64,000 nt of DNA from Burkholderiales bacterium 70-64 (GCA_001898645.1 MKUQ01000011.1:62001-126000), one strand, 5' to 3'; shown: positions 1-64,000, numbered from the stretch's first letter. The notes: generated from the sequence alone by a model not told the origin. Program-made: numbers and translations.

Positions 1-722
1 ACGATCCGCTCGCGCTGGACGAAGTCAAGGCCGTGTGCCGGGGGCTCGGCGCCTCGGTGAACGACGTGCTGCTCGCCTGTGCGGCCGGCGCGCTGCGCCG
101 CTACCTGCTCGCCCGGGGCGACGAAGTCGCGCCCGACTGCGAGATCCGCGCGATGGTGCCGGTGAACCTGCGTCCGGAGTCCGAGCCGGTCGGTGGCCTG
201 GGCAACCGCTTCGGCCTGGTGCCGCTGTGCCTGCCGGTGGGCATCGCCAGCCCGGTGGAGCGGGTGGCCGAGATACGCCGGCGCATGAGCGAGCTGAAGG
301 CGGGCTACCAGCCTGCCGTCGCCTACGTCCTGCTGGCCATCGCGGGCCACCTTCCGCACCTGGTCCAGACGGAGGTGCTCGAGTACCTGGGCAACAAGGG
401 CAGCATGGTCATGACCAACGTGCCGGGCCCGACCGCGATGATCCGGATGGCCGGCGTGCCCCTGTCGAGGATGATGTTCTGGGTGCCGCAGTCGGGCGAC
501 ATCGGCCTGGGCGTGTCCATCCTCTCCTACGCCGGCGGGGTCCAGTTCGGCCTCATGAGCGACGTCGCGCTGTGCCCCGATCCGCAGCGGATCATCGACG
601 GCTTCGCGCCCGAGTTCGAGCGCCTGGTGCTCGCGCTCGCCATGCTGCCCAACGGCTTCCTGCTCGGGCGCGAGCTGGCGCCGGGCGAGCTCGAGCACGC
701 CTTGCTGCTGGAGACGGCGTGA
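1..722 (+). CDS. Wax ester synthase/diacylglycerol acyltransferase (WS/DGAT), 3' part
   Basis: This is the C-terminal 239 residues of a bifunctional acyltransferase that esterifies acyl-CoA to fatty alcohols or diacylglycerol at the membrane or lipid-body surface. The reading frame is already open at base 3, so the gene begins outside the window and the catalytic HHxxxDG motif is not visible. What is visible is the SVNDVLLA (ND) motif near the left edge, then a DUF1298-type C-terminal domain with TNVPGP, FWVPQSGDIGLGVSILSY and a CPDP stretch. The stop overlaps the next start by 4 nt (GTGA). A fatty acyl-CoA reductase 15 kb downstream could supply the alcohol substrate. The family is clear; wax ester versus triacylglycerol preference is not. 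Confidence 0.9.
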   Translation, partial: DPLALDEVKAVCRGLGASVNDVLLACAAGALRRYLLARGDEVAPDCEIRAMVPVNLRPESEPVGGLGNRFGLVPLCLPVGIASPVERVAEIRRRMSELKAGYQPAVAYVLLAIAGHLPHLVQTEVLEYLGNKGSMVMTNVPGPTAMIRMAGVPLSRMMFWVPQSGDIGLGVSILSYAGGVQFGLMSDVALCPDPQRIIDGFAPEFERLVLALAMLPNGFLLGRELAPGELEHALLLETA

Positions 723-1312
723 GCGCGCCGCAGGTCGGGCCGGGGCCGGACGAGGTGCTGGCGTTCTGGTTCGACGGCGCCGACGGGCGTGCGCGCGGCC
801 GCGTGCGCCCCGAGTGGTTCTCCAAGGATCCTGCCTTCGATGCGGCGATCCGCTCGCGTTTCGGCTCCCTGATCGAGCGCGCGCTCGCCGGCGGCTGCGA
901 CGACTGGGGGCGCGACGCCGCCACGGTGCCGGCACTGATCCTCGTTCTCGACCAGTTCACGCGCAATGTCTTCCGCGACACTCCCCGCATGTTCGCGGGC
1001 GATGCCGCCGGGCTCGCCGCGGCGCGGCGCGTCGTGGCCGAGGGATGGGACCTGCGCTACGACAGCTTGCGGCGCTGGTTCTGCTACATGCCGTTCGAGC
1101 ACTCGGAGTCGCTGGCCGACCAGCGCGAAGCGCTGCGCCTGTTCGGCGCCCTGCGCGACGATCCGCTGGCCGGCGGCGCCTGGCCCTGGGCGCAGCGTCA
1201 CCACGACGTCATCGAGCGCTTCGGCCGGTTCCCGCACCGCAACGAGCTGCTCGGGCGCGCATCGACGCCGGACGAGGCCGCGTTCCTCCTCGAGCCCGGC
1301 TCGCGCTTCTGA
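719..1312 (+). CDS. DUF924 family protein
   Basis: A 197-residue soluble protein of the DUF924 family, which has a TPR-like helical fold and no assigned reaction. The opening PDEVLAFWFDG, then the LILVLDQFTRNVFRDTPRMFAGD block and the FCYMPFEHSES block, are the family's characteristic segments, and the length is normal. The GTG start at 719 overlaps the acyltransferase stop by 4 nt, so the two genes are probably translated together. A longer upstream frame exists but runs antiparallel in phase to the acyltransferase and is not family-like. recC follows after 13 nt. Function is unknown. Confidence 0.85.
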   Translation: MSAPQVGPGPDEVLAFWFDGADGRARGRVRPEWFSKDPAFDAAIRSRFGSLIERALAGGCDDWGRDAATVPALILVLDQFTRNVFRDTPRMFAGDAAGLAAARRVVAEGWDLRYDSLRRWFCYMPFEHSESLADQREALRLFGALRDDPLAGGAWPWAQRHHDVIERFGRFPHRNELLGRASTPDEAAFLLEPGSRF

Positions 1313-1325
1313 TAGCCGTTCGCGC

Positions 1326-4300
1326 GTGGCGCTGCATCTCCGCTTCGACCACCGCTTCGAGCGCCTCGCCGATGCCCTGCTCGAGTCGCTCGAGGAGGCG
1401 CCGGGCGGGCCGCTGGCCGAGCGCACGGTCATCGTGCCCAGCATCGGGGTGGGGCGCTGGCTGCAGCGCCGCGAGGCCGAGCGCTTCGGCGTCAGTGCGC
1501 GGCTGCGCCCGGAGTTCGCCGGCCGCTGGCTGTGGCGCACCATGCGCTCGGTGCTGCCCGGCCTGCCGGCGCGCTCCCCCTTCGAGCCCGGGCGGGCCTG
1601 CTGGGTCCTGCTCGAACTGCTCGGCGAGCTGCCCGAGGAGCCGGGGTTCGCGCTGGTGCGCGCGCGCGTGCGCCAGTCGGGCTCGACGGTGCGCCTGGCG
1701 CTGGCCGAGTCGGTCGCGGCCTGCTTCGACCGCTACCTCGCCTACCGCCGCGACTGGCTCGCGCGCTGGCAGCGCGGCCTTTGGGCCGAAGGCGAGGCGC
1801 CGCTCGGCCCGCACGAGGCGTGGCAGCGCTGGCTCTGGCAGCGCCTGCTCGAGCGCCTGCCCGACGTGCGCCGCGAGCACCCCTACGACCAGTTCGTGCG
1901 CTGCCTCGAGCATGACGATGCGCAGGTGCGCCGCGCGCTGGCCGGCACCCGCGTATCGCTGTTCGGGCGCGTCGACCTCTCGCCCGAGCAGTTCGCGCTG
2001 TTCGGCCGGCTCTCGGCCTCGATGGACGTGTCGCTGTTCGCGCCCGACCCGTGCCGCGAGCTGTGGACCGACATGCTCGATGCGCGCAGCCTGGCCCGGG
2101 TGCGCGCGCAGCGCCCCGACGTGGCCTGGCTCTACGAGGGCGAGCCCTCGCTGCTGGGCAACTGGGGCCGCGCGCAGCGCGATTTCGTGGCGCAGGTGCT
2201 GTCGCTCGAAGAGCGCTTCTCGGTCCAGGCCGAAGCGCCCGGGCGCGACGAAGCCATACCGTTCGCCGCATCGGGCGGGATGCCGGCGGCGGATTGCCTG
2301 CACGCGCTGCAGGCCGCGGTGTTCCTGCGCAGCGATGCGCCGTGGCGCGGCTTGCACGCCGCCGATGCGTCGATCGTGGTGGCGGGCGCGCACGGCGTGG
2401 TGCGCGAAGCGGAGGTGCTGCACGAAGCGCTGCTGGAGAGCTTCGAGTCGCTGCCCGGCCTCGCGCCGGAAGAGATCGTCGTCTACTGCGCCGACATCGA
2501 GTCGGCGGCAGTGGCCATCGAGGGGGTGTTCGCCAGCCAGCCCGAGGCGCGCCGCATCCCGGTGGCCGTCAGCGGCCGGGCGCCGGCTGCCGATCCCCTG
2601 ATCGCCGCGGTCGGCGCGATGCTGTCCATGCCGCTGCAGGCCGTGGGCGCGGCGGCGCTCGAGGAATGGCTGCGCAATCCCGCGGTGATGGAGGCGCTTG
2701 CCGTCGAGGCTGCCGAGGTCGAGCAGCTGCTGCACTGGTTCGAGGCGGCCGGCGCCCGGCGCGGCCTGGACGAGGCGGACGGCTCGCCCAAGCACAGCCT
2801 GGCCGCCGCCACCGACCGCCTGCTGCTCGGCGCCGCCCTCGGTTCGGCGGGCGTGGTCGGCGACCTGCTCGCCGTGCCCGGGGCCCAGGGCACCCGGGCG
2901 CGGGTGCTCGATGCGTGGCTGAGGGCGGCCGACGCCTTGTCGGCGCTGCGCGACGCGGCCCGGGCGCCGCGGCCGCTGGCCGAATGGTGCGAGACGGCCC
3001 GCGAGGCGATCGAGTCGGTCTTCGGCCCGGCGCAGCGGCATGCCGCTTCGCTGCAGCGCGTGCGCGAAGCGCTGGCTGACCTGCTCGAAGGGGCAGCGGC
3101 TTCGCGCGCCGCGGTGCTCGACGCCCAGGCGTTCGCGCACGTGTTCGTGCAGGCCCTCGAAGAGGGCGCCGGCGCCGCGATGCCCACCGGGGCGGTGACG
3201 GTGTGTCCGATCGGCAGCCTGCCCGGCGTGCCGTTTCGCGTGGTATGCCTGTTCGGCATGGACGAAGGCGCGTTCCCGCGCCGCGGCAGCCGCGACGAGC
3301 TCGACCTGATGCGCCGCGCGCCGCGCTTCGGCGACCGGCTGGCGCGGGTGGACGACCGGGGCGCTTTCCTCGATGCGGTGCTGGCCGCGCGCGATCGCCT
3401 CGTCGTGACGTGCCAGAGCCGCAATCCGCGCGACGACACGGCGCTCAATCCGTCACCGCTGGTGGCCGAGCTGTTGGGCTATCTGTCGGCACGGCTCGCC
3501 GGCGGGGCGGCCGCATCCTTCGAGCCGGTGCGTCGTCGCCATCCCGACGCGGGCGACGCGCCGGCGCTGGTCGAGCATCCCCTGCATCCCTTTTCGCTGC
3601 GCAATTTCGAGCACGCCGCGAGCCGCGCGCAGCAGTGGCTGTCCACCGCACGGGCGCTGGCTCGCCCCCTGCCGGCGCGCGCTGCCGGCATCGGCGCGCT
3701 GGCCGACGTCGAGACGATGGAGAGCGCCGGGACGATGGCGGGTGATGCCGATGGAGCGGTCCGTGCCGAGGCGGCGACCGATGCCGCCGGTGTCGCCGAG
3801 GCCCGCGTGCCGCTGCCGGCCTCAGGGGGCGAGGCGGCGCCGGGGCGCCCGGTGCTGCATACCATACCGATCGAGGCGCTGCGCACCGCGCTGGTGGAGC
3901 CGGCGGCCACTTGGCTGCGCGAGGCGCTGGGTGTGAGCCTGCCGCGCGAGGTGCCGCTGTCGGCGGACGTCGAGCCGCTGTGGTCGGCCGACGACGAACG
4001 CGTCCTCATGCAGCGCTGCGTCGAGCGGCTGCTGGCCGGCGAAGACGTCGATCGCCTGCGGCACGAAGTGGGCCTCGATCCGCGCACGGCCGCCGGCGCG
4101 GCCGGGCGTGCGCAGGCGCAGGCCATCGTGCAGCGCGCCGCTGCGCTGGTGGCCGATGCGTTGTCGCTGCCCGATGCGCAGTCGCTGCCGCGCGGCGGCG
4201 CATCCCCGGCGCCGGCCGTGGAGGCGACGCTCGACGGCCGGCGCCTGGTCATGGCCGCACCCGCCCTCGATGCGGCCGGCGGTCCCGTGTTCGTGAGCGC

Positions 4301-4784
4301 CTTTCCGCTCGGTGCCTACGCCCTGATCGATGCCTGGCTGCGCGCGGCCCTGTGGCGCCTGGCGCGGGGCGAAGGGGCGCCGGCGCGCCTGGTGGCGCCC
4401 GATGCGCGCCTCGGCATCGCCTGCGCCGATCCGCAGCATGCGCTGCGCCACGCGCTGGACTGGGCGCAGCGCATCCGGTGCGAGCCGCTGGCGCTGTTTC
4501 CGCGTACCTGGCTGCGCCATGCGAGGACGCTGGCGCGCCCGGCGCGCGGCGGCACCGAGGAAGCGGCGCAACAGCGCCGCATCGCCGCGCGCGCGCGCGC
4601 ACGCGATACCCTGCTGGGAACCGCCTTCGGCCCGGGCATCGGCGAGCTCGCGAGGCCGGCGGCGCAGGCGCTGTTTCGCGATGCCGAGCCCGATCTCGAT
4701 CGCGTCCTGGCGCTCGCGGAACGCGTGTACGGCCCGATCCTCGACGATCTCGACGCGGGGTGGGGCGGCGAGGCTGCGCCATGA
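1326..4784 (+). CDS. recC: Exodeoxyribonuclease V subunit RecC
   Basis: RecC (1,152 residues; about 1,120 in Escherichia coli) is the Chi-recognition and strand-splitting subunit of the RecBCD helicase-nuclease that processes double-strand ends. The N terminus LHLRFDHRFERLADALLESL and the segment TVIVPSIGVGRWLQ match the family; like other RecC proteins it resembles an inactivated helicase and nuclease. The GTG at 1326 is chosen because the RecC-like protein begins there; the frame is open further upstream but overlaps the DUF924 gene. The stop overlaps the recB start (ATGA). A low-complexity Ala/Gly insertion around 3730-3840 is unlike E. coli RecC. Confidence 0.93.
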   Translation: MALHLRFDHRFERLADALLESLEEAPGGPLAERTVIVPSIGVGRWLQRREAERFGVSARLRPEFAGRWLWRTMRSVLPGLPARSPFEPGRACWVLLELLGELPEEPGFALVRARVRQSGSTVRLALAESVAACFDRYLAYRRDWLARWQRGLWAEGEAPLGPHEAWQRWLWQRLLERLPDVRREHPYDQFVRCLEHDDAQVRRALAGTRVSLFGRVDLSPEQFALFGRLSASMDVSLFAPDPCRELWTDMLDARSLARVRAQRPDVAWLYEGEPSLLGNWGRAQRDFVAQVLSLEERFSVQAEAPGRDEAIPFAASGGMPAADCLHALQAAVFLRSDAPWRGLHAADASIVVAGAHGVVREAEVLHEALLESFESLPGLAPEEIVVYCADIESAAVAIEGVFASQPEARRIPVAVSGRAPAADPLIAAVGAMLSMPLQAVGAAALEEWLRNPAVMEALAVEAAEVEQLLHWFEAAGARRGLDEADGSPKHSLAAATDRLLLGAALGSAGVVGDLLAVPGAQGTRARVLDAWLRAADALSALRDAARAPRPLAEWCETAREAIESVFGPAQRHAASLQRVREALADLLEGAAASRAAVLDAQAFAHVFVQALEEGAGAAMPTGAVTVCPIGSLPGVPFRVVCLFGMDEGAFPRRGSRDELDLMRRAPRFGDRLARVDDRGAFLDAVLAARDRLVVTCQSRNPRDDTALNPSPLVAELLGYLSARLAGGAAASFEPVRRRHPDAGDAPALVEHPLHPFSLRNFEHAASRAQQWLSTARALARPLPARAAGIGALADVETMESAGTMAGDADGAVRAEAATDAAGVAEARVPLPASGGEAAPGRPVLHTIPIEALRTALVEPAATWLREALGVSLPREVPLSADVEPLWSADDERVLMQRCVERLLAGEDVDRLRHEVGLDPRTAAGAAGRAQAQAIVQRAAALVADALSLPDAQSLPRGGASPAPAVEATLDGRRLVMAAPALDAAGGPVFVSAFPLGAYALIDAWLRAALWRLARGEGAPARLVAPDARLGIACADPQHALRHALDWAQRIRCEPLALFPRTWLRHARTLARPARGGTEEAAQQRRIAARARARDTLLGTAFGPGIGELARPAAQALFRDAEPDLDRVLALAERVYGPILDDLDAGWGGEAAP

Positions 4785-7700
4785 CCGCCACGCTGCACGC
4801 GCACCCCGTCTTCGATCCGGCCATCCTCGAAGGGCTGCACCTGCTCGAAGCCGACGCGGGCACCGGCAAGACCTGGACCATCGCCGGCCTGGTGGTGCGC
4901 GCGCTCGTCGAGCGCCGGCTCGGCATCGAGCAGGTGCTGGTGGTGACCTTCACCAATGCGGCCACCGCCGAGCTGGCCGCTCGCATCCGCCAGCGCATCG
5001 CCCAGCTCGAGCGCCTGCTCGACGACAGGCTCGAAGGGCGCGACCCCACGGTGGACGAGCCCTTCTGCGTCGCGTATGCCGCGCGCCTCGGCGAGGACGC
5101 CGCCCGCGCGGCGCGCTCGGTGCTGCGCGTGGCCCTCGCGAGCGCGGACGAAACGTCGGTGCACACCATCCACGGCTTCTGCCAGCGCGTGATCGCCGAG
5201 CACGCGCTGTCGATCGGCGTGCCCGCCGGCCTGCCGGTCGAGGCCGACTCCGGCGAGCACGAGGCGCAGGTGCTGGCCGACTGGTGGCGCGCGCAGCTCG
5301 ACGACGCTTCGCCGGGGCGCCTGCAGGTCTTCGCGATGGCCGGGCTCACGCCGGCGACGCTGTCCGATGCGCTGCGCGCCATCGCCGCGCAGCCGCTGGC
5401 GCGGGTCGAGCCGCAGCAGGGCGACTGGCGCGCGCTCGAGCACGAGCTCGCGCGCGTGCGGGCCGACCTCGCCGGCGCGCTCGAGCGCGAGCGTGCCGGG
5501 CTGCTCGAATGGCTGGGCACGAAGGGCAATGCCGACGGCCGGCGCTTTCGCGCCGATCTGGTCGCGAAGTGGCTGGCCGCGCTCGCGGCGTTCTGCGCCG
5601 ATCCGTCGCCGCAGACCATGCCCGAAGCCGCTTCCAGGCTGGCCAGCGAGCGCTTCGCCGGGCGCCTGCCGCCCTCGACCATTCCCGCGATCTGCGACCG
5701 GCTGCTCGCGCTGGCCGGCTCGCTCGCATCCGCGCGCGCCTGGATCGCGCGCGAGCTCGCGGCCGAGGCGCGCGCACGGCGCGCGGCGGCGCTGGCGTCG
5801 GCCCAGGTGCTGGACTTCGACGACCTGCTGCGCCTGGTGCACGACGCCCTGGCCGACCCGGCGAGCGGCGCCGCGCTCGCGCGCTCGCTGCGCGAACGCT
5901 ATCCGCTGGCGCTGATCGACGAGTGCCAGGACACCGATGCGCTGCAGTGGGCGATCTTCCGGCGCATCTATGTGGCCGGCGACGATGCAGTCGGTGACGA
6001 TGCGGCCGGCACGCCGCCCGACGACGCCGCGCGCGCGTCGGCCACGCTGGTGCTGGTGGGCGATCCGAAGCAGGCCATCTACGCCTTTCGCGGCGCCGAT
6101 GTCTACTCCTACCTCGAGGCGCGCGAATCGATGCGCACGGTGCACCGGCTCGGCGAGAACCAGCGCTCGAGCCCGGCGCTGATCGCCGCGGTCAACGCGC
6201 TGTTCGCACGCGAGCGCCCGTTCCTCGTCGAGGAGATCGGCTTCGCGCCCGCCGCCGTCGGTGCACGCGCGCGCCGCGCCTTCGACGGTGCCGACGGCGC
6301 TTCGCGCGCGCCGCTCACGGTGGTGCAGCTGCAGCCCGAAGGGGAGGCCGGCGCGGCGGGCTGGCTCGACGCGGCGAGCGCGCAGCGCCAGGCGATCGCG
6401 GCGAGCGTGGCCGAGATCGCGCGCCTGCTGCGTGCCGGTGCGCGCCTCGGGGACAGGACCCTGCGGCCGGCCGACATCGCCGTGCTGGTCGACAGCCACC
6501 GCCAGGGCACGGCGATCAAGCGGGCGCTGGCGGCCGCCGGGATCGGAGCGGCCGAGATGTCGCGCGACAGCGTGCTGGGCACGTTCGAGTGCGACGAGAC
6601 GATGCGCCTGATCGCCGCCATCGACGATCCGGCCGACACCGGCCTGCTGCGCTCGGCGCTCGCCACCACGCTGCTCGGCGGCACGGCCGCCGCGCTCGCC
6701 GCGCTCGAGGCCGACCCCGCGCGCGGTCTGCGCCTGGCCGGTTCCCTGGCGCGCGCGCGCGCCGAGTGGGAGAGCCACGGTCCGCTGACCGCACTGCGCC
6801 GGCTGGTGCGCGAGGAGGGCGTCGGTGCCCGCCTGGCGGCGGTGCGCGACGGCGACCGGCGCCTGACCAACCTGATGCATCTCGTCGATCTGCTGGCGGC
6901 CGACGCCCATGCGCGGCGCGGACCGCGGCAGGCCTTGCGCATGCTGGCGCGCCGCCGCGCCGCCGGCGCGGATCGCGATGCCGAGAGCGAGGAGCTGCGC
7001 CTGGAGAGCGACGACGACCTGGTGCACATCCTCACCGTGCACAAGAGCAAGGGGCTGGAGTTCCCGGTGGTGTTCCTGCCGTTCGCGTGGTCTGGGCGAT
7101 CCGCCTCCGCTGCCGCGCCGCAGAGGTATCACCACCGGCACGCAACGGCGGCCGGCTGGCAGGCGGTGCTCGATTTCACGCCCTCGGAGGCGGCGCTGCG
7201 GCAGGCGGCGCTCGAGCGCCATGCCGAGAGCCTGCGCGGCCTGTACGTCGCGCTGACGCGTGCCGAGCAGCGCTGCTACGTCTTCTGGGGCGCCGCGGCC
7301 GGTGCGCAGCATGCGCCGCTCGCCTGGCTGCTGGAGGATCTCGATCCGACCCTGCAGAGCGACTGGCGGGCCAACTCGCGCGGCGCGCCGCCCCTCGATG
7401 CGGAGTCGGTCCGGCGTACGCTGGCGGCCTGGCGCGCCCGGGCGCAGGCATGCGAGGCCGGCGCGATAGCCATCGTCGCGAGCGCGGACCTGGCCGCGGG
7501 CCGCGCCGGCGAGGATGCCGGCCACGGCGGGCGAGCCCGTACCGCGACTCCGGGCGATGCACCCGCCGTCTCCGGCCCGGCGGCAGCGGCCCCTCCCGAC
7601 CCGGCGGCACTGGCCGCGCGGCCGTGGCGCGCAACGATCCCGGCCGCGACGATCACCACCAGCTTCAGCGCCATGGTGTCGACGCAGGCCGACGACGAGG

Positions 7701-8551
7701 CAGGCGCCTCGATCGCCTGGCAGGAGATCATCGAGCGCCCGGACCACGACCAGCAATCGATGGCCGAAGAGCCGTCGATGATCGAGGCGCCTGCCCCCTC
7801 GGCGGGCACGCCGGCCTCGATCCGCTTCCGTTTCCCGGCCGGTCCGCACGCCGGCGTGTGCCTGCACGGCATCCTGGAGGAAAGCCGCTTCGATGCGCCG
7901 CTCGACCGCGCGGCCGTCGCCGGCCGCCTGGCGCGCAGCGGCTACCGCGGCATCGATGCCGGCGAGGTATCGGCCTGGCTCGAGGAGGCCGTCGCGGCCC
8001 CGCTGCAGGGGCCGGGCGGCGAGACGCTGCGGCTGGCCGAAGTGGCGCCCGCGTGCCAGGTGCGCGAGCTCGATTTCCTGCTGGCGGGACACGGCGTCTC
8101 CCAGGTCGCGCTGATCGAGGCCGTGGGCGGCGAATTCGCCCTCGAGCTGGAGGCGGGCACCGCCCGCTGGCGCGGCTTCCTGCGCGGGTTCATCGACCTC
8201 GTGTTCGAGCAGCACGGCCGCTACTACGTGCTCGACTGGAAGAGCAACCACCTCGGCGACGAGGCGCATCACTACGGGCCGGCATCGCTCGCCGCGTCCA
8301 TGCAGGCGCATGCGTATTCGCTGCAGGCATGCCTGTACACCCTCGCGCTGCATCGCTGGCTGCGCCGCTGCCTGCCCGGCTACGATTACGAGCGCCATAT
8401 CGGCGGCGCCCTCTACGTCTTCCTGCGCGGCGCCGGCATGGCCTCGCCCGCACCGGCCGGCGTCGGCGTGCATGCCCTGCGACCCGGCGCGCGCCTGATC
8501 CGGACGCTGGACCGCCTGCTCGGCGCGCCGCGCGGCGCGGCTTCGTCATGA
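4781..8551 (+). CDS. recB: Exodeoxyribonuclease V subunit RecB (helicase-nuclease)
   Basis: RecB (1,256 residues) is the 3'-5' SF1 helicase and the only nuclease of RecBCD. Visible motifs: Walker A EADAGTGKT (about residues 23-31), motif Ia FTNAATAEL, Walker B IDECQD (about 380), QAIYAFRGADV, and LTVHKSKGLEFPVVFLP. The C-terminal nuclease domain has GFIDLVF and LDWKSNHLG (Asp near 1152, with Lys two residues on), followed by the QACLYTLAL segment, so the nuclease looks intact. A linker of about 170 residues rich in Ala and Pro (about 7430-7830) separates helicase and nuclease. Start and stop overlap recC and recD by 4 nt each. Confidence 0.95.
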   Translation: MTATLHAHPVFDPAILEGLHLLEADAGTGKTWTIAGLVVRALVERRLGIEQVLVVTFTNAATAELAARIRQRIAQLERLLDDRLEGRDPTVDEPFCVAYAARLGEDAARAARSVLRVALASADETSVHTIHGFCQRVIAEHALSIGVPAGLPVEADSGEHEAQVLADWWRAQLDDASPGRLQVFAMAGLTPATLSDALRAIAAQPLARVEPQQGDWRALEHELARVRADLAGALERERAGLLEWLGTKGNADGRRFRADLVAKWLAALAAFCADPSPQTMPEAASRLASERFAGRLPPSTIPAICDRLLALAGSLASARAWIARELAAEARARRAAALASAQVLDFDDLLRLVHDALADPASGAALARSLRERYPLALIDECQDTDALQWAIFRRIYVAGDDAVGDDAAGTPPDDAARASATLVLVGDPKQAIYAFRGADVYSYLEARESMRTVHRLGENQRSSPALIAAVNALFARERPFLVEEIGFAPAAVGARARRAFDGADGASRAPLTVVQLQPEGEAGAAGWLDAASAQRQAIAASVAEIARLLRAGARLGDRTLRPADIAVLVDSHRQGTAIKRALAAAGIGAAEMSRDSVLGTFECDETMRLIAAIDDPADTGLLRSALATTLLGGTAAALAALEADPARGLRLAGSLARARAEWESHGPLTALRRLVREEGVGARLAAVRDGDRRLTNLMHLVDLLAADAHARRGPRQALRMLARRRAAGADRDAESEELRLESDDDLVHILTVHKSKGLEFPVVFLPFAWSGRSASAAAPQRYHHRHATAAGWQAVLDFTPSEAALRQAALERHAESLRGLYVALTRAEQRCYVFWGAAAGAQHAPLAWLLEDLDPTLQSDWRANSRGAPPLDAESVRRTLAAWRARAQACEAGAIAIVASADLAAGRAGEDAGHGGRARTATPGDAPAVSGPAAAAPPDPAALAARPWRATIPAATITTSFSAMVSTQADDEAGASIAWQEIIERPDHDQQSMAEEPSMIEAPAPSAGTPASIRFRFPAGPHAGVCLHGILEESRFDAPLDRAAVAGRLARSGYRGIDAGEVSAWLEEAVAAPLQGPGGETLRLAEVAPACQVRELDFLLAGHGVSQVALIEAVGGEFALELEAGTARWRGFLRGFIDLVFEQHGRYYVLDWKSNHLGDEAHHYGPASLAASMQAHAYSLQACLYTLALHRWLRRCLPGYDYERHIGGALYVFLRGAGMASPAPAGVGVHALRPGARLIRTLDRLLGAPRGAASS

Positions 8552-10242
8552 GCGGAACGCGCCAATCCGGCGAACGCGTGCCCGGCGAACGCGTGGCGCA
8601 GGCGTTCGCCCGGATGCTTGCCGCCGGCCACCTGCGCCTGGGCGGCGATCCCGCCGCCGCCGCGCTGCTGGCGGCCTGGGCCGCGAGGGCCTGGAGCGCG
8701 GCCGACGCCGGCGATGCCTGCGTCGCCGTCGACGACGCCGCCGCGCGGGCGGCGCTCGCCGACTCGCCCATGGTCGCTGCCGGTGCGGCGGCGCGCCCGC
8801 TGGTGCTGGATCGGGGTGCGCTCTACCTGTACCGGCTGTGGCAGGCCGAATGCGCCATCGCACGCGCCGTGCGCGAGCTGGACACGGCCGCGCCGCTGGC
8901 CGCCGCGCCTGCCCGCGAGCGCGCGCTGGCGCACGTCTTCGGCCGGCTCGACGCGAACGATGCACAGCAGCGTGCGGTCGCCTGCGCCCTCGCGCGCCGG
9001 CTCACCGTGCTCTCGGGCGGCCCGGGCACCGGCAAGACCACCACGCTCGCCCGCCTGCTGGTGGCGCACGCCGGCCTCGCGCCGCAGGCGCGCGTCGCCT
9101 TCGCGGCGCCCACCGGCAAGGCGGCGGCGCGGCTGGCCCAGTCCGTGGCGCAGCAGCTGTCGGACCTCGACCCGACGGGGGAGATCGGTGCACGCCTGCC
9201 GGCGCTCGGCCTCACCGTGCACCGGCTGCTCGGCACGCGCGCTGCCGGCGTCGCGGTGCTCGACTTCGATCTCGTCATCGTCGACGAGGCCTCGATGCTC
9301 GACATCGAGCTCGCCGCGCGCCTGCTCGAGGCCATCGGCCCGGGCACCCGGCTCGTGCTGGCCGGCGATCGCGACCAGCTCGCCTCGGTCGAAGCCGGCG
9401 CGGTCTTCGCGGACCTGTGCGCGAGCGCAGGCGATGCGGTGGTGGTCCTCGGGCGCAACTACCGCCAGCAGGACGCGCCCGACATCGCGGCGCTGGCCGC
9501 GCAGGTGCGCGATGCCGCGCTGGCCGGCAGCGAGTGGCCGGCTTCGATCGCGCTGTCGCCCGCGCTGCCGGCCGCGATCGTCCGCGAGGCGATCGCGGCG
9601 TGGCGCGACGCGTTCGCGGCGGTGGCCGAAGCGGCACCGCCGTCACGGGTGCTCGCGGCCTGGGAGCGCCACCGCGTGCTCGCCGCCCTGCGTGACGGGC
9701 CGCTCGGCGTCGAGGCGCTCAACCGCGCCATCGCGCCGCACGTGCGGCGTCTCTCGGGCGCTGCGCCGCGCGAATCGTGGTATGCCGGGCGCCTGGTGAT
9801 GGTGACGCGCAACGAGCCGGGGCTGGGGCTGTTCAACGGCGACGTCGGCGTGTGCGTGGCGCACGCTGGTCCTGCCGGCGAGCCGCGGCCGTCCACGGCT
9901 GCGGCGGCATCACGGCTGGTGGTGGCCTTCCCCGGTTTCGGCGGCGAGCCGCGCCTGTTCCCGGTGCTGCAGATGCCGGCCTGCGAAGACGCCTGGGCCA
10001 TGACCGTGCACAAGGCCCAGGGCTCGGAGTTCGAGTCGGTCGCGCTGGTGCCCGCTGCGCCCGGACATCCGCTCAACACCCGCGAGATGGTCTACACCGG
10101 CGTGACTCGCGCGCGCAGCCGCCTCGCCATCTGGGGCGCGCGCGCTACCCTCGAGGAGGCGTCGCGCCGGCCGGTGCAGCGCCATGGGCGGCTGGCCGCG
10201 CGGCTGACCGAATCCGCCCCGCCAGGAGACCGCACGCCTTGA
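8548..10242 (+). CDS. recD: Exodeoxyribonuclease V subunit RecD (helicase)
   Basis: RecD (564 residues) is the fast 5'-3' SF1 helicase of RecBCD. Walker A GGPGTGKTTT lies near residue 157, Walker B VDEASMLD near 245, then LAGDRDQLASVEAGAVF, and the C-terminal TVHKAQGSEFESV helicase motif VI region. The ATG at 8548 overlaps the recB stop. The TTG start of the SulP gene overlaps the recD stop, so SulP may be translated from the same message. All three subunits being intact implies functional RecBCD recombination rather than AddAB. Confidence 0.94.
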   Translation: MSGTRQSGERVPGERVAQAFARMLAAGHLRLGGDPAAAALLAAWAARAWSAADAGDACVAVDDAAARAALADSPMVAAGAAARPLVLDRGALYLYRLWQAECAIARAVRELDTAAPLAAAPARERALAHVFGRLDANDAQQRAVACALARRLTVLSGGPGTGKTTTLARLLVAHAGLAPQARVAFAAPTGKAAARLAQSVAQQLSDLDPTGEIGARLPALGLTVHRLLGTRAAGVAVLDFDLVIVDEASMLDIELAARLLEAIGPGTRLVLAGDRDQLASVEAGAVFADLCASAGDAVVVLGRNYRQQDAPDIAALAAQVRDAALAGSEWPASIALSPALPAAIVREAIAAWRDAFAAVAEAAPPSRVLAAWERHRVLAALRDGPLGVEALNRAIAPHVRRLSGAAPRESWYAGRLVMVTRNEPGLGLFNGDVGVCVAHAGPAGEPRPSTAAAASRLVVAFPGFGGEPRLFPVLQMPACEDAWAMTVHKAQGSEFESVALVPAAPGHPLNTREMVYTGVTRARSRLAIWGARATLEEASRRPVQRHGRLAARLTESAPPGDRTP

Positions 10243-12041
10243 ACCGCATTGCGCTCGAACGACTGTTTCCCTTCCTGCGCTGGTGGCCGCAGGTCGACCG
10301 CCGCAGCCTGCGCGCCGATCTGGTGGCCGGGCTGGTCGGGGCGCTGCTGGTGCTGCCCCAGGGCGTGGCCTTCGCCACCCTCGCCGGGCTGCCGCCGGCC
10401 TACGGGCTGTACTGCGCGATCGTGCCGACCATCGTGGCGGGGCTGTTCGGATCCTCGATGCACACCGTCTCGGGGCCCACCAATGCGGTGTCGCTGATGA
10501 CCTTCGCGGCGCTTTCGCCGCTCGCCCTGCCCGGTTCGGCCGAGTACGTCCGGCTGGCCGCGACGCTCGCCCTGCTCACCGGCTCGTTCATGCTCCTGCT
10601 CGGCGTGCTGCGGCTCGGGTTGCTGGTGAACTTCATTTCGCAGCCGGTGATCGTCGGCTTCACCGGAGGCGCAGGTGTCCTGATCCTGGTCAGCCAGCTC
10701 GGCGCGCTGTCGGGCATCGCGGTACCCTCGGGGCTGCCGTTCGCCAGCGTGCTGGCGTATGTGCTGACCCACTTGGCCGAAGCCCGGCCTGCCGCGCTCG
10801 CGGTGGCCCTGCTCACCGTGGCGGCGGCGGCCGGCCTGCGACGCTGGCGCCCGCGCTGGCCCGGTGTCGTGGCGGGGATGCTCGCCGGCGTCGTGCTCGC
10901 GTTCGTGCTCGACCTGGCGTTCGGCAAGGCGCACACCGGCATCCTGATGCTCGATCCCATCGCGCGCAGCCTGCCGCCGTTCTCCTGGCCGACCATCGAG
11001 CCGGGCACCTTCGTGCCGCTGAGCGGCGCCGCCGTCGGGGTGGCGATCGTGGCGCTCACGCAGTCGGTGTCGATCGCCCGGGCGATCGCGCTGCGTACCG
11101 GCCAGCGCATCGACGGCAACCAGGAGTTCGTCGGGCAGGGGCTCTCGAACATCGCGGCCGGGCTGTTCTCGGGTTTCCCGACCAGCGCCTCGGTGAACCG
11201 CTCGGGTCCCAACCTCGAAGCCGGCGCGGTCACGCCGCTGTCGGCCGTGTTCGCCGGCCTGATGCTGGCGGTGATCGTCCTGGCGTTCGCGCCATGGGTC
11301 GCCTGGCTGCCGCTGCCCGCGGTCGCGGGCGTGCTGTGCCTGGCCGGCTGGTCACTGATCGACTTCGGGCGCATCCGCTCGACCCTGCGCATGAGCCCGC
11401 CCGAGGGCGGCGTGCTGATCCTGACGCTGGTCTCCACGCTGCTGATGCGCCTGGAGGTCGCGGTGCTGGTCGGCGTGGCCGCGTCGCTGGTGCTGTACCT
11501 GAACCGCACCTCGCGCCCCACCATGCGCAGCCTGGTGCCCGATGCGCGCCGGCCCGACCGGCCGTTCGTGCCGCTGGAGGCGGGCCTGGCCGAATGCCCC
11601 CAGCTCAAGATCATGAGCATCGAAGGGTCGATCTACTTCGGCGCGGTCAACCACATCGCCGCCCATTTCGACACCCTGCGCCTGGTCGCGCCGCAACAGA
11701 AGCACCTGCTGCTGGCCATGCGCAACGTCAACTTCATCGATGTCGCCGGCGTCGCCCTGCTGATGGGCGAGGCCCGCCACCGCAGGGCGGCCGGCGGCGC
11801 GCTCTACCTCCACGGCCTGCGGCCGCAGGTCGAGGCATTCCTCGAGCGCGGCGGCGCGATCGAGGAGATCGGGCGCGAGCGCATCTTCACGACCAAGTAC
11901 GAGGCGATCTCCGCCATCTTCCGCCGGCTCGATCCCGAGGTGTGCCGGGCCTGCACGGCACGCATCTTCTACGAGTGCCAGCCGGGCCCGCGTGGGCTCG
12001 ATGCGGCCCCGACGGACTCCCCGCCGAGCGCGCCGGCATGA
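10239..12041 (+). CDS. SulP family anion transporter with STAS domain
   Basis: A 600-residue inner-membrane transporter of the SulP (SLC26) family, which moves sulfate, bicarbonate or other anions. The N-terminal 430 residues are hydrophobic, with PQGVAFATLAGLPPAYGLYCAIVP and SGPTNAVSLM, typical of the family's core. A cytoplasmic STAS domain starts near residue 450 (ECPQLKIMSIEGSIYFGAVNHI). The start is taken as TTG at 10239 with AGGAGA 10 nt upstream; it overlaps the recD stop by 4 nt. The substrate cannot be read from sequence. A Cys pair near the C terminus (CRACTARIFYEC) is seen in some family members. Confidence 0.88.
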   Translation: MNRIALERLFPFLRWWPQVDRRSLRADLVAGLVGALLVLPQGVAFATLAGLPPAYGLYCAIVPTIVAGLFGSSMHTVSGPTNAVSLMTFAALSPLALPGSAEYVRLAATLALLTGSFMLLLGVLRLGLLVNFISQPVIVGFTGGAGVLILVSQLGALSGIAVPSGLPFASVLAYVLTHLAEARPAALAVALLTVAAAAGLRRWRPRWPGVVAGMLAGVVLAFVLDLAFGKAHTGILMLDPIARSLPPFSWPTIEPGTFVPLSGAAVGVAIVALTQSVSIARAIALRTGQRIDGNQEFVGQGLSNIAAGLFSGFPTSASVNRSGPNLEAGAVTPLSAVFAGLMLAVIVLAFAPWVAWLPLPAVAGVLCLAGWSLIDFGRIRSTLRMSPPEGGVLILTLVSTLLMRLEVAVLVGVAASLVLYLNRTSRPTMRSLVPDARRPDRPFVPLEAGLAECPQLKIMSIEGSIYFGAVNHIAAHFDTLRLVAPQQKHLLLAMRNVNFIDVAGVALLMGEARHRRAAGGALYLHGLRPQVEAFLERGGAIEEIGRERIFTTKYEAISAIFRRLDPEVCRACTARIFYECQPGPRGLDAAPTDSPPSAPA

Positions 12042-12049
12042 AACGGCCT

Positions 12050-12078
12050 TGCATCCCGCGCCGCAACCGCCGGGTGCA
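12050..12078. terminator. Imperfect hairpin between convergent genes
   Basis: TGCATCCCG (12050-12058) can pair with CGGGTGCA (12071-12078), with one bulged base, in the 40-nt gap between the converging SulP and TPR genes. There is no T tract on either side. It may act as a weak bidirectional terminator, or be chance in GC-rich DNA. Confidence 0.25.
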
Positions 12079-12081
12079 GGC

Positions 12082-12861
12082 TCATGCGTCGTCGATCTCG
12101 CTGCGCGCGGTCTCCACGTCGAGCCGCTCCATCGCGTCCATGGGCTCGCACGCGGCGGCCTCGGCGTAGAGCTTCTCGGCCTCGGCGAGCGCCTTCTTGC
12201 CGTCGAGCAGGACCAGGCCGTTGGCGTACTCGATGCGCGCGATGGCCGAATCGGGATTGAGCTCGATCGCCTTGCGGAACAGCCGCAGCCCCTCGTCGCG
12301 CTTGGCGCCGTAGGTCACGCCGCCGATCATCGCGCCGACCTTGTCGATCACTTCGGCATGGAAGGCGCCCAGCGCGATGTGCGCATCGGCGTGCCTGGGC
12401 TGCAGCTCGATGGCCTTCTTCAGGGCGTCGCGCACCTTGCCCCCGAGGCCCTGCGCGAGCGCCTTGGTCACCGAGATGCCCTGGCTGTAGCGTCCGAGCG
12501 AGTATGCGTAGAGGTAGAACGCGTTGGCGTTCTTCGGGTCGCCTGCCTGCTGCGCCTCGCAGCGCGCCGCCACCTGCTGGAAGAGCTCGAGCTTCCTCTT
12601 CTCCGATTTCTCGAGGTAGTTGGCGTAGATGTTGGTCGCCTTGGCGGCCACGTCGGCGCCCGCTGCGCCGGCGGCCAGCCCCGCCTCGCTCGCCTGCTGG
12701 AAGCGCCCGGCGTGGAAGGCCATCCATGCCGCGAGCACCGCCTCGTCCTTCGGGAACGGCTCGCAGTCGCCGCGGTGCAGTCGCGCCCAGTGCTTCTTCA
12801 GGGTCGCGGGGGTGTACTCGTACTTCGCCTCGGGGTAGGGAAATGCGCTCCACTTCGCCAT
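12082..12861 (-). CDS. TPR-repeat protein, function unknown
   Basis: A 259-residue protein without signal peptide or membrane segment. Residues 60-240 are helical with recognisable tetratricopeptide units: GDPKNANAFYLYAYSLGR, LKKAIELQPRHADAHIALGAFH and FRKAIELNPDSAIARIEYANGL. TPR proteins are scaffolds for protein-protein contacts. It is the last gene of a leftward run phasin-patatin-TetR-TPR, 25 nt after the TetR gene, so a role in granule or lipid metabolism is possible but unproven. Confidence 0.75.
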   Translation of the reverse strand: MAKWSAFPYPEAKYEYTPATLKKHWARLHRGDCEPFPKDEAVLAAWMAFHAGRFQQASEAGLAAGAAGADVAAKATNIYANYLEKSEKRKLELFQQVAARCEAQQAGDPKNANAFYLYAYSLGRYSQGISVTKALAQGLGGKVRDALKKAIELQPRHADAHIALGAFHAEVIDKVGAMIGGVTYGAKRDEGLRLFRKAIELNPDSAIARIEYANGLVLLDGKKALAEAEKLYAEAAACEPMDAMERLDVETARSEIDDA

Positions 12862-12886
12862 GCTCGACTCCTCGGCACGCAGGGTT

Positions 12887-13546
12887 TCAGGTCTTCAGGT
12901 ACTCGAGCGACAGGCGGGCGAACAGCGTGCGCGCGTCCTCGCTCAGCCAGGGCACGAGCAGCGACAGCACCTGGAAGGCGCCGCGTGCCATGGCTCCGCT
13001 CTGGTAGCCGGCCTCGGCGAAGCGCCGGGCGTGCCGGATGTATTCGAACGACAGCCAGTAGGTGGCGACCACCACCATGTTGGTGACCAGCGGCTCGATC
13101 TCGTCGTCGCGGGCCTCGAGCGCCCCGCTTGCCGCGAGCGAGCGGCACAGCGCGCGCGCCGCGGCGGTCTTGCGATCGACGATGGCGCGGAAATGCGTCT
13201 CGAGGCGCCGGTTGCGCGAGAGCAGGTCGTTGAGGTCGCGGTAGACGAAGCGATAGCGCCAGATCGTCTCGAACAGCAGATGCAGGAACAGCCAGGCGTC
13301 CTCGAAGTGGCTGTCGCGGCGCAGCGGCGCCTGCAGCAGCGGATCGATCTCGCGCTCGAACTGCTCGAACAGCGCGTCGACGATGTCGTCCTTGTTGCGG
13401 AAGTGGTAGTACAGGTTGCCGGGGCTGATGTTCATCTCGACGGCGATGGCGCTCGTCGTGACGTTCGGCTCGCCGAGATCGTTGAACAGGCGCAGCGAAC
13501 GCTCGAGGATGCGCTCACGGGTGCGCCGCGGCGGCTTTCGCTGCAT
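12887..13546 (-). CDS. TetR/AcrR family transcriptional regulator
   Basis: A 219-residue regulator. The N-terminal helix-turn-helix is clear: TRERILERSLRLFNDLG, then TTSAIAVEMNISPGNLYYHFRNKDDIVDALF (about residues 8-58). The rest is an all-helical ligand domain unlike any specific family I can name. It lies 38 nt downstream of the patatin gene in the phasin operon. Two near-identical palindromes, at 15459-15477 and 20698-20716 in the two divergent promoters of this lipid region, are candidate operators for it. An acyl-CoA or fatty-acid ligand is plausible from context only. Confidence 0.88.
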   Translation of the reverse strand: MQRKPPRRTRERILERSLRLFNDLGEPNVTTSAIAVEMNISPGNLYYHFRNKDDIVDALFEQFEREIDPLLQAPLRRDSHFEDAWLFLHLLFETIWRYRFVYRDLNDLLSRNRRLETHFRAIVDRKTAAARALCRSLAASGALEARDDEIEPLVTNMVVVATYWLSFEYIRHARRFAEAGYQSGAMARGAFQVLSLLVPWLSEDARTLFARLSLEYLKT

Positions 13547-13584
13547 GCCTGCTCCGTCGTTTCCGGTCTCGCGTTGGGCGGATC

Positions 13585-14856
13585 TTACCGTGCGCCGGCC
13601 CCTTGTGCGCTCGGGCGCCCGGCGGCCAGCCGCGGGCCGATGATGTCGAGCGAGCGATCGAGGTCGTCGAGCGCGCGCCCCAGCCTTGCCAGGGTCGCGC
13701 CGATGCGCGTCGCGCGCGCGGCGACCGACGGCATGGCCTCGCGCACCAGCCGCGGTACCGGATGGCGCAGCACCCGCAGGTCGATCGACAGCCCGTGGCG
13801 CGCCAGCACCGGCTCGAGCGCTGCGTGGCGCGCCAGCAGGTCCTCGCGGGTGCGGTGGTAGGCGTGCTCGCACAGCCGCCGCCGGCTCGACAGGCTGAAG
13901 ATGTTGGTGAAGAAGATGTCGGAGTCGTCGCGGCGCGGCTCGAACAGCACCACGTCCGAACCCGGATGCGTGACGCGGTACTTCTCGAGGCCGACGGTCA
14001 TGCGCGAACGGATCGCGGTGCGGATGGTCTGCGCCATCACCGTGCTGATGCCCGAGCGCGAGACGCGGCGTGCGCGCGCACCGGCGCCGTCGTAGGGCAC
14101 CAGGGGATTCAGGCACAGCACCAGCCCCACGCCGTGCTCCAGCGCCACCGAGGCATGCACGGTCTTGTTCAGCGCGCCGTCGAGGTAGTGGCGCGCGCCG
14201 ATGCGCACCGGAGCGAACAGGCCCGGCACGGCGCTCGAGGCGATCGCCGCGCGCGAGATCGGGATGTGGTCGTGGCCCGGCGAGCCGAACTCCACCGGAT
14301 CGCCGGAGTCGATGTCGGTGGCCACGATGCGCAGCGGCACCCGGGTGCGCCGGAAGTCGTTGGTGCGGCCCGGCTGCGACAGCAGGTGTGCGAGCTTGCG
14401 CTCGGCCGGGCTGCCGTCGATCAGCCCGTTGGGCAGCAGGCGCAGGCCGCGCTCGAGGGCGCGCCAGAGCGCCGCCTGCGGTCCGGCGAGCGCTTCGTCG
14501 AGGCCGGCTGCCACGGTGGCGCTCACGCCGGCCGGCGCCGAACGCAGCGCGCGCTGCCATTCGCGATAGGCCGGGCGCAGCAGCAGGGCCGGATCGAAAG
14601 CGGTTTCGGCGTCGTCGTCCTCGACGAACATGCGCACCATCCGGTGCGGCGTGACGCCATTGATCAGGCCCGCGGCGATGAACGCTCCGGCGCTCACGCC
14701 GACGTAGGTGTCGAGCCTGGTGAGGTCCAGCCCGTCGATCGCCTCGGCCAGCGCGCACAGCGCGCCGAGCTCGTAGGCCGCGCCGAGGAATCCGCCGCCG
14801 GCCAGCGCCAGTCCGATGCGGCCGGGGCGGCTGTGCGAGGCTGTGCGAACCGGCAT
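13585..14856 (-). CDS. Patatin-like phospholipase
   Basis: A 423-residue lipid acyl hydrolase of the patatin family. The oxyanion-hole motif GGGFLG is at residues 20-25, the nucleophile elbow GVSAG puts Ser at 55, and the catalytic Asp lies in YLDGALN, so the Ser-Asp dyad is complete. There is no signal peptide, which suggests intracellular action on phospholipid or on granule lipid. It follows the phasin gene by 35 nt. The long Arg-rich tail after residue 300 is outside the patatin core. The ATG at 14856 starts just before the patatin fold; longer in-frame extensions would run into the phasin gene. Confidence 0.87.
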   Translation of the reverse strand: MPVRTASHSRPGRIGLALAGGGFLGAAYELGALCALAEAIDGLDLTRLDTYVGVSAGAFIAAGLINGVTPHRMVRMFVEDDDAETAFDPALLLRPAYREWQRALRSAPAGVSATVAAGLDEALAGPQAALWRALERGLRLLPNGLIDGSPAERKLAHLLSQPGRTNDFRRTRVPLRIVATDIDSGDPVEFGSPGHDHIPISRAAIASSAVPGLFAPVRIGARHYLDGALNKTVHASVALEHGVGLVLCLNPLVPYDGAGARARRVSRSGISTVMAQTIRTAIRSRMTVGLEKYRVTHPGSDVVLFEPRRDDSDIFFTNIFSLSSRRRLCEHAYHRTREDLLARHAALEPVLARHGLSIDLRVLRHPVPRLVREAMPSVAARATRIGATLARLGRALDDLDRSLDIIGPRLAAGRPSAQGAGAR

Positions 14857-14891
14857 GGCGGCGCGTCCCCCCGGCACCCCCTGGCGCGTGC

Positions 14892-15407
14892 TCAGGACGC
14901 AGCCTTGACAGCGCGCGTGCGACGCGTCGCCTTCTTCGCGGCCGGCGCGGTCCTGGTCTTGGCCGGCGCGGCGCGGCGACGGGCGGGCGGCGCCGCGCCG
15001 TTGAGGGCCTGCACGCTGTCGTTGAGGGCGTCCACGCGCGTGATGAGCTCCTGGATCTCCTTGCTGGTCGGCACGCCGAGGCGGGTCAGGGCGCGCGAGA
15101 CGCGGTCTTCGAACACCTGCTCGAGCTTGTCCCAGGACTGCGTGGCCTGCTTGCCGAGGTCGCCGGCGGCCTTGCTGACCTTGCCGGTCACCTCGCCGAT
15201 CTTCTCCTCGGTCAGCGCGCGCGTGCGGCGCTGGATCGAGGTGCCTTCGCGGACCAGGGAAGAGAAGGCCTTGCCGCCTTCCTCCTGGGCCTTCGAGAAC
15301 GCGCCGAGCCCGGCCAGCCAGATCTGCTGGGCCGATTCGCGGATCGCCGAGGCGAGCTGGTTGCGCTCGGATTTGCCTTCGGCCATCGCCTTGAGTTTCT
15401 TCACCAT
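14892..15407 (-). CDS. Phasin (polyhydroxyalkanoate granule-associated protein)
   Basis: A 171-residue phasin of the PhaI/PhaF type, which coats storage granules. Residues 15-60 carry the family segment SAIRESAQQIWLAGLGAFSKAQEEG, followed by an amphipathic helical region with heptad-like character. The C terminus is an Ala-Lys-Arg-Pro tail (AAPAKTRTAPAAKKATRR) like the histone-like, DNA-binding tail of PhaF, which could tie granules to the nucleoid. ATG 15407 is preceded by GGAGAA at good spacing; an upstream ATG at 15437 lacks one. First gene of the operon, divergent from the acyl-CoA reductase. Confidence 0.86.
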   Translation of the reverse strand: MVKKLKAMAEGKSERNQLASAIRESAQQIWLAGLGAFSKAQEEGGKAFSSLVREGTSIQRRTRALTEEKIGEVTGKVSKAAGDLGKQATQSWDKLEQVFEDRVSRALTRLGVPTSKEIQELITRVDALNDSVQALNGAAPPARRRAAPAKTRTAPAAKKATRRTRAVKAAS

Positions 15408-15458
15408 GTCGCTTCTCCATGCGGGGGTGGACTGCATCGACGAGTCTAAAGGGCCGCG

Positions 15459-15477
15459 CTAGAGCCGGCGCACTAAA
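15459..15477. promoter_or_regulatory. Candidate operator (copy B) between phasin and acyl-CoA reductase
   Basis: CTAGAG-CCGGCG-CACTAAA, a 6-6-6 inverted repeat that matches the site at 20698-20716 in both arms. It lies in the 141-nt divergent gap, upstream of a possible -10 (TACAAT, 15494-15499) for the reductase. A related half site, GTCTAAAG, is just upstream at 15444-15451. The TetR product of the adjacent operon is the obvious candidate to bind it. Confidence 0.5.
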
Positions 15478-15548
15478 CGCGCCATGCTGCCGATACAATG
15501 GCCGCGGCGCGACACCGCGGCGGATCGGGAACCTTCGGGGAGGGGCAC

Positions 15549-17543
15549 ATGAACTACTTCATCACCGGCGCCACCGGCTTCATCGGGCGCCGGCTCGTGC
15601 GCAGGATCCTCGAGCGTCGCGGCGCGGTGGTGTATTTCCTGGTGCGCGACGCATCGCCGCAGAAGCTGGCGCCCCTCTACGAGGCCTGGGGCGTCGACCA
15701 AAGCCGGGCGATTCCCCTGGTCGGCGACATCTCGCAGCCCGGGCTCGGCCTGCGCGCGGCCGATCGCAAGCGGCTGGAGGGCAAGGTGCGCCACCTGTTC
15801 CACCTCGCCGCGATCTACGACCTGAACGCCGATGCGCAGGCCCAGGTGGAGGTGAACATCGAAGGCACGCGGCACGTCGTGGCCTTCGCCGGCACGATCG
15901 GCGCCGGCTGCCTGCACCACATCTCGTCGATCGCAGCGGCCGGCCTGTACGAGGGGGTGTTCCGCGAAGACATGTTCGAGGAGGCCGAGAACCTCGACCA
16001 TCCGTATTTCGCCACCAAGCACGAGTCCGAGAAGATCGTGCGCCGCGAAGCGAAGGTGCCGTTCCGCATCTACCGCCCTGCGCTGGTGGTGGGCGACTCG
16101 CGCACCGGCGAGATGGACAAGATCGACGGCCCCTACTATTTCTTCAAGCTGATCCAGCGCATGCGCCAGATCGTGCCGGCCTGGATGCCGACCGTCGGCA
16201 TCGAGGGCGGGCGCATCAACATCGTCCCGGTCGACTACGTCGTGGCCGCGCTGGACCACATCGCGCATGCCAAGGGCCTGGACGGGCGCTGCTTCCACCT
16301 GGTCGACCCCGAGCCGATGCGCGTGGGCGACGTGCTCAACACCTTCGCCAGGGCGGCTCACGCCCCGGTGATGTCGATGCGCATCAACGCGGCGCTGTTC
16401 GGCTTCATCCCGAAAGGCGTGCGCAAGGGCCTGATGGCCCTCACGCCGGTGCGCCGCGTCCGCAACGCCGTGATGAAGGACCTCGGCCTGCCCGAGGACA
16501 TCCTGCAGTTCATCAACTACCCGACCCGCTTCGACTGTCGCGAGGCGCTCACCGCTCTGCGGGGCAGCGGCATCGAATGCCCCCGCCTAGACGACTACGC
16601 GTGGGTGCTGTGGGACTACTGGGAGCGCCACCTCGATCCCGACCTGTTCATCGACCGCACGCTCGCCGGGCACGTGCGCGGCAAGGTGGTGCTGATCACC
16701 GGCGGCTCCTCGGGCATCGGCCTGGCCGCCGCGCGCAAGCTCGCCGCTGCCGGCGCCATCACCGTCGTCTGCGGGCGCGACGAGGAGAAGCTCGCCGAGG
16801 CGCGCCGCGTGGTGAAGGAGGACGGCCACGAGCTGGTCACCTTCGCGGTCGACCTCGCCAGCACCGACGACTGCGATCGCATGACGCGCTGGCTGATCGA
16901 CGAATACGGCGGCGTCGACGTGCTGGTCAACAATGCCGGGCGCTCGATCCGGCGCGGCATCGAATCCAGCTTCGAGCGCTTCCACGATTTCGAGCGCACG
17001 ATGCAGCTGAACTATTTCGGCGCGGTGCGCGTCACCATGGGGCTGCTGCCCAAGATGATCGAGCGCCGGCGCGGCCACGTGGTCAACATCAGCTCCATCG
17101 GCGTGCTCACCAACGCGCCGCGCTTTTCCGCCTACGTCGCCTCGAAGGCCGCGCTCGACGCCTGGACGCGCTGCGCCGCCAGCGAGTTCGCCGACGTCGG
17201 CGTCACCTTCACCACCATCAACATGCCGCTGGTGCGCACGCCGATGATCGCGCCCACCCGGCTCTACCAGAACGTGCCGACGCTGTCACCCGAGGAGGCC
17301 GCCGACCTGGTCAGCCAGGCCATCGTCTACAAGCCGGTGCGCATCGCCACGCGCCTGGGCGTGGCCGGCGAGGTGCTGCACGCCCTGCTGCCGAAGGTGA
17401 TGCAGATCACCATGAACACCTCGTTCCGCATGTTCCCCGATTCGCAGGCCGCCCGGGGCGACAAGGATGCGCCGGGCAAGGCGCCCCCGCTCAACGCGGA
17501 CCAGGCCGCGCTGCAGCAGCTCATGCGCGGCATCCACTTCTAG
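15549..17543 (+). CDS. Alcohol-forming fatty acyl-CoA reductase (two SDR domains)
   Basis: A 664-residue enzyme reducing fatty acyl-CoA with NADPH to fatty alcohol, closely resembling the approximately 660-residue Marinobacter reductase as I recall it. The N-terminal domain starts MNYFITGATGFIG (Rossmann motif) and has Tyr153-x3-Lys157 (YFATK); this domain reduces acyl-CoA to aldehyde. The C-terminal domain has TGGSSGIG near residue 384 and YVASK (Tyr529, Lys533), typical of classical SDRs, and is thought to reduce the aldehyde. Blocks such as FREDMFEEAE, IYRPALVVG and ERTMQLNYFG are highly characteristic. With the WS/DGAT at the window's left edge it completes a wax ester route. Confidence 0.88.
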   Translation: MNYFITGATGFIGRRLVRRILERRGAVVYFLVRDASPQKLAPLYEAWGVDQSRAIPLVGDISQPGLGLRAADRKRLEGKVRHLFHLAAIYDLNADAQAQVEVNIEGTRHVVAFAGTIGAGCLHHISSIAAAGLYEGVFREDMFEEAENLDHPYFATKHESEKIVRREAKVPFRIYRPALVVGDSRTGEMDKIDGPYYFFKLIQRMRQIVPAWMPTVGIEGGRINIVPVDYVVAALDHIAHAKGLDGRCFHLVDPEPMRVGDVLNTFARAAHAPVMSMRINAALFGFIPKGVRKGLMALTPVRRVRNAVMKDLGLPEDILQFINYPTRFDCREALTALRGSGIECPRLDDYAWVLWDYWERHLDPDLFIDRTLAGHVRGKVVLITGGSSGIGLAAARKLAAAGAITVVCGRDEEKLAEARRVVKEDGHELVTFAVDLASTDDCDRMTRWLIDEYGGVDVLVNNAGRSIRRGIESSFERFHDFERTMQLNYFGAVRVTMGLLPKMIERRRGHVVNISSIGVLTNAPRFSAYVASKAALDAWTRCAASEFADVGVTFTTINMPLVRTPMIAPTRLYQNVPTLSPEEAADLVSQAIVYKPVRIATRLGVAGEVLHALLPKVMQITMNTSFRMFPDSQAARGDKDAPGKAPPLNADQAALQQLMRGIHF

Positions 17544-17553
17544 CAGAGCCTGT

Positions 17554-18507
17554 TCACACTACGATCGTTCCCGCGCCGGGGCCTGCCGAGCCGCCAACCG
17601 AGGCGCCGGCGTCGATCGCGCGCGCCGCGAGCCCCCATACCGCCCGGTCGTAGGCCAGCGCCACGTGGCCGCGTGCCGCCAGCTCGACCGTGCGCGCGCC
17701 CTCCAGCGTCTGGATCGCCTGCGGCACGACGATGTTGTCGTGATGCGAGAGCACGACGGTGAACAGCGCGCGCGCCGATGCCGGCTCGCGGGCGGCCAGC
17801 GTACGCAGCCAGTCGCTGTCGAGCGCCATCTCGGACACGTTGCGGCCATGCCCGAAGCCCGCCAGCCAGGTGCCGCGGTGCGGCGTGCCGAGCGTGACCA
17901 CGGCGCACAGGGCGCCGGCGCCGTGCCGGGCGACGAATGCGCGCACCGCCAGCCCGCCCATGCTGTGCGCGACCACCGCCACGCGGGCGGCGCCGGTGCG
18001 CGCGCGCAGGCGCTCGATGCCTTCGGCGACGAGCGGCACGTAGTCGTCGATCGAGGCGAACACCGGTTCCAGGTTCACCGAGCCCACGGCGTGGCCGCGC
18101 GCGGCCAGCCAGCGGGCCAGCGGCTGCCAGATGCCGCGGTTGCAGAAATAGCCGTGCACCAGCAGCACGGGCACGCGCCCGGGCGCATCGCCGCTCGGCA
18201 GGGCGCGCGCGCCGTAGCGCAGCTGGGCGTAGAAAAAGGTGCGCAGCGAGGCGGCGATCTCGCCCAGCCACGCGCGCAGGCTGGCCCCCGCGCCGAAGCG
18301 CAGGTCGGGACGCGTGCGCCGCCGGAACCATGCGCCGATGACGAACTGCTGGCCGAGGATCGCGGCATCGACCACCACCGGCACGGCCGCGGCCGCCAGC
18401 ACGGCGGATGCCCACGGCCACTCGCGTCCCCAGTGCAGCCAGCCGGCCAGCAGCGCCACCGCGCAGGCGATCGCCGCGACCACGCCCGCCAGCAGCCGGC
18501 GCATCAT
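17554..18507 (-). CDS. Alpha/beta hydrolase, triacylglycerol lipase-like
   Basis: A 317-residue hydrolase. Two N-terminal hydrophobic stretches (about residues 4-22 and 34-52) suggest membrane anchoring. The core has the oxyanion motif LLVHGYFCNRG (about 116-124) and the nucleophile elbow AHSMGG with Ser182, an Ala-x-Ser-x-Gly as in Bacillus lipases. A catalytic Asp in HHDNIVVP and His in ARGHVALAY complete the triad. The ATG at 18507 overlaps the GMC oxidoreductase stop (ATGA), so the two are translated together. Esters of fatty alcohols or acids are likely substrates by context. Confidence 0.85.
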   Translation of the reverse strand: MMRRLLAGVVAAIACAVALLAGWLHWGREWPWASAVLAAAAVPVVVDAAILGQQFVIGAWFRRRTRPDLRFGAGASLRAWLGEIAASLRTFFYAQLRYGARALPSGDAPGRVPVLLVHGYFCNRGIWQPLARWLAARGHAVGSVNLEPVFASIDDYVPLVAEGIERLRARTGAARVAVVAHSMGGLAVRAFVARHGAGALCAVVTLGTPHRGTWLAGFGHGRNVSEMALDSDWLRTLAAREPASARALFTVVLSHHDNIVVPQAIQTLEGARTVELAARGHVALAYDRAVWGLAARAIDAGASVGGSAGPGAGTIVV

Positions 18508-20141
18508 TGCGCCGGCGCGCCGCCCTGCGCCAGCTCGGGCGCGGGGCGGCCGGTGAGGGTGCGCGCCAGGCCCGAGGCCATGCGCGCGGTGATGCCGTAG
18601 ATCGACAGCTGCGGGTTCGCGCCGATCGAGGTCGGGAAGATCGAGCCGTCGTGCACCGACAGGTTGGCGAGCTGCCAGTGCACGCCGTCGGGCCGTACCA
18701 CGCCGCGCTGCGCATCGGCGGCCATCGGGCAGCCGCCCATCACGTGCGCCGACACCACGCGCACGAGCAGCGGCTGCATCGGCAGGGCGGCGATCGCCGC
18801 GCGCGCGGCAGCCAGGTCGCGATAACCCTCGGCGAGCTCGTGCACCGGGTACACGATGCGCGCGCCGGCCTCGAACTGGATCTCGGCCATCGACAACAGC
18901 GCGCGCCGCGCGCCGTCGAGCAGGTAGTCGGTGAGCGGATAGTCGAGCACCGGCGAGCCGTCGCCGCGCAGCTCGACGCGCCCGCCCGGCGCCTGCGGGT
19001 GGAAGCCGTCGCGCATCAACGCGATCAACGCATGCGTGTGCGCGAAGTCCTTCATGCGCTCGGCATGGACCGCCCCGAAGCCTTGCAGCGTGGTGGCGAA
19101 CAGCACCGGATGGATGGGCGGTGCCTCGAGCTTGTAGCCGACCGGTCCGTCGATCGGCTGGGTCTCGAGGAAGTGGTCGGTGTACAGGGTCTGCGGTGCG
19201 CCCGCATAGCCGTCCACCCGCTGCGCGAAGCTGGCCGCCGACACCACCACCGGATGCAGGAAGGTGCGCGCGCCGAGCAGCCCGTGCGGGTCGGGTGCCT
19301 GCGAACGCAGCAGCAGCGCCGGGCCGTTGATCGCCCCGGCCGCGAGCACGTAGTGCTGCGCCTGCACGCGCGTGCGCGCGCCGCCCGGACGCAGCCCGGA
19401 GGCATCGAGCCAGTCGACCTCGAGGGCCTCGATGCGGTCGCCGACGATCGCGAAGCGCGTGGCGCGCGCGCGCGTGAGCAGCATCGCACCGGCCTCGAGC
19501 GCGGCCGGGAGGGTGGTCACCAGCATCGACTGCTTGGCGTTGGTCGGGCAGCCCATGCCGCAGTAGCCGAGGTCGAAGCAGCCGCGCACGTTGCGCCGGA
19601 TCCCCGCCACGGGGATGCCCAGCCGGGCGGCGCCGCGGCGCAGCAGGCTGTTGTTCTCGTTGGGCGCCACGCCCCACGGGCCGATCGACAGGCGCCGCTC
19701 CGCCTGCTCGAACCACGGCAGGAGCGCCTCGGCGGTGAAGTCCGCCAGGCCGTAGTGCGCGCGCCACCACGCCAGGGTGGGCTCAGGCGTGCGGAAGCTC
19801 GAGGTCCAGTTCACCGTCGTCGAGCCGCCGACGCAGCGGCCCTGCATGATGTTGATGGCCTTGTCCTTGGTCTTGCGTGCGGCCGATTCCTGGTAGAGCT
19901 GCGGGTAGGCGTCGGCTTCGCGCATCTCGAAGTCGCGCGAGCTCTTGAGCGGCCCTTCCTCGATCACCACCACGCGCAGGCCGGCGCGCGCCAGGACCTC
20001 GGCGGTGATCCCACCCCCGGCGCCGCTGCCGACGATCGCGACGTCGCATTCGATGCGCGCCGGGTGGCTCGCGGCACCCGCGTCGAGGACCTTCCAGCCG
20101 CGCGCCAGGCCCGCCGCGATCGAATCCGGGAAGCTGCTCAT
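18504..20141 (-). CDS. GMC family FAD-dependent oxidoreductase (alcohol oxidase-like)
   Basis: A 545-residue flavoenzyme oxidising an alcohol group. The FAD motif CDVAIVGSGAGGG lies at residues 32-44. MQGRCVGGSTTVNWTSSFRTPE is the second GMC signature region, and the C-terminal block HVMGGCPMAAD ... DGSIFPTSIGANPQLSIYGITARMA carries the active-site His/Asn region. The sequence resembles long-chain alcohol oxidases and cholesterol-oxidase-like enzymes. The protein has no signal peptide of its own. The gene sits 38 nt after a Tat-signal small protein and overlaps the lipase gene. Upstream of the ATG at 20141 the message is pyrimidine-rich, with no Shine-Dalgarno, so translation may depend on the preceding gene. 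Confidence 0.87.
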   Translation of the reverse strand: MSSFPDSIAAGLARGWKVLDAGAASHPARIECDVAIVGSGAGGGITAEVLARAGLRVVVIEEGPLKSSRDFEMREADAYPQLYQESAARKTKDKAINIMQGRCVGGSTTVNWTSSFRTPEPTLAWWRAHYGLADFTAEALLPWFEQAERRLSIGPWGVAPNENNSLLRRGAARLGIPVAGIRRNVRGCFDLGYCGMGCPTNAKQSMLVTTLPAALEAGAMLLTRARATRFAIVGDRIEALEVDWLDASGLRPGGARTRVQAQHYVLAAGAINGPALLLRSQAPDPHGLLGARTFLHPVVVSAASFAQRVDGYAGAPQTLYTDHFLETQPIDGPVGYKLEAPPIHPVLFATTLQGFGAVHAERMKDFAHTHALIALMRDGFHPQAPGGRVELRGDGSPVLDYPLTDYLLDGARRALLSMAEIQFEAGARIVYPVHELAEGYRDLAAARAAIAALPMQPLLVRVVSAHVMGGCPMAADAQRGVVRPDGVHWQLANLSVHDGSIFPTSIGANPQLSIYGITARMASGLARTLTGRPAPELAQGGAPAQ

Positions 20142-20179
20142 TTCGGAAGGGGGAAGAGGAGGGCCATTGGTGACGACAC

Positions 20180-20674
20180 CTAGAGGCGCGGCGGACCGGG
20201 GTAGCCGATCGCCGGCCAGTGCGCCACGTCGGCGTACCAGCTGCCGGTGACGAGATCGTGCAGTGCCTGGTAGGCGCTGCGCATCAGCGCCAGCCGATGC
20301 GTGCGCCAGCCCTGCAGGATCGCGGACACTTCGGCCACGTCCGCTTCGCGCCACGGACGTCCGATGCCTGCCAGGGCCAGCCGGGTGGGCGGGATCGCCA
20401 GCAATGCGAAGAGCTGCGCCAGCTCGTCCTGCGCGGCCGGGGCGAGCGCGCCGATGGCCGCATCGACGCCCTGGCGAGCCTTGGTCAGCGCCGCTTCGCG
20501 CTCCGCACCCGCGGGCGGCAGCGCGCCGTCGAGGATGGCCGGGATGAGGGCCTCGAGCACCGCCCGACGATCGCCGGCCGCGTCGCGTCCGATCAGCCAG
20601 GACGCGCCCGCGCCGGCCGCCAGCAGCACGGCGCCCGCGAGGCTTGCCTTGAGGAACGTTCGGCGCCGGATCAT
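20180..20674 (-). CDS. Tat-signal small subunit associated with GMC oxidoreductase
   Basis: A 164-residue protein with an N-terminal twin-arginine signal: MIRRRTFLKASLAGAVLLAAGAG has the RRxFLK motif at residues 3-9 followed by a hydrophobic stretch. The remainder is helical and matches in size the small (gamma) subunits of gluconate and FAD-glucose dehydrogenases. In that family, the Tat signal of the small subunit carries the signal-less flavoprotein across the membrane. Its place directly before the GMC gene supports the same role here. The assignment rests on signal, size and context rather than strong sequence recognition. Confidence 0.7.
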   Translation of the reverse strand: MIRRRTFLKASLAGAVLLAAGAGASWLIGRDAAGDRRAVLEALIPAILDGALPPAGAEREAALTKARQGVDAAIGALAPAAQDELAQLFALLAIPPTRLALAGIGRPWREADVAEVSAILQGWRTHRLALMRSAYQALHDLVTGSWYADVAHWPAIGYPGPPRL

Positions 20675-20697
20675 GCGTCGATTGTAGGCGAGGGCTC

Positions 20698-20716
20698 CTA
20701 GAGATCCGGCTCTAAA
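20698..20716. promoter_or_regulatory. Candidate operator (copy A) in the GMC divergent promoter
   Basis: CTAGAG-ATCCGG-CTCTAAA lies in the 102-nt gap between the leftward GMC operon and the rightward FFLEELY-motif gene. It is nearly the same as the site at 15459-15477, which also lies in a divergent promoter of the lipid region. One shared repressor, probably the TetR protein encoded at 12887-13546, is the simplest reading. Confidence 0.5.
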
Positions 20717-20776
20717 GGCGTGCTTCCGCGTCCTTCGCGTTTGGTGCCCGCGGCCGCCTGCGGCAGACTGCGGGGC

Positions 20777-21577
20777 ATGGATCACGGCGAGCGCCTGGCG
20801 AGAGCATCGGAGGAAGTCGCGCGGTTGCGCGCCGCGCTCGCCGCCGATCCCCGCGAGGCTGCCGCCGTGGGTGCGCTCAAGGCATGGCAGGCGCAGCGCC
20901 TGGCGCGCACGCATCGCGACCTGCTGGGCGATCCGCGCCACGCCGCGGCCGCGCGCTTCTTCCTCGACGACCTCTACGGCGCGAAGGATTTCTCGCGGCG
21001 CGACGCCGAGCTCGCGCGCATCGTGCCGATGATGGTGCGCCTGCTGCCCGATGCGGCACTCGCCACCGTGGCCGACGCGGTCGAGATGGACGCGCTCTCC
21101 GAGCGGCTCGATCGCGTCATGGCACGGCACCTGGGCGAGCGCAGCGGAGCGCCGATCGACGCGCCGGCCTACGCCGCCGCCTACCGCCGGGTCGGCTCGC
21201 GCGCCGAGCGCGAACGCCAGCTTGCGCTCATCGCCACCATCGGCCGCTCGCTCGACGGCCTGGTACGCCATCCGATGCTCGGGCGGCTGCTGCGCCTGAT
21301 GGCCGGGCCGGCGCGCGTGGCGGGCCTGTCGCAGATGCACGACTTCCTGGTGCGGGGCTTCCAGGCCTTTCGTGCCATGGGCGGCGCCTCGACCTTCCTG
21401 GAGCGCATCGAGCATCGCGAGCGGGTCATCCTCGAGGCGCTGTACGCCGGGGCGTCGGAGGGCTGGGACGGCCCGCTGCCGGAGGCAGCGCCGCCGCGTG
21501 CGGGCGGGCCGGCCCGTCCGGACGGGCCGGCCCGCGAGGCGTCCGCGCCGAACCGCACCGTATCGAACCGGAATTGA
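20777..21577 (+). CDS. FFLEELY-motif protein, function unknown
   Basis: A 266-residue soluble protein. The block AARFFLDDLYGAKDFSRRDAELARIVPMM is the signature of a family named for its FFLEELY motif (here FFLDDLY), found in Proteobacteria with no known activity. The rest is helical, with the segments GLSQMHDFLVRGFQAFRAMGG and FLERIEHRERVILEALY. The last 35 residues are low-complexity and encoded in part by a perfect 32-bp palindrome. ATG 20777 is chosen over an upstream ATG because the family-like sequence starts there. The stop codon overlaps the -35 box of the rpsF promoter. Confidence 0.75.
   Translation: MDHGERLARASEEVARLRAALAADPREAAAVGALKAWQAQRLARTHRDLLGDPRHAAAARFFLDDLYGAKDFSRRDAELARIVPMMVRLLPDAALATVADAVEMDALSERLDRVMARHLGERSGAPIDAPAYAAAYRRVGSRAERERQLALIATIGRSLDGLVRHPMLGRLLRLMAGPARVAGLSQMHDFLVRGFQAFRAMGGASTFLERIEHRERVILEALYAGASEGWDGPLPEAAPPRAGGPARPDGPAREASAPNRTVSNRN
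21504..21535. repeat. Perfect 32-bp palindrome near the 3' end of the FFLEELY gene
   Basis: Bases 21504-21519 are the exact reverse complement of 21520-21535, with no spacer. All but four positions are G or C. It lies inside the coding sequence, in frame with a low-complexity Gly-Pro-Ala-Arg stretch, and 38 bp upstream of the rpsF -35 box. It could fold as a very stable hairpin in RNA or a cruciform in DNA. Confidence 0.9.
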
Positions 21578-21602
21578 TCGTCCGCCGACTGCTCGCTATA
21601 AT
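21574..21602 (+). promoter_or_regulatory. Sigma70-type promoter of the rpsF operon
   Basis: TTGATC (21574-21579), a 17-nt spacer, and a consensus TATAAT (21597-21602). This is the best sigma70 promoter match in the window and faces rpsF. A transcript start near 21609 would give a leader of about 170 nt. The -35 box overlaps the stop codon of the FFLEELY gene. Confidence 0.8.
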
Positions 21603-21608
21603 TACAGG

Positions 21609-21780
21609 TTCCTTGCCGCACGGTGGATCGACGCTTTCCGCCGGCGGCCTTCGTCCACAGGGAAAGCCCGCGCGAGGGTAAGGGCGCATCTGCGCCAGGT
21701 CCGCGCCACCGCCGTCCGGCTGCCGCCGGCGGGGGGCGTACGGCCGCACCGTCGCCGGGTGATCCGAACAGGGAGAACCG
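21609..21780 (+). promoter_or_regulatory. Long rpsF 5' leader, possible S6:S18-binding element
   Basis: About 170 nt of GC-rich, non-coding sequence separate the promoter from rpsF. Several inverted segments are present (for example GCCGCCGGCGG near 21721-21732). In many bacteria the S6:S18 ribosomal protein pair binds the rpsF leader and represses the operon. Length and position fit, but I could not confirm the conserved S6:S18 motif by eye. Confidence 0.35.
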
Positions 21781-22146
21781 ATGCGTCATTACGAGATCGT
21801 GCTGATCGTCCACCCCGACCAGAGCGAGCAGGTGCCCGCAATGATCGAGCGGTACAAGACGATGATCGAGACCCAGGAAGGCAAGGTCCACCGCATCGAG
21901 GATTGGGGCCGCCGGCAGCTGGCCTATCCGATCCAGAAGATGGCCAAGGCCCACTACGTGCTGATGAACATCGAGTGCAGCAAGCCGACGCTCGACGAGC
22001 TCGGCCATGCGTTCCGGTTCAACGATGCCGTGCTGCGCCACCTGGTCGTCGGCATGAAGAAGGCCGAAACGGGCGCCTCGCCGATGTGGAAGCAGATCCA
22101 GAAGGAAGAGGCCCGCAAGGCGGCTTCCGAGGCGACGCCTTCGTAG
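21781..22146 (+). CDS. rpsF: 30S ribosomal protein S6
   Basis: S6 (121 residues) binds the central domain of 16S rRNA together with S18. The N terminus [18 protein letters not shown] and the segment [30 protein letters not shown] are diagnostic. The ATG at 21781 has GGGAGAA upstream. It heads the rpsF-priB-rpsR-rplI operon with gaps of 9, 22 and 15 nt. Confidence 0.98.
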
Positions 22147-22155
22147 CACGGGCGC

Positions 22156-22518
22156 GTGACGACGGCAACGGCGGGCGCGGCGCCTCCTGCAACGGCCAAC
22201 CGCGTCGAACTGTCGGGCGTGATCATCGAGCGCGAGGCGCTCAGGTACACGCCGGCAGGGATCGCGATGCTGAATGCCAGGCTCGGCCACCGCTCCGGCG
22301 CGATCGAAGCCGGCATGCCCCGCGAACTGGAGTTCGAGGTGGCAGTGCGGTTCGCCGGATCGCTCGCGACGCGCGCCGACCGCCTCGTGCTCGGGCAGCC
22401 GGTGCTGGCGACGGGGTTCCTCGCGCCGCGGCGCCGGCAGTCCCGGTCGCTGGTGCTGCACGTCACGGAATTCAGCCTGCTCGAAGCAGCTGCCGACCCG
22501 ACCCGAACGATGAACTGA
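22156..22518 (+). CDS. priB: Primosomal replication protein N (PriB)
   Basis: PriB is a small OB-fold single-strand DNA-binding protein of the PriA replication-restart pathway. Segments [33 protein letters not shown] and [24 protein letters not shown] match the family. At 120 residues from the GTG at 22156 it is longer than the usual 100 or so, because of a 15-residue Ala/Thr-rich N-terminal extension and a short C-terminal tail. No other start lies close to the OB fold. Its place between rpsF and rpsR is conserved in Beta- and Gammaproteobacteria. Confidence 0.93.
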
Positions 22519-22540
22519 AACAGACGAAAGAGAGATCGAC

Positions 22541-22816
22541 ATGGCCATGTTCCGCCGCGGTTCCAAGGACAAGAAAACCCGCCGTCCTTCGCAGAGCGCG
22601 CTGTTCAAGCGCAAGAAGTTCTGCCGTTTCACCGCCGAGAAGATCGAGTGGATCGACTACAAGGACGTCGACCTGCTCAAGGATTTCATCACCGATACCG
22701 GCAAGATCATCCCGGCGCGCCTCACCGGCACCAAGGCGCGCTACCAGCGCCAGCTGCAGGACGCCATCAAGCGCGCGCGCTTCCTGGCGCTGCTGCCCTA
22801 CACCGACAACCACTGA
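22541..22816 (+). CDS. rpsR: 30S ribosomal protein S18
   Basis: S18 (91 residues) pairs with S6 on the small subunit. [63 protein letters not shown] is spread across the protein and is diagnostic; it is basic throughout. ATG 22541 has AGAGAGA upstream. Confidence 0.98.
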
Positions 22817-22831
22817 GCGGGAGAACGGAAC

Positions 22832-23284
22832 ATGCAGATCATCCTGCTCGAGCGACTGGCCAACCTCGGCCAGCTCGGCGACGTCGTGCGCGTGCGCGAC
22901 GGCTATGCCCGCAACTTCCTGATCCCGCAGGGCAAGGCCCGGCGCGCCACCGAGGCGGCCATCAAGGAGTTCGAGGCGCGGCGCGCCGAGCTGGAGAAGG
23001 CGCAGGCCGATCGGCTGGCTGCCGCGCGCACCCTGGGCGAGAAGCTGGCCGGCACCACCGTCCAGGTCACCGAGAAGGCGGGTGTGGACGGGCGTCTGTT
23101 CGGCTCGGTCACCAACTTCGACATCGCCGAGGGCCTGAAGAAGCAGGGCTTCCCGGTGGAGAAGGGCATGGTCCGGCTGCCCGCCGGCCCGCTCAAGACG
23201 GTCGGCGACGCCACCGTCGAGGTGGCGCTGCACGGCGAGGTCGTGGTCGAGATCACCGTCTCGGTCGCTGCCGAGGCCGCCTGA
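22832..23284 (+). CDS. rplI: 50S ribosomal protein L9
   Basis: L9 (150 residues) is a two-domain protein of the large subunit. The N domain [36 protein letters not shown] is characteristic, followed by the long connecting helix and the C domain with [22 protein letters not shown] 22832 has a GGGAGAA Shine-Dalgarno upstream. An intrinsic terminator follows 27 nt after the stop. Confidence 0.98.
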
Positions 23285-23310
23285 ACGCACGACGCCCACG
23301 GGGCCGGCGA

Positions 23311-23338
23311 ACGGGGCGCGGGGCGCCCCGTTTTTTTT
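23311..23338 (+). terminator. Intrinsic terminator after rplI
   Basis: A perfect 9-bp stem (ACGGGGCGC at 23311-23319, GCGCCCCGT at 23323-23331) with a GGG loop, followed directly by eight T residues. This is the clearest rho-independent terminator in the window. It separates the ribosomal genes from dnaB, leaving only about 50 nt for any dnaB-specific promoter. Confidence 0.92.
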
Positions 23339-23387
23339 CGCTACCATGGGGTTTGCAGTCCCTTCCCCAGACGTCCCTACCGACTCG

Positions 23388-24773
23388 ATGTCCGCCGTTC
23401 CGACCAGCGTGCACGCCGACGATCCGCAGCTCGCCGCGCTGCGGGTGCCGCCGCATTCGATCGAAGCCGAGCAGGCGGTGCTCGGCGGGCTGCTGATCGA
23501 CAACCTGGCCTTCGACCGCGTGGCCGACATGCTGCGCGAGGACGACTTCTATCGTCACGACCATCGCCTGATCTGGCACCAGGTCGCCCGCCTGATCGAG
23601 CGCAGCCAGCCGGCCGACGTGGTCACCGTGTACGAAGCCCTGCAGTCGCTCGGCAAGGCCGAGGAGGCCGGCGGCCTGACCTACCTGAACGCGCTCGCCC
23701 AGGAGACGCCTTCGGCGGCCAACATCCGCCGCTACGGCGAGATCGTGCGCGATCGCGCCATCCTGCGCCGGCTGATCTCCACCGCCGACGAGATCGCTAC
23801 CTCGGCGCTCAACCCTCAGGGCAAGGACACCCGGCAGCTGCTCGACGAGGCCGAGTCCAGGGTGTTCCAGATCTCGGAAGACGGCTCGCGCGGCCAGGCC
23901 GGCTTCCAGCCCCTGGCCGACCTGCTCGGCAAGGTGGTCGAGCGCGTCGACCAGCTCTACAACCAGAACAATCCCAACGACGTCACCGGCGTGCCCACCG
24001 GCTACGTCGACTTCGATCGCATGACCTCCGGGCTGCAGCCGGGCGACATGGTGATCGTGGCCGGTCGCCCCTCCATGGGCAAGACCGCCCTCGCGCTGAA
24101 CATGGCCGAGCACGTCGCCATCGACCAGGGCCTGCCGGTGGCGGTGTTCTCGATGGAGATGGGCGCCACGCAGCTGGCGATGCGCCTGGTGTGCTCGGTC
24201 GGGCGGCTCGACCAGCAGCGCCTGCGCACGGGCCGGCTGCGCGACGACGACTGGCCGCGCCTGACCAGCGCGATCCAGAAGATGCAGGACGCGCAGCTGT
24301 TCATCGACGAAACGCCGGCGCTCAACGCGCTCGAGCTGCGCGCCCGCGCGCGGCGGCTGTCGCGCCAGTGCGGCCGCCTCGGCCTGATCGTCGTCGACTA
24401 CCTGCAGCTCATGTCGGCCAGCACGAGCGGGGAGAACCGCGCCACCGAGATCTCCGAGATCTCGCGCTCGCTCAAGGCGCTCGCCAAGGAGCTCGACTGT
24501 CCGGTGATCGCGCTCTCGCAGCTCAACCGCTCGCTCGAGCAGCGCCCGAACAAGCGGCCGGTGATGTCCGACCTGCGCGAATCGGGCGCGATCGAGCAGG
24601 ATGCGGACGTGATCGTCTTCATCTACCGCGACGAAGTCTACAACCCCGATTCCGCCGACAAGGGCATGGCCGAGATCATCATCGGCAAGCAGCGCAACGG
24701 GCCGATCGGCACCGTGCGCCTGACCTTCGTCGGGCAGTACACCAAGTTCGAGAACTTCACCGCGGGTGCCTGA
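23388..24773 (+). CDS. dnaB: Replicative DNA helicase DnaB
   Basis: DnaB (461 residues from 23388) is the hexameric 5'-3' helicase at the replication fork. The N domain has VPPHSIEAEQAVLGGLLIDN. The RecA-like domain has AGRPSMGKTALALNMAEHVA (Walker A near residue 225), LIVVDYLQLM, ALSQLNRSLEQRPNKRPVMSDLRESGAIEQDADVI and IIGKQRNGPIGTVRLTF. There is no intein. An in-frame ATG at 23346 would add 14 residues but lies 8 nt after the terminator; 23388 fits family N termini better. Neither start has a convincing Shine-Dalgarno. Confidence 0.96.
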   Translation: MSAVPTSVHADDPQLAALRVPPHSIEAEQAVLGGLLIDNLAFDRVADMLREDDFYRHDHRLIWHQVARLIERSQPADVVTVYEALQSLGKAEEAGGLTYLNALAQETPSAANIRRYGEIVRDRAILRRLISTADEIATSALNPQGKDTRQLLDEAESRVFQISEDGSRGQAGFQPLADLLGKVVERVDQLYNQNNPNDVTGVPTGYVDFDRMTSGLQPGDMVIVAGRPSMGKTALALNMAEHVAIDQGLPVAVFSMEMGATQLAMRLVCSVGRLDQQRLRTGRLRDDDWPRLTSAIQKMQDAQLFIDETPALNALELRARARRLSRQCGRLGLIVVDYLQLMSASTSGENRATEISEISRSLKALAKELDCPVIALSQLNRSLEQRPNKRPVMSDLRESGAIEQDADVIVFIYRDEVYNPDSADKGMAEIIIGKQRNGPIGTVRLTFVGQYTKFENFTAGA

Positions 24774-24794
24774 CGCCGCTCGTCACCGGCGGCA

Positions 24795-24815
24795 CGCGCA
24801 TCGGGGTGGTGCGCG
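24795..24815. terminator. Hairpin between convergent dnaB and NrfD-like genes
   Basis: CGCGCA (24795-24800) pairs with TGCGCG (24810-24815) across a 9-nt loop, in the 66-nt gap between two converging genes. No T tract follows on either strand. No gene is visible in the gap. Confidence 0.25.
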
Positions 24816-24839
24816 ACACCACGCTCGAGCTGCCGCCGC

Positions 24840-25742
24840 TCAACGCCGGAAATGCGGGGCGAAGCTCATCACCGGATCATAGGTGGCGGCTCTGAACATC
24901 AGCACGCGAAAGGCGTAATAGCCGGTCAGCTCCGCGCCGGCGGCTGCGATCATGACCGCGTAGCCTTCCGGGGCGAAAGCCATCATCAGCGCCGACACGC
25001 CGAATCCCAGGCCGATCACCAGGGCGAGGAACCAGTTGCGGAAGGCGCCGCGCAGCAGCAGCCGCACCGATTCCTGTCCGCCCTCGGATCCGTACTTGGC
25101 GCCGTGCAGCAGGCTGAGGATCGTCACCACTCCGTAGAGTACCAACGCGACGGCCGCGATCCTCAGCAACTGCACCGTTTCCGGCCGGTCGGCGAAGAGC
25201 GCCGCATGAAAACCCAGCACCAGCGTCAGGACCACCCCGTTGAGCAGGGCGTAGGTCAGGCTGGCCAGCGGCATGAGCCCGGTGCTCCACAAGGCGATCG
25301 AGGACGAATGGGACATGGCGAAGCCCTGATACACCATGATCGTCAGGCAGGCGGCAATGGCAACGGCGGCGACCAGCCAGGAGGCCGCCTGCGGCAGCAG
25401 CCCGGTATGCAGATCGAACACGTGCAGCGTGCCGAACACGGTGAAGACGCTGATCGCCAGCAACCCGCGGCTTATCCAGGAGCTGCCTATTTTCGTGAAT
25501 GCACGCCAGCCGCGCGAAGGCCGCCCCAGGTGCAGGAGGTGCCCGCCCCCCTTGCCCAGCATGACCATGAGCAATCCGGCGATCATGCCGAGCGCGAAAT
25601 CGAAGAACTGGGCGACGAAATACAGGCCCGCTCCGGCCTCCCCGAAGAAGAAGGCGGTCGCCATGGACGTTCCCCATGCCTTCTGGAAGCGAAAGCCGAC
25701 CCTGAAATCGTCGTCGACGATCTTGAAGTGCGTGGAAAGCAT
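24840..25742 (-). CDS. NrfD/PsrC-like membrane anchor of molybdoenzyme
   Basis: A 300-residue integral membrane protein with about eight hydrophobic helices, of the NrfD/PsrC/DmsC kind that links an iron-sulfur subunit to the quinone pool. HLLHLGRPSRGWRAFTKIGSSWISRGLLAISVFTVFGTLHV is the typical conserved block, with the loop HLGRP and the SWISRG segment. It is the third gene of a leftward operon, 42 nt after the ferredoxin-like subunit. The best-known enzyme with this three-subunit plan in denitrifying Betaproteobacteria is phenylacetyl-CoA:acceptor oxidoreductase (PadBCD), but the substrate cannot be assigned here. Confidence 0.82.
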   Translation of the reverse strand: MLSTHFKIVDDDFRVGFRFQKAWGTSMATAFFFGEAGAGLYFVAQFFDFALGMIAGLLMVMLGKGGGHLLHLGRPSRGWRAFTKIGSSWISRGLLAISVFTVFGTLHVFDLHTGLLPQAASWLVAAVAIAACLTIMVYQGFAMSHSSSIALWSTGLMPLASLTYALLNGVVLTLVLGFHAALFADRPETVQLLRIAAVALVLYGVVTILSLLHGAKYGSEGGQESVRLLLRGAFRNWFLALVIGLGFGVSALMMAFAPEGYAVMIAAAGAELTGYYAFRVLMFRAATYDPVMSFAPHFRR

Positions 25743-25784
25743 TCGTGCTTCTCCCCCGTGCGGCGAGCGGATCGCGCCCGGACG

Positions 25785-26399
25785 TCAATCGATGTAGAAG
25801 ACCTTGGGATTGGTGTTCTTCTCGGGCATGGGCTGGCGTCCACGATGTTCCTGGATCAGGCGGCGCACCTTGCTGTCGGGGTCGTCCAGGTCGCCGAAGA
25901 TGCGCGCCTCGGTCGGGCAGGTGGCGACGCAGGCCGGCTGCAGCCCGGCATCCACGCGCTCGTGGCAGAAGGTGCACTTGGTCGCGGTGCCCGCGGTGAA
26001 GCGCTTGTAGCCCTGCTGCTCGAACGGCGTCAGCTCCCCGTTGCGGAACAGGCCCCGGGTGAGCATTTCCGGCTCGAGGAGGGTGCGCTGGTCATAGGGG
26101 CACGCGACGACGCACGAACCGCAGCCTATGCATTTGTCGCCGTCCACCAGCACGATGCCGTCGGCCCGCGTGTAGGTGGCGCCGGTGGGGCACACGCGTT
26201 GGCACGGCGCGTCCTCGCAGTGATTGCAGATGGTCGGGATGTAGGTGCGAGTGGTGTTCGGATATGCGCCGACCTCCTCGCTCAGCGTCTTGGTGAAGAA
26301 CACGCCGTACGGCAGGCTGTTCTCCTGCTTGCAGGCCACCGTGCACGCGTTGCAGCCGATGCAGCGGCGCAGGTCGAAGACCATTCCCCACTTGGCCAT
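25785..26399 (-). CDS. Four-cluster ferredoxin-like subunit of molybdoenzyme
   Basis: A 204-residue electron-transfer subunit. Four Cys sets are visible: CIGCNACTVACKQE (Cys13, 16, 19, 23), CNHCEDAPCQRVCP, CIGCGSCVVACPYDQR and CTFCHERV...PACVATCP, giving four [4Fe-4S] clusters as in DmsB/PsrB/PadC proteins. It passes electrons between the catalytic subunit and the NrfD-like anchor. The start overlaps the catalytic subunit's stop by one base (TGATG), so translation is coupled. No signal peptide. Confidence 0.92.
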   Translation of the reverse strand: MAKWGMVFDLRRCIGCNACTVACKQENSLPYGVFFTKTLSEEVGAYPNTTRTYIPTICNHCEDAPCQRVCPTGATYTRADGIVLVDGDKCIGCGSCVVACPYDQRTLLEPEMLTRGLFRNGELTPFEQQGYKRFTAGTATKCTFCHERVDAGLQPACVATCPTEARIFGDLDDPDSKVRRLIQEHRGRQPMPEKNTNPKVFYID

Positions 26400-28999
26400 C
26401 AGTGCACCCTCCTCGGGCGATAGGCGGAATTGCCCGCGACGACCTCCGCGGGCAGCGAGGCGAGCTTCGTCAGCCGGACCTTGGCGACCGTTTCCGGCTG
26501 GCCGCTGCAGGCATCGGTATGCCTCAGGTTCGCCGGAAGGAGGTCGTTGAAGCTGCCGCCGCCGTGGCGCATGCCGGTGTGCTGCGTGGCGATTCGCGTC
26601 AGCGCGTTGGAGATGCACACGGCTTCCGGATGCACGCCTTGCGACAGGGCCACCCGGCCGACGACGCTGCCGTAGGGTGACTCGATCCGGATCACGTCGC
26701 CGTCGGCCAGGCCTTTCCCGCGCCCGGTGGCGCTGTTGAGGAGGACTGCCGTGTGGACCGGATCCTTGAACACGATGTCGTCGATCCACGGGTTGCTCAG
26801 GGTCTCGCCGAAATTGATCTGGATGTCCTTGAACGTGACGGCGTACAGATCGAACTCGGGCGGCTCCTCGTGCACCGGATCGAGAGCCGGCGTGGGCAAG
26901 GGCTGATAGTCGTACCACTCCCACTCGTGGCGAATCGCCACGTCGGCGGCTTCCATGTTCCGCATCAGCTCGTCACGCACCCGTACGATGTCCTCGAGGT
27001 AGAAGTGCAGCCGCATGCCTTCCCATGGCCGATACCATTTCTCGGGGCGCCGCGGCGTCACCGCGTGGCCGTGCTCGATGTACCACTCGAGATCCTTGCC
27101 GTTCCACAGCAAGCCCTTGCGCTCCGCGATTTCCCTGTCCGTATACCTTCGGCCCGGCTCGAGCATCAGCTCGGGCTCGAGGTGGAACCCGTTCCATCCG
27201 TTCAGGATGCCGTTCCATGCTTCCAGGATGCCGAGGCGCTCCGAGATCTCGTAGAAGATCTCTTCCTCGCTGCGCGTGTCGTACAGCGGCGGCGTCGCCG
27301 GCTGGCGCAGGCACGGGCCCTCGTGGTGGGGCGGCTCGATCATGATCATGTTCCATGACTCCAGCAGGTCATGGCAGGGCAGGATGATGTCGGCCCACTC
27401 GTTGGACTCGTTCGGGAGGATATCGACGGCGACGACGAAGCGCAGGCTGCGCATGATGTCGTACAGGCGCTGGCGGCTGCCGGGGAGGTTCCACAGCGGG
27501 TTGGCGTGGCACATCAGCAGCGCCTCGGGACGATAGTCGAGCCCGAAAGCTTCAGGCCTGGCGAGCGTGTACTGCGACAGATGCCCCGGATCGACGCCGA
27601 GCGGAAAGTAACCGGCCAGATGGGTCTCGTTGGGGGGATAGGAGAACGGAACCTCGGGGTGCAGCTGGTGCGGCGCCGCCTGCATCATGCCGTTCTCGCC
27701 CGGCCGGATCTCGCCCGTTCCGCCGCGGATGTCCTCCTTCCAGTCGTCCAGCGTGACGCCGACGTGGCCGCCGGGCGCATCGATCGCGCCGACCAGGAAG
27801 TTCACCAGCTTGAACGAGTGGTTCGCCATGGCGCTGAACTTGTGCCCCTGGGCGCCGCGATAGTAGTTGTAGGCGGCCGGCCGCAGGGGCAGCAGGCAGC
27901 CCTCGATCTCGATGAAGGAGCCGATACGGGCGGCCTTGGCGAACTCCCTCGCGATGCGCTGCACGGTCGCGGCCGGAACCGTGGTCACGCGCTCGGTCTG
28001 CTGCGGCGTGCAGTCGGCGAGGATGTCCTTGAACCTCTGGAAGGCCGGCCGGCACTCGATGCCGTCCACGCGATACGTGCCTTCGAGCGCAAGCTCCTTG
28101 AGATCCGGGTCGTCCCATAGCCTTGCCCGGTTGTCGCGCGCGTCCCAGACATGGATCTTGCCCTCCGCGTTGCGCACGAAGTAGCCGTCGGGCCCGACCA
28201 GATAGGACGCGTTGGTGTCCTTCTTCAGGAACTTCGCGTCGTACAGTTTCTCGTACACCAGCACGTGGCACAGGCCGAGCGCGAACTGCCGGTCGGTTGC
28301 AGGCCGGATCGGCACCCACTCGTTGGCCTTGGCGGCACCGATCGACAGGCGCGGTTCCACGACCACCACCCGCATGTTGCGCTCGACGCGCGCATTGGCG
28401 ACGTGGTTGGCCTGGGCGGCGGTGTGCAGGTGCGACGAGAAGCCGTCGCCGCCGCCGTTGTTGATCCAGTAGTCGCAGTAGTTGACGTCGTTGGCCGCAG
28501 CGAAGGCGGAATGGATGAACCCGTTCATCGGGTGGTAGCCGCCGCCGCAGAAGTTGCCCACCGAGGAGAAGTAGTTGGCGGTGCCGAAGGCCGCCGGCCA
28601 CGCCATGAGAAACCCCTTCTGGAAGTTGCTGATGGAGGTCAGGAGCCTGCGCGGATCCTCTTTCCTGATCCGCCCGAGCTCGCGGGCGACGATGTCGAAC
28701 GCTTCGTTCCAGCTGATGGGCTCCCAGCGCGGGTCGACGCCCGGCCCCTTGTCGGGATTCGTCCGCCGCAGGGGCGTCCTGAAGCGGGTCGGATCGTAGT
28801 GCCGCATGATCGCGGCATTGCCCTTGGGGCACAGCCGGCCGTTGTTGCTCGGGCTGGTCGGGTTGCCCTCGATCTTGTTGACGATGCCGTCTTCGGTGAT
28901 GTGCACGCGCGTATTGCACGAGTGCAGGCACATCTTGCAGCTCGAGTTCACCCACCGTCCGGGCTTGAGCGAGTTCTGCACGGGTTGTTCGTGCGCCAT
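26399..28999 (-). CDS. Molybdopterin oxidoreductase, catalytic subunit (DMSO reductase family)
   Basis: An 866-residue bis-MGD enzyme. The N terminus holds a [4Fe-4S] site, Cys21-x2-Cys24-x3-Cys28-x28-Cys57 (SCKMCLHSC ... LCPKG). Cys151 in SVGNFCGGGYHP stands where the Mo-ligating residue of the family lies, suggesting Cys coordination. A C-terminal MGD-binding domain follows (LADGDVIRIESPYGSVVGRVALSQGVHPEAVCISN). There is no twin-arginine signal, so the enzyme probably faces the cytoplasm. Size and partners fit PadB of phenylacetyl-CoA oxidation, but related oxidoreductases of unknown substrate look alike. Confidence 0.85.
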   Translation of the reverse strand: MAHEQPVQNSLKPGRWVNSSCKMCLHSCNTRVHITEDGIVNKIEGNPTSPSNNGRLCPKGNAAIMRHYDPTRFRTPLRRTNPDKGPGVDPRWEPISWNEAFDIVARELGRIRKEDPRRLLTSISNFQKGFLMAWPAAFGTANYFSSVGNFCGGGYHPMNGFIHSAFAAANDVNYCDYWINNGGGDGFSSHLHTAAQANHVANARVERNMRVVVVEPRLSIGAAKANEWVPIRPATDRQFALGLCHVLVYEKLYDAKFLKKDTNASYLVGPDGYFVRNAEGKIHVWDARDNRARLWDDPDLKELALEGTYRVDGIECRPAFQRFKDILADCTPQQTERVTTVPAATVQRIAREFAKAARIGSFIEIEGCLLPLRPAAYNYYRGAQGHKFSAMANHSFKLVNFLVGAIDAPGGHVGVTLDDWKEDIRGGTGEIRPGENGMMQAAPHQLHPEVPFSYPPNETHLAGYFPLGVDPGHLSQYTLARPEAFGLDYRPEALLMCHANPLWNLPGSRQRLYDIMRSLRFVVAVDILPNESNEWADIILPCHDLLESWNMIMIEPPHHEGPCLRQPATPPLYDTRSEEEIFYEISERLGILEAWNGILNGWNGFHLEPELMLEPGRRYTDREIAERKGLLWNGKDLEWYIEHGHAVTPRRPEKWYRPWEGMRLHFYLEDIVRVRDELMRNMEAADVAIRHEWEWYDYQPLPTPALDPVHEEPPEFDLYAVTFKDIQINFGETLSNPWIDDIVFKDPVHTAVLLNSATGRGKGLADGDVIRIESPYGSVVGRVALSQGVHPEAVCISNALTRIATQHTGMRHGGGSFNDLLPANLRHTDACSGQPETVAKVRLTKLASLPAEVVAGNSAYRPRRVH

Positions 29000-29152
29000 T
29001 CCGTCCCCTTCCTTCGGTCCATCCCGCAGACGCGTCCAGGAGAGAAGGTAGGAGCCTCGAGGCGATGGGGCTATCCGGAAAGAGCAGCACCTATCCTGGC
29101 GCTATGCGAATTCCCGATGCGCCCGGAAGCGGGCTTGCCCGTGCCGCGACAG

Positions 29153-29893
29153 CTACAGGTTGCGAAGCACCAGGGTGGCACCACCGATGATGAGGATCAC
29201 CCACACCACCTGCACGACCCGATGTGAAGGCAAGCGGTAGTGAAGGCGGGTGCCGATGTACATGCCGAGCAGTGCGCAAGGCAACAGGGTCGGGATCAAT
29301 ACCAGCAGGTCGGGAGGCGCGAACAATCCGGCTGCCAGGAAGGAAGCCAGCCGGGCCAGCGCGCTGAGGAAGAGCAGCAGCGAAACGGTTGCGCGCAGCG
29401 TGCTTTTGTCCTGGAGGCGCCGCGCCAGGTAGACGGTGTAGATCGGCCCACCCGTTCCGAACAGGGCGCTGAAGATGCCGCCGAATGTGCCGAGCGGAAT
29501 TGCCCAGGCGCGCGCGAGCGGCGTGTTGCCGGGGCGGAAGAGCAGGCTCCAGGCCGCGAAGGTCAGCACGAACATTCCGAGCAGCAGCAGCAAGGCACGC
29601 TCGGGCGCTTTGACCAGGACGGTCACTCCCAATGCGATGCCGATCAACATGAAAGGCACCAGTCGCAGCAGTTCTGCGCGCTCGATTGCTCTCCGGTTGC
29701 GCACGCCGATCAGTATCCCGCCGGCCAGGTCGTAGATCAGCATCATCGGCAGCGCGAGCCGAAGCGGCAGCAGCTGCACCAGGATCGGCATCGAAACGAT
29801 GGATGCGCCAAAGCCGGTCAGGCCAACCACCGTGTAGGCGAACGTGACGACCAGCGCGACGCTCGCGATCGTTTCAATCGACAGGTTCATCAT
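29153..29893 (-). CDS. TSUP (TauE/SafE) family permease
   Basis: A 246-residue membrane protein with about eight hydrophobic helices. The paired motifs TVVGLTGFGASIVSMPIL (N half) and GTFGGIFSALFGTGGPIYTVYLA (C half) are the internal repeat typical of TSUP proteins. Members export sulfite or sulfoacetate, or move other small organic anions. The sulfolactate-lyase-like genes at 49-51.6 kb would release sulfite, so sulfite export is conceivable, but the two loci are 20 kb apart. The intervals on both sides (153 nt downstream and 185 nt upstream) hold no further gene. Confidence 0.85.
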   Translation of the reverse strand: MMNLSIETIASVALVVTFAYTVVGLTGFGASIVSMPILVQLLPLRLALPMMLIYDLAGGILIGVRNRRAIERAELLRLVPFMLIGIALGVTVLVKAPERALLLLLGMFVLTFAAWSLLFRPGNTPLARAWAIPLGTFGGIFSALFGTGGPIYTVYLARRLQDKSTLRATVSLLLFLSALARLASFLAAGLFAPPDLLVLIPTLLPCALLGMYIGTRLHYRLPSHRVVQVVWVILIIGGATLVLRNL

Positions 29894-30020
29894 GGATGCA
29901 GCCGGCGCGAGCGAGATGATACCCGTCGTCGTATCGGTTCGAGCGCAAGACCTGCCGGGGCCGGGATGAACGCGGCCAGCGCAGCCCGCTTCGGCTCTGC
30001 CCGGACAAAAGTTTTGCTTT

Positions 30021-30039
30021 ATTGAAACTCAATGATAAT
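30021..30039 (+). promoter_or_regulatory. AT-rich candidate promoter/operator upstream of the sdh-fum operon
   Basis: The 185-nt divergent gap 29894-30078 is strikingly AT-rich between 30005 and 30055. It contains an inverted repeat ATTGA-AAC-TCAAT (30021-30033) directly followed by a -10-like GATAAT (30034-30039). No good -35 box is visible. It is the only candidate promoter seen for the long rightward operon. Confidence 0.35.
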
Positions 30040-30078
30040 TCGCTTTTTTTAAACTGAAGGGGTTCCGATAATGTCGCC

Positions 30079-30795
30079 ATGAATCGAAACCTGAAGGTGA
30101 AGGTCTGGCGGGGCGGCGCGGACGGCGACTTCTCGAAATACGAGGTGCCGCGACAAGCGAGCCAGACCGTTCTCGACGTCATCACCTACATCCAGCGCCG
30201 CCTCGAACCCTCGCTGAGCTATCGCTTTTCGTGCCGTGTGGGCGTTTGCGGCTCGTGTGCCATGACGGTCAACGGCATTGCACGCTGGACCTGCCGCACC
30301 CATGTCGCGAAGGTGGTCGAGGGCGATACGCTCGAGGTCGCTCCGTTGTCGAACCTGCCGGTCATCAAGGATTTGGCCACCGACATGGCCGAGTTCTTCG
30401 ACAAGTGGGCGCGCGCAAAAGGCAGCTTCCGCGGTTCGAAGACGCGGCATGACGAGTTCGCGCGCGTCGAGCCCGGCTCCCTGGAGCGCATGGCCGCAAA
30501 CGCCGGAATCGAGTGTATCGGTTGCGGCGTCTGCTACGCGTCCTGCGATCTCGTTTCATGGCGTCCGGACTATCTCGGCCCGGCTGCGCTCAACCGTGCA
30601 TGGACGCTCGTCAACGACATCCGCGACACCGGGCAGATCGAGCGCTTGCGCGCCGTTGCCGGGGACGCCGGCTGCCATGCCTGCCACACGCAGGGATCGT
30701 GCAGCGAACGCTGCCCGAAGGCCATCGAGCCGACTGCCGGCATCTCGGGGCTCAAGCGCCTGGCTGCGCGACGCGCAATGCGCGGCGAGCTTTGA
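30079..30795 (+). CDS. Succinate dehydrogenase/fumarate reductase-type iron-sulfur subunit
   Basis: A 238-residue complex II iron-sulfur protein. Plant-type [2Fe-2S] ligands are Cys52, 57, 60 and 72 in SCRVGVCGSCAMTVNG...TC. The C domain has CIGCGVCYASC and CHACHTQGSCSERCP for the [4Fe-4S] and [3Fe-4S] clusters. It passes electrons between the flavoprotein (encoded five genes downstream) and the membrane anchors. It is first in an operon whose order (B-C-D-fumarase alpha-fumarase beta-A) differs from the usual sdhCDAB, so this is probably a second, specialised enzyme and not the TCA-cycle one. Confidence 0.9.
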   Translation: MNRNLKVKVWRGGADGDFSKYEVPRQASQTVLDVITYIQRRLEPSLSYRFSCRVGVCGSCAMTVNGIARWTCRTHVAKVVEGDTLEVAPLSNLPVIKDLATDMAEFFDKWARAKGSFRGSKTRHDEFARVEPGSLERMAANAGIECIGCGVCYASCDLVSWRPDYLGPAALNRAWTLVNDIRDTGQIERLRAVAGDAGCHACHTQGSCSERCPKAIEPTAGISGLKRLAARRAMRGEL

Positions 30796-30804
30796 GGGGC
30801 TTCC

Positions 30805-30832
30805 GGTGAGAGGCACATGGTGAGAGGCACAT
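30805..30832 (+). repeat. 14-bp tandem duplication over the first anchor gene's start
   Basis: GGTGAGAGGCACAT occurs twice in direct tandem (30805-30818, 30819-30832), each copy followed by GG. Each copy provides a GAGAGG Shine-Dalgarno-like sequence and an ATG. The first ATG (30817) opens a six-codon frame ending at 30837; the second (30831) starts the anchor subunit. Confidence 0.9.
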
Positions 30833-31175
30833 GGTGAGCGCCGGGGCGGTCCAGGCAAGACGCTGGTACTGGCAGAGGATCAGCGCGATGGTGCTGGCGC
30901 AGTTCGTGCTGGTTCACCTCGCGACGATCATCTATGCGGTGCGCGGCGGGCTGTCCGGCGGGGAGATCCTTGCGCGTACGCAGGGCAGCTGGGCGATTGC
31001 CGCGTTCTACGGTGCATTCGTGATCGCCTGTGCAGTACACGTGCCGCTCGGGCTCGCGCGAATCGCCGAGGAATGGCTGGGCTGGAGTGGTCGATGCAGC
31101 AATGCGGCGGCAGCGGCATGCGCGCTGGTGATCGCCCTGCTTGGATTGCGCGCGGTCTACGCGGTGGTGGCATGA
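30831..31175 (+). CDS. Complex II-like membrane anchor subunit 1 (cytochrome b)
   Basis: A 114-residue protein with three hydrophobic helices. WYWQRISAMVLAQFVLVHLATIIYAV and AFVIACAVHVPLGLARIAEEWLG carry His residues placed as haem b or quinone-site ligands in SdhC/SdhD proteins. It starts within a duplicated 14-bp segment; GTG at 30834 is a nearby alternative start. Its stop overlaps the start of the second anchor gene (ATGA). Together they would bind the soluble subunits to the membrane and exchange electrons with quinone. Confidence 0.75.
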   Translation: MVSAGAVQARRWYWQRISAMVLAQFVLVHLATIIYAVRGGLSGGEILARTQGSWAIAAFYGAFVIACAVHVPLGLARIAEEWLGWSGRCSNAAAAACALVIALLGLRAVYAVVA

Positions 31176-31555
31176 GCGGATCGTTGAGCACCACGGCCTC
31201 GAGGCGCCGCAACGACTTTCGCGCCCGCAGGCATGCCTCCTGGTGGGCGTTTCTGGTGCATCGGATGTCGGGGATCGCATTGGCGGCGTTTCTGCCGGTG
31301 CACTTCTGGGCTCTCGGAGAGGCGCTGCGCGGTGAGGGCGGGCTCGACGGCTTTCTCCACTTTGCCGACCGGCCGCTGTTCAAGTTCGGCGAGTGGGGCC
31401 TGGTCGTCTTGTTGGCGATTCACTTGACAGGTGGTCTGCGACTGCTTGCGATCGAATTCCTGCCGTGGTCCGGATTGCGGAAGAGCTGGATCGCGGCAAC
31501 CGTAGCCTTGGGGATCGCCGGCGGCCTTGCCTTCGCGCTGGCGTTGATCGGATAG
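31172..31555 (+). CDS. Complex II-like membrane anchor subunit 2 (cytochrome b)
   Basis: A 127-residue protein with three hydrophobic helices. WAFLVHRMSGIALAAFLPVHFWAL is the SdhC-type HR-x-SG...H signature for haem b, and LLAIHLTGGLRLLAIEF supplies a second conserved His. The ATG overlaps the previous stop by 4 nt. It pairs with the preceding subunit. The fumarase alpha gene follows after 36 nt. Confidence 0.8.
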   Translation: MSGSLSTTASRRRNDFRARRHASWWAFLVHRMSGIALAAFLPVHFWALGEALRGEGGLDGFLHFADRPLFKFGEWGLVVLLAIHLTGGLRLLAIEFLPWSGLRKSWIAATVALGIAGGLAFALALIG

Positions 31556-31591
31556 GCCGGGGTGAGGACGAACGCAGAGGACCGAACGAGC

Positions 31592-32467
31592 GTGAAAGTC
31601 GATACCAAGGCAATCGAAGAGGCCGCCAGGGAGCTCTACATCCGGGCGTTGAAGATCCTGCCGGCTGACGTCAAGGATGGCTTCGCGCGACTTTCCGCAA
31701 GGGAGACCGACCGCACGGCCAAGGGAGTGCTCGCCACGATGGTAACCAACATCGCGGTCGCCGAGGACACCGACAACCTGTTATGCCAGGATACCGGCAT
31801 ACCCATTTACAACGTGACCGTCGGCCGCAACGTGGACTTCGACGGTTACGCGCTGAAGCAGGCGATCCGCAGCGGCTGCGAGCGCGCGACGCGTGAGCAT
31901 CCGCTGCGCTCGTCCGTCGTCCACCCGCTGACCCGAGTCAACGAGCACACCTCCTGCGGGATCGAGGTTCCGGTGATCCATATCGATTTCTCCGACCTTC
32001 CCCGGACATTGCGCATCGAGATGATCCCGAAAGGCAGCGGTTCCGAAAACAATTCGTTCCTGAAGATGGCGGTTCCGGCCGATGGTGTCGATGCGATCAA
32101 GGCCTTCGTCATCGATTGCGTAATCGCCGCCGGCGGCAAGACCTGTCCGCCGACCATCGTCGGCGTGGGTCTCGGCGGCACCTCCGACCTGTGCATCGCG
32201 CTCGCCAAGCGCGCCGCGACGCGCGAGCTCGGCAGCCGCTGCAGCGATGCGCGAGGCGCGCAGATCGAGGAGCAGCTCAGCGGGGCGGTCAATCGGCTCG
32301 GGGTCGGGCCCCAGGGGCTCGGCGGAGACGCGACGGCATTCGCGGTGCACGTCGAGCTTGCGGCCACACACATCACGATGAACCCGATCGCCGTGAACAT
32401 GCAATGCCACTCCGCGCGTCGGGCCACCGCCACGTTCACGCCCGAAGGCGTCTCGTTCGGATTCTGA
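31592..32467 (+). CDS. Class I fumarase-family hydratase, alpha subunit (fumarase/mesaconase/tartrate dehydratase type)
   Basis: A 291-residue N-terminal-type subunit of oxygen-sensitive [4Fe-4S] hydro-lyases. Cluster Cys residues appear in NLLCQDTGIPIYNV, EHTSCGIEVPVIHIDF and KTCPPTIVGVGLGGTSD; KGSGSENNSFLKMA is a further family block. Family enzymes add water to fumarate, mesaconate or related C4/C5 unsaturated acids. GTG 31592 is preferred, with AGAGGA 10 nt upstream; GTG 31562 would add ten residues. Glutamate mutase genes 13 kb downstream make mesaconate a credible substrate. The fumarase reaction itself is equally possible. Confidence 0.85.
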   Translation: MKVDTKAIEEAARELYIRALKILPADVKDGFARLSARETDRTAKGVLATMVTNIAVAEDTDNLLCQDTGIPIYNVTVGRNVDFDGYALKQAIRSGCERATREHPLRSSVVHPLTRVNEHTSCGIEVPVIHIDFSDLPRTLRIEMIPKGSGSENNSFLKMAVPADGVDAIKAFVIDCVIAAGGKTCPPTIVGVGLGGTSDLCIALAKRAATRELGSRCSDARGAQIEEQLSGAVNRLGVGPQGLGGDATAFAVHVELAATHITMNPIAVNMQCHSARRATATFTPEGVSFGF

Positions 32468-32470
32468 ACC

Positions 32471-33085
32471 ATGGCCCACTACGTCATGAAGATGCCGGTG
32501 GACGAAGGACAGGTCAGACGCCTGCGGGTCAACGACACCGTCACGCTGCAGCGAACGCTGTTCGGCATCCGGGACGCAACGCTGATCGCGCTGTTCGACC
32601 GCGGGCGAACCACGCGCTTCGACCTGCGCGGGCACGCGGTTATCCATACTGCGCCGAACGTGAAGAAAGTCGACCCGAGCCCGCAACATCCGGCCGGCTA
32701 CGCGCCGGTGTGCATCGGCACCACCACCTCCGACAGGATGGAGCGTTTTACGCGGCCGCTGCTGCAGAGGAACGGCGTGCGCATCGTTGTCGGCAAGGGC
32801 GGCCTGCGTGCCGACTCGATGGCGGCGTTCCGCGAGTTCGGTGGTGTCTATCTCGCCATTGTCGGCGGAACCGCAGCACTCGAGACTACCTGGATCGAGC
32901 GGATCGAAGACGTCGACATGGACGACCTGAACCCGGAATCGCTATGGGAGTTCCGCATCCGCGATTTCGGGCCGCTGCTGGTGGCAATGGACAGCCACGG
33001 CGCAAGCCTCTACGACGTCGTGAGGCACGACGTCGAGGCGCGGCGCGAGAAGGTGCTCGCCGACCTCGGGTTGAAGCCGCGGTGA
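32471..33085 (+). CDS. Class I fumarase-family hydratase, beta subunit
   Basis: A 204-residue C-terminal-type subunit that completes the active site of the alpha subunit; single-chain homologues have both fused. Family features are the opening MPVDEGQVRRLRVNDTVTL, GIRDATLIALF, a TTTSDRMERFTRPLL segment and VGKGGLRADSMAAFREFGGVYLAIVGGTAAL. The gene follows the alpha subunit after 3 nt and overlaps the flavoprotein start by 4 nt (GTGA), so hydratase and flavoprotein are probably made in equal amounts and act in sequence. Confidence 0.88.
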   Translation: MAHYVMKMPVDEGQVRRLRVNDTVTLQRTLFGIRDATLIALFDRGRTTRFDLRGHAVIHTAPNVKKVDPSPQHPAGYAPVCIGTTTSDRMERFTRPLLQRNGVRIVVGKGGLRADSMAAFREFGGVYLAIVGGTAALETTWIERIEDVDMDDLNPESLWEFRIRDFGPLLVAMDSHGASLYDVVRHDVEARREKVLADLGLKPR

Positions 33086-34845
33086 AGCTGCGCCGACTGC
33101 ACTTCGACATCCTGATCCTCGGTTCGGGCGGTGCCGGCCTGTTCGCTGCGCTGCACGCCCATCAGGTGAACCCGGGGCTGTCGATCGCCGTCGCGGTCAA
33201 GGGGCTGCTCGGCAAGAGCGGATGTACGCGCATGGTGCAGGGCGGCTACAACGTGGCGCTCGCCGAAGGCGACTCGGTGGAGCGCCATTTCATGGACACG
33301 GTCGAGGGCAGCAAATGGCTGTCCGACCAGACTCTCGCCTGGACGCTCGTCACCAAGGCCGTCGAACGCATCCACGAGCTCGAGAACGAGCTCGGCTGCT
33401 TTTTCGATCGCAACCCCGACGGCACGGTCCACCAGAAGGCGTTCGCGGGGCAGACCTTCGATCGCACGGTGCACAAGGGCGACCTGACGGGTATCGAGAT
33501 CATCAACCGGCTCGCCGAGCAGGTCTGGTCGCGCGGCATCACGCGGCTGGAAGAGCACCGGGCCATAGAGCTGGTCCGCACAATCGACGGCTCGGCGTTG
33601 TCCGGCGTGTTGATGATCGACATGCGAAGCGGCGAATTCGTCTTTGTCCAGGCCAAGGCCGTGCTCCTGGCCACCGGTGGCGGTCCGACGATGTACAGGT
33701 ACCACACGCCCTCGGGTGACAAGAGTTGCGACGGCCTGGCCATGGCCCTTCGCGCCGGCCTCCCTTTGCGTGACATGGAGATGGTCCAGTTCCACCCGAC
33801 CGGCTTGCTTGCCGGACCCGGCACGCGGATGACCGGAACGGTGCTGGAGGAGGGGCTGCGCGGCGCAGGCGGCTACCTGTTGAACGGTGCCAAGGAGCGC
33901 TTCATGGGCGAATACGATCCGAGGGCCGAGCGCGCCACCCGCGATATCGTGTCGCGGTCGATCTACTCGGAGATGCGCGCAGGCCGCACGTCGCCGAACG
34001 GGGGCGTCTATATCCAGATGCACCATCTTGGAGCCGATAAGGTACGCAAGCTGTTCAAGGGCATGGTCGAGCGCTGTGCCGACTGCGGCTTCGATCTCGC
34101 CGGCGGATTGGTCGAAGTGGTGCCGACTGCCCACTACATGATGGGCGGGGTGGTGTTCGGCGCGGACTGTACGACACCCCTCGTCGGCCTGTTCGCGGCG
34201 GGCGAGGACACGGGCGGCGTGCATGGGGCGAACCGTCTCGGCGGCAACGGCGTCGCGAATTCGACCGTCTTCGGCGGCATCGCCGGCGACAGCATGGCAG
34301 CGTGGGTGCGCGAGAACGGCGAGCTGCGCGATCCCGACACTGCCGCGATCGAACGCAGCATTGCCGCGCACGAGGCGCCGTTCGCCAGGCCGCCGGGAAA
34401 CCTCGAGCCGATCCGGGAAGCCCTCTTCGACTGCATGTGGGACGACGTCGGCATTCTGCGCAGTGCAGAAGGGCTCAGGCGGGGGGCTGCGCGACTCCAC
34501 GACCTCGACGTGGAGCTGGCAGGCGTCGGCGTTGCCGACGGCGAGAGAAAGTTCAACCTGAGCTGGCACGACTGGATGAATCTCAAGAGCCTGATCCAGG
34601 TCAGTCGTGTCATCGCAGCGGCCGCCCTCTCGCGGGAAGACTCGCGAGGCGCCCACTTCCGCGAAGACCATCCGGGAGTCGGCGACCTGGAGCAGTCGAC
34701 ATACACGGTCGCGAGGCTCGAGGGTGATGCAATCACGATCGGCCGTGAGCGGGTTCGGTTTACCCTGGTGCGCCCGGGCGAGAGCCTGATCGACAAAGGC
34801 AAGGCGCAACCAGCACTCGATCCAAGTGGAGGAGGCAGGCAATGA
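33082..34845 (+). CDS. Succinate dehydrogenase/fumarate reductase-type flavoprotein, Cys in place of the FAD-linking His
   Basis: A 587-residue SdhA/FrdA-like flavoprotein. The FAD motif ILGSGGAG is at residues 12-19. Dicarboxylate-site elements are kept: QFHPTGL, LEEGLRGAGG, RATRDIVSRSIY, TAHYMMGGV and GANRLGGNG. At KSGCTRMVQGG the residue aligned with the covalent 8-alpha-FAD His of SdhA/FrdA is Cys48. Loss of that His in FrdA abolishes succinate oxidation but spares fumarate reduction, so this enzyme may be a reductase, or act on another C4/C5 diacid. GTG 33082 overlaps the fumarase beta stop; its own stop overlaps the binding-protein start. Confidence 0.86.
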   Translation: MKLRRLHFDILILGSGGAGLFAALHAHQVNPGLSIAVAVKGLLGKSGCTRMVQGGYNVALAEGDSVERHFMDTVEGSKWLSDQTLAWTLVTKAVERIHELENELGCFFDRNPDGTVHQKAFAGQTFDRTVHKGDLTGIEIINRLAEQVWSRGITRLEEHRAIELVRTIDGSALSGVLMIDMRSGEFVFVQAKAVLLATGGGPTMYRYHTPSGDKSCDGLAMALRAGLPLRDMEMVQFHPTGLLAGPGTRMTGTVLEEGLRGAGGYLLNGAKERFMGEYDPRAERATRDIVSRSIYSEMRAGRTSPNGGVYIQMHHLGADKVRKLFKGMVERCADCGFDLAGGLVEVVPTAHYMMGGVVFGADCTTPLVGLFAAGEDTGGVHGANRLGGNGVANSTVFGGIAGDSMAAWVRENGELRDPDTAAIERSIAAHEAPFARPPGNLEPIREALFDCMWDDVGILRSAEGLRRGAARLHDLDVELAGVGVADGERKFNLSWHDWMNLKSLIQVSRVIAAAALSREDSRGAHFREDHPGVGDLEQSTYTVARLEGDAITIGRERVRFTLVRPGESLIDKGKAQPALDPSGGGRQ

Positions 34846-35873
34846 ACACCCGAAGCATCCGAGGCAGGGTCTTTGCACTTGTTACGGCCCTCGTCTGTCT
34901 CTCGGGGGCGCCGGCAATCGCCGGCGAACCCGTGTCCACGGAGAAGTTGACCCTCAGGGTGGGATACCCGCCAGTCTCGCCACTATGGGGATTTGCGGTC
35001 ATCCATCAGGAGAAGCTCTGGAAGAAATACCTGCCCAACGTCGAGGTCGAAGTCTTCGCGAGCCTGACCGGAATGGCGCTGGTCAACAACCTCATCGCCG
35101 GCAAGACGGATATCGCGTACTTCGCGGACACGCCGGCGATCATTCTGGCCTCGAAGGCCGATCTGATGCCCACTCGCCTGATCGCCGCCGACGTCGCGGA
35201 TCACGGCGGGTCCGCCATCGTGTACGTCGCCAAGGACTCGCCGATAAAGTCCGTGAGGGACCTGGACGGGAAGAGGGTATCGGTACCGTTCGGCGGCTAC
35301 TCGCATCGCTTCGCGGAAGTGCTGGCGGCGCGCGAGGGGATCGAATTCAAGCTCGTCGGACAGAGCCCGGAGGTCGGGCTGACGAATCTTCGCTCTGGAA
35401 AGGTTGACGCATACATCCCCTGGCCGCCGTTCGGCCCGCTTGCCGTCAAGAATGGCTTCGCGAGAGAGCTGCTCGACGGGACGAAGTACAACTTCGACGT
35501 CTTTCGCGGCGTCGTCGTGTCGCAGTCGTTTGCCGACAAGCACCCCGCAGTGGTCATCGGGTGGCTGCGCGCGCAACTCGACGCCCAGAAGATCATGCGC
35601 GAGAGGCCCGACTATGCCGCCAAGCTGATTCACAAGGAATGGGAGTCATATGGAATTCCGCTCGACGTCATCCGGGAAGGATTCGCCTACGAGAAATTCC
35701 CCGAGGGGATTACTCCGGAGTGGAGGAACGTGCTGATCGAAAGTGCGAAGTTCCTGAAGAATCATGGCTTCATCAAGGAGTCGGTCGATGTGAATCGGTT
35801 CATCGACGACAGCTACCTGGAAAAGGCGGCTGCCATCCCATCGCAGCTCGATCTGCCGGCGCTGTCCAGATAA
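34842..35873 (+). CDS. NitT/TauT-type ABC transporter periplasmic binding protein
   Basis: A 343-residue secreted binding protein of the SsuA/TauA/NMT1 group. A Sec signal (MNTRSIRGRVFALVTALVCLSG) ends near AIA at residue 27. The mature part has LRVGYPPVSPLWGF, LIAGKTDIAYFADTPAIILA and RDLDGKRVSVPFGGYSHRFAEVLA, typical of the fold. Relatives bind sulfonates, taurine, nitrate, pyrimidine precursors or aromatic acids; the ligand here is unknown. Its ATG overlaps the flavoprotein stop, an unusual direct coupling of a periplasmic receptor to a catabolic enzyme. Confidence 0.85.
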   Translation: MNTRSIRGRVFALVTALVCLSGAPAIAGEPVSTEKLTLRVGYPPVSPLWGFAVIHQEKLWKKYLPNVEVEVFASLTGMALVNNLIAGKTDIAYFADTPAIILASKADLMPTRLIAADVADHGGSAIVYVAKDSPIKSVRDLDGKRVSVPFGGYSHRFAEVLAAREGIEFKLVGQSPEVGLTNLRSGKVDAYIPWPPFGPLAVKNGFARELLDGTKYNFDVFRGVVVSQSFADKHPAVVIGWLRAQLDAQKIMRERPDYAAKLIHKEWESYGIPLDVIREGFAYEKFPEGITPEWRNVLIESAKFLKNHGFIKESVDVNRFIDDSYLEKAAAIPSQLDLPALSR

Positions 35874-35918
35874 GATCGGGGAAGGATGACTCGGGGCACT
35901 GCACCCGAAGGAGGCGAC

Positions 35919-35966
35919 ATGGGAAGACCATACAGGCAGCGGGGCGATGCAGACGCAATCACGTAG
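35919..35966 (+). CDS. Possible 15-codon leader peptide overlapping the permease start
   Basis: ATG 35919 follows an excellent AAGGAGG Shine-Dalgarno and opens a 15-residue frame ending at TAG 35964-35966, overlapping the permease start at 35947 in another frame. The permease itself has only a weak GCGGGG signal, so ribosomes loading here could be passed on by coupling. It could instead mark a small frameshift at the permease N terminus. Confidence 0.35.
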   Translation: MGRPYRQRGDADAIT

Positions 35967-36717
35967 CCGCTACTCGAGCGTCCTGTTCCAGCTCCTGGCA
36001 GTGATCCTGCTGGTTGCAACCTGGCAGGCTCTGGTTCAGTTCCGCATCTATCGCTTCGGCTACATCCCGTCGGTGCCCGATGTGGTGCTGGCCGCCCGCA
36101 GCTATCTTCTCAGCGTCGAGTTTTTCGACGACACGGTGGCAAGCACTGCCCGCGTAGTCGCGGCGTGGGGGCTCGCTGCGATCATCGCCATTCCGCTGGG
36201 CCTGATGATCGGATGGAAGAAGGTCTTCGGCAACCTGGTGTTTCCCACTCTGGAACTGCTGCGGCCCATTCCACCGATCGCCTGGATTCCGGCGGGCATC
36301 CTCTTCATCCCGAATATCGAAGGAAGCGTCGTCTTCATCTGCTTCGTCGGTGCATTCTTTCCGATCCTGCTCAACACCATGAATGGAGTACGGCGTATCG
36401 ACCAGACCTATTTCAGAGCCGCGAGCTGCCTGGGCGCGCGGCCGGTCGAGGTGTTCCGGGACGTCGTCGTGCGCGGGGCGATGCCCTCCGTCGTGATCGG
36501 ATTGGCGATCGGCATGGGAATCGCGTGGATGGCGCTCGTGGCGGCGGAAATGATAGCGGGCCAGCACGGCCTGGGCTACATGATGTGGCAGGCCTACAGC
36601 CTGGCGCAGTACCCGTTGATCATCGTGGGCATGATCGTCATCGGGATCATCGGAGCGGCAATGAGCGCCTGCATCCGCCTGCTCGGTAGGAATCTGGTGC
36701 CATGGCAAAAGGACTAG
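35947..36717 (+). CDS. NitT/TauT-type ABC permease (first of two)
   Basis: A 256-residue inner-membrane permease with about six helices, of the SsuC/TauC kind. The EAA loop that contacts the ATPase is GVRRIDQTYFRAASCLGARPVEVFRDVVVRGAMPSVVIGL. TLELLRPIPPIAWIPAGILF is the family's conserved helix region. It overlaps the second permease gene by 16 nt, so the two probably form a heterodimeric channel. A strong ribosome-binding site sits before a small out-of-frame reading frame just upstream. Confidence 0.88.
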   Translation: MQTQSRSRYSSVLFQLLAVILLVATWQALVQFRIYRFGYIPSVPDVVLAARSYLLSVEFFDDTVASTARVVAAWGLAAIIAIPLGLMIGWKKVFGNLVFPTLELLRPIPPIAWIPAGILFIPNIEGSVVFICFVGAFFPILLNTMNGVRRIDQTYFRAASCLGARPVEVFRDVVVRGAMPSVVIGLAIGMGIAWMALVAAEMIAGQHGLGYMMWQAYSLAQYPLIIVGMIVIGIIGAAMSACIRLLGRNLVPWQKD

Positions 36718-37580
36718 GCGGAAGTGCAAGGCAGATGCAGCAGCAGGTGCCTGCGGCGGCGGCGCAGAGGCGTGCACCGGAATCGCTCGGCCGCCCTCAG
36801 GAAAAGCGCTTGCGTCGCTCTTCTTCCTGGTGGAGTTCGCCTGCGGGAACTTTCCTCCTGCAGGGCTTCTCCATCGTGGCGTTCCTGCTGGCATGGAATC
36901 TTTTTGCAACGATTCCGCGCGCGGTTCCGATTCCCACCCCCGGCGACACCCTTCAGGCCGCCCTGTCGCTCGATCCGGCGAAGTTCTTCCGCGACTGCCT
37001 GCTCAGCTTTTATCGAGTGGGCCTCGGCTTCGTCATCGCTGCGCTGATGGGGATCCCGCTCGGCATCATCATCGGCTTCTGGATGCCTGCAAAGGCATTG
37101 CTGTTTCCGGCGGTCGAGATCCTTCGCCCGATTCCGCCGATCGCCTGGATACCTCTGGCCATCCTCTTCTTTCCGAAGATCGAATGGATGATCGTCTTTC
37201 TGACTTTCTATGGCGCCTTCTTTCCGATCGTCTACAACACGATTGCGGGAATCTCGGAGATCCCCAAGGCCTACATCCGCGCTGCACGGTCGCTGGGCGC
37301 GGGCCCGTGGACGCTGTTCTGGGAAGTGATGGTGCCGGCGATGCTGCCGTCCATCTTCACGGGCCTGTACATAGCGATCGGAATCGCATGGCTCATGGTG
37401 GTGGCCGGTGAGATGATGGCAGTTACCGGGGGCATCGGGGCACTGACCTGGCAGGCCTACCAGACGTCCCACTATCCCCTGATCTTCGTCGGGATGGCTG
37501 CCATCGGCGTCCTCGGATACGCATCGAGTCAGCTGGTGCGCTCCGTTGCCAGAAGAGTCATCCGCTGGGAGGTTTCCTGA
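36702..37580 (+). CDS. NitT/TauT-type ABC permease (second of two)
   Basis: A 292-residue permease homologous to the preceding one. EILRPIPPIAWIPLAILFFPKIEW and the EAA loop AGISEIPKAYIRAARSLGAGPWTLFWEVMVPAMLPSIFTGL are clear. The N-terminal 45 residues are polar, Gln/Arg-rich and absent from its partner. Two distinct permeases plus two distinct ATPases in one NitT/TauT system is unusual; most have one of each. The stop and the first ATPase start share a base (TGATG). Confidence 0.87.
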   Translation: MAKGLGGSARQMQQQVPAAAAQRRAPESLGRPQEKRLRRSSSWWSSPAGTFLLQGFSIVAFLLAWNLFATIPRAVPIPTPGDTLQAALSLDPAKFFRDCLLSFYRVGLGFVIAALMGIPLGIIIGFWMPAKALLFPAVEILRPIPPIAWIPLAILFFPKIEWMIVFLTFYGAFFPIVYNTIAGISEIPKAYIRAARSLGAGPWTLFWEVMVPAMLPSIFTGLYIAIGIAWLMVVAGEMMAVTGGIGALTWQAYQTSHYPLIFVGMAAIGVLGYASSQLVRSVARRVIRWEVS

Positions 37581-38407
37581 TGGCCGCCATGGGAGTCTCC
37601 ATCCGGCAGGTGCAGAAGAAGTACGCATCGGCACAGCATGGCGAAGTACTGGCCTTGAGCGACTGTTCCATCGACATCAGGCCAAACGAGTTCTTCGTTC
37701 TGGTCGGGCCTTCCGGATGCGGGAAAACGACCCTGCTCAACGTCATAGCGGGCTTCGACACCCTGACGGCGGGGACGGTGGCGCTCGGGGACAGGTTGAT
37801 CTCGGCGCCGGACGTCAGGCTCGGGCCGGGTCCCGATCGCATGGTGGTCTTCCAGCACGGAGGCCTTTTCCCGTGGATGACCGTCCTGGAGAACGTTTGC
37901 TACGGGCCAGTCGTACAGGGCCAGATGGGACAGGCCGAAGCCCGTGAGAAGGCGCGCAGCATGTTGGCGATGGTCGGCCTTGCGGGGATAGAGAGGCGCT
38001 ACCCGGGAGAGGTCTCGTCCGGAATGCGTCGGCGGGTGGAGATCATGCGGGCCCTCATCGGCCGCCCCCAGATCCTGCTGATGGATGAGCCGTTCCGCGC
38101 GCTGGACGCGATTACGAAGGCGGTCGTCCAGGACTTCCTCCTTCGCCTTTTCGATACTCATCCGCATACCGTCTTCTTCATCACTCATGACCTGATCGAG
38201 GCCCTGTTTCTCGGAGATCGCGTGGGTGTGATGACGACCCGGCCCGGGCGCGTCAAGACGGTCTTCGACGTCGACATTCCGAGGCCACGATCGACGCGGG
38301 TGCTGGCATCGGAGGAATTTCTTCGTTTGAAGCGAGACGTCACCGATGCGGTTCACGATGAGGCGATAAAGGCCTTCGAAGCGGGTGAACGGGAGGCTGC
38401 ACGATGA
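37580..38407 (+). CDS. NitT/TauT-type ABC ATPase (first of two), degenerate signature motif
   Basis: A 275-residue nucleotide-binding protein. Walker A GPSGCGKTT, Q-loop FQHGGLFPWM, Walker B ILLMDEPFRALD and the H-loop ITHD are intact. The signature motif, normally LSGGMKQR or LSGGQ, reads VSSGMRRRVEI, a departure that often marks the weaker site of a heterodimeric ATPase pair. The partner encoded next has a standard LSGGM. Confidence 0.87.
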   Translation: MAAMGVSIRQVQKKYASAQHGEVLALSDCSIDIRPNEFFVLVGPSGCGKTTLLNVIAGFDTLTAGTVALGDRLISAPDVRLGPGPDRMVVFQHGGLFPWMTVLENVCYGPVVQGQMGQAEAREKARSMLAMVGLAGIERRYPGEVSSGMRRRVEIMRALIGRPQILLMDEPFRALDAITKAVVQDFLLRLFDTHPHTVFFITHDLIEALFLGDRVGVMTTRPGRVKTVFDVDIPRPRSTRVLASEEFLRLKRDVTDAVHDEAIKAFEAGEREAAR

Positions 38408-39246
38408 CTGCTCCAGCTGTCCACAGTGGAGTCTGCCTGACCGACGTGAGCAAGGCCTACGGCCGCAGCGATGTGCTCCAGGGCTGTACCTTCGAGATCG
38501 CCCCCGGGGAGTTCACCGCCCTGATAGGGCCATCCGGCTGCGGCAAGACGACCATCATAAACCTGGTCGCCGGCTACGAGTCGGTCGACGCAGGCAGCAT
38601 CGGGATCGGCGGCAAGACGGTCTCGGGCACGGGCTGGGATCGTCTCGTCGTATTCCAGGAGACGGCGCTTTTCCCTTGGAAGAACACCATCCAGAACGTG
38701 ATGTTCGGACCCCTCAACCGCGGAAAATCGAGGGTTGACGCGGAAGCGGAGGCGCGCGAGCTGCTGGCACAGTTCGGCTTGAGCGGGTTCGAATCCAAGT
38801 ATCCGAGCCAGCTTTCCGGAGGCATGCAACGGCGCGTCGAACTTGCGCGCGCCATGGTGAACAAGCCGGAGATCATGCTGCTCGACGAGCCGTTCCGAGG
38901 GCTCGATGCGATGACGCGCGAATTGATGCAGGAGTATCTCCTCAAGGTATTCGAGAGAAATCCGGTCACCACGCTGTTCGTCACGACGGAAATCGAGGAA
39001 GCGATCTATCTGGCCGACCGGATCGTGGTCCTGTCGAGCCGCCCGACGGTCGTCAAGGAGACCATCACCGTGGATCTTCCGCGCCCGCGCAAGCTTGAGA
39101 TGCTCAGCACCTCCCGATTCGGGGATATCCACGGGAAGATCATGGAAAGCCTCCTGGAAGAGGCCACGAAGGCGTTCCACCTCGGAGCGGAAGCGACGGT
39201 CGAGATACTGAGGAGCGGTGTCGAGAGGCGAGAGGCACGCGGCTAG
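38404..39246 (+). CDS. NitT/TauT-type ABC ATPase (second of two)
   Basis: A 280-residue nucleotide-binding protein, start overlapping the previous stop by 4 nt. Walker A GPSGCGKTT, Q-loop FQETALFPWKN, signature LSGGMQRRVELARA, Walker B IMLLDEPFRGLD. The residue at the usual H-loop His reads TTEIEE (FVTTEIEEAIYLADR), where most relatives have THDVEEA. So each ATPase of the pair departs from consensus at a different catalytic element, which fits complementary asymmetric sites. Confidence 0.87.
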   Translation: MTAPAVHSGVCLTDVSKAYGRSDVLQGCTFEIAPGEFTALIGPSGCGKTTIINLVAGYESVDAGSIGIGGKTVSGTGWDRLVVFQETALFPWKNTIQNVMFGPLNRGKSRVDAEAEARELLAQFGLSGFESKYPSQLSGGMQRRVELARAMVNKPEIMLLDEPFRGLDAMTRELMQEYLLKVFERNPVTTLFVTTEIEEAIYLADRIVVLSSRPTVVKETITVDLPRPRKLEMLSTSRFGDIHGKIMESLLEEATKAFHLGAEATVEILRSGVERREARG

Positions 39247-39350
39247 CTGTCGGGGCGGATGATCCTCTCGCCCCGTGCCTCGGAATCTCCCCAGGATTCG
39301 GCATTTCGTTCCTGGCCCTGGAATACACCAACCAGCGTTTGGAGGAGATG

Positions 39351-40445
39351 ATGGGATACATTTTTCCGGCCTACAAGGCGGCCGCCGTCCAGGCGGCGTC
39401 GGTATTTCTCGATCGCGAGCGAACGACCGACAAGGCGTGCGCATTGATCCGCGAGGCGGCTCGGAATGGAGCTCGCCTTGTCGTGTTCCCCGAGACATAC
39501 ATCGCCGGATATCCGCACTGGACCTGGCTCCACACGGTCAAGGACGGCCAGAAGTACTTCAACAGCCTTGTGAAGAGCAGCGTCACGGTACCGAGCCCGA
39601 CGACGGATCTGCTCTGTGCTGTCGCCAGGGAGTGCGATATCTTCGTCGCGATGGGATTGAATGAGACCAGCGAGTCGAGCTTCGCAGAGATATTCAATAC
39701 CATGTTGCTGATCGATCCGACGGGCAGGATCATCGGAAAGCATCGGAAGTTGATGCCGACATTCTTCGAGAAGCTGGTCTGGAGCTTTGGAGATGGGAAA
39801 TCCCTCCGCACCTACGATACGGAGATCGGTCGACTGGGAATGCTCATCTGCGGCGAGAACGGCAATCCGCTCGCCCGCTTCGCCCTGACATCGCAAGCCG
39901 AGCAGGTGCATATAGCGAATTTTCCCGCCTTTCCCCAGGTCGGCCAGATCGGAGACTACAGCGTAAGGAAGGCGACGGAAATTCGCGCCGCTGCGCATTC
40001 CTTCGAAGGAAAGGTCTTCACGATCGTTTCATCGTCCATCATCGACGATGGAGTTCGCGATGCCATTGCCGACAGGCCGGAATATGTCGAGGTGCTGAAG
40101 AACGGCGGGGTCGGATTGACGGCAATCTACGGGCCGAGTGGCGCCATGATTGCCGGGCCGATTCCGGACAATGAGGAGGGAATCGTCTATGCAGACATAA
40201 ATCTGGAAGAGGGCATCAATTGGAAGATCTTCCATGACTACAACGGCAACTATAATCGATTCGATGTGCTGTCTCTGACAATCAACGACGCCGGGCGCCT
40301 TCCTCTGCACAGAACGAGTGGCGGCCAGCATGCTGAACTGCTGGAGACCATTCGCAGCAGGCTCGCGACCACGGCGGATACGACGCTGGCGGAAGATCTG
40401 CAAGAGCTGATCTCAGGCTTCGTACCGGCCGGCAAACGGCCCTGA
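39351..40445 (+). CDS. Nitrilase family hydrolase
   Basis: A 364-residue carbon-nitrogen hydrolase converting a nitrile to the carboxylic acid and ammonia (or an amide). The catalytic triad is Glu48 (FPETYIAGYP), Lys133 (HRKLMPTFFE) and Cys167 (LICGENGNPLARF); CGEN with these flanks points to true nitrilases more than to amidases. The second of two adjacent ATGs (39351) has GGAGG at proper spacing. It lies 104 nt after the ATPase on the same strand, probably co-transcribed, so the imported compound or an intermediate may be a nitrile. By eye the base composition is clearly less GC-rich than at either end of the window. Confidence 0.86.
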   Translation: MGYIFPAYKAAAVQAASVFLDRERTTDKACALIREAARNGARLVVFPETYIAGYPHWTWLHTVKDGQKYFNSLVKSSVTVPSPTTDLLCAVARECDIFVAMGLNETSESSFAEIFNTMLLIDPTGRIIGKHRKLMPTFFEKLVWSFGDGKSLRTYDTEIGRLGMLICGENGNPLARFALTSQAEQVHIANFPAFPQVGQIGDYSVRKATEIRAAAHSFEGKVFTIVSSSIIDDGVRDAIADRPEYVEVLKNGGVGLTAIYGPSGAMIAGPIPDNEEGIVYADINLEEGINWKIFHDYNGNYNRFDVLSLTINDAGRLPLHRTSGGQHAELLETIRSRLATTADTTLAEDLQELISGFVPAGKRP

Positions 40446-40476
40446 GGGCTTCGGCGACCGCCGCGCGGTGCCGCGA

Positions 40477-41394
40477 TCAGGTCTTCCGGCTCGCCGCGGC
40501 CCGGGGAGCGCGGCCACCGGCATCGGCGAAGTACTGCTTGATTGCGCCCGTGAAACGCATCCGGGCGTGGCGCGATCGCTCGAGCAGCCCGACCCGGCGT
40601 GTGACGCCGATGTCGGGCAAGTCGACGATCCTGAGGTCGCCTCCTTCGCTCCATCCCACGTTGGCCAACTTGGGGACGATGGAAATCCCGAAGCCTTGGC
40701 GCACGATCGCCAGGATCGCCTCGACCGAGTTCAGCTCCATCTCGTCGCGCACCTGTACGGCGCAGCGGTTCAGCACGTCCTTCACCAGCAGCCCGGTCCA
40801 GGTCTCGCGATCGAAGCGGATGAAGGGTGCCTGCCGCAGCATCTGCAGCGGATCCTTCGCCAGCTCGAAGTGCGGGCGTCGCGGTACGATCAGCACCATC
40901 GGTTCGACGTAGAGCTGCGTCCACACCAGGCTGCTCGAAAGTGCCCGCGGTGGCCGGGTGACGATCGCCGCATCCAGCAGGCCCTGCTCGACCCGCTTCG
41001 CAAAGTCGCTCGACTGTCCGGCAAAGAGCTTGACCTCCAGCCTCGCGTTATCCTGCTTCAATGACCACAGGGCATCGGCGAACGCACCCATCAGCGCCGA
41101 TACCAGCGCGCCCATCACTACCGTACCCGACAACGAGTCGCCGTCGCGGCCGCCGACCAGTTCCTCGTAGCGCAGCACCAGCTCCTCGATCAGCGGGATC
41201 GCGCGGCGACCGGCCGTGTTGAGCACGATCGAGCGGCCGCCCCGATGGAACAGGGGCTGCTTCAAGGCGTCCTCGAGCGCACGCATCTGAAGCCCTACCG
41301 CCGCTGCGGTGAGTCCGACCTCATCGCCTGCGGCAGCGAAACTGCCGTGTCGTGCAACGGCGAGAAAGGTCCTCAGATTTCGTATTGAGGGCAT
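40477..41394 (-). CDS. LysR family transcriptional regulator
   Basis: A 305-residue regulator. The helix-turn-helix spans about residues 3-60 (NLRTFLAVARHGSFAAAGDEVGLTAAAVGLQMRALEDAL). The effector domain from about 90 has QGFGISIVPKLANVGW near its end. It stands between the two transport-catabolic operons: convergent with the nitrilase gene and divergent from the second binding-protein gene, the usual arrangement for control of the latter. The shared type of cargo suggests it might govern both. The effector is unknown. Confidence 0.9.
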   Translation of the reverse strand: MPSIRNLRTFLAVARHGSFAAAGDEVGLTAAAVGLQMRALEDALKQPLFHRGGRSIVLNTAGRRAIPLIEELVLRYEELVGGRDGDSLSGTVVMGALVSALMGAFADALWSLKQDNARLEVKLFAGQSSDFAKRVEQGLLDAAIVTRPPRALSSSLVWTQLYVEPMVLIVPRRPHFELAKDPLQMLRQAPFIRFDRETWTGLLVKDVLNRCAVQVRDEMELNSVEAILAIVRQGFGISIVPKLANVGWSEGGDLRIVDLPDIGVTRRVGLLERSRHARMRFTGAIKQYFADAGGRAPRAAASRKT

Positions 41395-41428
41395 CAGAAA
41401 GAATTGCTATGGCTCGCGAGAATGATAA

Positions 41429-41447
41429 CTAGCTTTTGCTTCGCTAG
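41429..41447. promoter_or_regulatory. Inverted repeat upstream of lysR, candidate LysR site
   Basis: CTAGC (41429-41433) and GCTAG (41443-41447) with a 9-nt spacer, 35 nt from the lysR start in the 164-nt AT-rich divergent gap. Position suits an autoregulatory LysR recognition site. Confidence 0.4.
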
Positions 41448-41519
41448 GCAACTCGCCATAATCCCTCCATGGATAACGATCATGCTTGGATGCGAGCTTC
41501 GGTTGAGCATTGAATTGCA

Positions 41520-41537
41520 ATTTGATGACATTCAAAT
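41520..41537. promoter_or_regulatory. Inverted repeat at the promoter of the second transport operon
   Basis: ATTTGA-TGACAT-TCAAAT, a perfect 6-6-6 palindrome ending 21 nt before the binding-protein start. It is flanked by TTGCAA (41515-41520) and TATAAC (41537-41542), a -35/-10-like pair 16 nt apart, though a start from that pair would trim the Shine-Dalgarno. An operator at or near the promoter is likely. Confidence 0.45.
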
Positions 41538-41558
41538 ATAACTTCAGGAGACGAGACG

Positions 41559-42860
41559 ATGCATGTCATTCTCGGGCGCAAGAGCCCTGTTCACGCTGTT
41601 GGAATATGGCTTCTTGCGGCCGCCTCGATAGCGCTCGCTGCCGTGACCGGCAGCGCGGAGGCAGCGACCGATCGGAAGTTCAGTGATTGGGGTTGGCCGC
41701 TGCCATACGAGAAGGCAAGCCAGCGTTCCGTCGATTGGCTGAAGGAAAAGGGGTGGTGGCCCATACGGGTCGCCTTCTCGGCGCCATGGTCAGGGCAGAA
41801 TGCGGTCAACATCGTCATGGATCGCGAGAAGCTGCTCCAGAAGCGAGGACTCGAGGCGGAGTGGCAGGCGTTCACATCGGGGCCGGCGATCAACGAGGTG
41901 GTCGTATCCGGTCGCTTCCAGGTCGGCAATGCCGGAAATTTTCCCTATACGTCTCTGGTCGACAAGAAGGTTCCGATCAAGACGATCGCCATCCTCAGCC
42001 CGAACCTCTTCAACGCGCTGCTGGTACCGAACAACTCCCCGCTTCATCGGCTCACCGATCTGCGAGGCCGGAAAACGCCTGCAGTGATCGGCCTGGTCAC
42101 CGGCTCGTCCGCGGAGTTCTACCTGCAGATGGCTGCGTCGGTAAACGGCATAGAGATCGGCAAGGATGTGATTCTGAAGAACCTTCCGACCAGCGAGCAG
42201 CTCTTGTTTCCCGGCGGACTGGCGGCAGTGGCGGCATGGGATCCGATTCCGGCCTTGATCGTCGGCGACAAGAAGAACGGGCGGATCATCGACGATGGGT
42301 TTGCATATAGCATCTTCCAGGGAAGCTTCTATGTCAGGCAGGATCTGATCGATAACGTGCCGGACGTCGTCCAGGCGATCAGCGATGCTCACGCCGAGGC
42401 CGTGCTCTGGATTCGCCGGAATCCAGACAAGGCTGTCGATCTGATGCTTCAGGACCCGAACCTGAAGAGATTCCCGAGAGACATCATTCTCCATCAGTTG
42501 AAGGCGTATAACACTATCTACAGCCCGACGTACATATATCCGCACGCCGACTTCTGGGGTGCCGCGAACGAGCCGGTATACAGGTGGCTTCATGAGAAGG
42601 GCCGCCTCGTCAGGCCGCTCGGCGCCGCCGATTTCGCTGCAACCGTGGATGCAACGTTCATGGCAAAGACCTTCGACAAGCTCGGATGGGCGATCCCCAA
42701 GCGCCCGCCGTTCATCCCGGATGCGTGGGACGGCGATCTTTCGCGCCCCCCGTATCCCAAGTACGTGACTCCGTTCAGCAGCGAGGAGCCCCAGGTGTTC
42801 CCGCAACCGGGTGACCTCACGCGGGAGTGGCACTTCGCTGGCAAGACCTTCCGGCCATAG
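41559..42860 (+). CDS. ABC transporter periplasmic binding protein (second system)
   Basis: A 433-residue secreted protein with a Sec signal (helix from about residue 13, cleavage near AEA at 36). It belongs to the NitT/TauT binding-protein group but is about 100 residues longer than the first one, with extra N-terminal (WGWPLPYEKASQRSVDWLKEKGWWPI) and C-terminal Pro-rich segments. The core has EWQAFTSGPAINEVVVSGRFQVGNAGNFPY, the usual ligand-cleft start. AGGAG precedes the ATG. Ligand unknown; an acidic compound related to glutamate or a branched dicarboxylate is suggested only by the enzymes downstream. Confidence 0.83.
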   Translation: MHVILGRKSPVHAVGIWLLAAASIALAAVTGSAEAATDRKFSDWGWPLPYEKASQRSVDWLKEKGWWPIRVAFSAPWSGQNAVNIVMDREKLLQKRGLEAEWQAFTSGPAINEVVVSGRFQVGNAGNFPYTSLVDKKVPIKTIAILSPNLFNALLVPNNSPLHRLTDLRGRKTPAVIGLVTGSSAEFYLQMAASVNGIEIGKDVILKNLPTSEQLLFPGGLAAVAAWDPIPALIVGDKKNGRIIDDGFAYSIFQGSFYVRQDLIDNVPDVVQAISDAHAEAVLWIRRNPDKAVDLMLQDPNLKRFPRDIILHQLKAYNTIYSPTYIYPHADFWGAANEPVYRWLHEKGRLVRPLGAADFAATVDATFMAKTFDKLGWAIPKRPPFIPDAWDGDLSRPPYPKYVTPFSSEEPQVFPQPGDLTREWHFAGKTFRP

Positions 42861-42927
42861 CATCGGGATCGAAGGGTGTCATGGACGATGTTTCACGGGA
42901 TGTCGATAACCGGACAAGGGGGCATTC

Positions 42928-43740
42928 GTGTCGGCTATCGGGGATGAAGTGAGCTCACTTCGCTTTGGTCAACCGTTACGTGGCTTCGCCTGTCGATGTC
43001 GGCCCTACGTCTTTCTCCTGGCTCTGCTTGGCTTGTGGCAGTGGGCGAGCACCTTTGTCCTGGACGATTCCGAGCGCCTGTTGCTGCCTACGCCGACGGC
43101 CGTCGTGGAGGCGGGCTGGGAGTTGATGATCTCGGGGGACCTGTTTCGACACACCTGGGATAGCCTCAGACGCGAGATGGTGGCGTTCTGTTGGGCTACG
43201 GTTGCCATACCGGTGGGCATTGCGATGGCCTGGTGGAGACCCGTGGAGGAGCAGCTTGGCACGGTCCTCGAGTTGCTGCGGCCGATACCTCCCCTGGCAT
43301 GGATTCCATTGAGCATGTTATGGCTCGGGATCGGGGACACCCAGAATCAGTTCATCATTTTCCTTGGAATGGTGTTTCCGATTCTCGTGAATACCGTCAG
43401 CAGCGTGAAGCAGATCGACCCGGTTCTGATTCGAGCGGCCCGCAGTCTCGGCGCTTCGGAGCTGAAGGTGCTGCTGAGGATCGTCGTTAACGCCGCATTG
43501 CCCCAGATCGTGACCGGCATTCGCATCGGACTCGGGGTGGGCTGGATGGCGCTGGTTGCGGCCGAGCTGGTGGGCGCGACGTCCGGTCTGGGCTTCCTGA
43601 TCAACGATGCGCGCACCGTGCTGCGTACGGACTACATCATCGTCGGAATGGCGGCGATCGGCGTGATAGGCCTTCTACTGGATGCCCTGATCCGCGTCGC
43701 CATGGCAAGGATGATGCCCTGGTATCAAGGTGCGAAGTAG
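42928..43740 (+). CDS. NitT/TauT-type ABC permease (second system)
   Basis: A 270-residue permease with about six helices. TVLELLRPIPPLAWIPLSMLWLG and the EAA loop SSVKQIDPVLIRAARSLGASELKVLLRIVVNAALPQIVTGI identify the family. GTG 42928 follows AAGGGGG. It comes 67 nt after the binding protein. Only one permease is present here, so this channel is presumably a homodimer. Confidence 0.88.
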   Translation: MSAIGDEVSSLRFGQPLRGFACRCRPYVFLLALLGLWQWASTFVLDDSERLLLPTPTAVVEAGWELMISGDLFRHTWDSLRREMVAFCWATVAIPVGIAMAWWRPVEEQLGTVLELLRPIPPLAWIPLSMLWLGIGDTQNQFIIFLGMVFPILVNTVSSVKQIDPVLIRAARSLGASELKVLLRIVVNAALPQIVTGIRIGLGVGWMALVAAELVGATSGLGFLINDARTVLRTDYIIVGMAAIGVIGLLLDALIRVAMARMMPWYQGAK

Positions 43741-43772
43741 GCTGCTGAAGCAGTCGCTGCGAGAGGTAAGGC

Positions 43773-44540
43773 ATGAGTCACGTGGTCGTCTCCCAGGTTA
43801 CCAAGAGCTATCCGGGGCGTGGTGGGAGGTCGCAGCCGGTGCCGGCCCTGAACGACGTTTCTTTCGAGATCAGGCATAACGAGTTCTGCTCCATCCTCGG
43901 CCACAGCGGCTGCGGCAAGACGACCCTGCTGAACATGATTGGTGGATTCGAGAGGCCGACGCGCGGCACCATCATGATCGATGGGGAACAGATCACCAAT
44001 CCTCACTGGAGTCGAACGGTCATTTTCCAGGATTACGCGCTGTTTCCATGGATGACGGTTGCCGAGAACATCTCTTTCGGGCTGGAGATGAAGAAGATTC
44101 CGCGGGATGAGCGGCGGGATCGGGTTCGACGGCATATCGAGCTGGTCGGGCTGGGCGGAACCGAGGGGCGATTTCCGCATGAGTTGTCTGGCGGCATGAA
44201 GCAGCGGGTATCGATAGCGAGAGCGCTGGCCGTGGACCCGAAGGTGCTTCTCATGGACGAGCCGTTCGCAGCCCTGGATGCACAGAATCGCGGCTCGATG
44301 CAGCGCGAGATGGTGCGAATCTGGGAGCGGGAGCGCAAGACCGTCGTGCTCGTTACCCACAGCATCGAGGAAGCCGTCGTACTGTCGGACAGGATCCTCG
44401 TAATGACGCGTCATCCCGGCAGGGTCAAGGCGGACCTCGAGATCGGGCTGGCGCGACCACGCAGGGAGGAAGATCCTCAGGTCATCGCATTGAGAAACGA
44501 GTTGCGCGATCTGATCCACGAGAGCGAGCTTCAAGCATGA
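43773..44540 (+). CDS. NitT/TauT-type ABC ATPase (second system)
   Basis: A 255-residue nucleotide-binding protein with every motif standard: Walker A GHSGCGKTT, Q-loop FQDYALFPWM, signature LSGGMKQRVSIARA, Walker B VLLMDEPFAALD, H-loop VTHSIEEAV. This contrasts with the split, degenerate pair of the first system. The enolase-superfamily gene follows after 25 nt, so transport and metabolism are in one operon. Confidence 0.9.
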   Translation: MSHVVVSQVTKSYPGRGGRSQPVPALNDVSFEIRHNEFCSILGHSGCGKTTLLNMIGGFERPTRGTIMIDGEQITNPHWSRTVIFQDYALFPWMTVAENISFGLEMKKIPRDERRDRVRRHIELVGLGGTEGRFPHELSGGMKQRVSIARALAVDPKVLLMDEPFAALDAQNRGSMQREMVRIWERERKTVVLVTHSIEEAVVLSDRILVMTRHPGRVKADLEIGLARPRREEDPQVIALRNELRDLIHESELQA

Positions 44541-44565
44541 TTCGCCGAGCGGCGCTCCGAACGGC

Positions 44566-45657
44566 ATGAGTTCAGCAACCGATCCTCTCGAGTCCGTCGA
44601 GGTCATCCGGCTGAGGATACCGCTGGTCAAGCCGTACAAGCTCGCGTTTGGAAAGGTCGAAGCGTTCGATACGCTCATCGTGCTTCTGCGGTCGAGCGAG
44701 GGGCGTTGCGGCGCCGGCGAGGCCACACTGCTTACCGGCTACACCGACGAGACGATTGGTGAGTCATGGCGCCACTCCTGTGCGCTGGCCGATGCATTGG
44801 CAGGCGCCTCCCGCGTGGAGTTCGTGCGACGGATCCGGGAGATCGCCGCGTCGCTGCCCTTTCTGTCCACCTCGTTCATGACAGCCCTGGAGGCGCTCGA
44901 CGCGCACCCGCTCTTGCAGGTGGCGACTCCGACGCGGGTGCCGATTCTCGGTATCCTGAACGAGATCGAAGCGGGCGCGCTCGAGGAAGAGATCGAACGC
45001 TTGCTGGCGACGGGGTATCGAACGCTCAAGGTAAAGGTCGGATTCGAGGTCGTGGGCGATCTGCAGCGCGTCGCGCGTATCCAGTCGCTTGTCGCCGGCC
45101 GTGCCCGGCTGCGCCTGGATGCGAACCAGGGTTACACGGCGAGGCAGGCGCAGCGTTTCGCGGGCGCTCTCGATCCGGCCGGCATCGAGCTCTTCGAGCA
45201 GCCATGCGCCGCCGGCGATTGGGACGCCCACATGTCGGTGGTTCCGTATTCCACCGTGCCGCTGATGCTCGACGAATCGATCTACGGACTCGACGACATC
45301 GAGCGGGCGGCGCAAATGAAGGCCGCGCGCTACATCAAGGTGAAGCTGATGAAGTTGGTCAGTCTCGACGGACTCGTCGAAGCGATAGAGCGGATCCGGT
45401 TGCTCGGAATGGTTCCGGTGCTCGGCAATGGCGTGGCTTGCGACCTGGGTTGCTGGATGGAGGCCTGTGTTGCCGCGCGCCACATCGACAATGCCGGAGA
45501 GATGAACGGTTTTCTCAAGCCCAGTGCAGGCGTGCTTGCCGGTCCGCTTGAATTCGAGTCCGGGGCGATCGTCCTGAAGCCCGGCTTCGTGGGGCTTCCT
45601 GACGAGGCGGCGTTTTCGCGCTTCGAGACTGCGCGCTATCGAAGGAGACGAGCATGA
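44566..45657 (+). CDS. Enolase-superfamily enzyme, candidate 3-methylaspartate ammonia-lyase analogue
   Basis: A 363-residue enzyme of the muconate-lactonising (MLE) subgroup. Expected catalytic residues are all present: Lys155-x-Lys157 (LKVKVG), metal ligands Asp185 (LDANQG), Glu211 (FEQPC) and Asp236 (LDESIY), and a second-side Lys258-x-Lys260 (YIKVKLMK). The capping-loop end [14 protein letters not shown] is unlike common dipeptide epimerases. Its stop overlaps glmS (ATGA). In known glutamate-mutase operons an enolase-superfamily methylaspartate ammonia-lyase is the next enzyme. This protein is shorter than the classical lyase (about 410 residues) and does not look like it closely, so the role is inferred from position. 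Confidence 0.65.
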
Positions 45658-46091
45658 ACGGGCGCACCCTGGTGACCGGGGTTATCGGGGCCGATACCCA
45701 CATCGTAGGCAACCGCATCCTGAGCCTCGCGCTCGAGAAGGCCGGCTACAAGGTCATCGCCCTCGGCGCGCTGACGCCGGCGCAGGATTTCATCAAGGCG
45801 GCAATCGAGACCGATGCCGATGGCATCATGGTCTCCTCGCTGTATGGGTTGGGCGAGATCGACTGCCGGGGTTTCCGCGACCTGTGCATCGAGGCCGGGC
45901 TCGACGATATTCTCATCTACCTTGGAGGCAATCTCGTCGTCGGCAAGGCCATGTGGCCAGAGGTCGAGCGCAAGTTCCTCGACATGGGCTTCGATCGGGT
46001 GTTTCCGCCCGGTACCCGCGTAGATGCGGTGCTCGGCGCTCTGGCGCAGGACTTCGCCGACCGCGAAAGGCGCGGCCGGACACCGGCATGA
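45654..46091 (+). CDS. glmS: Glutamate mutase small (sigma) subunit, B12-binding
   Basis: GlmS (145 residues) binds coenzyme B12 for the carbon-skeleton rearrangement of L-glutamate to (2S,3S)-3-methylaspartate. The cobalamin motif Asp14-x-His16-x2-Gly19 ([12 protein letters not shown]) is intact, with the lower loop [18 protein letters not shown] and the GGN segment YLGGNLVVG. Its start overlaps the enolase-superfamily gene and its stop overlaps glmL, each by 4 nt. Confidence 0.92.
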
Positions 46092-47494
46092 GCCACGCGT
46101 TGCTCATCGACTTCGGCAGCACCTTCACCAAGCTGCGTGCGGTGGACCTGGGCAGCTGCCGCATCGCGGCTGCGGCGCAGGCGCCCTCGACCGTGACGAG
46201 CGACGTCAATCTCGGCCTCGACGAGGCACTCTCGCGCCTGGGCGAGGAGCTCGGCGGACTCCCCAGGTTCAGGTATCGGCTGGCCTCCAGCAGTGCGGCG
46301 GGGGGGCTGAGGATGGTCACCGTCGGGCTGGTGCGTGAGCTGACCGCAGAGGCGGCGCGACAGGCTGCGTTGGGCGCGGGAGCAAGGCTGGTCGGAAGCT
46401 TTGCCTACCGCCTCACCTCGACCGACGTACACCGCCTCGAGGAGTGCCAGCCGGACCTGTTGCTCCTGTGCGGGGGCACCGATGGCGGCAACAGCGACGT
46501 GATCGTTCATAACGCTCGCGTGCTCGCCGGCAGCGGACTGGCCTGCCCGTTCGTGGTCGCCGGAAACCGCGACGCGTCCGATGAGATCGCCGCGATGCTG
46601 GCCGGGGCCGGCAAGACCGCCGTGGCTGCCGACAACGTCATGCCCGAGCTCAATGTGCTGTCGATCGAGCCGGCGCGCAAGGCGATCCGGGAGCTGTTCA
46701 TGGCGCGCATCGTCACAGCGAAGGGCATCGATCGGGCACAGGCGAAGTTCGATCGGGTCCTCATGCCGACGCCGGCGGCGGTGCTGGAAGGTGCTCGGTT
46801 GCTCGCCGAGGGCGTCGGCAGCGAGCCGGGCATGGGCGACCTGATGGTGGTCGACCCCGGTGGCGCCACCACGGACGTACATTCGATCGGGAAGGGTGCG
46901 CCGGCGCAGCCGGGTGTCCTGCTCTACGGGCTGCCCGAGCCCTACGCCAAGCGAACGGTGGAGGGCGACCTCGGCATGCGCTACAACGCCCAGGCGATCG
47001 CCGAGGTGGCGAGCCTCGAGGTGATCGCCCGCGATGCTGGGCTCGGCGTCGAGCGCACGCGTGAAATGGTCTCGCGTCTCGTCCGTGAAGTGGGTCGGCT
47101 GCCGCGGGACGACGACGATCGGGCCATCGATCGGGCGCTGGCCAGCGCCGCGGTGCGCGTTGCGGTCGCCCGGCACGCGGGGCGTATCGAGACGGTCTAC
47201 ACGGCCCAGGGACCGATGCGGGTCCAGCATGGCAAGGATCTGACGCAATTGAAGGCGGTGATCGGGACCGGCGGCGTCGTCGTCTCCGCAGCCGAGCCGC
47301 GCCGCGTGCTGGCCGCGGCGCTGGCCGAAGGAAGCGACGGCTTCTCGCTGGTGCCGCGTGCCGCCGGATTGTGGCTGGATCATGACTACCTGCTCTATGC
47401 CGCAGGGCTGCTGGTCGAGCTCGAGCCGGCGGCTGCGTTCGGGCTCGTGCGCTCGAGCCTGACCAACCTCGACGAGGAGACGACTCATGGCTGA
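46088..47494 (+). CDS. glmL: Glutamate mutase-associated GlmL/MutL protein
   Basis: A 468-residue member of the GlmL family, with the ASKHA ATPase fold ([16 protein letters not shown] at the N terminus; [14 protein letters not shown] about residue 255; GTGGVVVSA near 395). GlmL is found between the two mutase subunits in glutamate-mutase operons and is thought to reactivate or load the B12 enzyme. [19 protein letters not shown] is a family block. ATG 46088 overlaps glmS; the end overlaps glmE by 8 nt. Confidence 0.9.
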
Positions 47495-48995
47495 CGCGGC
47501 TTCCGACGGGCTTCGCACCCGGCAACCCCTGAGCGAGGCACCGATTGCGTGGGACGAGTTCGAAGTGCTTCGCGCCGAGAACCTTGCACGTTGGCCGACC
47601 GGGTCCGAAGTGCACCTGGATGAAGCGGTCGCCTACCATGCCGGGCTTCCCGAGCACAAGCGGTTGGCGGCGGTGCTGCGGCGGGCCAAGGAAGAGCGCC
47701 GCTGCCTCACCCAGCCGCGTGGCGGCTTCGGGACGCTGCGGCTGCAGCGGGAATTGATGCAGGCGCTCGATCGTGACGGCCTCGCCGACATCGTGCCGAC
47801 GACCACCGACAGCTATACGAGGAACGAGCAGTTCACGAAGGCCGCGAAAGGATCGCAGGAGTCAGAAGCGGCGGGCCGCTCGCTTCTCAACGGCTTCCCG
47901 ATCGTGAACTACGGCGTAGCTGCCTGTCGCGAGCTGGTGGAGGCGATCGAAAAGCCGGCGATCATGCTCACGGGCACCGCGATGCCGAAGCTGGTGGGCG
48001 AAATCGGCTATGCCGCCGGCTACACCGGCTTTCTCGGGTCCGGGATCGCCTATACGGTTTCGTACACGAAAGAGCACACGATCGAGGACGGCATCCGGAA
48101 CTACCAGTATCTCGACCGGCTGGCGGCGCTCTATGCGCAACACGGCGTGTTGCTGCATCGTCGCCAACCAGGGTTCCTGACCGGCACCAACGTCCCGCCG
48201 TGCATCGCAATCTCCATCGCAGTGCTCGATTGCCTGCTGGCCGCGGCGCAGGGCGTCCGCCAGTACGGGCTCGAGCTGGGGCAGACGCTGCACCTGGTGC
48301 AGGACGCGGCGGCCATCGCGGTGTGCGAGGAAATGGCTCAGGAGTACCTGCGCCGGCGCGGCCTCACCGACGTCGAAACGCCGATCACCTCGCTGCACTG
48401 GATGGGCGCATGGCCGCAGGATGAGGCGCAGGCCGCGGCGATGGTCGCATTCGGAGGCACGCTGGCGGCGGTCAGCGGAGCGGTCTCGGTGACCACCAAG
48501 TCGACGCACGAGGCGCTCGGGATTCCCACCCCGCAAGCCAATGCGGAGGGGCTGCGGATGACCCGCATGGCGATCTATCTCGCGCGCAACATGCGCCTGG
48601 ACGGTTTGCCTGACTATGAGCGCGAGAAGGAGCTGATCCGGCGAGAGGTGCGCTGCATCGTCGACCGCGTGCTCGATCTGGGCGACGGCGATGCCGCCGT
48701 CGGCACGGTGCGGTCCTTCGAAGCGGGGGTTCTCGACGTGCCCTGGTCGCCCAACCGGCAGGTGGCATCGAGGGTGTTGCCGGCACGCGATGCAGACGGC
48801 TACCTGCGCATCATCGACCCGGGTGCGCTCCCCATGGAGGCCGACGTGAGGGAAGAGCATCGCGTTCGCCTGTCGCGTCGCGCGAAGATGGAGAAGGTGC
48901 CGATGGGCTACGATCTCGCGGTGACCAGCGTCTACGAGCTCTCCGAACCGCTCGACATGCTGCTCCCCGATACCTGGGCCAGGCGGAATCCGTAG
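47487..48995 (+). CDS. glmE: Glutamate mutase large (epsilon) subunit
   Basis: GlmE (502 residues; about 485 in Clostridium) is the TIM-barrel subunit binding glutamate above B12. Recognisable blocks: QPRGGFGTLRLQRELMQAL, IVPTTTDSYTRNEQF, LLNGFPIVNYGV, YTVSYTKEHTIEDGIRNYQYLDRL and ITSLHWMGAWPQDEAQA. With GlmS and GlmL it makes a complete mutase. Downstream, convergent genes encode the sulfolactate-lyase-like system. No classical methylaspartate ammonia-lyase or mesaconase follows, unlike clostridial operons. Confidence 0.93.
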   Translation: MADAASDGLRTRQPLSEAPIAWDEFEVLRAENLARWPTGSEVHLDEAVAYHAGLPEHKRLAAVLRRAKEERRCLTQPRGGFGTLRLQRELMQALDRDGLADIVPTTTDSYTRNEQFTKAAKGSQESEAAGRSLLNGFPIVNYGVAACRELVEAIEKPAIMLTGTAMPKLVGEIGYAAGYTGFLGSGIAYTVSYTKEHTIEDGIRNYQYLDRLAALYAQHGVLLHRRQPGFLTGTNVPPCIAISIAVLDCLLAAAQGVRQYGLELGQTLHLVQDAAAIAVCEEMAQEYLRRRGLTDVETPITSLHWMGAWPQDEAQAAAMVAFGGTLAAVSGAVSVTTKSTHEALGIPTPQANAEGLRMTRMAIYLARNMRLDGLPDYEREKELIRREVRCIVDRVLDLGDGDAAVGTVRSFEAGVLDVPWSPNRQVASRVLPARDADGYLRIIDPGALPMEADVREEHRVRLSRRAKMEKVPMGYDLAVTSVYELSEPLDMLLPDTWARRNP

Positions 48996-49046
48996 CAGCC
49001 GTGCCGGCGACGATGAGCACCATCGCGCAAGTCCCGCCTTGCGGAT

Positions 49047-50048
49047 TCAGCCCGCCAGCGATTCGAGCTGAGCCAGCAGCTGCGTCGGCACCTCGATGCC
49101 GGCGGATGCTGCGCGCGTCGCGAGCTCCACGCGGCGCTGGCCCGGCAAGCGCACCTGCGGGTCGCGCAGCATCGCCGCGATCAGCGTCTCGATGCGTTCG
49201 TGGAAGACCTCGCCGCCGGCCAGCGCTGCCGGGTCGATGACGAGGAAGGCGTGGCCGATCCTCGGCCGGTTGCCTTCGTCGGTGAAGAACGTATCGGCTT
49301 CGAAGCCGAACGCCGCGCCGGTGAGCGCGCAGCAGAGCAGCTCGACCATCAGCGCCAGCATCGCGCCTTTGACGCCGCCGGCCGGCAGCATCGTGCCCTC
49401 GAGGCCCGCCTTCGGATCGGTGGTCGGCCTGCCGTCCTTGTCGAGCGCCCAGCCAGGCGGGATCGGCCTGCCTTCGCGTGCGGCCACCATCAGCTTGCCG
49501 CGCGCGACCTCCGACAGCGACAGGTCGATCGCCAGCGGCGGGGCGCCGCGGCGCGGAAAGATCGCCGCGATCGGGTTGGTGCCGAAGAGCGCTTGCCGGC
49601 CGCCCCAGGCGGGCATCGCCGCCGGCGAATTGCTGAACGCGACGCCGACCATGCCGGCGGCCGCCACCGGCTCCAGATGCCAGGCCGCGGCGCCGAAATG
49701 ATGGCTGCGCGTGACGCCGGCGAAGGCTGCGCCGGCCGCCCGCGCACGCGCGATCGCTTCGCTCACCGCCAGTGCGCATGCGGGAAAGGCCAGCCCCTCG
49801 TCGGCGTCGACCAGGCAGGCCGCGGCGCGGGCGCGCACCACGGTCGGCCGCGCGCGGCCGTTGGCACGGCCGCGGCGCAGGTGTGCGGCGTACTGCGCGA
49901 CGCGGGCCAGGCCGTGCGAGGCCAGGCCCTGCGCCTCGGCCGCCACCAGCGCCGCAGCCGTGGAGGACGCCATCTCGGGCGTGGCGCCGGCCCGCTGCAG
50001 CGCGTCGGCGGCGAGCTCGTTCAGCCGCTGGAGGGAGACCCGGGGCAT
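49047..50048 (-). CDS. Ldh_2 family (malate/L-lactate/sulfolactate-type) dehydrogenase
   Basis: A 333-residue NAD(P)-dependent 2-hydroxyacid dehydrogenase of the Ldh_2 family, distinct from classical lactate dehydrogenases. Blocks: AEAQGLASHGLARVAQYAAHL, TRSHHFGAAAWHLEPVA (active-site His), FGTNPIAAIFPR, and GTMLPAGGVKGAMLALMVELL. The family includes (R)-sulfolactate dehydrogenase ComC, ureidoglycolate and malate dehydrogenases. Third gene of a suyA-suyB-like operon, 13 nt after the large lyase subunit, so a hydroxy-sulfonate or related 2-hydroxyacid is a sensible substrate. Confidence 0.82.
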   Translation of the reverse strand: MPRVSLQRLNELAADALQRAGATPEMASSTAAALVAAEAQGLASHGLARVAQYAAHLRRGRANGRARPTVVRARAAACLVDADEGLAFPACALAVSEAIARARAAGAAFAGVTRSHHFGAAAWHLEPVAAAGMVGVAFSNSPAAMPAWGGRQALFGTNPIAAIFPRRGAPPLAIDLSLSEVARGKLMVAAREGRPIPPGWALDKDGRPTTDPKAGLEGTMLPAGGVKGAMLALMVELLCCALTGAAFGFEADTFFTDEGNRPRIGHAFLVIDPAALAGGEVFHERIETLIAAMLRDPQVRLPGQRRVELATRAASAGIEVPTQLLAQLESLAG

Positions 50049-50061
50049 GCGTGCCGCGGCC

Positions 50062-51237
50062 TCACGCCGATTCGTGGATGCGGGTCAGCACGAACTCGCG
50101 GTGACCCAGCGCTTCCGCGGCGGTCCAGCGGCCGTTGGCCGTGGCGAGCATCGCTTCGAGCAGCTTGTCGCCGGTCTGGTCCAGCGTCATCTCCCGCTGC
50201 AGCAGCCCGGAGCAGTCGACGTCGACGTGCTCGCTCATCAGCCGCACGGTACGCGGGTTCGCGCACAGCTTGATCACCGGCAGGATCGGGTTGCCGATCA
50301 CGTTGCCCTGGCCGGTGGGGAAGAAGTGCACGACGTAGCCCGAGGCCGCGCACAGCGTCACCATCTCGGCAGCCGCAGACGAGGAGTCCATGAACCACAG
50401 GCCCGGGCGGGTGGGCGCCTCGGCCTTGTCCAGCACGCCGTCGACGGTGCACTTCTTGCCGATCTTCTGGATGTTGCCGAGCGCCTTCTCCTCGATGGTG
50501 GTCAGGCCGCCGGCGATGTTGCCCTTGGTCGGCTGAGATTCGGAGAGGTCGCTGGTCTTCCAGCGGTTGATCATGTCCTGGTAGCGGTCGAACATGAACA
50601 TGAAGCGCTCGCGCACCTGGTCGTTGGCGCAGCGCGCCGCGACGATCTGCTCGCCGCCGGTGATCTCGGAGGTCTCGCCGAAGCACAGCGTGGTGCCGAG
50701 CGGGTACAGCTTGTCGAATGCATTGCCGACGGTGGGGTTCGAGCCGCATCCCGACGTGGTGTCGGACTCGCCGCACTTGGTCGACACCCACAGGTCGGCG
50801 ATCGGGCATTCGACGCGGTGCAGCGCGGTGGCGTGCTGGACGAACTGCTTGGCGGCCATCGAGGCGCGCTTGATGGTCTCGTGGTCGCCGTGGCCCTCGA
50901 TGCCGAAGCCCACCACCGGCTTGCCGGTCTTCGCGATGCCATCGACCACCTTCTTCGTCCAGCCGTCTTCGATGCCGATGACCACCACCGCAGCCACGTT
51001 GGGGTTGGAGCCGGTACCGATCAGCGTGCGGAAGTGCAGATCGAGGTCGGGACCGAACTGCAGGCGGCCATAGGGGTGCGGGATGGCCATCGTCCCCTTG
51101 ATCGCCGCGGCGACTGCCTCGGCTGCGGCGTTGGACAGGTCGTCCAGCGGCAGGATGATGACGTGGTTGCGCACGCCGGCGCGGCCGTTCTCGCGGCGAT
51201 AGCCCCAGAAGGTGGTGTTCTTGTCGATCACTGGCAT
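50062..51237 (-). CDS. UxaA-family hydrolyase large subunit, (2R)-sulfolactate sulfo-lyase (SuyB) type
   Basis: A 391-residue lyase of the altronate/galactarate dehydratase C-domain family. [40 protein letters not shown], GIGxEDGW-like [28 protein letters not shown] and [10 protein letters not shown] carry the conserved Cys residues that bind iron. A separately encoded SAF-domain partner lies 40 nt upstream; that split is typical of SuyAB, which cleaves (2R)-sulfolactate to pyruvate and sulfite, whereas sugar-acid dehydratases are usually single chains. Altronate-type dehydration of another acid is the alternative. Confidence 0.75.
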
Positions 51238-51277
51238 TTCACGATCTCTCTCGGTTGGATGGCGACGCGGCGGCGGA

Positions 51278-51559
51278 TCACCAGCGCTTGGTCCTGATGT
51301 TGTGCACATGGGCGTGCTCGCCGGCCTTGATCGGTGCGACCACCTTGCCGATGTCGACGCCGTACTTGTAGACCGTGTCGCCGACGGCCATGTCCGTGAG
51401 CGCGACCTTGTGGCCGATCGGGATGTCCTGCGTGGCCTTCACGGTGAGGGTCTTGTCCTCGTCCATGATCCAGGCCTGGAGCTGCATGCCGCTCTTGATG
51501 CCTTCGACCACCGCCACCGCGACGGTGTCCCTGGCGTCGTGCAATACGACGTGAATCAT
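51278..51559 (-). CDS. SAF-domain small subunit, (2R)-sulfolactate sulfo-lyase (SuyA) type
   Basis: A 93-residue SAF-domain protein: [73 protein letters not shown]. It matches the N-terminal domain of altronate/galactarate dehydratases and the stand-alone SuyA subunit; HVHN is the family's conserved end. It forms the enzyme with the large subunit that follows. Divergent from the GntR regulator, with palindromes in the gap. Confidence 0.78.
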
Positions 51560-51642
51560 TCCTTGCTCCTTCGGAAGGGTCGCTGGGATCGCCGGGCAGC
51601 CGCCCGGCCGATTTCCGTCGATCGTAGGCCGCTATGTCATCC

Positions 51643-51671
51643 AAGTCAACTAAATGACTTATATCAGATAT
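51643..51671. promoter_or_regulatory. Two adjacent palindromes, candidate GntR operators
   Basis: AAGTCA-ACTAAA-TGACTT (51643-51660) and ATATC-A-GATAT (51661-51671) abut each other in the AT-rich centre of the gap between the SuyA-like gene and the GntR gene. The position suits a repressor acting on both divergent promoters. The 186-nt gap holds no other feature. Confidence 0.55.
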
Positions 51672-51745
51672 GTCCGAGACCGGATTGCTGTCACAATGGC
51701 ATGGTGTACGTCGGCCCACCCGGGCAGGCAGGGGCGATCCCGTCC

Positions 51746-52486
51746 ATGGACAGACAGGACTTCATCAGCTCGGCGTCGCGCGGGCCGATCTACAAGGAAG
51801 TCAAGCGCAGGATGCAGGCGGCGCTCGCCGCCGGCGAGTGGAAGCCCGGCGAGGCGATTCCGGCCGAGCCCAGGCTCGCCGAGCGCTTCGGCATCGCGAT
51901 CGGCACGCTGCGCAAGGCGATCGACGAGCTGGTCGCCGAGAACGTGCTGCTGCGCCAGCAGGGACGCGGCACCTTCGTCGCCCAGCACACCCGCGACCGG
52001 ATGCTGTTCCTGTTCTTCAACGTCATCCGGCACGACGGCGTCAAGGAGTATCCGCAGGTCGGGCTGGTGAGCTTCCGCAAGACGCGCGCCGACGACGAGG
52101 CGGCCGGGCGGCTGCAGCTCGCGCCGCGCGCGCCGGTCTTCGCCTACCGCAATGCGCTGCAGCTGGGCGGCAGGCCGGTGATCGTCGACGACATCACCGT
52201 GCCTGCCGAGCTGTTCGCGGGCCTCACCGCCGAGCGGCTGCGCACGCGTACCAACACCATCTACCACCTGTACCAGCATGGCTTCGGGCTGTCGGTGGTG
52301 CGCACCGCCGAAACCGTGCGTGCGGTGGGCGCGCCCGCCGACGTGGCCCGCCTGCTCGACGTGCCCGAGGGCAGCCCCCTGCTGTCGATCCGCAGGACGG
52401 CGTATACGCTGGACGACAGCCCCGTGGAATTCCGGCGCTCGTACGTCAATACAGCCGAGCACGAGTACCAGCGCGATCCCGGCTAG
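51746..52486 (+). CDS. GntR family (HutC subfamily) regulator with UTRA domain
   Basis: A 246-residue repressor-type regulator. The winged helix spans about residues 10-78 (PIYKEVKRRMQAALAAGEWKPGEAIPAEPRLAERFGIAIGTLRKAIDELVAENVLLRQQGRGTFVA), followed by a UTRA ligand domain (FAYRNALQLGGRPVIVDDITVPAELFAGL ... SIRRTAYTLDDSPVEFRRSYVN). ATG 51746 has AGGGG 11 nt upstream; an in-frame ATG at 51701 would add 15 residues. It is divergent from the SuyAB-like operon and probably senses its substrate. Confidence 0.88.
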   Translation: MDRQDFISSASRGPIYKEVKRRMQAALAAGEWKPGEAIPAEPRLAERFGIAIGTLRKAIDELVAENVLLRQQGRGTFVAQHTRDRMLFLFFNVIRHDGVKEYPQVGLVSFRKTRADDEAAGRLQLAPRAPVFAYRNALQLGGRPVIVDDITVPAELFAGLTAERLRTRTNTIYHLYQHGFGLSVVRTAETVRAVGAPADVARLLDVPEGSPLLSIRRTAYTLDDSPVEFRRSYVNTAEHEYQRDPG

Positions 52487-52551
52487 GGTGGGCAGACCCT
52501 CGGTCGATCCCGATTCCGCACGTCGCGGCACGTGATTGTTGCACTGGTGTG

Positions 52552-52568
52552 ACGCTGTTTCGCAGCGT
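52552..52568. terminator. Short perfect hairpin between GntR and CoxM-like genes
   Basis: ACGCTG-TTTCG-CAGCGT, a 6-bp stem and 5-nt loop in the 151-nt gap, with no T tract after it. It may terminate the GntR transcript or serve as an operator for the CoxM-CoxS genes. No gene is visible in the gap. Confidence 0.3.
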
Positions 52569-52637
52569 GTTCGATTGCCGGTGGGAGGGGCAACCCGTAG
52601 ACTCGGACAAAGTGGAGGAGACGGGTAGAGAAAGACG

Positions 52638-53513
52638 ATGAAGCCGGCGCAGTTCGATTACCTGGCCCCGCAGACGGTAGGCGAGGCCGTGGCGCTGCTC
52701 GAGCGCTTCGAGAGCGAAGGCGAGGACGCCAAGATTCTGGCCGGCGGCCAGAGCCTGATGCCGATGCTGGCCATGCGCGTGGCGCGGCCCAAGGTGCTGA
52801 TCGATCTGCGCCGCATCGCCGGCCTGGATCACATCCGCGAGGAGGCCGGCGTGATCGCCATCGGTGCGATGGCGAGCAAGACCAGCGCGGAGGAGTCCGA
52901 GCTGATTCGTAGCCGCCAGCCTCTGTTTCATGCTGCCACCCGGCTGGTGGCGCACCATGGCATCCGCAACCGGGGATCGGTGGGAGGGTCGTTCGCGCAT
53001 GCCGATCCGGCCTCGGAGTACCCGGCGGTCGCCCTGGTGCTGCAGATGCAGATGAAGGTGGCCGGCCCCGGGGGCGAGCGGCTCATCGACGCGCAGGAGT
53101 TCTTCGTCACCTACATGACCACCAGCATGGAGGCCACCGAGATCCTGACCGAGGTGCGCATGCCGGTGCTGGCCCCTGGCAGCGGCTGGGCGGTCCAGGA
53201 GGTGTCGCGCCGCCCGGGAGATCTGGCGCTGGCCGGCGTGGCCCTGACCCTGGAGCTGGAGGGTGGGGTGTGCCGGCGGGCGCGCATGGCGGCCTTCGGT
53301 GTCAACGCCACGGCGGTGCGCCTGAGCGCCGGGGAGGCCGAGCTGCAGGGCCGGCAGGCGACGGCGGAGACGTTTGCGCGCGCGGCGGCGGCTGCAGCCG
53401 CCGCGCTCGAAGAGCCGATGTCGTGCATCCACGCCAGCAGCGAGCACCGCCGCGACATGGTCGAGGCGCTGACCGAGCGTTGCCTGGTGCAGGCGGCGGC
53501 GCGCGTGCACTGA
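52638..53513 (+). CDS. CoxM/CutM-type FAD subunit of a xanthine dehydrogenase-family hydroxylase
   Basis: A 291-residue medium subunit. FAD-binding motifs AGGQSLMPMLAMR (about residues 35-47) and SVGGSFAHADPASE (about 115-128) are intact, followed by the CO-dehydrogenase flavoprotein C-terminal domain (EVSRRPGDLALAGVALTL). It carries electrons from a molybdenum subunit to an acceptor. The [2Fe-2S] subunit follows after 15 nt, but no large molybdenum subunit is found in the window. Confidence 0.9.
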   Translation: MKPAQFDYLAPQTVGEAVALLERFESEGEDAKILAGGQSLMPMLAMRVARPKVLIDLRRIAGLDHIREEAGVIAIGAMASKTSAEESELIRSRQPLFHAATRLVAHHGIRNRGSVGGSFAHADPASEYPAVALVLQMQMKVAGPGGERLIDAQEFFVTYMTTSMEATEILTEVRMPVLAPGSGWAVQEVSRRPGDLALAGVALTLELEGGVCRRARMAAFGVNATAVRLSAGEAELQGRQATAETFARAAAAAAAALEEPMSCIHASSEHRRDMVEALTERCLVQAAARVH

Positions 53514-53528
53514 GAGGGATCGAGCACC

Positions 53529-54017
<489 letters not shown>

Positions 54018-54037
54018 TCCCGTTTCCCCGCAGCTGC

Positions 54038-54481
54038 ATGTTTCGCCACATACTGGTTCCGACCGACGGGTCTCCGCTATCGGAGAAAGCGGTCAGGCAA
54101 GCGGTCTCCTTCGCCAAGGGCAGCGGCGCGCGGCTCACCTTCTTCTACGCCGCGCCGGACGAATTCTCTTCGATACTCGGCGAGGGCGATCTGCTGCGCA
54201 GCATCGATCCGCAATTGCTGGCCGGCGCGATCGCGCGGCATGTCGAGGAGGTCCTGGGCAGGGCGCGGGCGATCGCGGAGGCGGAGGGAATGCCTTGCGA
54301 ATTGTCCTCCGTCGTCGCCGATGATCCGTACGAAGCGATCGTGGCGGCGTCGGAAAGCAAGGGTTGCGACCTGATCCTGATGGCTTCCCACGGACGTCGC
54401 GGCATCAGCGGCATGCTGCTCGGATCGCAGACGCAGAAGGTGCTCACGCATTCGAAGATCCCGGTGCTGGTCTATCGCTAG
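54038..54481 (+). CDS. Universal stress protein (UspA family)
   Basis: A 147-residue UspA-fold protein. It opens FRHILVPTDGSPLSEKAVRQAV, and the C-terminal ATP-binding motif is GRRGISGMLLGSQTQKVLTHSKIPVLV (G-x2-G-x9-G-S/T), so it belongs to the nucleotide-binding branch. It follows the CoxS-like gene by 20 nt and may be co-transcribed. Role in stress survival by family only. Confidence 0.9.
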   Translation: MFRHILVPTDGSPLSEKAVRQAVSFAKGSGARLTFFYAAPDEFSSILGEGDLLRSIDPQLLAGAIARHVEEVLGRARAIAEAEGMPCELSSVVADDPYEAIVAASESKGCDLILMASHGRRGISGMLLGSQTQKVLTHSKIPVLVYR

Positions 54482-54496
54482 GCAGGGGAGCGCTGC

Positions 54497-54577
54497 ATGA
54501 CGACGTTGACCACGCCCGTGCGCCGGGCGGGGATTTCCCGTCCGTGCCCTGGGCAGGAGGGGTCGAACTGCCGATGA
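54497..54577 (+). CDS. Possible 26-residue small protein, coupled to the next gene
   Basis: ATG 54497 follows AGGGGAG and opens 26 codons, ending in TGA that overlaps the ATG of the next gene (ATGA at 54574-54577). The product is Thr/Pro/Arg-rich with two Cys near its end and resembles nothing I know. The overlap and ribosome-binding site suggest it may couple translation of the next gene, which itself has only a distant AGGAGG. Coding status uncertain. Confidence 0.4.
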   Translation: MTTLTTPVRRAGISRPCPGQEGSNCR

Positions 54578-54918
54578 GGTTGGAAGTGGAAAGCGGCGAA
54601 ATCAACATTCGCGAGTGCATCGAAACCGGGAAGATCCCGAGGCAGCTATTCCAGAAACTGCCCAGGGAGAGCCACGACGCAGCACTGCATTATCTCGGTT
54701 ACTCCGACGAATCCGCCTTCTACGACTTCATCGCAGAGCGGGGTGACGGCCGGATCGTCCGGGTCGACGGACTCGGCGTCCGGGATGCCATCGCGGCCAG
54801 GTATGCGGATTGCAGCGGGAACATCAGCGACAACTGCTGCGCCGGGGACCTGGATCATGTGAAGATGGAATTCCACATGTTCTATTCGCGCTTGCCCCGC
54901 ATCGTCCTGACGCGTTAG
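54574..54918 (+). CDS. Hypothetical protein, Cys-containing
   Basis: A 114-residue soluble acidic protein I do not recognise. It has no signal peptide or membrane segment. One half is helical (ESGEINIRECIETGKIPRQLFQKLPRESHDAALHYLGYSDESAFYDFI), and the other has a Cys cluster (YADCSGNISDNCCAGDLDHV). ATG 54574 overlaps the end of a tiny upstream frame. It ends 58 nt before the converging RND gene. Confidence 0.5.
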   Translation: MRLEVESGEINIRECIETGKIPRQLFQKLPRESHDAALHYLGYSDESAFYDFIAERGDGRIVRVDGLGVRDAIAARYADCSGNISDNCCAGDLDHVKMEFHMFYSRLPRIVLTR

Positions 54919-54958
54919 GGCCCGTCGCGGCCTCGCGCCGGGCCTGAACGCACGGGCC
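54919..54958. terminator. Overlapping hairpins between convergent genes
   Basis: GGCCCGT (54919-54925) can pair with CGGGCC at 54939-54944 or with ACGGGCC at 54952-54958, in the 58-nt gap between converging genes. No T tract. Possibly a factor-dependent or bidirectional terminator. Confidence 0.3.
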
Positions 54959-54976
54959 GTCGTCGGATGCCGCATT

Positions 54977-57385
54977 TCACGCGGCGACCGGATCCGCTGC
55001 ACGCACCGAGCTGCTGTTCGGACTGCCCCTGAGCAGGAAGTGGGACAGGGCGGGGATCAGCACCAGCGCCCCGAGCAGGTTCCACAGGAACATGAAGCTC
55101 AGGAGGATACCCATGTCCGCCTGGAACTTGATCGGCGACCATACCCACGTGATCACCCCGGCCGCCATGGTGACGCCCACCAGGGCGACGATGCGGCCGG
55201 TGAAGTCGAGCGACCTGGTGTAGGCCTCCTTCAGCGTCGCGCCGTGCCGCTGGACGGCAAGCTGGATGCTGAGCAGGTAGAGCGCGTAATCGACGCCGAC
55301 ACCCACGCCGACCGCAATGACCGGCAGCGTCGCCACCTTGATGCCGATCCCGAGCCACACCATCAGCGCTTCGCACAGGATCGACGTGATGACCAGCGGA
55401 ATCAAGGCCACCAGGACCGCGCGCCAGCTGCGGAAGGTGATGAAGCACAGCAGGGTCACCGCACCGTAGAGTATGAAGTGCATGACCCAGAAGCTCTGCC
55501 TCACCACGATATTGGTCGTCGCCTCGATTCCGGCGCTGCCACCGGCGAGCAGGAACTGGCGGTCCGGGGTCTGGTGCTCGGCGGCAAACCGTTCCACCGT
55601 ATCGACTACCCGCGCCAGCGTATCGGCCTTGTGGTCGGTCAGATAGACGATGAAGGACGACAGCCGGCAGGTCCTGTCCACCAGGTCCGGTCGATAGGTC
55701 GCGATGCTGTTGAACGCCGACTCGCGATTGTCGAAACCGCGCGGAATCATCACCCAGCTGGGGCTGCCTTCGAAGTTGGCCGACATTCCGGCGCGGACAC
55801 CATTCGCCACGGAGTACGTGGTCTGCACGCCTTCCGTCTCGAGGAGCAGGGCTCCCAGGCGGTCCGCCTCGGTGATGAGCTCGAAGGAGCTACACCTGGG
55901 GGACTTGATCATGACCACGAACTGATCGGACGAAAGGCCGTAGTTGGCCGTGATGAAGGCGTTGTCGCGGTTGTAGGCCGAGTCCTGGCGCAGCTCGGGC
56001 GCCCCGGGGCTCAGGTCGCCGAACTGCACCTGCCGTCCGACTACGGCCGCGCCGACGGCCAGCACGGCAGCCAGCGCGACGGCGATGCGGGCGCGGCGCG
56101 CATGGGTGAAGCCGGTCAGCAGGGAGTGGGCCGTGCCGGTCAGCCGGCCCGCCTGCTCGTTCAGGCTGCGCGCCGCCGCCTTCCTGCTCACGCCGACGTA
56201 GGACAGCATGACCGGGATCAGCATCAGCTTCGTGAAGATCAGCACCGACACGCCGATGCTGGTCGTCACCGCCATTTCGCGAATCACCGGAATGTCGATG
56301 ATGGCCAGCACGGCAAAGCCGACGATGTTGGTCAACAGCGCCGTCAACCCGGCGACGAACAGCCTGCGGAAGGTGTAGCGCGCAGCCACATAGGGATGGG
56401 TACCCCGCCCGATGTCCTGCATGATGCCGTTCATCTTCTGCGCGCCGTGCGAGAGGCCGACGGCGAAGATCAGGAACGGCACCAGGATCGAATACGGGTT
56501 CAGGTTGTAGCCGAACAGCTGGAGCAGTCCGAGCAGCCACACGACGCCGAGCAGCGCCGAGAACACCAGCAGCAGGGTGCTGCGCACGCAGCGCGTGTAC
56601 AGATACATGAATGCCGTGGCGATCAGCACGGAGATGGCGAAGTACTGCATCACCTGATGCAGGCCCTCGATCAGGTCGTGCACCAGCTTGGCGAAGCCGA
56701 CCACGTGAAGCGCGATATCCGGCGCTTCCGAGCTCTCGATCACCTCGGCCAGCAGTTGGCCGAACCTGGCGTAATCCAGCGGCTCTCCGGTTTCCGCGTT
56801 CACTTCCAGAAGCGGGACGACGATCATCGAGGACTTCATGTCGTTGGCCACCAGGCTGCCGACGATGCCCGACCGGGCGATGTTGATCCTCAGCTCCTCG
56901 AGCACGTTCGGGTTGTCCTTCCACCTGGGCATCACCGGTCCGCCGCGGAAGCCTTCCTCGGTGATCTCGGTCCAGCGCAGGCTGGCCGTCCACAGCCCGC
57001 GCATGTAGCCCTGGTCGACCCCCGGCAGCAGATACACGGCGTCCGTGATCTTCTCCAGATGACGCAGGTACTCCTTGTCGAAGATGTCGCCCTTGCGGTT
57101 CTCGACCACGATGCGGATGGTGTTCCCCATGCCGCGCATGGCATCCCGGTTCTCGAAATAGTTCTTGATGTAGGGATGCGACTGCGGAATCATCTGGTCG
57201 AAGCTGGCATTGACCGGAAGCTTCATGGCCTGCCAGCCGAGAGCCAGCGTCATGAAAAGGCAGATCGCCAGGATCACCAGGCGGTGGTTGAAGACGGCGC
57301 GTTCCAGCCAGATGCCGCTGCGCCTGTCGAAGTCGACGGCATCGGCGACGACGGGCATTCCCGGCTGAGTGTGCGATACGGCCAT
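54977..57385 (-). CDS. RND superfamily exporter (MMPL/HpnN-like)
   Basis: An 802-residue inner-membrane exporter with the two-fold RND layout: helix near residue 32-52, a large periplasmic domain, five to six helices (about 235-410), a second helix near 430, another periplasmic domain, and the final helix block (about 640-790). The segments VGFAKLVHDLIEGLHQVMQYFAISVLIATAFMYLY, PFLIFAVGLSHGAQKMNG and PVIAVGVGVGVDYALYLLS are typical of the MMPL-type branch, which exports lipids and other hydrophobic compounds. It works with the YCF48-like protein encoded 8 nt upstream. Such pairs usually lie with DUF1329 and DUF1302 genes, as here in damaged form. Confidence 0.87.
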   Translation of the reverse strand: MAVSHTQPGMPVVADAVDFDRRSGIWLERAVFNHRLVILAICLFMTLALGWQAMKLPVNASFDQMIPQSHPYIKNYFENRDAMRGMGNTIRIVVENRKGDIFDKEYLRHLEKITDAVYLLPGVDQGYMRGLWTASLRWTEITEEGFRGGPVMPRWKDNPNVLEELRINIARSGIVGSLVANDMKSSMIVVPLLEVNAETGEPLDYARFGQLLAEVIESSEAPDIALHVVGFAKLVHDLIEGLHQVMQYFAISVLIATAFMYLYTRCVRSTLLLVFSALLGVVWLLGLLQLFGYNLNPYSILVPFLIFAVGLSHGAQKMNGIMQDIGRGTHPYVAARYTFRRLFVAGLTALLTNIVGFAVLAIIDIPVIREMAVTTSIGVSVLIFTKLMLIPVMLSYVGVSRKAAARSLNEQAGRLTGTAHSLLTGFTHARRARIAVALAAVLAVGAAVVGRQVQFGDLSPGAPELRQDSAYNRDNAFITANYGLSSDQFVVMIKSPRCSSFELITEADRLGALLLETEGVQTTYSVANGVRAGMSANFEGSPSWVMIPRGFDNRESAFNSIATYRPDLVDRTCRLSSFIVYLTDHKADTLARVVDTVERFAAEHQTPDRQFLLAGGSAGIEATTNIVVRQSFWVMHFILYGAVTLLCFITFRSWRAVLVALIPLVITSILCEALMVWLGIGIKVATLPVIAVGVGVGVDYALYLLSIQLAVQRHGATLKEAYTRSLDFTGRIVALVGVTMAAGVITWVWSPIKFQADMGILLSFMFLWNLLGALVLIPALSHFLLRGSPNSSSVRAADPVAA

Positions 57386-57393
57386 GAGACTCC

Positions 57394-58467
57394 TCAGGGC
57401 TGCTGGCCCTGGACCTTGAAGGGGATCTTGCGCACGCCGCGCATGCCGACCACGACGACTTCATCCGGGCTCGCCGGGGCGATGCCGGTGAACGGCATGG
57501 GGAGCGCCACCGGAATCTGCCGGAAGCGCTCGCCGTCGCGAGTTGCCAGCAGCTGCCCTGCCACGGTACCCAGCAGGGCGCTGCCGTCGGGAAGCGACAT
57601 GGCGGCCGTGATGGTGCTGGTCACGCCGGTTTCGACCTTCTCCCAGCTCGCACCGCCGCTCTTCAGACGATAGACGGTGCCGCGCAGGCCGGCGGCGAGC
57701 ACCGAGTCGCCCGCCTCCAGCAGCCTGAAGAAGGTGCCGGCATAGCCGGTGGGCATGGCGACGAAACGCTGCTTGTCCGGATCGAGGCGGAAGACGATGC
57801 CTTTCTCCGAAGCGATGAGGACGCCTTCCCGCGTGCCGCGGATGGCGTTCAGGTGGAGCGGCCTGTCGGCATCGACCTTTTCGATCCAGGACTTCCAGGT
57901 CATGCCGCCGTCGTCCGTGGCAAGCAGGGTGCCGAACGAGCCGCACACGAAGCCGCTCAAGGCGTCCTTGAACCAGACACCCAGGAGGGACTGCTCCGGA
58001 CCGCCCGCATAGTTGATCTCCGTGTCCTCCAGATGCCGCCTGGCCTGTGCGTCGCCGCTCGCCGCCAGAGCCTGGAAGTGCACGGTCAGCATCTGCTTGG
58101 CGATGCGTCCGTCGAGTTGCTTGCCCCACGTGTTGCCGCCATCCTGCGTGCGCAGCACCACCCCGTCATGGCCGACCGCCCAACCGTCCCTGGCCGTGGG
58201 GAAATGTACGGCCAGCAGATCGGAGGCGACCGGCACGCTCACCTGCTTCCACTGCCTGCCCTCGTCGTCCGAGACCAGCAGCAGCCCGCGGACGCCGACC
58301 GCGACCAGGCGAGCGCCGGCGCGCGTGACCGCATGCATCTGCGTCGACAGGAGCTGGCGCCTCACCGCCCGTGCCGGAACATCCAGCGGATCCTCGAAGG
58401 GATCGGTGGCGGCGAAAGCCGTCGCCGCGAGCGCCAGGGCCGACGCCCCGAGCGCCAGCCTCAGCAA
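57394..58467 (-). CDS. YCF48/BNR-repeat periplasmic protein
   Basis: A 357-residue beta-propeller protein of the YCF48 (photosystem II stability factor-like) type. Starting at TTG 58467 gives a clean Sec signal (MLRLALGASALALAATAFA), and GAGGAGG lies 8 nt upstream; a TTG at 58524 overlaps the preceding stop but would bury the signal. Repeats of the type VHFPTARDGWAVGHDGVVLRTQDGGNTW, GTLLATDDGGMTWKSW and GTVYRLKSGGASWEKV are seen throughout. In Proteobacteria it accompanies an RND exporter; its exact job is unknown. Confidence 0.82.
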   Translation of the reverse strand: MLRLALGASALALAATAFAATDPFEDPLDVPARAVRRQLLSTQMHAVTRAGARLVAVGVRGLLLVSDDEGRQWKQVSVPVASDLLAVHFPTARDGWAVGHDGVVLRTQDGGNTWGKQLDGRIAKQMLTVHFQALAASGDAQARRHLEDTEINYAGGPEQSLLGVWFKDALSGFVCGSFGTLLATDDGGMTWKSWIEKVDADRPLHLNAIRGTREGVLIASEKGIVFRLDPDKQRFVAMPTGYAGTFFRLLEAGDSVLAAGLRGTVYRLKSGGASWEKVETGVTSTITAAMSLPDGSALLGTVAGQLLATRDGERFRQIPVALPMPFTGIAPASPDEVVVVGMRGVRKIPFKVQGQQP

Positions 58468-58520
58468 GATCCTCGCCTCCTCGATCGATCGGAAGCCGGC
58501 TATCCCGGAAACCGGCTGCC

Positions 58521-59459
58521 TCAACGCACCCCCCTTCCCGCCATGTCGTCAGGAGTGAAGAAGGTCGACGGCTTGGACTTGGTCTTGATGGCGCCGTACA
58601 GCTTCTCGCCGCCGCTTCCGATACCAAGTTGCTTGGCACCGCGGATATAGGATCTTCTCGTGAGATCGTAGACGCCGTATTCCACGACCTGGATTGCCGG
58701 CCAGTCGTATCCCTGCAAGGTGTAGTTGTAGAACAGGTGATGAGGCTTGCCGGCCTGGTCGAAGCCGTTGTAGACGTGGACGATCCAGGAGTCCTCGTCG
58801 ATGTAGAACACCTTTTTCTTCTGCACGTGGCGCTCGCCCGGCTTGAGGGTGGCTTCCACCACCCAGACCCGATGCAGCTCCCAGCGAACCGCGGCTTGAT
58901 CGAGATGGTTGGGCGTATTCGCCTTCTCGCCGGCTTCGCCCAGCGCGTATACGTTATAGGGAATGAACATCTCCTTGCGGCCTTTCAGCTGGAAATCGAA
59001 TCGATCCATCACGCCGTCGTAGCCGCTCGACTCGTCATAGAGCAGGATGCCGCCGCTGCTCACCGACACGCCGTCGTAGGAGAATTCCGGCGCGAGCCGC
59101 ACGCGGCGCTGGCCGGGGCTGTAGCTCCAGACCGGTGCGCCCTTCAGGTCCATGCGCAGGTAGTTCCAGCGCATGGTCATGTTGTTGGCCTGGGAAGGGG
59201 AATTGCCGCGCAGGCCGTAGGATATGGAGATGGGCATGGACAGGGCGAGGCCCGGAAACGGCTGTACCCATTGCGGCATGAAGGTGAGGCTCAGCGCAAG
59301 GGCATCCCTGGTGGCGCAGCCGTCGGACCTGTTGCGGGAGCCTGCCGCAAGGCCGCTGGGTGCGTAGCCGAATCTGCAGGCGTAATCCTCGGAATAGAAG
59401 AGACTGCCATTCCTGGTCACCTTGTCCAGCCGCTGGTAGGCCAGCTCGCCCAGACCTTT
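58521..59459 (-). pseudogene. In-frame DUF1302-DUF1329 fusion remnant
   Basis: An open frame of 312 codons with two unrelated halves. The first 90 or so residues (KGLGELAYQRLDKVTRNGSLF ... FMPQWVQPFPGLALSMPISISYGLRGNSPSQ) resemble the late part of DUF1302 outer-membrane proteins. From about NNMTMRWNYLRMDLKGAPVWSYSPGQRRVRLAPEFSYD the sequence is the second half of a DUF1329 lipoprotein-sorting-like protein, complete to its C terminus. Both families are normally full genes of 450-600 residues, in this order, before YCF48 and RND. So about 200 DUF1329 residues and the DUF1302 end were deleted, and the 5' end of DUF1302 is gone too. GTG 59420 could start translation, but no signal peptide remains. 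Confidence 0.75.
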
Positions 59460-59997
59460 CTACCGGAGGTCGGGTGGAGGTATCACCATTGGGGGTGGAG
59501 AACCTCTGTTGCAACACCGTTTTACCTCATCCCTTCTTGAAGCGGCCCATGAAGCGTATTTACATACCGCATTGGAGACCTGCGGTTATGCGCCCTGGAA
59601 ACACTTCGAGCCTGTGCTGGAACATGTAGACCTGTTGCATATCGACCTCAAACACATGGATCCGGTCAGGCACAAGGAATTGACAGGGCAGTCGAACGAA
59701 CCGATCCTCGACAACTTGAGGAGAATCCTCTCGGTCAAGTCTCCTCAAGAGGTCATTGTGAGAATCCCTGTCATCCCGGGATGCAATGATTCAATGGAGA
59801 GCATCGGGGACATGTCGGAGTTCTTGACGACTCTTGGATTCACGCAGATCGAGCTCATCGCTTATCACAGAATGGGGGTCTCCAAATACGCTCAGTACGA
59901 TATGGCTTATCCGATGCCGGAGTGTGAGTCGCCATCGGAGTCCGACATGGCTCGGTTCAGAGAAATCGTTCCTGGAGAGGTAGGAAGGAGCATCTGA
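59455..59997 (+). pseudogene. 5'-truncated glycyl-radical-enzyme activase (radical SAM)
   Basis: About 180 C-terminal residues of a radical SAM activating enzyme. The frame enters at PFYRRSGGGITIGGGEPLLQHRF, matching the conserved SGGEPLLQ region, then LETCGYAPW, VDLLHIDLKHMDPVRHKELTG, RIPVIPGCNDS and YHRMGVSKYAQYDMAYP, the usual tail of glycyl-radical activases. The N-terminal CxxxCxxC cluster site is missing, as is any start codon for that part, so it cannot be active. By eye its base composition is near 50% GC, far below its surroundings, pointing to foreign origin. It abuts the opposite-strand DUF1302 remnant exactly. Confidence 0.82.
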
Positions 59998-60050
59998 CCT
60001 GCAGCGTTTTTTCAATGAGCCCAGTGCTGTCGTGACCTGCCGGGGCAATT

Positions 60051-61007
60051 TCAGACAGGGTGGGCTTCTCGGCTCGACAACTCTGCGACGAGCTCCGGAA
60101 CGACCTCGAAGAGATCGCCTACGATCCCGTAGTCGGCCACCTCGAAGATGGGCGCCTCGGGGTCCTTGTTGATGGCGACGATGACTTTCGAGTCCTTCAT
60201 GCCTGCCAGGTGCTGCATCGCTCCCGAGATTCCGACCGCCAGGTACAGTTGCGGCGCGACGATCTTTCCGGTCTGGCCGATCTGCAGATCGTTCGAGACG
60301 AAACCCAGGTCCACGGCAGCACGCGAGGCGCCGAGAGCTGCCCCGAGCTTGTCCGCCAGCGGTTCCAGCACCTTGCGGTAGTTCTCGCCGCTGCCCAGGC
60401 CACGACCGCCCGACACGATGCTCTTGGCGGTGTTCAGCTCGGGACGGGCCGATTTCGTCAGCTCCTCCGAAAGCAGACGGCTGATTCCTGCCTCGGCGGC
60501 GGGCTGGATGGATTCGACGGTCGCGCAGCCGCCGTTGGTGGGGGCCGCGTCGAAGCCCGTGCTGCGAACGGTCACCACCTTGATGGGGTCGCCGCTCTGC
60601 ACGGTGACGACCGCATTGCCCGCATAGATGGCTCGCTCGAAAGTATCGGGGCCAACTATCTTGCTGACGTCGGAGATCTGCGCGACGTCGAGTCGAGCAG
60701 CCACCCGCGGAATGTAACTCTTCCCGAGCGCCGTGGCCGGAGCCAGGATGTGCGTGAAGTTCGAGGCAAGGGCGAGGACTTGTGCGGCGACCTCTTCCGC
60801 CAGTGCGTACTCCAGGTGTGGGGCATCGGCCACCAGGATCTTTGCAACTCCCGGGATGCCGGCGGCCGAAGCGGCGGCGCCGGCACATCGGTGACCGGCA
60901 ACGAGAATGTGCAGTTCGTCGCCGCACCGTGCCGCAGCCGACACGGCATTGAGCGTCGGTCCTGCGAGCGCGACGTTGTCGTGTTCCGCAACGATCAGGA
61001 CTGTCAT
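60051..61007 (-). CDS. etfA: Electron transfer flavoprotein alpha subunit
   Basis: EtfA (318 residues) binds FAD and shuttles electrons from acyl-CoA or related dehydrogenases to the respiratory chain. The FAD domain [15 protein letters not shown] ... [71 protein letters not shown] is textbook. It lies 2 nt after etfB. No acyl-CoA dehydrogenase is adjacent, so its partner is unknown. A second, housekeeping etf pair probably exists elsewhere. Confidence 0.95.
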
Positions 61008-61009
61008 CG

Positions 61010-61759
61010 TCAAAGTACCTTCGCTTCGTTCCTGAGCTTGTCGACCAGCGTCTTCACGTCGGGCACCATGGTTCCGCCCCGGCGTGCCGCAGGTTCGGCT
61101 GCCTTCAACGAAATCAGCCGCGGCGCCGGGTCTACGCCCAGTGCCTCCGGGGTGACGGTTTCCAGCGGCTTCTTCTTGGCCTTCATGATGTTGGGAAGGG
61201 TCGTGTAGCGCGGCGTGTTCAGCCGCAGGTCGCATGTGATCACGGCAGGAAGGCGGATTCCCACGATCCGCAGGCCGCTATCGATTTCCGTGGTGACGGT
61301 TGCTTCGCCGTCGCCCGGCGCGACTTTCGATGCGTTGGTTGCCTGTGGCCAGCCGAGCAGCGATGCCAGCATCTGGCCGGTTTGCCCGGCGTCGTCGTCG
61401 ATGGCCTGCTTGCCCACCAGCACCAGTTGCGGCTGCTCCCTTTCGCTGATGGCTTTCAGGAGCTTCGCCACCGACAAGGGCTGCAATTCGACGTCGGTCT
61501 GCACCAGTATCGCCCTGTCGGCTCCCATGGCGAGCGCCGTGCGCAAGGTGTCCTGGCATGCCGTCGTTCCGCAGGACACCACCACCACCTCGCTCGCCAC
61601 GCCGGCTTCCCTGAGTCGCAGCGCTTCCTCGACGGCGATTTCGTCGAACGGATTCATGCTCATCTTGGCGTTCGCGAGATCGACGCCGCTGCCGTCCGAC
61701 CTGATCCGGGGTCTGACGCTGTAATCGAGGACCCTCTTGACGGCTGCCAGCACCTTCAT
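61010..61759 (-). CDS. etfB: Electron transfer flavoprotein beta subunit
   Basis: EtfB (249 residues) is the partner of EtfA and binds AMP. MKVLAAVKRVLDYSVRPR, MNPFDEIAVEEALRLREAG, LVGKQAIDDDAGQTGQMLASLLGWPQATNA and a C-terminal RRGGTMV segment are characteristic. ATG 61759 has GAGG 9 nt upstream; an upstream frame lacks such a site. The 234-nt interval above it (61760-61993) contains only a strong hairpin. Confidence 0.95.
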   Translation of the reverse strand: MKVLAAVKRVLDYSVRPRIRSDGSGVDLANAKMSMNPFDEIAVEEALRLREAGVASEVVVVSCGTTACQDTLRTALAMGADRAILVQTDVELQPLSVAKLLKAISEREQPQLVLVGKQAIDDDAGQTGQMLASLLGWPQATNASKVAPGDGEATVTTEIDSGLRIVGIRLPAVITCDLRLNTPRYTTLPNIMKAKKKPLETVTPEALGVDPAPRLISLKAAEPAARRGGTMVPDVKTLVDKLRNEAKVL

Positions 61760-61918
61760 CTCGTCATACCTCGCATTCCGGTCGATGTGCCGAGATTCTG
61801 CGTCTCGCCCGGCTTCCTGCAACGTCCGATCGGACTAATGCCGTCGCACAGGGCCGCAAGATGGCGTGCCGCGCACCTGTTCGGCTTGGCCTGTCGCTTC
61901 GCTCGGGAGATGATGAGG

Positions 61919-61950
61919 CGGGCACCCCCTCGCTCTGTTCGGGATGCCCG
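61919..61950 (-). terminator. Strong hairpin between the ABC ATPase gene and etfB
   Basis: CGGGCACCCC (61919-61928) pairs with GGGATGCCCG (61941-61950), nine of ten positions, around a 12-nt loop. It lies 44-75 nt after the ATPase stop on the minus strand. No T tract. The rest of the 234-nt interval shows no gene. Confidence 0.4.
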
Positions 61951-61993
61951 GCGGTGACGCCAGGGTGCCTTCGAAGCCGGCTCGCCCGGCTCC

Positions 61994-62734
61994 TCAGTGC
62001 GCCAGGATCTTGCCGAGGAAGTGGCGCGCGCGCTCGCTGCGGGCGCCGATGCTGCCGAAGAACTCGCTCGTGGGGCAGTCCTCGACGATGCGTCCGGCGT
62101 CCATGAACACCACCCGGTTGGACACGCTGCGCGCGAAGCCCATTTCATGGGTGACGACCATCATGGTCATGCCTTCCTTGGCCAGGCCGACCATGACCTC
62201 GAGCACCTCGCCGACCATCTCGGGGTCGAGCGCGGAGGTGGGTTCGTCGAACAGCATGGCGATCGGGTCCATGCACAGCGCGCGGGCGATCGCCACGCGC
62301 TGTTGCTGGCCTCCGGAGAGCTGGCCGGGGAATTTGTCGCGCTGCGAGGCGAGCCCGACCCGTTCCAGGTAGTGCATGCCCTTGGCCGTCGCCTCGGACT
62401 TGCCGCGTCCGAGCACCTTCACCTGCGCCAGGCGAAGGTTCTCCAGCACCGAGAGATGCGGAAACAGCTCGAAATGCTGGAACACCATGCCCACCCGGGA
62501 GCGCAGCTTGGGGAGGTCGGTGCCGCGCGCCGACACCGAGATCCCGTCGACGACGACATCGCCTTTCTGGAAGGGCTCGAGGGCGTTGACGCACTTGATC
62601 AGCGTGGACTTGCCCGATCCCGAAGGCCCGCAGACCACGACCACCTCGCCCTTGTCGACGTGGGTCGTGCAGTCGGCGAGCACCTGGAACTGGCCATACC
62701 ACTTGCTGACGGCGCGGATGTCGATCATGGGCAT
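61994..62734 (-). CDS. Polar amino acid ABC transporter ATPase (GltL/GlnQ type)
   Basis: A 246-residue nucleotide-binding protein of the amino-acid uptake class. Walker A GPSGSGKST, Q-loop FQHFELFPHLSVLENL, signature LSGGQQQRVAIARAL, Walker B AMLFDEPTSALDPEMVGEVL and H-loop VVTHEMGFA are all standard and strongly GltL/GlnQ-like. It follows the permeases in a leftward gltJKL-like operon, 19 nt after the second permease. Glutamate/aspartate is the likely cargo. Confidence 0.92.
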   Translation of the reverse strand: MPMIDIRAVSKWYGQFQVLADCTTHVDKGEVVVVCGPSGSGKSTLIKCVNALEPFQKGDVVVDGISVSARGTDLPKLRSRVGMVFQHFELFPHLSVLENLRLAQVKVLGRGKSEATAKGMHYLERVGLASQRDKFPGQLSGGQQQRVAIARALCMDPIAMLFDEPTSALDPEMVGEVLEVMVGLAKEGMTMMVVTHEMGFARSVSNRVVFMDAGRIVEDCPTSEFFGSIGARSERARHFLGKILAH

Positions 62735-62753
62735 GTCGATTCGCCTCGCAGGC

Positions 62754-63440
62754 TCAACGGATGATGGCGATGCGCCGGTTCAGCACCTTCACGCCCAGCG
62801 ACAGCGCGTAGCTCAGCACGAAGTAGATGACGGCCACCAGCGTGTACATCTCGACGAGGCGGCTGTCGCGCTGGGCGATCTTGCCCGCGGCGCCGACAAG
62901 GTCGGTGACGTTGAGCAGCGCCACCAGCGAGACGTCCTGGAACAGCACGATGGTCTGCGTGAGCAGCACCGGAAGCATGTTGCGCAGGGCCTGCGGCAGG
63001 ATGATCAGGCGCATCGCCTGCGCGTAGTTCAGGCCGATGGCGTAGGCCGCGCCGAGCTGGCCCTTGGGGATGCTCTGGATGCCCGCGCGCACGATCTCGC
63101 AGAAGTACGCACCCTCGAACAGGATGAAGGTGACGTAGGCCGAACGATCGGCGCCGATCCGGGGCGGGTAGGCGGCGCCGCTGGCCCACTGCAGCATCAC
63201 CGGCACGAGGAAGTAGAACCAGAAGATGACCAGCAGCAGCGGGACCGAGCGCATCAGGTTCACATAGGCGGCGGCCACCCACGCCAGCGGCGCGATGCTG
63301 GACAGGCGCGCCAGCGCCAGCAGGATGCCCCACAGCGTGCCGCCGATGGCGGCGATCACGGTGAGCTGGACGGTATAGGACAGGCCCGCCATGAGGAAGG
63401 GCAGCGAGCCTGCGATGGACCCCCAGTCGAATTCCCCCAT
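62754..63440 (-). CDS. Polar amino acid ABC permease (GltK type)
   Basis: A 228-residue permease of the His/Glu/Gln/Arg family with about five helices. LSYTVQLTVIAAIGGTLWGILLALARLS, YVNLMRSVPLLLVIFWFYFLVPV and the EAA loop EIVRAGIQSIPKGQLGAAYAIGLNYAQAMRLIILPQALRNMLPVLL are clear. It follows the neighbouring permease gene with no gap and would form a GltJ-GltK channel with it. Confidence 0.91.
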   Translation of the reverse strand: MGEFDWGSIAGSLPFLMAGLSYTVQLTVIAAIGGTLWGILLALARLSSIAPLAWVAAAYVNLMRSVPLLLVIFWFYFLVPVMLQWASGAAYPPRIGADRSAYVTFILFEGAYFCEIVRAGIQSIPKGQLGAAYAIGLNYAQAMRLIILPQALRNMLPVLLTQTIVLFQDVSLVALLNVTDLVGAAGKIAQRDSRLVEMYTLVAVIYFVLSYALSLGVKVLNRRIAIIR

Positions 63441-64000
63441 CTAACGCTTGCCCCCGAGGTAGCCCGGGACGGCCGTGGCGCGCTCGACCCAGGCGAACAC
63501 GCGGTTGATGGCGAACGCCACCACCACGTACAGCACGGTGGCTGCCCCGAAGGCGGCGAAGTAGCGGAAGGTCATCTCGCCCATCTCGCGCGTGCGGAAG
63601 AAGAGCTCGGCAAGACCGATGGAGTAGGCGACCGCCGAGTTCTTCACCAGGTTCATCGACTCGGAGGTCAGGGGCGGAATGATGATGCGAAACGCCATCG
63701 GCAGCAGCACGTGGCGGTAGGTCTGCGCCTCGGTCAGCCCCAGGGCGTAGCCGGCCATGCGCTGGCCGCGCGGCAGCGACAGGATGCCGGACTTGACCTG
63801 CTCGGCGATGCGCGCAGAGGTGAACAGCCCCAGGCAGACCACCGACAGCAGGAGCTGGAAGCGGGTCGGATCCATCTCGAGCGCCATGCGCTTGAGCGGC
63901 GGAACGAATGCGGGAACGACGAAGTACCAGAGAAAGAACTGCACCAGCAGCGGGATGTTGCGGAACAGCTCGACCCAGGCATCGCCCAGCGCGACCACCC
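63441..64000 (-). CDS. Polar amino acid ABC permease (GltJ type), 5' end outside window
   Basis: At least 185 residues of a permease of the same family: VELFRNIPLLVQFFLWYFVVPAF and EAA loop EQVKSGILSLPRGQRMAGYALGLTEAQTYRHVLLPMAFRIIIPPL. The frame remains open to the right edge, so the N terminus, and probably a binding protein gene beyond it, lie outside. Heads the visible part of the gltJKL-like operon. Confidence 0.9.
   Translation of the reverse strand, partial: VVALGDAWVELFRNIPLLVQFFLWYFVVPAFVPPLKRMALEMDPTRFQLLLSVVCLGLFTSARIAEQVKSGILSLPRGQRMAGYALGLTEAQTYRHVLLPMAFRIIIPPLTSESMNLVKNSAVAYSIGLAELFFRTREMGEMTFRYFAAFGAATVLYVVVAFAINRVFAWVERATAVPGYLGGKR

Follow-up and report, generated by a model that had tools for sequence, protein, structure and literature searches.

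The 64,000-nt stretch of DNA from Burkholderiales bacterium 70-64 analysed here (the window; coordinates are counted from its first letter) contains two neighbouring operons separated by a LysR gene, and the question that this locus raises is which compound they handle. An earlier note had described a glutamate/3-methylaspartate/mesaconate/methylsuccinate module. The genes that it named are all present as open reading frames (Table 1). Operon A (30079–39246, + strand) comprises sdhBCD-fumAB-sdhA and an importer, and operon B (41559–48995, + strand) an importer, an enolase gene and glmSLE. Genes beyond that account are a nitrilase gene after operon A, TauE and a SoeABC-like trio on the left, and ComC-like, SuyB, SuyA and GntR genes on the right.

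Family models alone favour ordinary names for these enzymes, because the score of the Fum alpha subunit lies above the cut-off of the NCBIfam fumarate hydratase model, and by NCBIfam's equivalog thresholds GlmS, GlmL and GlmE score as methylaspartate mutase proteins. Both fumarase-type subunits exceed their Pfam cut-offs; with the NCBIfam models, alpha lies above and beta (TIGR00723) below. Judged from residue alignments, the key enzymes of both operons carry altered substrate pockets. These pockets, together with a sulfur-carbon gene neighbourhood, lead us to propose that operons A and B probably digest a sulfonated dicarboxylic acid.

Table 1. Genes of the locus, with coordinates in the window and the matches on which each name is based
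Feature	Coordinates	Strand	Evidence
NrfD/DmsC-type membrane subunit (SoeC-like)	24840..25742	-	PF04976 36.4 bits, PF03916 27.4 bits
4Fe-4S subunit (SoeB-like)	25785..26399	-	PF13247 and other Fer4 models
Molybdopterin oxidoreductase (SoeA-like)	26399..28999	-	PF00384, PF04879; best NCBIfam PhsA 220 bits, below cut-off 694
TauE/SafE sulfite exporter family	29153..29893	-	PF01925 116 bits, cut-off 32.6
SdhB-like iron-sulfur subunit	30079..30795	+	TIGR00384 190 bits, cut-off 88
Complex II membrane anchor	30831..31175	+	PF01127 25.0 bits, just under cut-off 25.8
Complex II cytochrome b-like anchor	31172..31555	+	PF01127 42.5 bits, cut-off 25.8
Class I fumarase-type hydratase alpha	31562..32467	+	PF05681 289 bits; NF004885 299 bits, cut-off 276
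Class I fumarase-type hydratase beta	32471..33085	+	PF05683 96 bits; TIGR00723 139.5 bits, cut-off 145
SdhA-like flavoprotein, altered substrate and FAD sites	33082..34845	+	Family models, residue alignment
NitT/TauT-type substrate-binding protein (operon A)	34842..35873	+	TIGR01728 147 bits, cut-off 163.5
ABC permease (operon A, first)	35947..36717	+	ORF, translation, operon position
ABC permease (operon A, second)	36702..37580	+	ORF, translation, operon position
ABC ATPase (operon A, first)	37580..38407	+	Walker A motif in translation
ABC ATPase (operon A, second)	38404..39246	+	Walker A motif in translation
Nitrilase superfamily enzyme	39339..40445	+	PF00795; TIGR04048 218 bits, cut-off 503
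LysR regulator	40477..41394	-	Between operons A and B
NitT/TauT-type substrate-binding protein (operon B)	41559..42860	+	TIGR01728 81 bits, cut-off 163.5
TauC/SsuC-like permease (operon B)	42928..43740	+	NF007545 180 bits, cut-off 342
ABC ATPase (operon B)	43773..44540	+	Walker A motif in translation
Enolase-superfamily enzyme, MR/MLE kind	44566..45657	+	PF13378 97.5 bits; KxK, D, E, D, K kept
GlmS-like B12-binding subunit	45654..46091	+	NF002612 193 bits, cut-off 110; B12-binding DxHxxG motif present as DTHIVG
GlmL-like accessory protein	46088..47494	+	NF040745 569 bits, cut-off 475
GlmE-like mutase, R149L and E171L	47487..48995	+	TIGR01503 455 bits, cut-off 390
Ldh_2 family dehydrogenase, ComC-like	49047..50048	-	PF02615 350 bits; best NCBIfam NF040650 218 bits, below cut-off 500
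SuyB-like sulfolactate sulfo-lyase large subunit	50062..51309	-	PF20629 285 bits; 87% identity to suyB place of C. pinatubonensis
SuyA-like small subunit	51278..51559	-	52% identity to small UxaA protein of M. radiotolerans; 0 Pfam matches
GntR/UTRA regulator	51746..52486	+	PF07702, PF00392

The sdh/fum operon travels with sulfonate genes

The region from about 24.8 to 52.5 kb is best explained as an organosulfonate catabolic island, with TauE and SoeABC-like genes on its left and ComC-like and SuyAB genes on its right. SuyB is so named because it matches the suyB place of C. pinatubonensis HN-2, which comes after hpsN and hpsO in an hpsN-hpsO-...-suyAB locus; SuyAB is a sulfolactate sulfo-lyase according to PMC11382572. 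By context, the ComC-like Ldh_2 protein would be a sulfolactate dehydrogenase. TauE was called at 30% identity within a broad family. The molybdopterin oxidoreductase trio beside it, which we take to be of the Soe kind, has the domains of a Mo subunit, an Fe-S subunit and an NrfD/DmsC anchor; no Soe-specific model or match was found for it. Since no relatives of the trio were detected in the sdh, glm and eno loci searched, these genes lie outside the conserved cluster.

Among 399 genomes of the order, the SdhA-like protein was found in 51 and SuyB in 70, and 49 have both (Fisher 2e-43, shared ancestry ignored); in 40 of these 49 the two genes are ≤20 kb apart on one contig. Counted by genus, SuyB is present in 24/24 genera with the SdhA-like protein, against 30/158 genera overall (p 4e-23). 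On plasmids, where SuyB occurs in 13 of 72,556 records, 6 of the 18 records with the SdhA-like protein also have it, at distances of 5.6–22.9 kb, and one such record is from Rhodococcus. TauE/SafE is annotated in all six annotated plasmid sdh loci (seven were viewed). SorA (696 bits, cut-off 600) and SoxC (607 bits, cut-off 420) are encoded near the operon in locus L025. Two same-genus loci, L007 and L008, are adjoined respectively by TauE and a TPP enzyme (stretch L049) and by GntR, SuyA, SuyB (95%), SlcC, ComC and TauE (stretch L051). Two of 20 sdh loci (L059, L063) showed no sulfonate marker within the stretch fetched. The sulfonate link of the sdh/fum operon is strong, and we hold it with high confidence.

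A TctC-type substrate-binding protein gene is present, by threshold, in 17 of the 20 order sdh loci, often within the operon, and a dicarboxylate symporter adjoins the operon in L025. Together with the whole importer of the window's operon, these genes point to an imported substrate. They speak against the possibility that the operon repairs sulfite damage, in which sulfite freed by SuyAB would react with fumarate to give sulfosuccinate as a by-product, and SdhABCD and FumAB would return it to oxaloacetate and sulfite, providing sulfite tolerance and not the use of an imported food. The company of SuyAB, TauE and sulfite dehydrogenases agrees with such a role. In PMC12421959, sulfofucose raises SuyAB, SlcC and ComC together with a cluster named "fumarate and tartrate" that includes a TauE homologue and that we infer to be the same operon as sdh/fum here; as sulfosuccinate was not supplied there, sulfite handling would fit too. 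We consider repair unlikely.

The mutase of operon B has lost the glycyl-binding half of its pocket

According to PMC9545868, R66, R149 and E171 of GlmE hold the glycyl part of glutamate, and R100 and Y177 its acrylate part. R149L and E171L are found in all eight aligned members of the GlmE clade of the window (the GlmE of L008, which is in two pieces, was left out); both residues are kept in C. cochlearium and in 3/3 GlmE proteins linked to methylaspartate ammonia-lyase (MAL). The arginine claw of the clade thus retains R66 and R100 and lacks R149. This group forms a clade of its own with 100/100 support. As the acrylate half of the pocket is kept and the glycyl-binding half lost, the mutase would rearrange a propionate-type acid other than glutamate, and a substrate other than glutamate is highly probable. 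That the substrate is a sulfonate is an even call, and 2-sulfoglutarate in particular is a rather doubtful candidate. The loss of R149 counts against a sulfonate, being unexpected if an extra anion must be bound, and no new Arg or Lys stands out near position 171.

The adjoining enolase had been proposed as the methylaspartate lyase. This role is ruled out, its sole Pfam match being PF13378, of the MR/MLE kind.

The eno-glm block has some ties of its own to sulfonates, namely an Xsc gene adjoining eno in L034 (961 bits, cut-off 676) and its junction with the sdh/fum cluster in L007 and L008. Relatives of the window's GntR (40–51%) are encoded in 2/6 glm loci and 3/7 eno loci, and the sole plasmid relative of the enolase lies near a sulfate exporter. 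By thresholds, L034 is the sole one among the six non-genus glm loci with a sulfonate marker, and L081 (a 32% TauE) the sole one among the seven eno loci. Neighbours of glm in other genomes include AMP ligases, SDR, aldehyde dehydrogenases and TauD/TfdA dioxygenases. We rate the sulfonate link of eno-glm as moderate.

A sulfur-free reading would have the mutase interconvert glutarate with methylsuccinate, or 2-hydroxyglutarate with 3-methylmalate; its product would be racemised or dehydrated by the enolase and acted on by SDH/Fum, and the sulfonate genes would be mere neighbours. Leucines replacing E171 and R149 suit a substrate without an amino group, and five of the six non-genus glm loci are free of sulfonate markers by threshold. 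However, the sdh/fum operon occurs without this GlmE in 44 of 51 genomes and with SuyB in 49 of 51, from which one would expect the operon itself to act on a sulfonate-related substrate. We judge the sulfur-free variant quite unlikely.

The SdhA-like flavoprotein differs from an ordinary succinate dehydrogenase

H45C, T254E and S404G (E. coli SdhA numbering) are found in 31/31 rows of the SdhA-like clade (30 distinct), with an insertion carrying R/K before position 254; the catalytic residues H242, E255, R286, H354 and R399 are kept in every row. We take H45 and T254 of E. coli SdhA to be the FAD-binding His and the substrate Thr. Even the Haloarcula orthologue (49% identity) has H45C and T254E. 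A separate SDH in the same genome, 35–37% identical to the SdhA-like protein, keeps H45 and T254. The fixed changes and the separate SDH both argue against the idea that these enzymes are simply a second, ordinary SDH and fumarase that add TCA capacity during sulfonate growth, an explanation that we find improbable, although the kept catalytic residues and the score of the alpha subunit favour it and the authors of PMC12421959 suppose that their cluster serves the Krebs cycle.

The two operons form one module

The joining of both operons into one module holds. L007 and L008 each have a single compact cluster, lysR / eno-glmS-glmL-glmE-qor-tctCBA-sdhB-anchor-anchor-tctC-fumA-fumB-sdhA, with lysR divergent and all other genes in one direction. 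GlmE of this clade occurs in 3/18 same-genus genomes and in 7/399 order genomes, and the SdhA-like protein is present in all seven; counted by genus, the association is 4/4 (p 4e-4). The search for co-occurrence in genome databases, which the earlier note had suggested, gave a divided answer: the operons are linked in L007 and L008, and the GlmE and SdhA-like genes are on different contigs in 6/6 GlmE genomes outside the genus. The eno-glmSLE block recurs in L007, L008, L032, L033 and L034, and in L035 with tctC and qor inserted; sdhBCD-fumAB-sdhA recurs in relatives, sometimes with transporter genes inserted. Because both recur, these blocks are more than chance. Relatives of the LysR gene adjoin sdhB in 4/20 order loci and eno in L007 and L008; in L060 a relative occupies another position within the cluster.

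The chemistry first assigned to the module (conversion of glutamate into mesaconate by way of 3-methylaspartate, a mesaconase role for FumAB, and exchange between mesaconate and methylsuccinate by the complex II-like enzyme) is very improbable despite the equivalog scores of GlmS, GlmL and GlmE and the linkage in two relatives: a search of the genome for MAL with PF07476 gave 0 matches, MAL follows glmE in 3/4 other plasmid GlmE loci viewed but not here, the glycyl-binding residues of GlmE are lost, the SdhA-like pocket is altered and sdh/fum goes with sulfolactate and sulfite genes.

Proposed route

From gene content, linkage, co-occurrence and residue changes we infer the following substrates and reactions. 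The importer of operon A would take up a C4 dicarboxylate bearing a sulfonate group; sulfosuccinate is the most likely candidate, a specific choice that we make tentatively. The complex II-like SdhABCD would convert sulfosuccinate to the unsaturated acid sulfofumarate, with electrons passing to quinone, and the FumAB-like hydratase would add water. Sulfite could then be lost in two ways: a hydroxyl group on the sulfonated carbon would give a bisulfite adduct of oxaloacetate, which would fall apart, or sulfomalate would pass through ComC/SlcC dehydrogenases to SuyAB. Freed sulfite would leave the cell through TauE, or the SoeABC-like enzyme would oxidise it. The glutamate-mutase-like B12 enzyme and MLE-type enolase of operon B would probably supply this route with a related compound, for instance by turning 2-sulfoglutarate (glutamate with SO3- replacing NH3+) into 3-methyl-2-sulfosuccinate. 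The whole scheme, an island with desulfonation by the complex II-like enzyme and FumAB, and with mutase and enolase feeding in a homologue, falls somewhat short of an even chance. A literature search found no description of a sulfonated-dicarboxylate route of this kind.

A bolder version, which we regard as a long shot, is a pathway that parallels the methylaspartate pathway but runs on sulfonates. The B12 mutase would make 3-methyl-2-sulfosuccinate from 2-sulfoglutarate, the MLE-type enolase would eliminate sulfite to mesaconate or set a stereocentre, and complex II with its changed FAD link and pocket, plus the class I hydratase, would handle sulfonated succinates. We know of no earlier B12 carbon-skeleton mutase or complex II dedicated to organosulfonates; if true, this pathway would hold the first of each.

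Comparison with known systems

The complex II-like enzyme resembles E. coli complex II (SdhA, PDB 1nek; fumarate reductase, 1kf6) in family, putative anchors, Fe-S subunit and catalytic residues, and differs by H45C, T254E, the insertion and S404G. Compared with C. cochlearium GlmES/GlmL (PDB 1ccw/1i9c), the three Glm proteins exceed their cut-offs and R66, R100, Y177, Y181, K326 and E330 are kept, whereas R149L, E171L, H150T and K322S, the lack of MAL and the separate clade set them apart. The enolase shares KxK, D, E, D and the C-terminal K with the MLE-subgroup L-Ala-D/L-Glu epimerase of B. subtilis (PDB 1jpm), but has an extra Lys at N266 and lacks the DxD dipeptide motif. ComC-like, SuyB-like, SuyA-like, GntR and TauE genes recall the SlcC/ComC-SuyAB plus TauE sulfolactate pathway of Chromohalobacter salexigens, Cupriavidus pinatubonensis and Paracoccus; here, unlike there, a complex II-like enzyme and a class I fumarase-type hydratase are linked with them, a coupling for which our literature search found no paper, though the "fumarate and tartrate" cluster of PMC12421959 rises together with such genes. 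Finally, Quick et al. reportedly described in 1994 a direct, mono-oxygenase-type desulfonation of sulfosuccinate in Pseudomonas sp. BS1. The route proposed here would share its substrate and perhaps the product oxaloacetate, but would use a dehydrogenase and a hydratase in place of direct desulfonation.

The two operons are joined in same-genus relatives

All genes named in an earlier note on this DNA were found as open frames in the window, positions 62001-126000 of contig C11 in a genome of 4.7 Mb. In the family-model scan, GlmS (193 bits, cut-off 110), GlmL (569 bits, cut-off 475), GlmE (455 bits, cut-off 390) and Fum alpha (299 bits, cut-off 276) passed their thresholds, and SdhB scored 190 bits against a cut-off of 88 for TIGR00384. 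The SdhA-like protein reached no family cut-off among the best 25 of 31 family-model rows. No match to the nitrilase of the window was detected in either of the two same-genus loci compared, L007 and L008.

Features of the window and of the loci discussed
Feature	Location	Position	Content
Operon A	window	30079-40445	sdhB, two membrane anchors, fumarase alpha, fumarase beta, sdhA-like, substrate-binding protein (SBP), two permeases, two ATPases, nitrilase
Nitrilase gene	window	39339-40445	last gene of operon A
LysR gene	window		between operons A and B
Operon B	window	41559-48995	SBP, permease, ATPase, enolase (eno), glmS, glmL, glmE
GlmE-like gene, first	L004 (G000:C16:16000-35900)	8294-9757	31-32% identity to window GlmE (both L004 genes)
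GlmE-like gene, second	L004	12068-13519	
GlmE-like gene	L041 (genome G068)	9011-10486	
GlmE-like gene	L038 (genome G171)	9306-10718	
sdhA-like region	L031 (Haloarcula)	10275-13650	class I fumarase absent from the annotated neighbors of sdhA-like

L007 and L008 are two Burkholderiaceae MAG loci of the window's genus, obtained from a scan of genome contigs. Both show lysR followed by the gene order eno-glmS-glmL-glmE-qor-tctC-tctB-tctA-sdhB-anchor-anchor-tctC-fumA-fumB-sdhA. The genes that they share with the window are 74-87% identical, except for one 70% piece of L008 glmE, whose split into two overlapping pieces suggests a frameshift. Their importer is a tripartite TctCBA system, whereas that of the window is of the NitT/TauT ABC type. 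Relatives of the window LysR adjoin sdhB in L057 (78%), L063 (62%), L065 (50%) and L068 (49%), adjoin eno in L007 and L008 (82-83%), and occupy another place of the cluster in L060 (66%). Since the neighbor is sdhB in some loci and eno in L007 and L008, we infer that one LysR plausibly serves both operons.

Window-clade GlmE was found in 3/18 same-genus genomes (the window's own G000, G065 and G072); G067, of the same genus, lacks this GlmE and has an sdh/fum/SuyAB cluster. In the survey of 399 genomes of the order, presumably Burkholderiales in view of the Burkholderiaceae loci above, it was present in 7, those from other genera at 68-75% identity; this count leaves out the 35-36% matches of G101 and G320, which belong to other groups. 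The enolase was present in 11 (E 1e-60), the SdhA-like protein in 51 (E 1e-150), about one in eight, and SuyB, the large subunit of sulfolactate sulfo-lyase, in 70 (E 1e-150). All 7 GlmE genomes also encode the SdhA-like protein (p = 3.8e-7) and SuyB (p = 4e-6), as 9 of the 11 enolase genomes do the SdhA-like protein; counted by genus, GlmE falls in SdhA-like genera in 4/4 cases (p = 4e-4). Outside the genus, all six genomes with this GlmE have glmE and sdhA-like on separate contigs. The earlier note proposed a single module made up of the two operons; their junction in L007 and L008 and the presence of the SdhA-like protein in every GlmE genome bear this out.

The SdhA-like protein has a modified pocket

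An alignment of 31 SdhA-like rows (30 distinct), ranging from the window to Haloarcula (49% identity), was compared with E. coli SdhA at positions that we take to be known functional sites. His45, Thr254 and Ser404 are replaced by Cys, Glu and Gly respectively in 31/31 rows, and the catalytic set His242, Glu255, Arg286, His354 and Arg399 is kept in 31/31. Position 254 is preceded by an insertion of six residues (five in Haloarcula) that contains Arg or Lys. The SDH that this genome has besides retains both His45 and Thr254, and a third, aspartate-oxidase-like protein is separate from the two. Because the pocket is changed within a conserved dehydrogenase frame, we propose that the substrate would be a substituted succinate.

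sdh/fum genes are associated with sulfonate and sulfite genes

The SdhA-like protein and SuyB occur together in 49 of the order-level genomes (SdhA-like only, 2; SuyB only, 21; neither, 327; p = 2e-43), at most 20 kb apart in 40 of these 49, and 24/24 SdhA-like genera have SuyB. Twenty of the 51 order-level SdhA-like loci were fetched, mostly high-scoring ones plus those of GlmE-positive genomes. By set thresholds, SuyB and SuyA were detected in 14/20, the sulfolactate dehydrogenases ComC and SlcC in 16/20 and 9/20, the exporter TauE in 10/20 and a TPP enzyme in 9/20. At least one sulfonate/sulfite marker was present in 18/20; among the 20 loci, L059 and L063 had none. The TPP enzyme of the two sdh loci that were scanned is not Xsc; among the rows listed for it, none reached a cut-off. 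The whole sdh/fum/SuyAB/ComC/SlcC/TPP/TauE block lies within about 15 kb in L065 and L068, from genomes of about 2 Mb; the trait is therefore retained in small genomes.

In the window, TauE and a Mo/Fe-S/NrfD trio, presumably of the SoeABC type, lie on the left flank, and ComC-like, SuyB, SuyA and GntR genes on the right. These SoeABC-like genes have no relative in any sdh, glm or eno locus compared, and a comparison of the SoeA-like protein with solved structures yielded only Mo enzymes of a general kind. TauE and the TPP enzyme were found beyond the end of L007 (in L049), and GntR, SuyA, SuyB, SlcC, ComC and TauE beyond that of L008 (in L051). In C. pinatubonensis HN-2, the large UxaA gene at the hpsN-hpsO locus shares 87% identity with window SuyB. 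A passage of PMC11382572 names the C. pinatubonensis locus hpsRNOUPsuyAB and describes SuyAB as an iron-dependent sulfolactate lyase.

The same association was observed on plasmids. The SdhA-like protein was found in 18 plasmid records (Methylobacterium, Paracoccus, Cupriavidus, Rhodococcus, haloarchaea and others), 6 of which have SuyB, versus 13 SuyB records in 72,556 (p = 1.6e-19), at distances of 5.6-22.9 kb. Seven plasmid loci were examined, six of them annotated, and a TauE/SafE sulfite exporter is annotated in 6/6. Further annotations are a sulfite dehydrogenase or oxidase (M. nodulans and Pseudomonas sp. MPC6), a sulfolactaldehyde reductase (NT-25), sulfate exporters, UxaA pairs and Ldh-family enzymes; the operon genes themselves are called 'FAD-binding protein', 'fumarate reductase', 'succinate dehydrogenase' or 'fumarate hydratase'. 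Neighbors in M. nodulans exceed the SorA (696/600) and SoxC (607/420) cut-offs. In Haloarcula L031, a gene that adjoins sdhA-like belongs to the argininosuccinate-lyase family (TIGR00838, 323 bits, cut-off 279.5) and perhaps replaces FumAB.

GlmE and the enolase differ from the enzymes of the methylaspartate pathway

According to a passage of PMC9545868, glutamate mutase holds the glycyl part of its substrate by R66, R149 and E171 and the acrylate by R100 and Y177. R149, E171 and K322 are kept in C. cochlearium and in 3/3 GlmE proteins linked to methylaspartate ammonia-lyase (MAL; Peptoclostridium, Ensifer, Salmonella). All eight aligned clade proteins (window, L007, L032-L037) carry R149L, E171L, H150T, K322S, P180S and F297W, which led us to reject the reading as a canonical glutamate mutase. 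With 100/100 support, the clade sits on a stem of 1.4 changes per column; long branches are flagged among the other rows of the tree. Homocysteate, which would keep the glycyl half, is also rejected as substrate because the glycyl ligands are lost and the acrylate ligands kept. Among clade-specific columns, no obvious new Arg/Lys pair adjoins position 171; hence this region gives no direct residue support for a sulfonate substrate.

L004 of the same genome encodes two more GlmE-like proteins, beside glmS, glmL, an IclR gene and a TRAP transporter; the residue changes in their pocket are R66Q, R149N, E171N/S, Y177E and Y181H. As this alteration differs from that of window GlmE, L004 likely encodes a second B12 mutase with a non-canonical pocket. 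The GlmE-like proteins of L041 and L038 show yet other residues at position 171 (Ser, Thr), hinting at several further mutase groups.

The enolase gave only an MR/MLE match in the domain scan, and PF07476 had 0 matches in the genome; MAL identity was therefore rejected. Among solved structures, dipeptide epimerases and related enzymes come closest to it. The KxK/D/E/D/K residues are kept, and, as DxD is absent, the reading as a dipeptide epimerase was rejected too. Position 296 is Asn in the window, L007, L008, L032-L035, L077 and L083, and Asp in L078-L082, that is, in 5/6 of the L077-L082 loci. None of these six loci includes mutase genes; their enolase has a gene for a TauD/TfdA-type dioxygenase and TctC genes adjacent or close by, and in two of the genomes (G210, G300) GlmE is encoded at another place. 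Given the enolase without MAL identity and the non-canonical GlmE pocket, the glutamate/methylaspartate/mesaconate/methylsuccinate chemistry first suggested for the module is probably wrong.

Outside the genus, eno lies beside glm in 4/6 glm loci, and L036 has no glmL beside glmE. The gene adjoining eno in L034 exceeds the Xsc cut-off (961/676), L035 has two TauD/TfdA dioxygenases, relatives of window GntR (40-51%) occur in L035, L037, L077, L079 and L082, and the sole plasmid enolase relative (41%) is near TctCBA and a sulfate exporter. By thresholds, a sulfonate marker was detected in 1/6 glm loci outside the genus and in 1/7 enolase loci. The sulfonate link of eno-glm is moderate, because such markers are few despite the three loci (window, L007, L008) in which these genes are joined to sdh/fum.

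Discussion

Judged from gene content and residues, the module most likely serves the catabolism of sulfonated C4 dicarboxylates, perhaps also C5. If so, about one in eight of the sampled order genomes (51/399) would have a complex II/fumarase route for these compounds, as would the 18 plasmid records described above. Sulfosuccinate forms the core of a common class of surfactants, and candidate genes for its degradation would become available; both B12 mutases and complex II would gain a new substrate class.

The literature searched contained no description of such a route. Among the matches listed for sulfosuccinate and sulfofumarate, surfactant, dispersant, material, toxicity and dye topics predominate. 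No paper was found that joins sulfosuccinate, sulfonate, degradation pathway, succinate dehydrogenase and sulfite, or methylsuccinate, mesaconate, glutamate mutase and succinate dehydrogenase. Linear alkyl sulfosuccinates are degraded anaerobically, by enzymes left unnamed in the passage concerned (PMC5445686). For cluster 3 of Paracoccus wurundjeri, the authors suggest a link to the Krebs cycle (PMC12421959). Because P. ferrooxidans has an SdhA-like/FumAB/YeiH/TauE block, we infer that cluster 3 would be the sdh/fum operon studied here.
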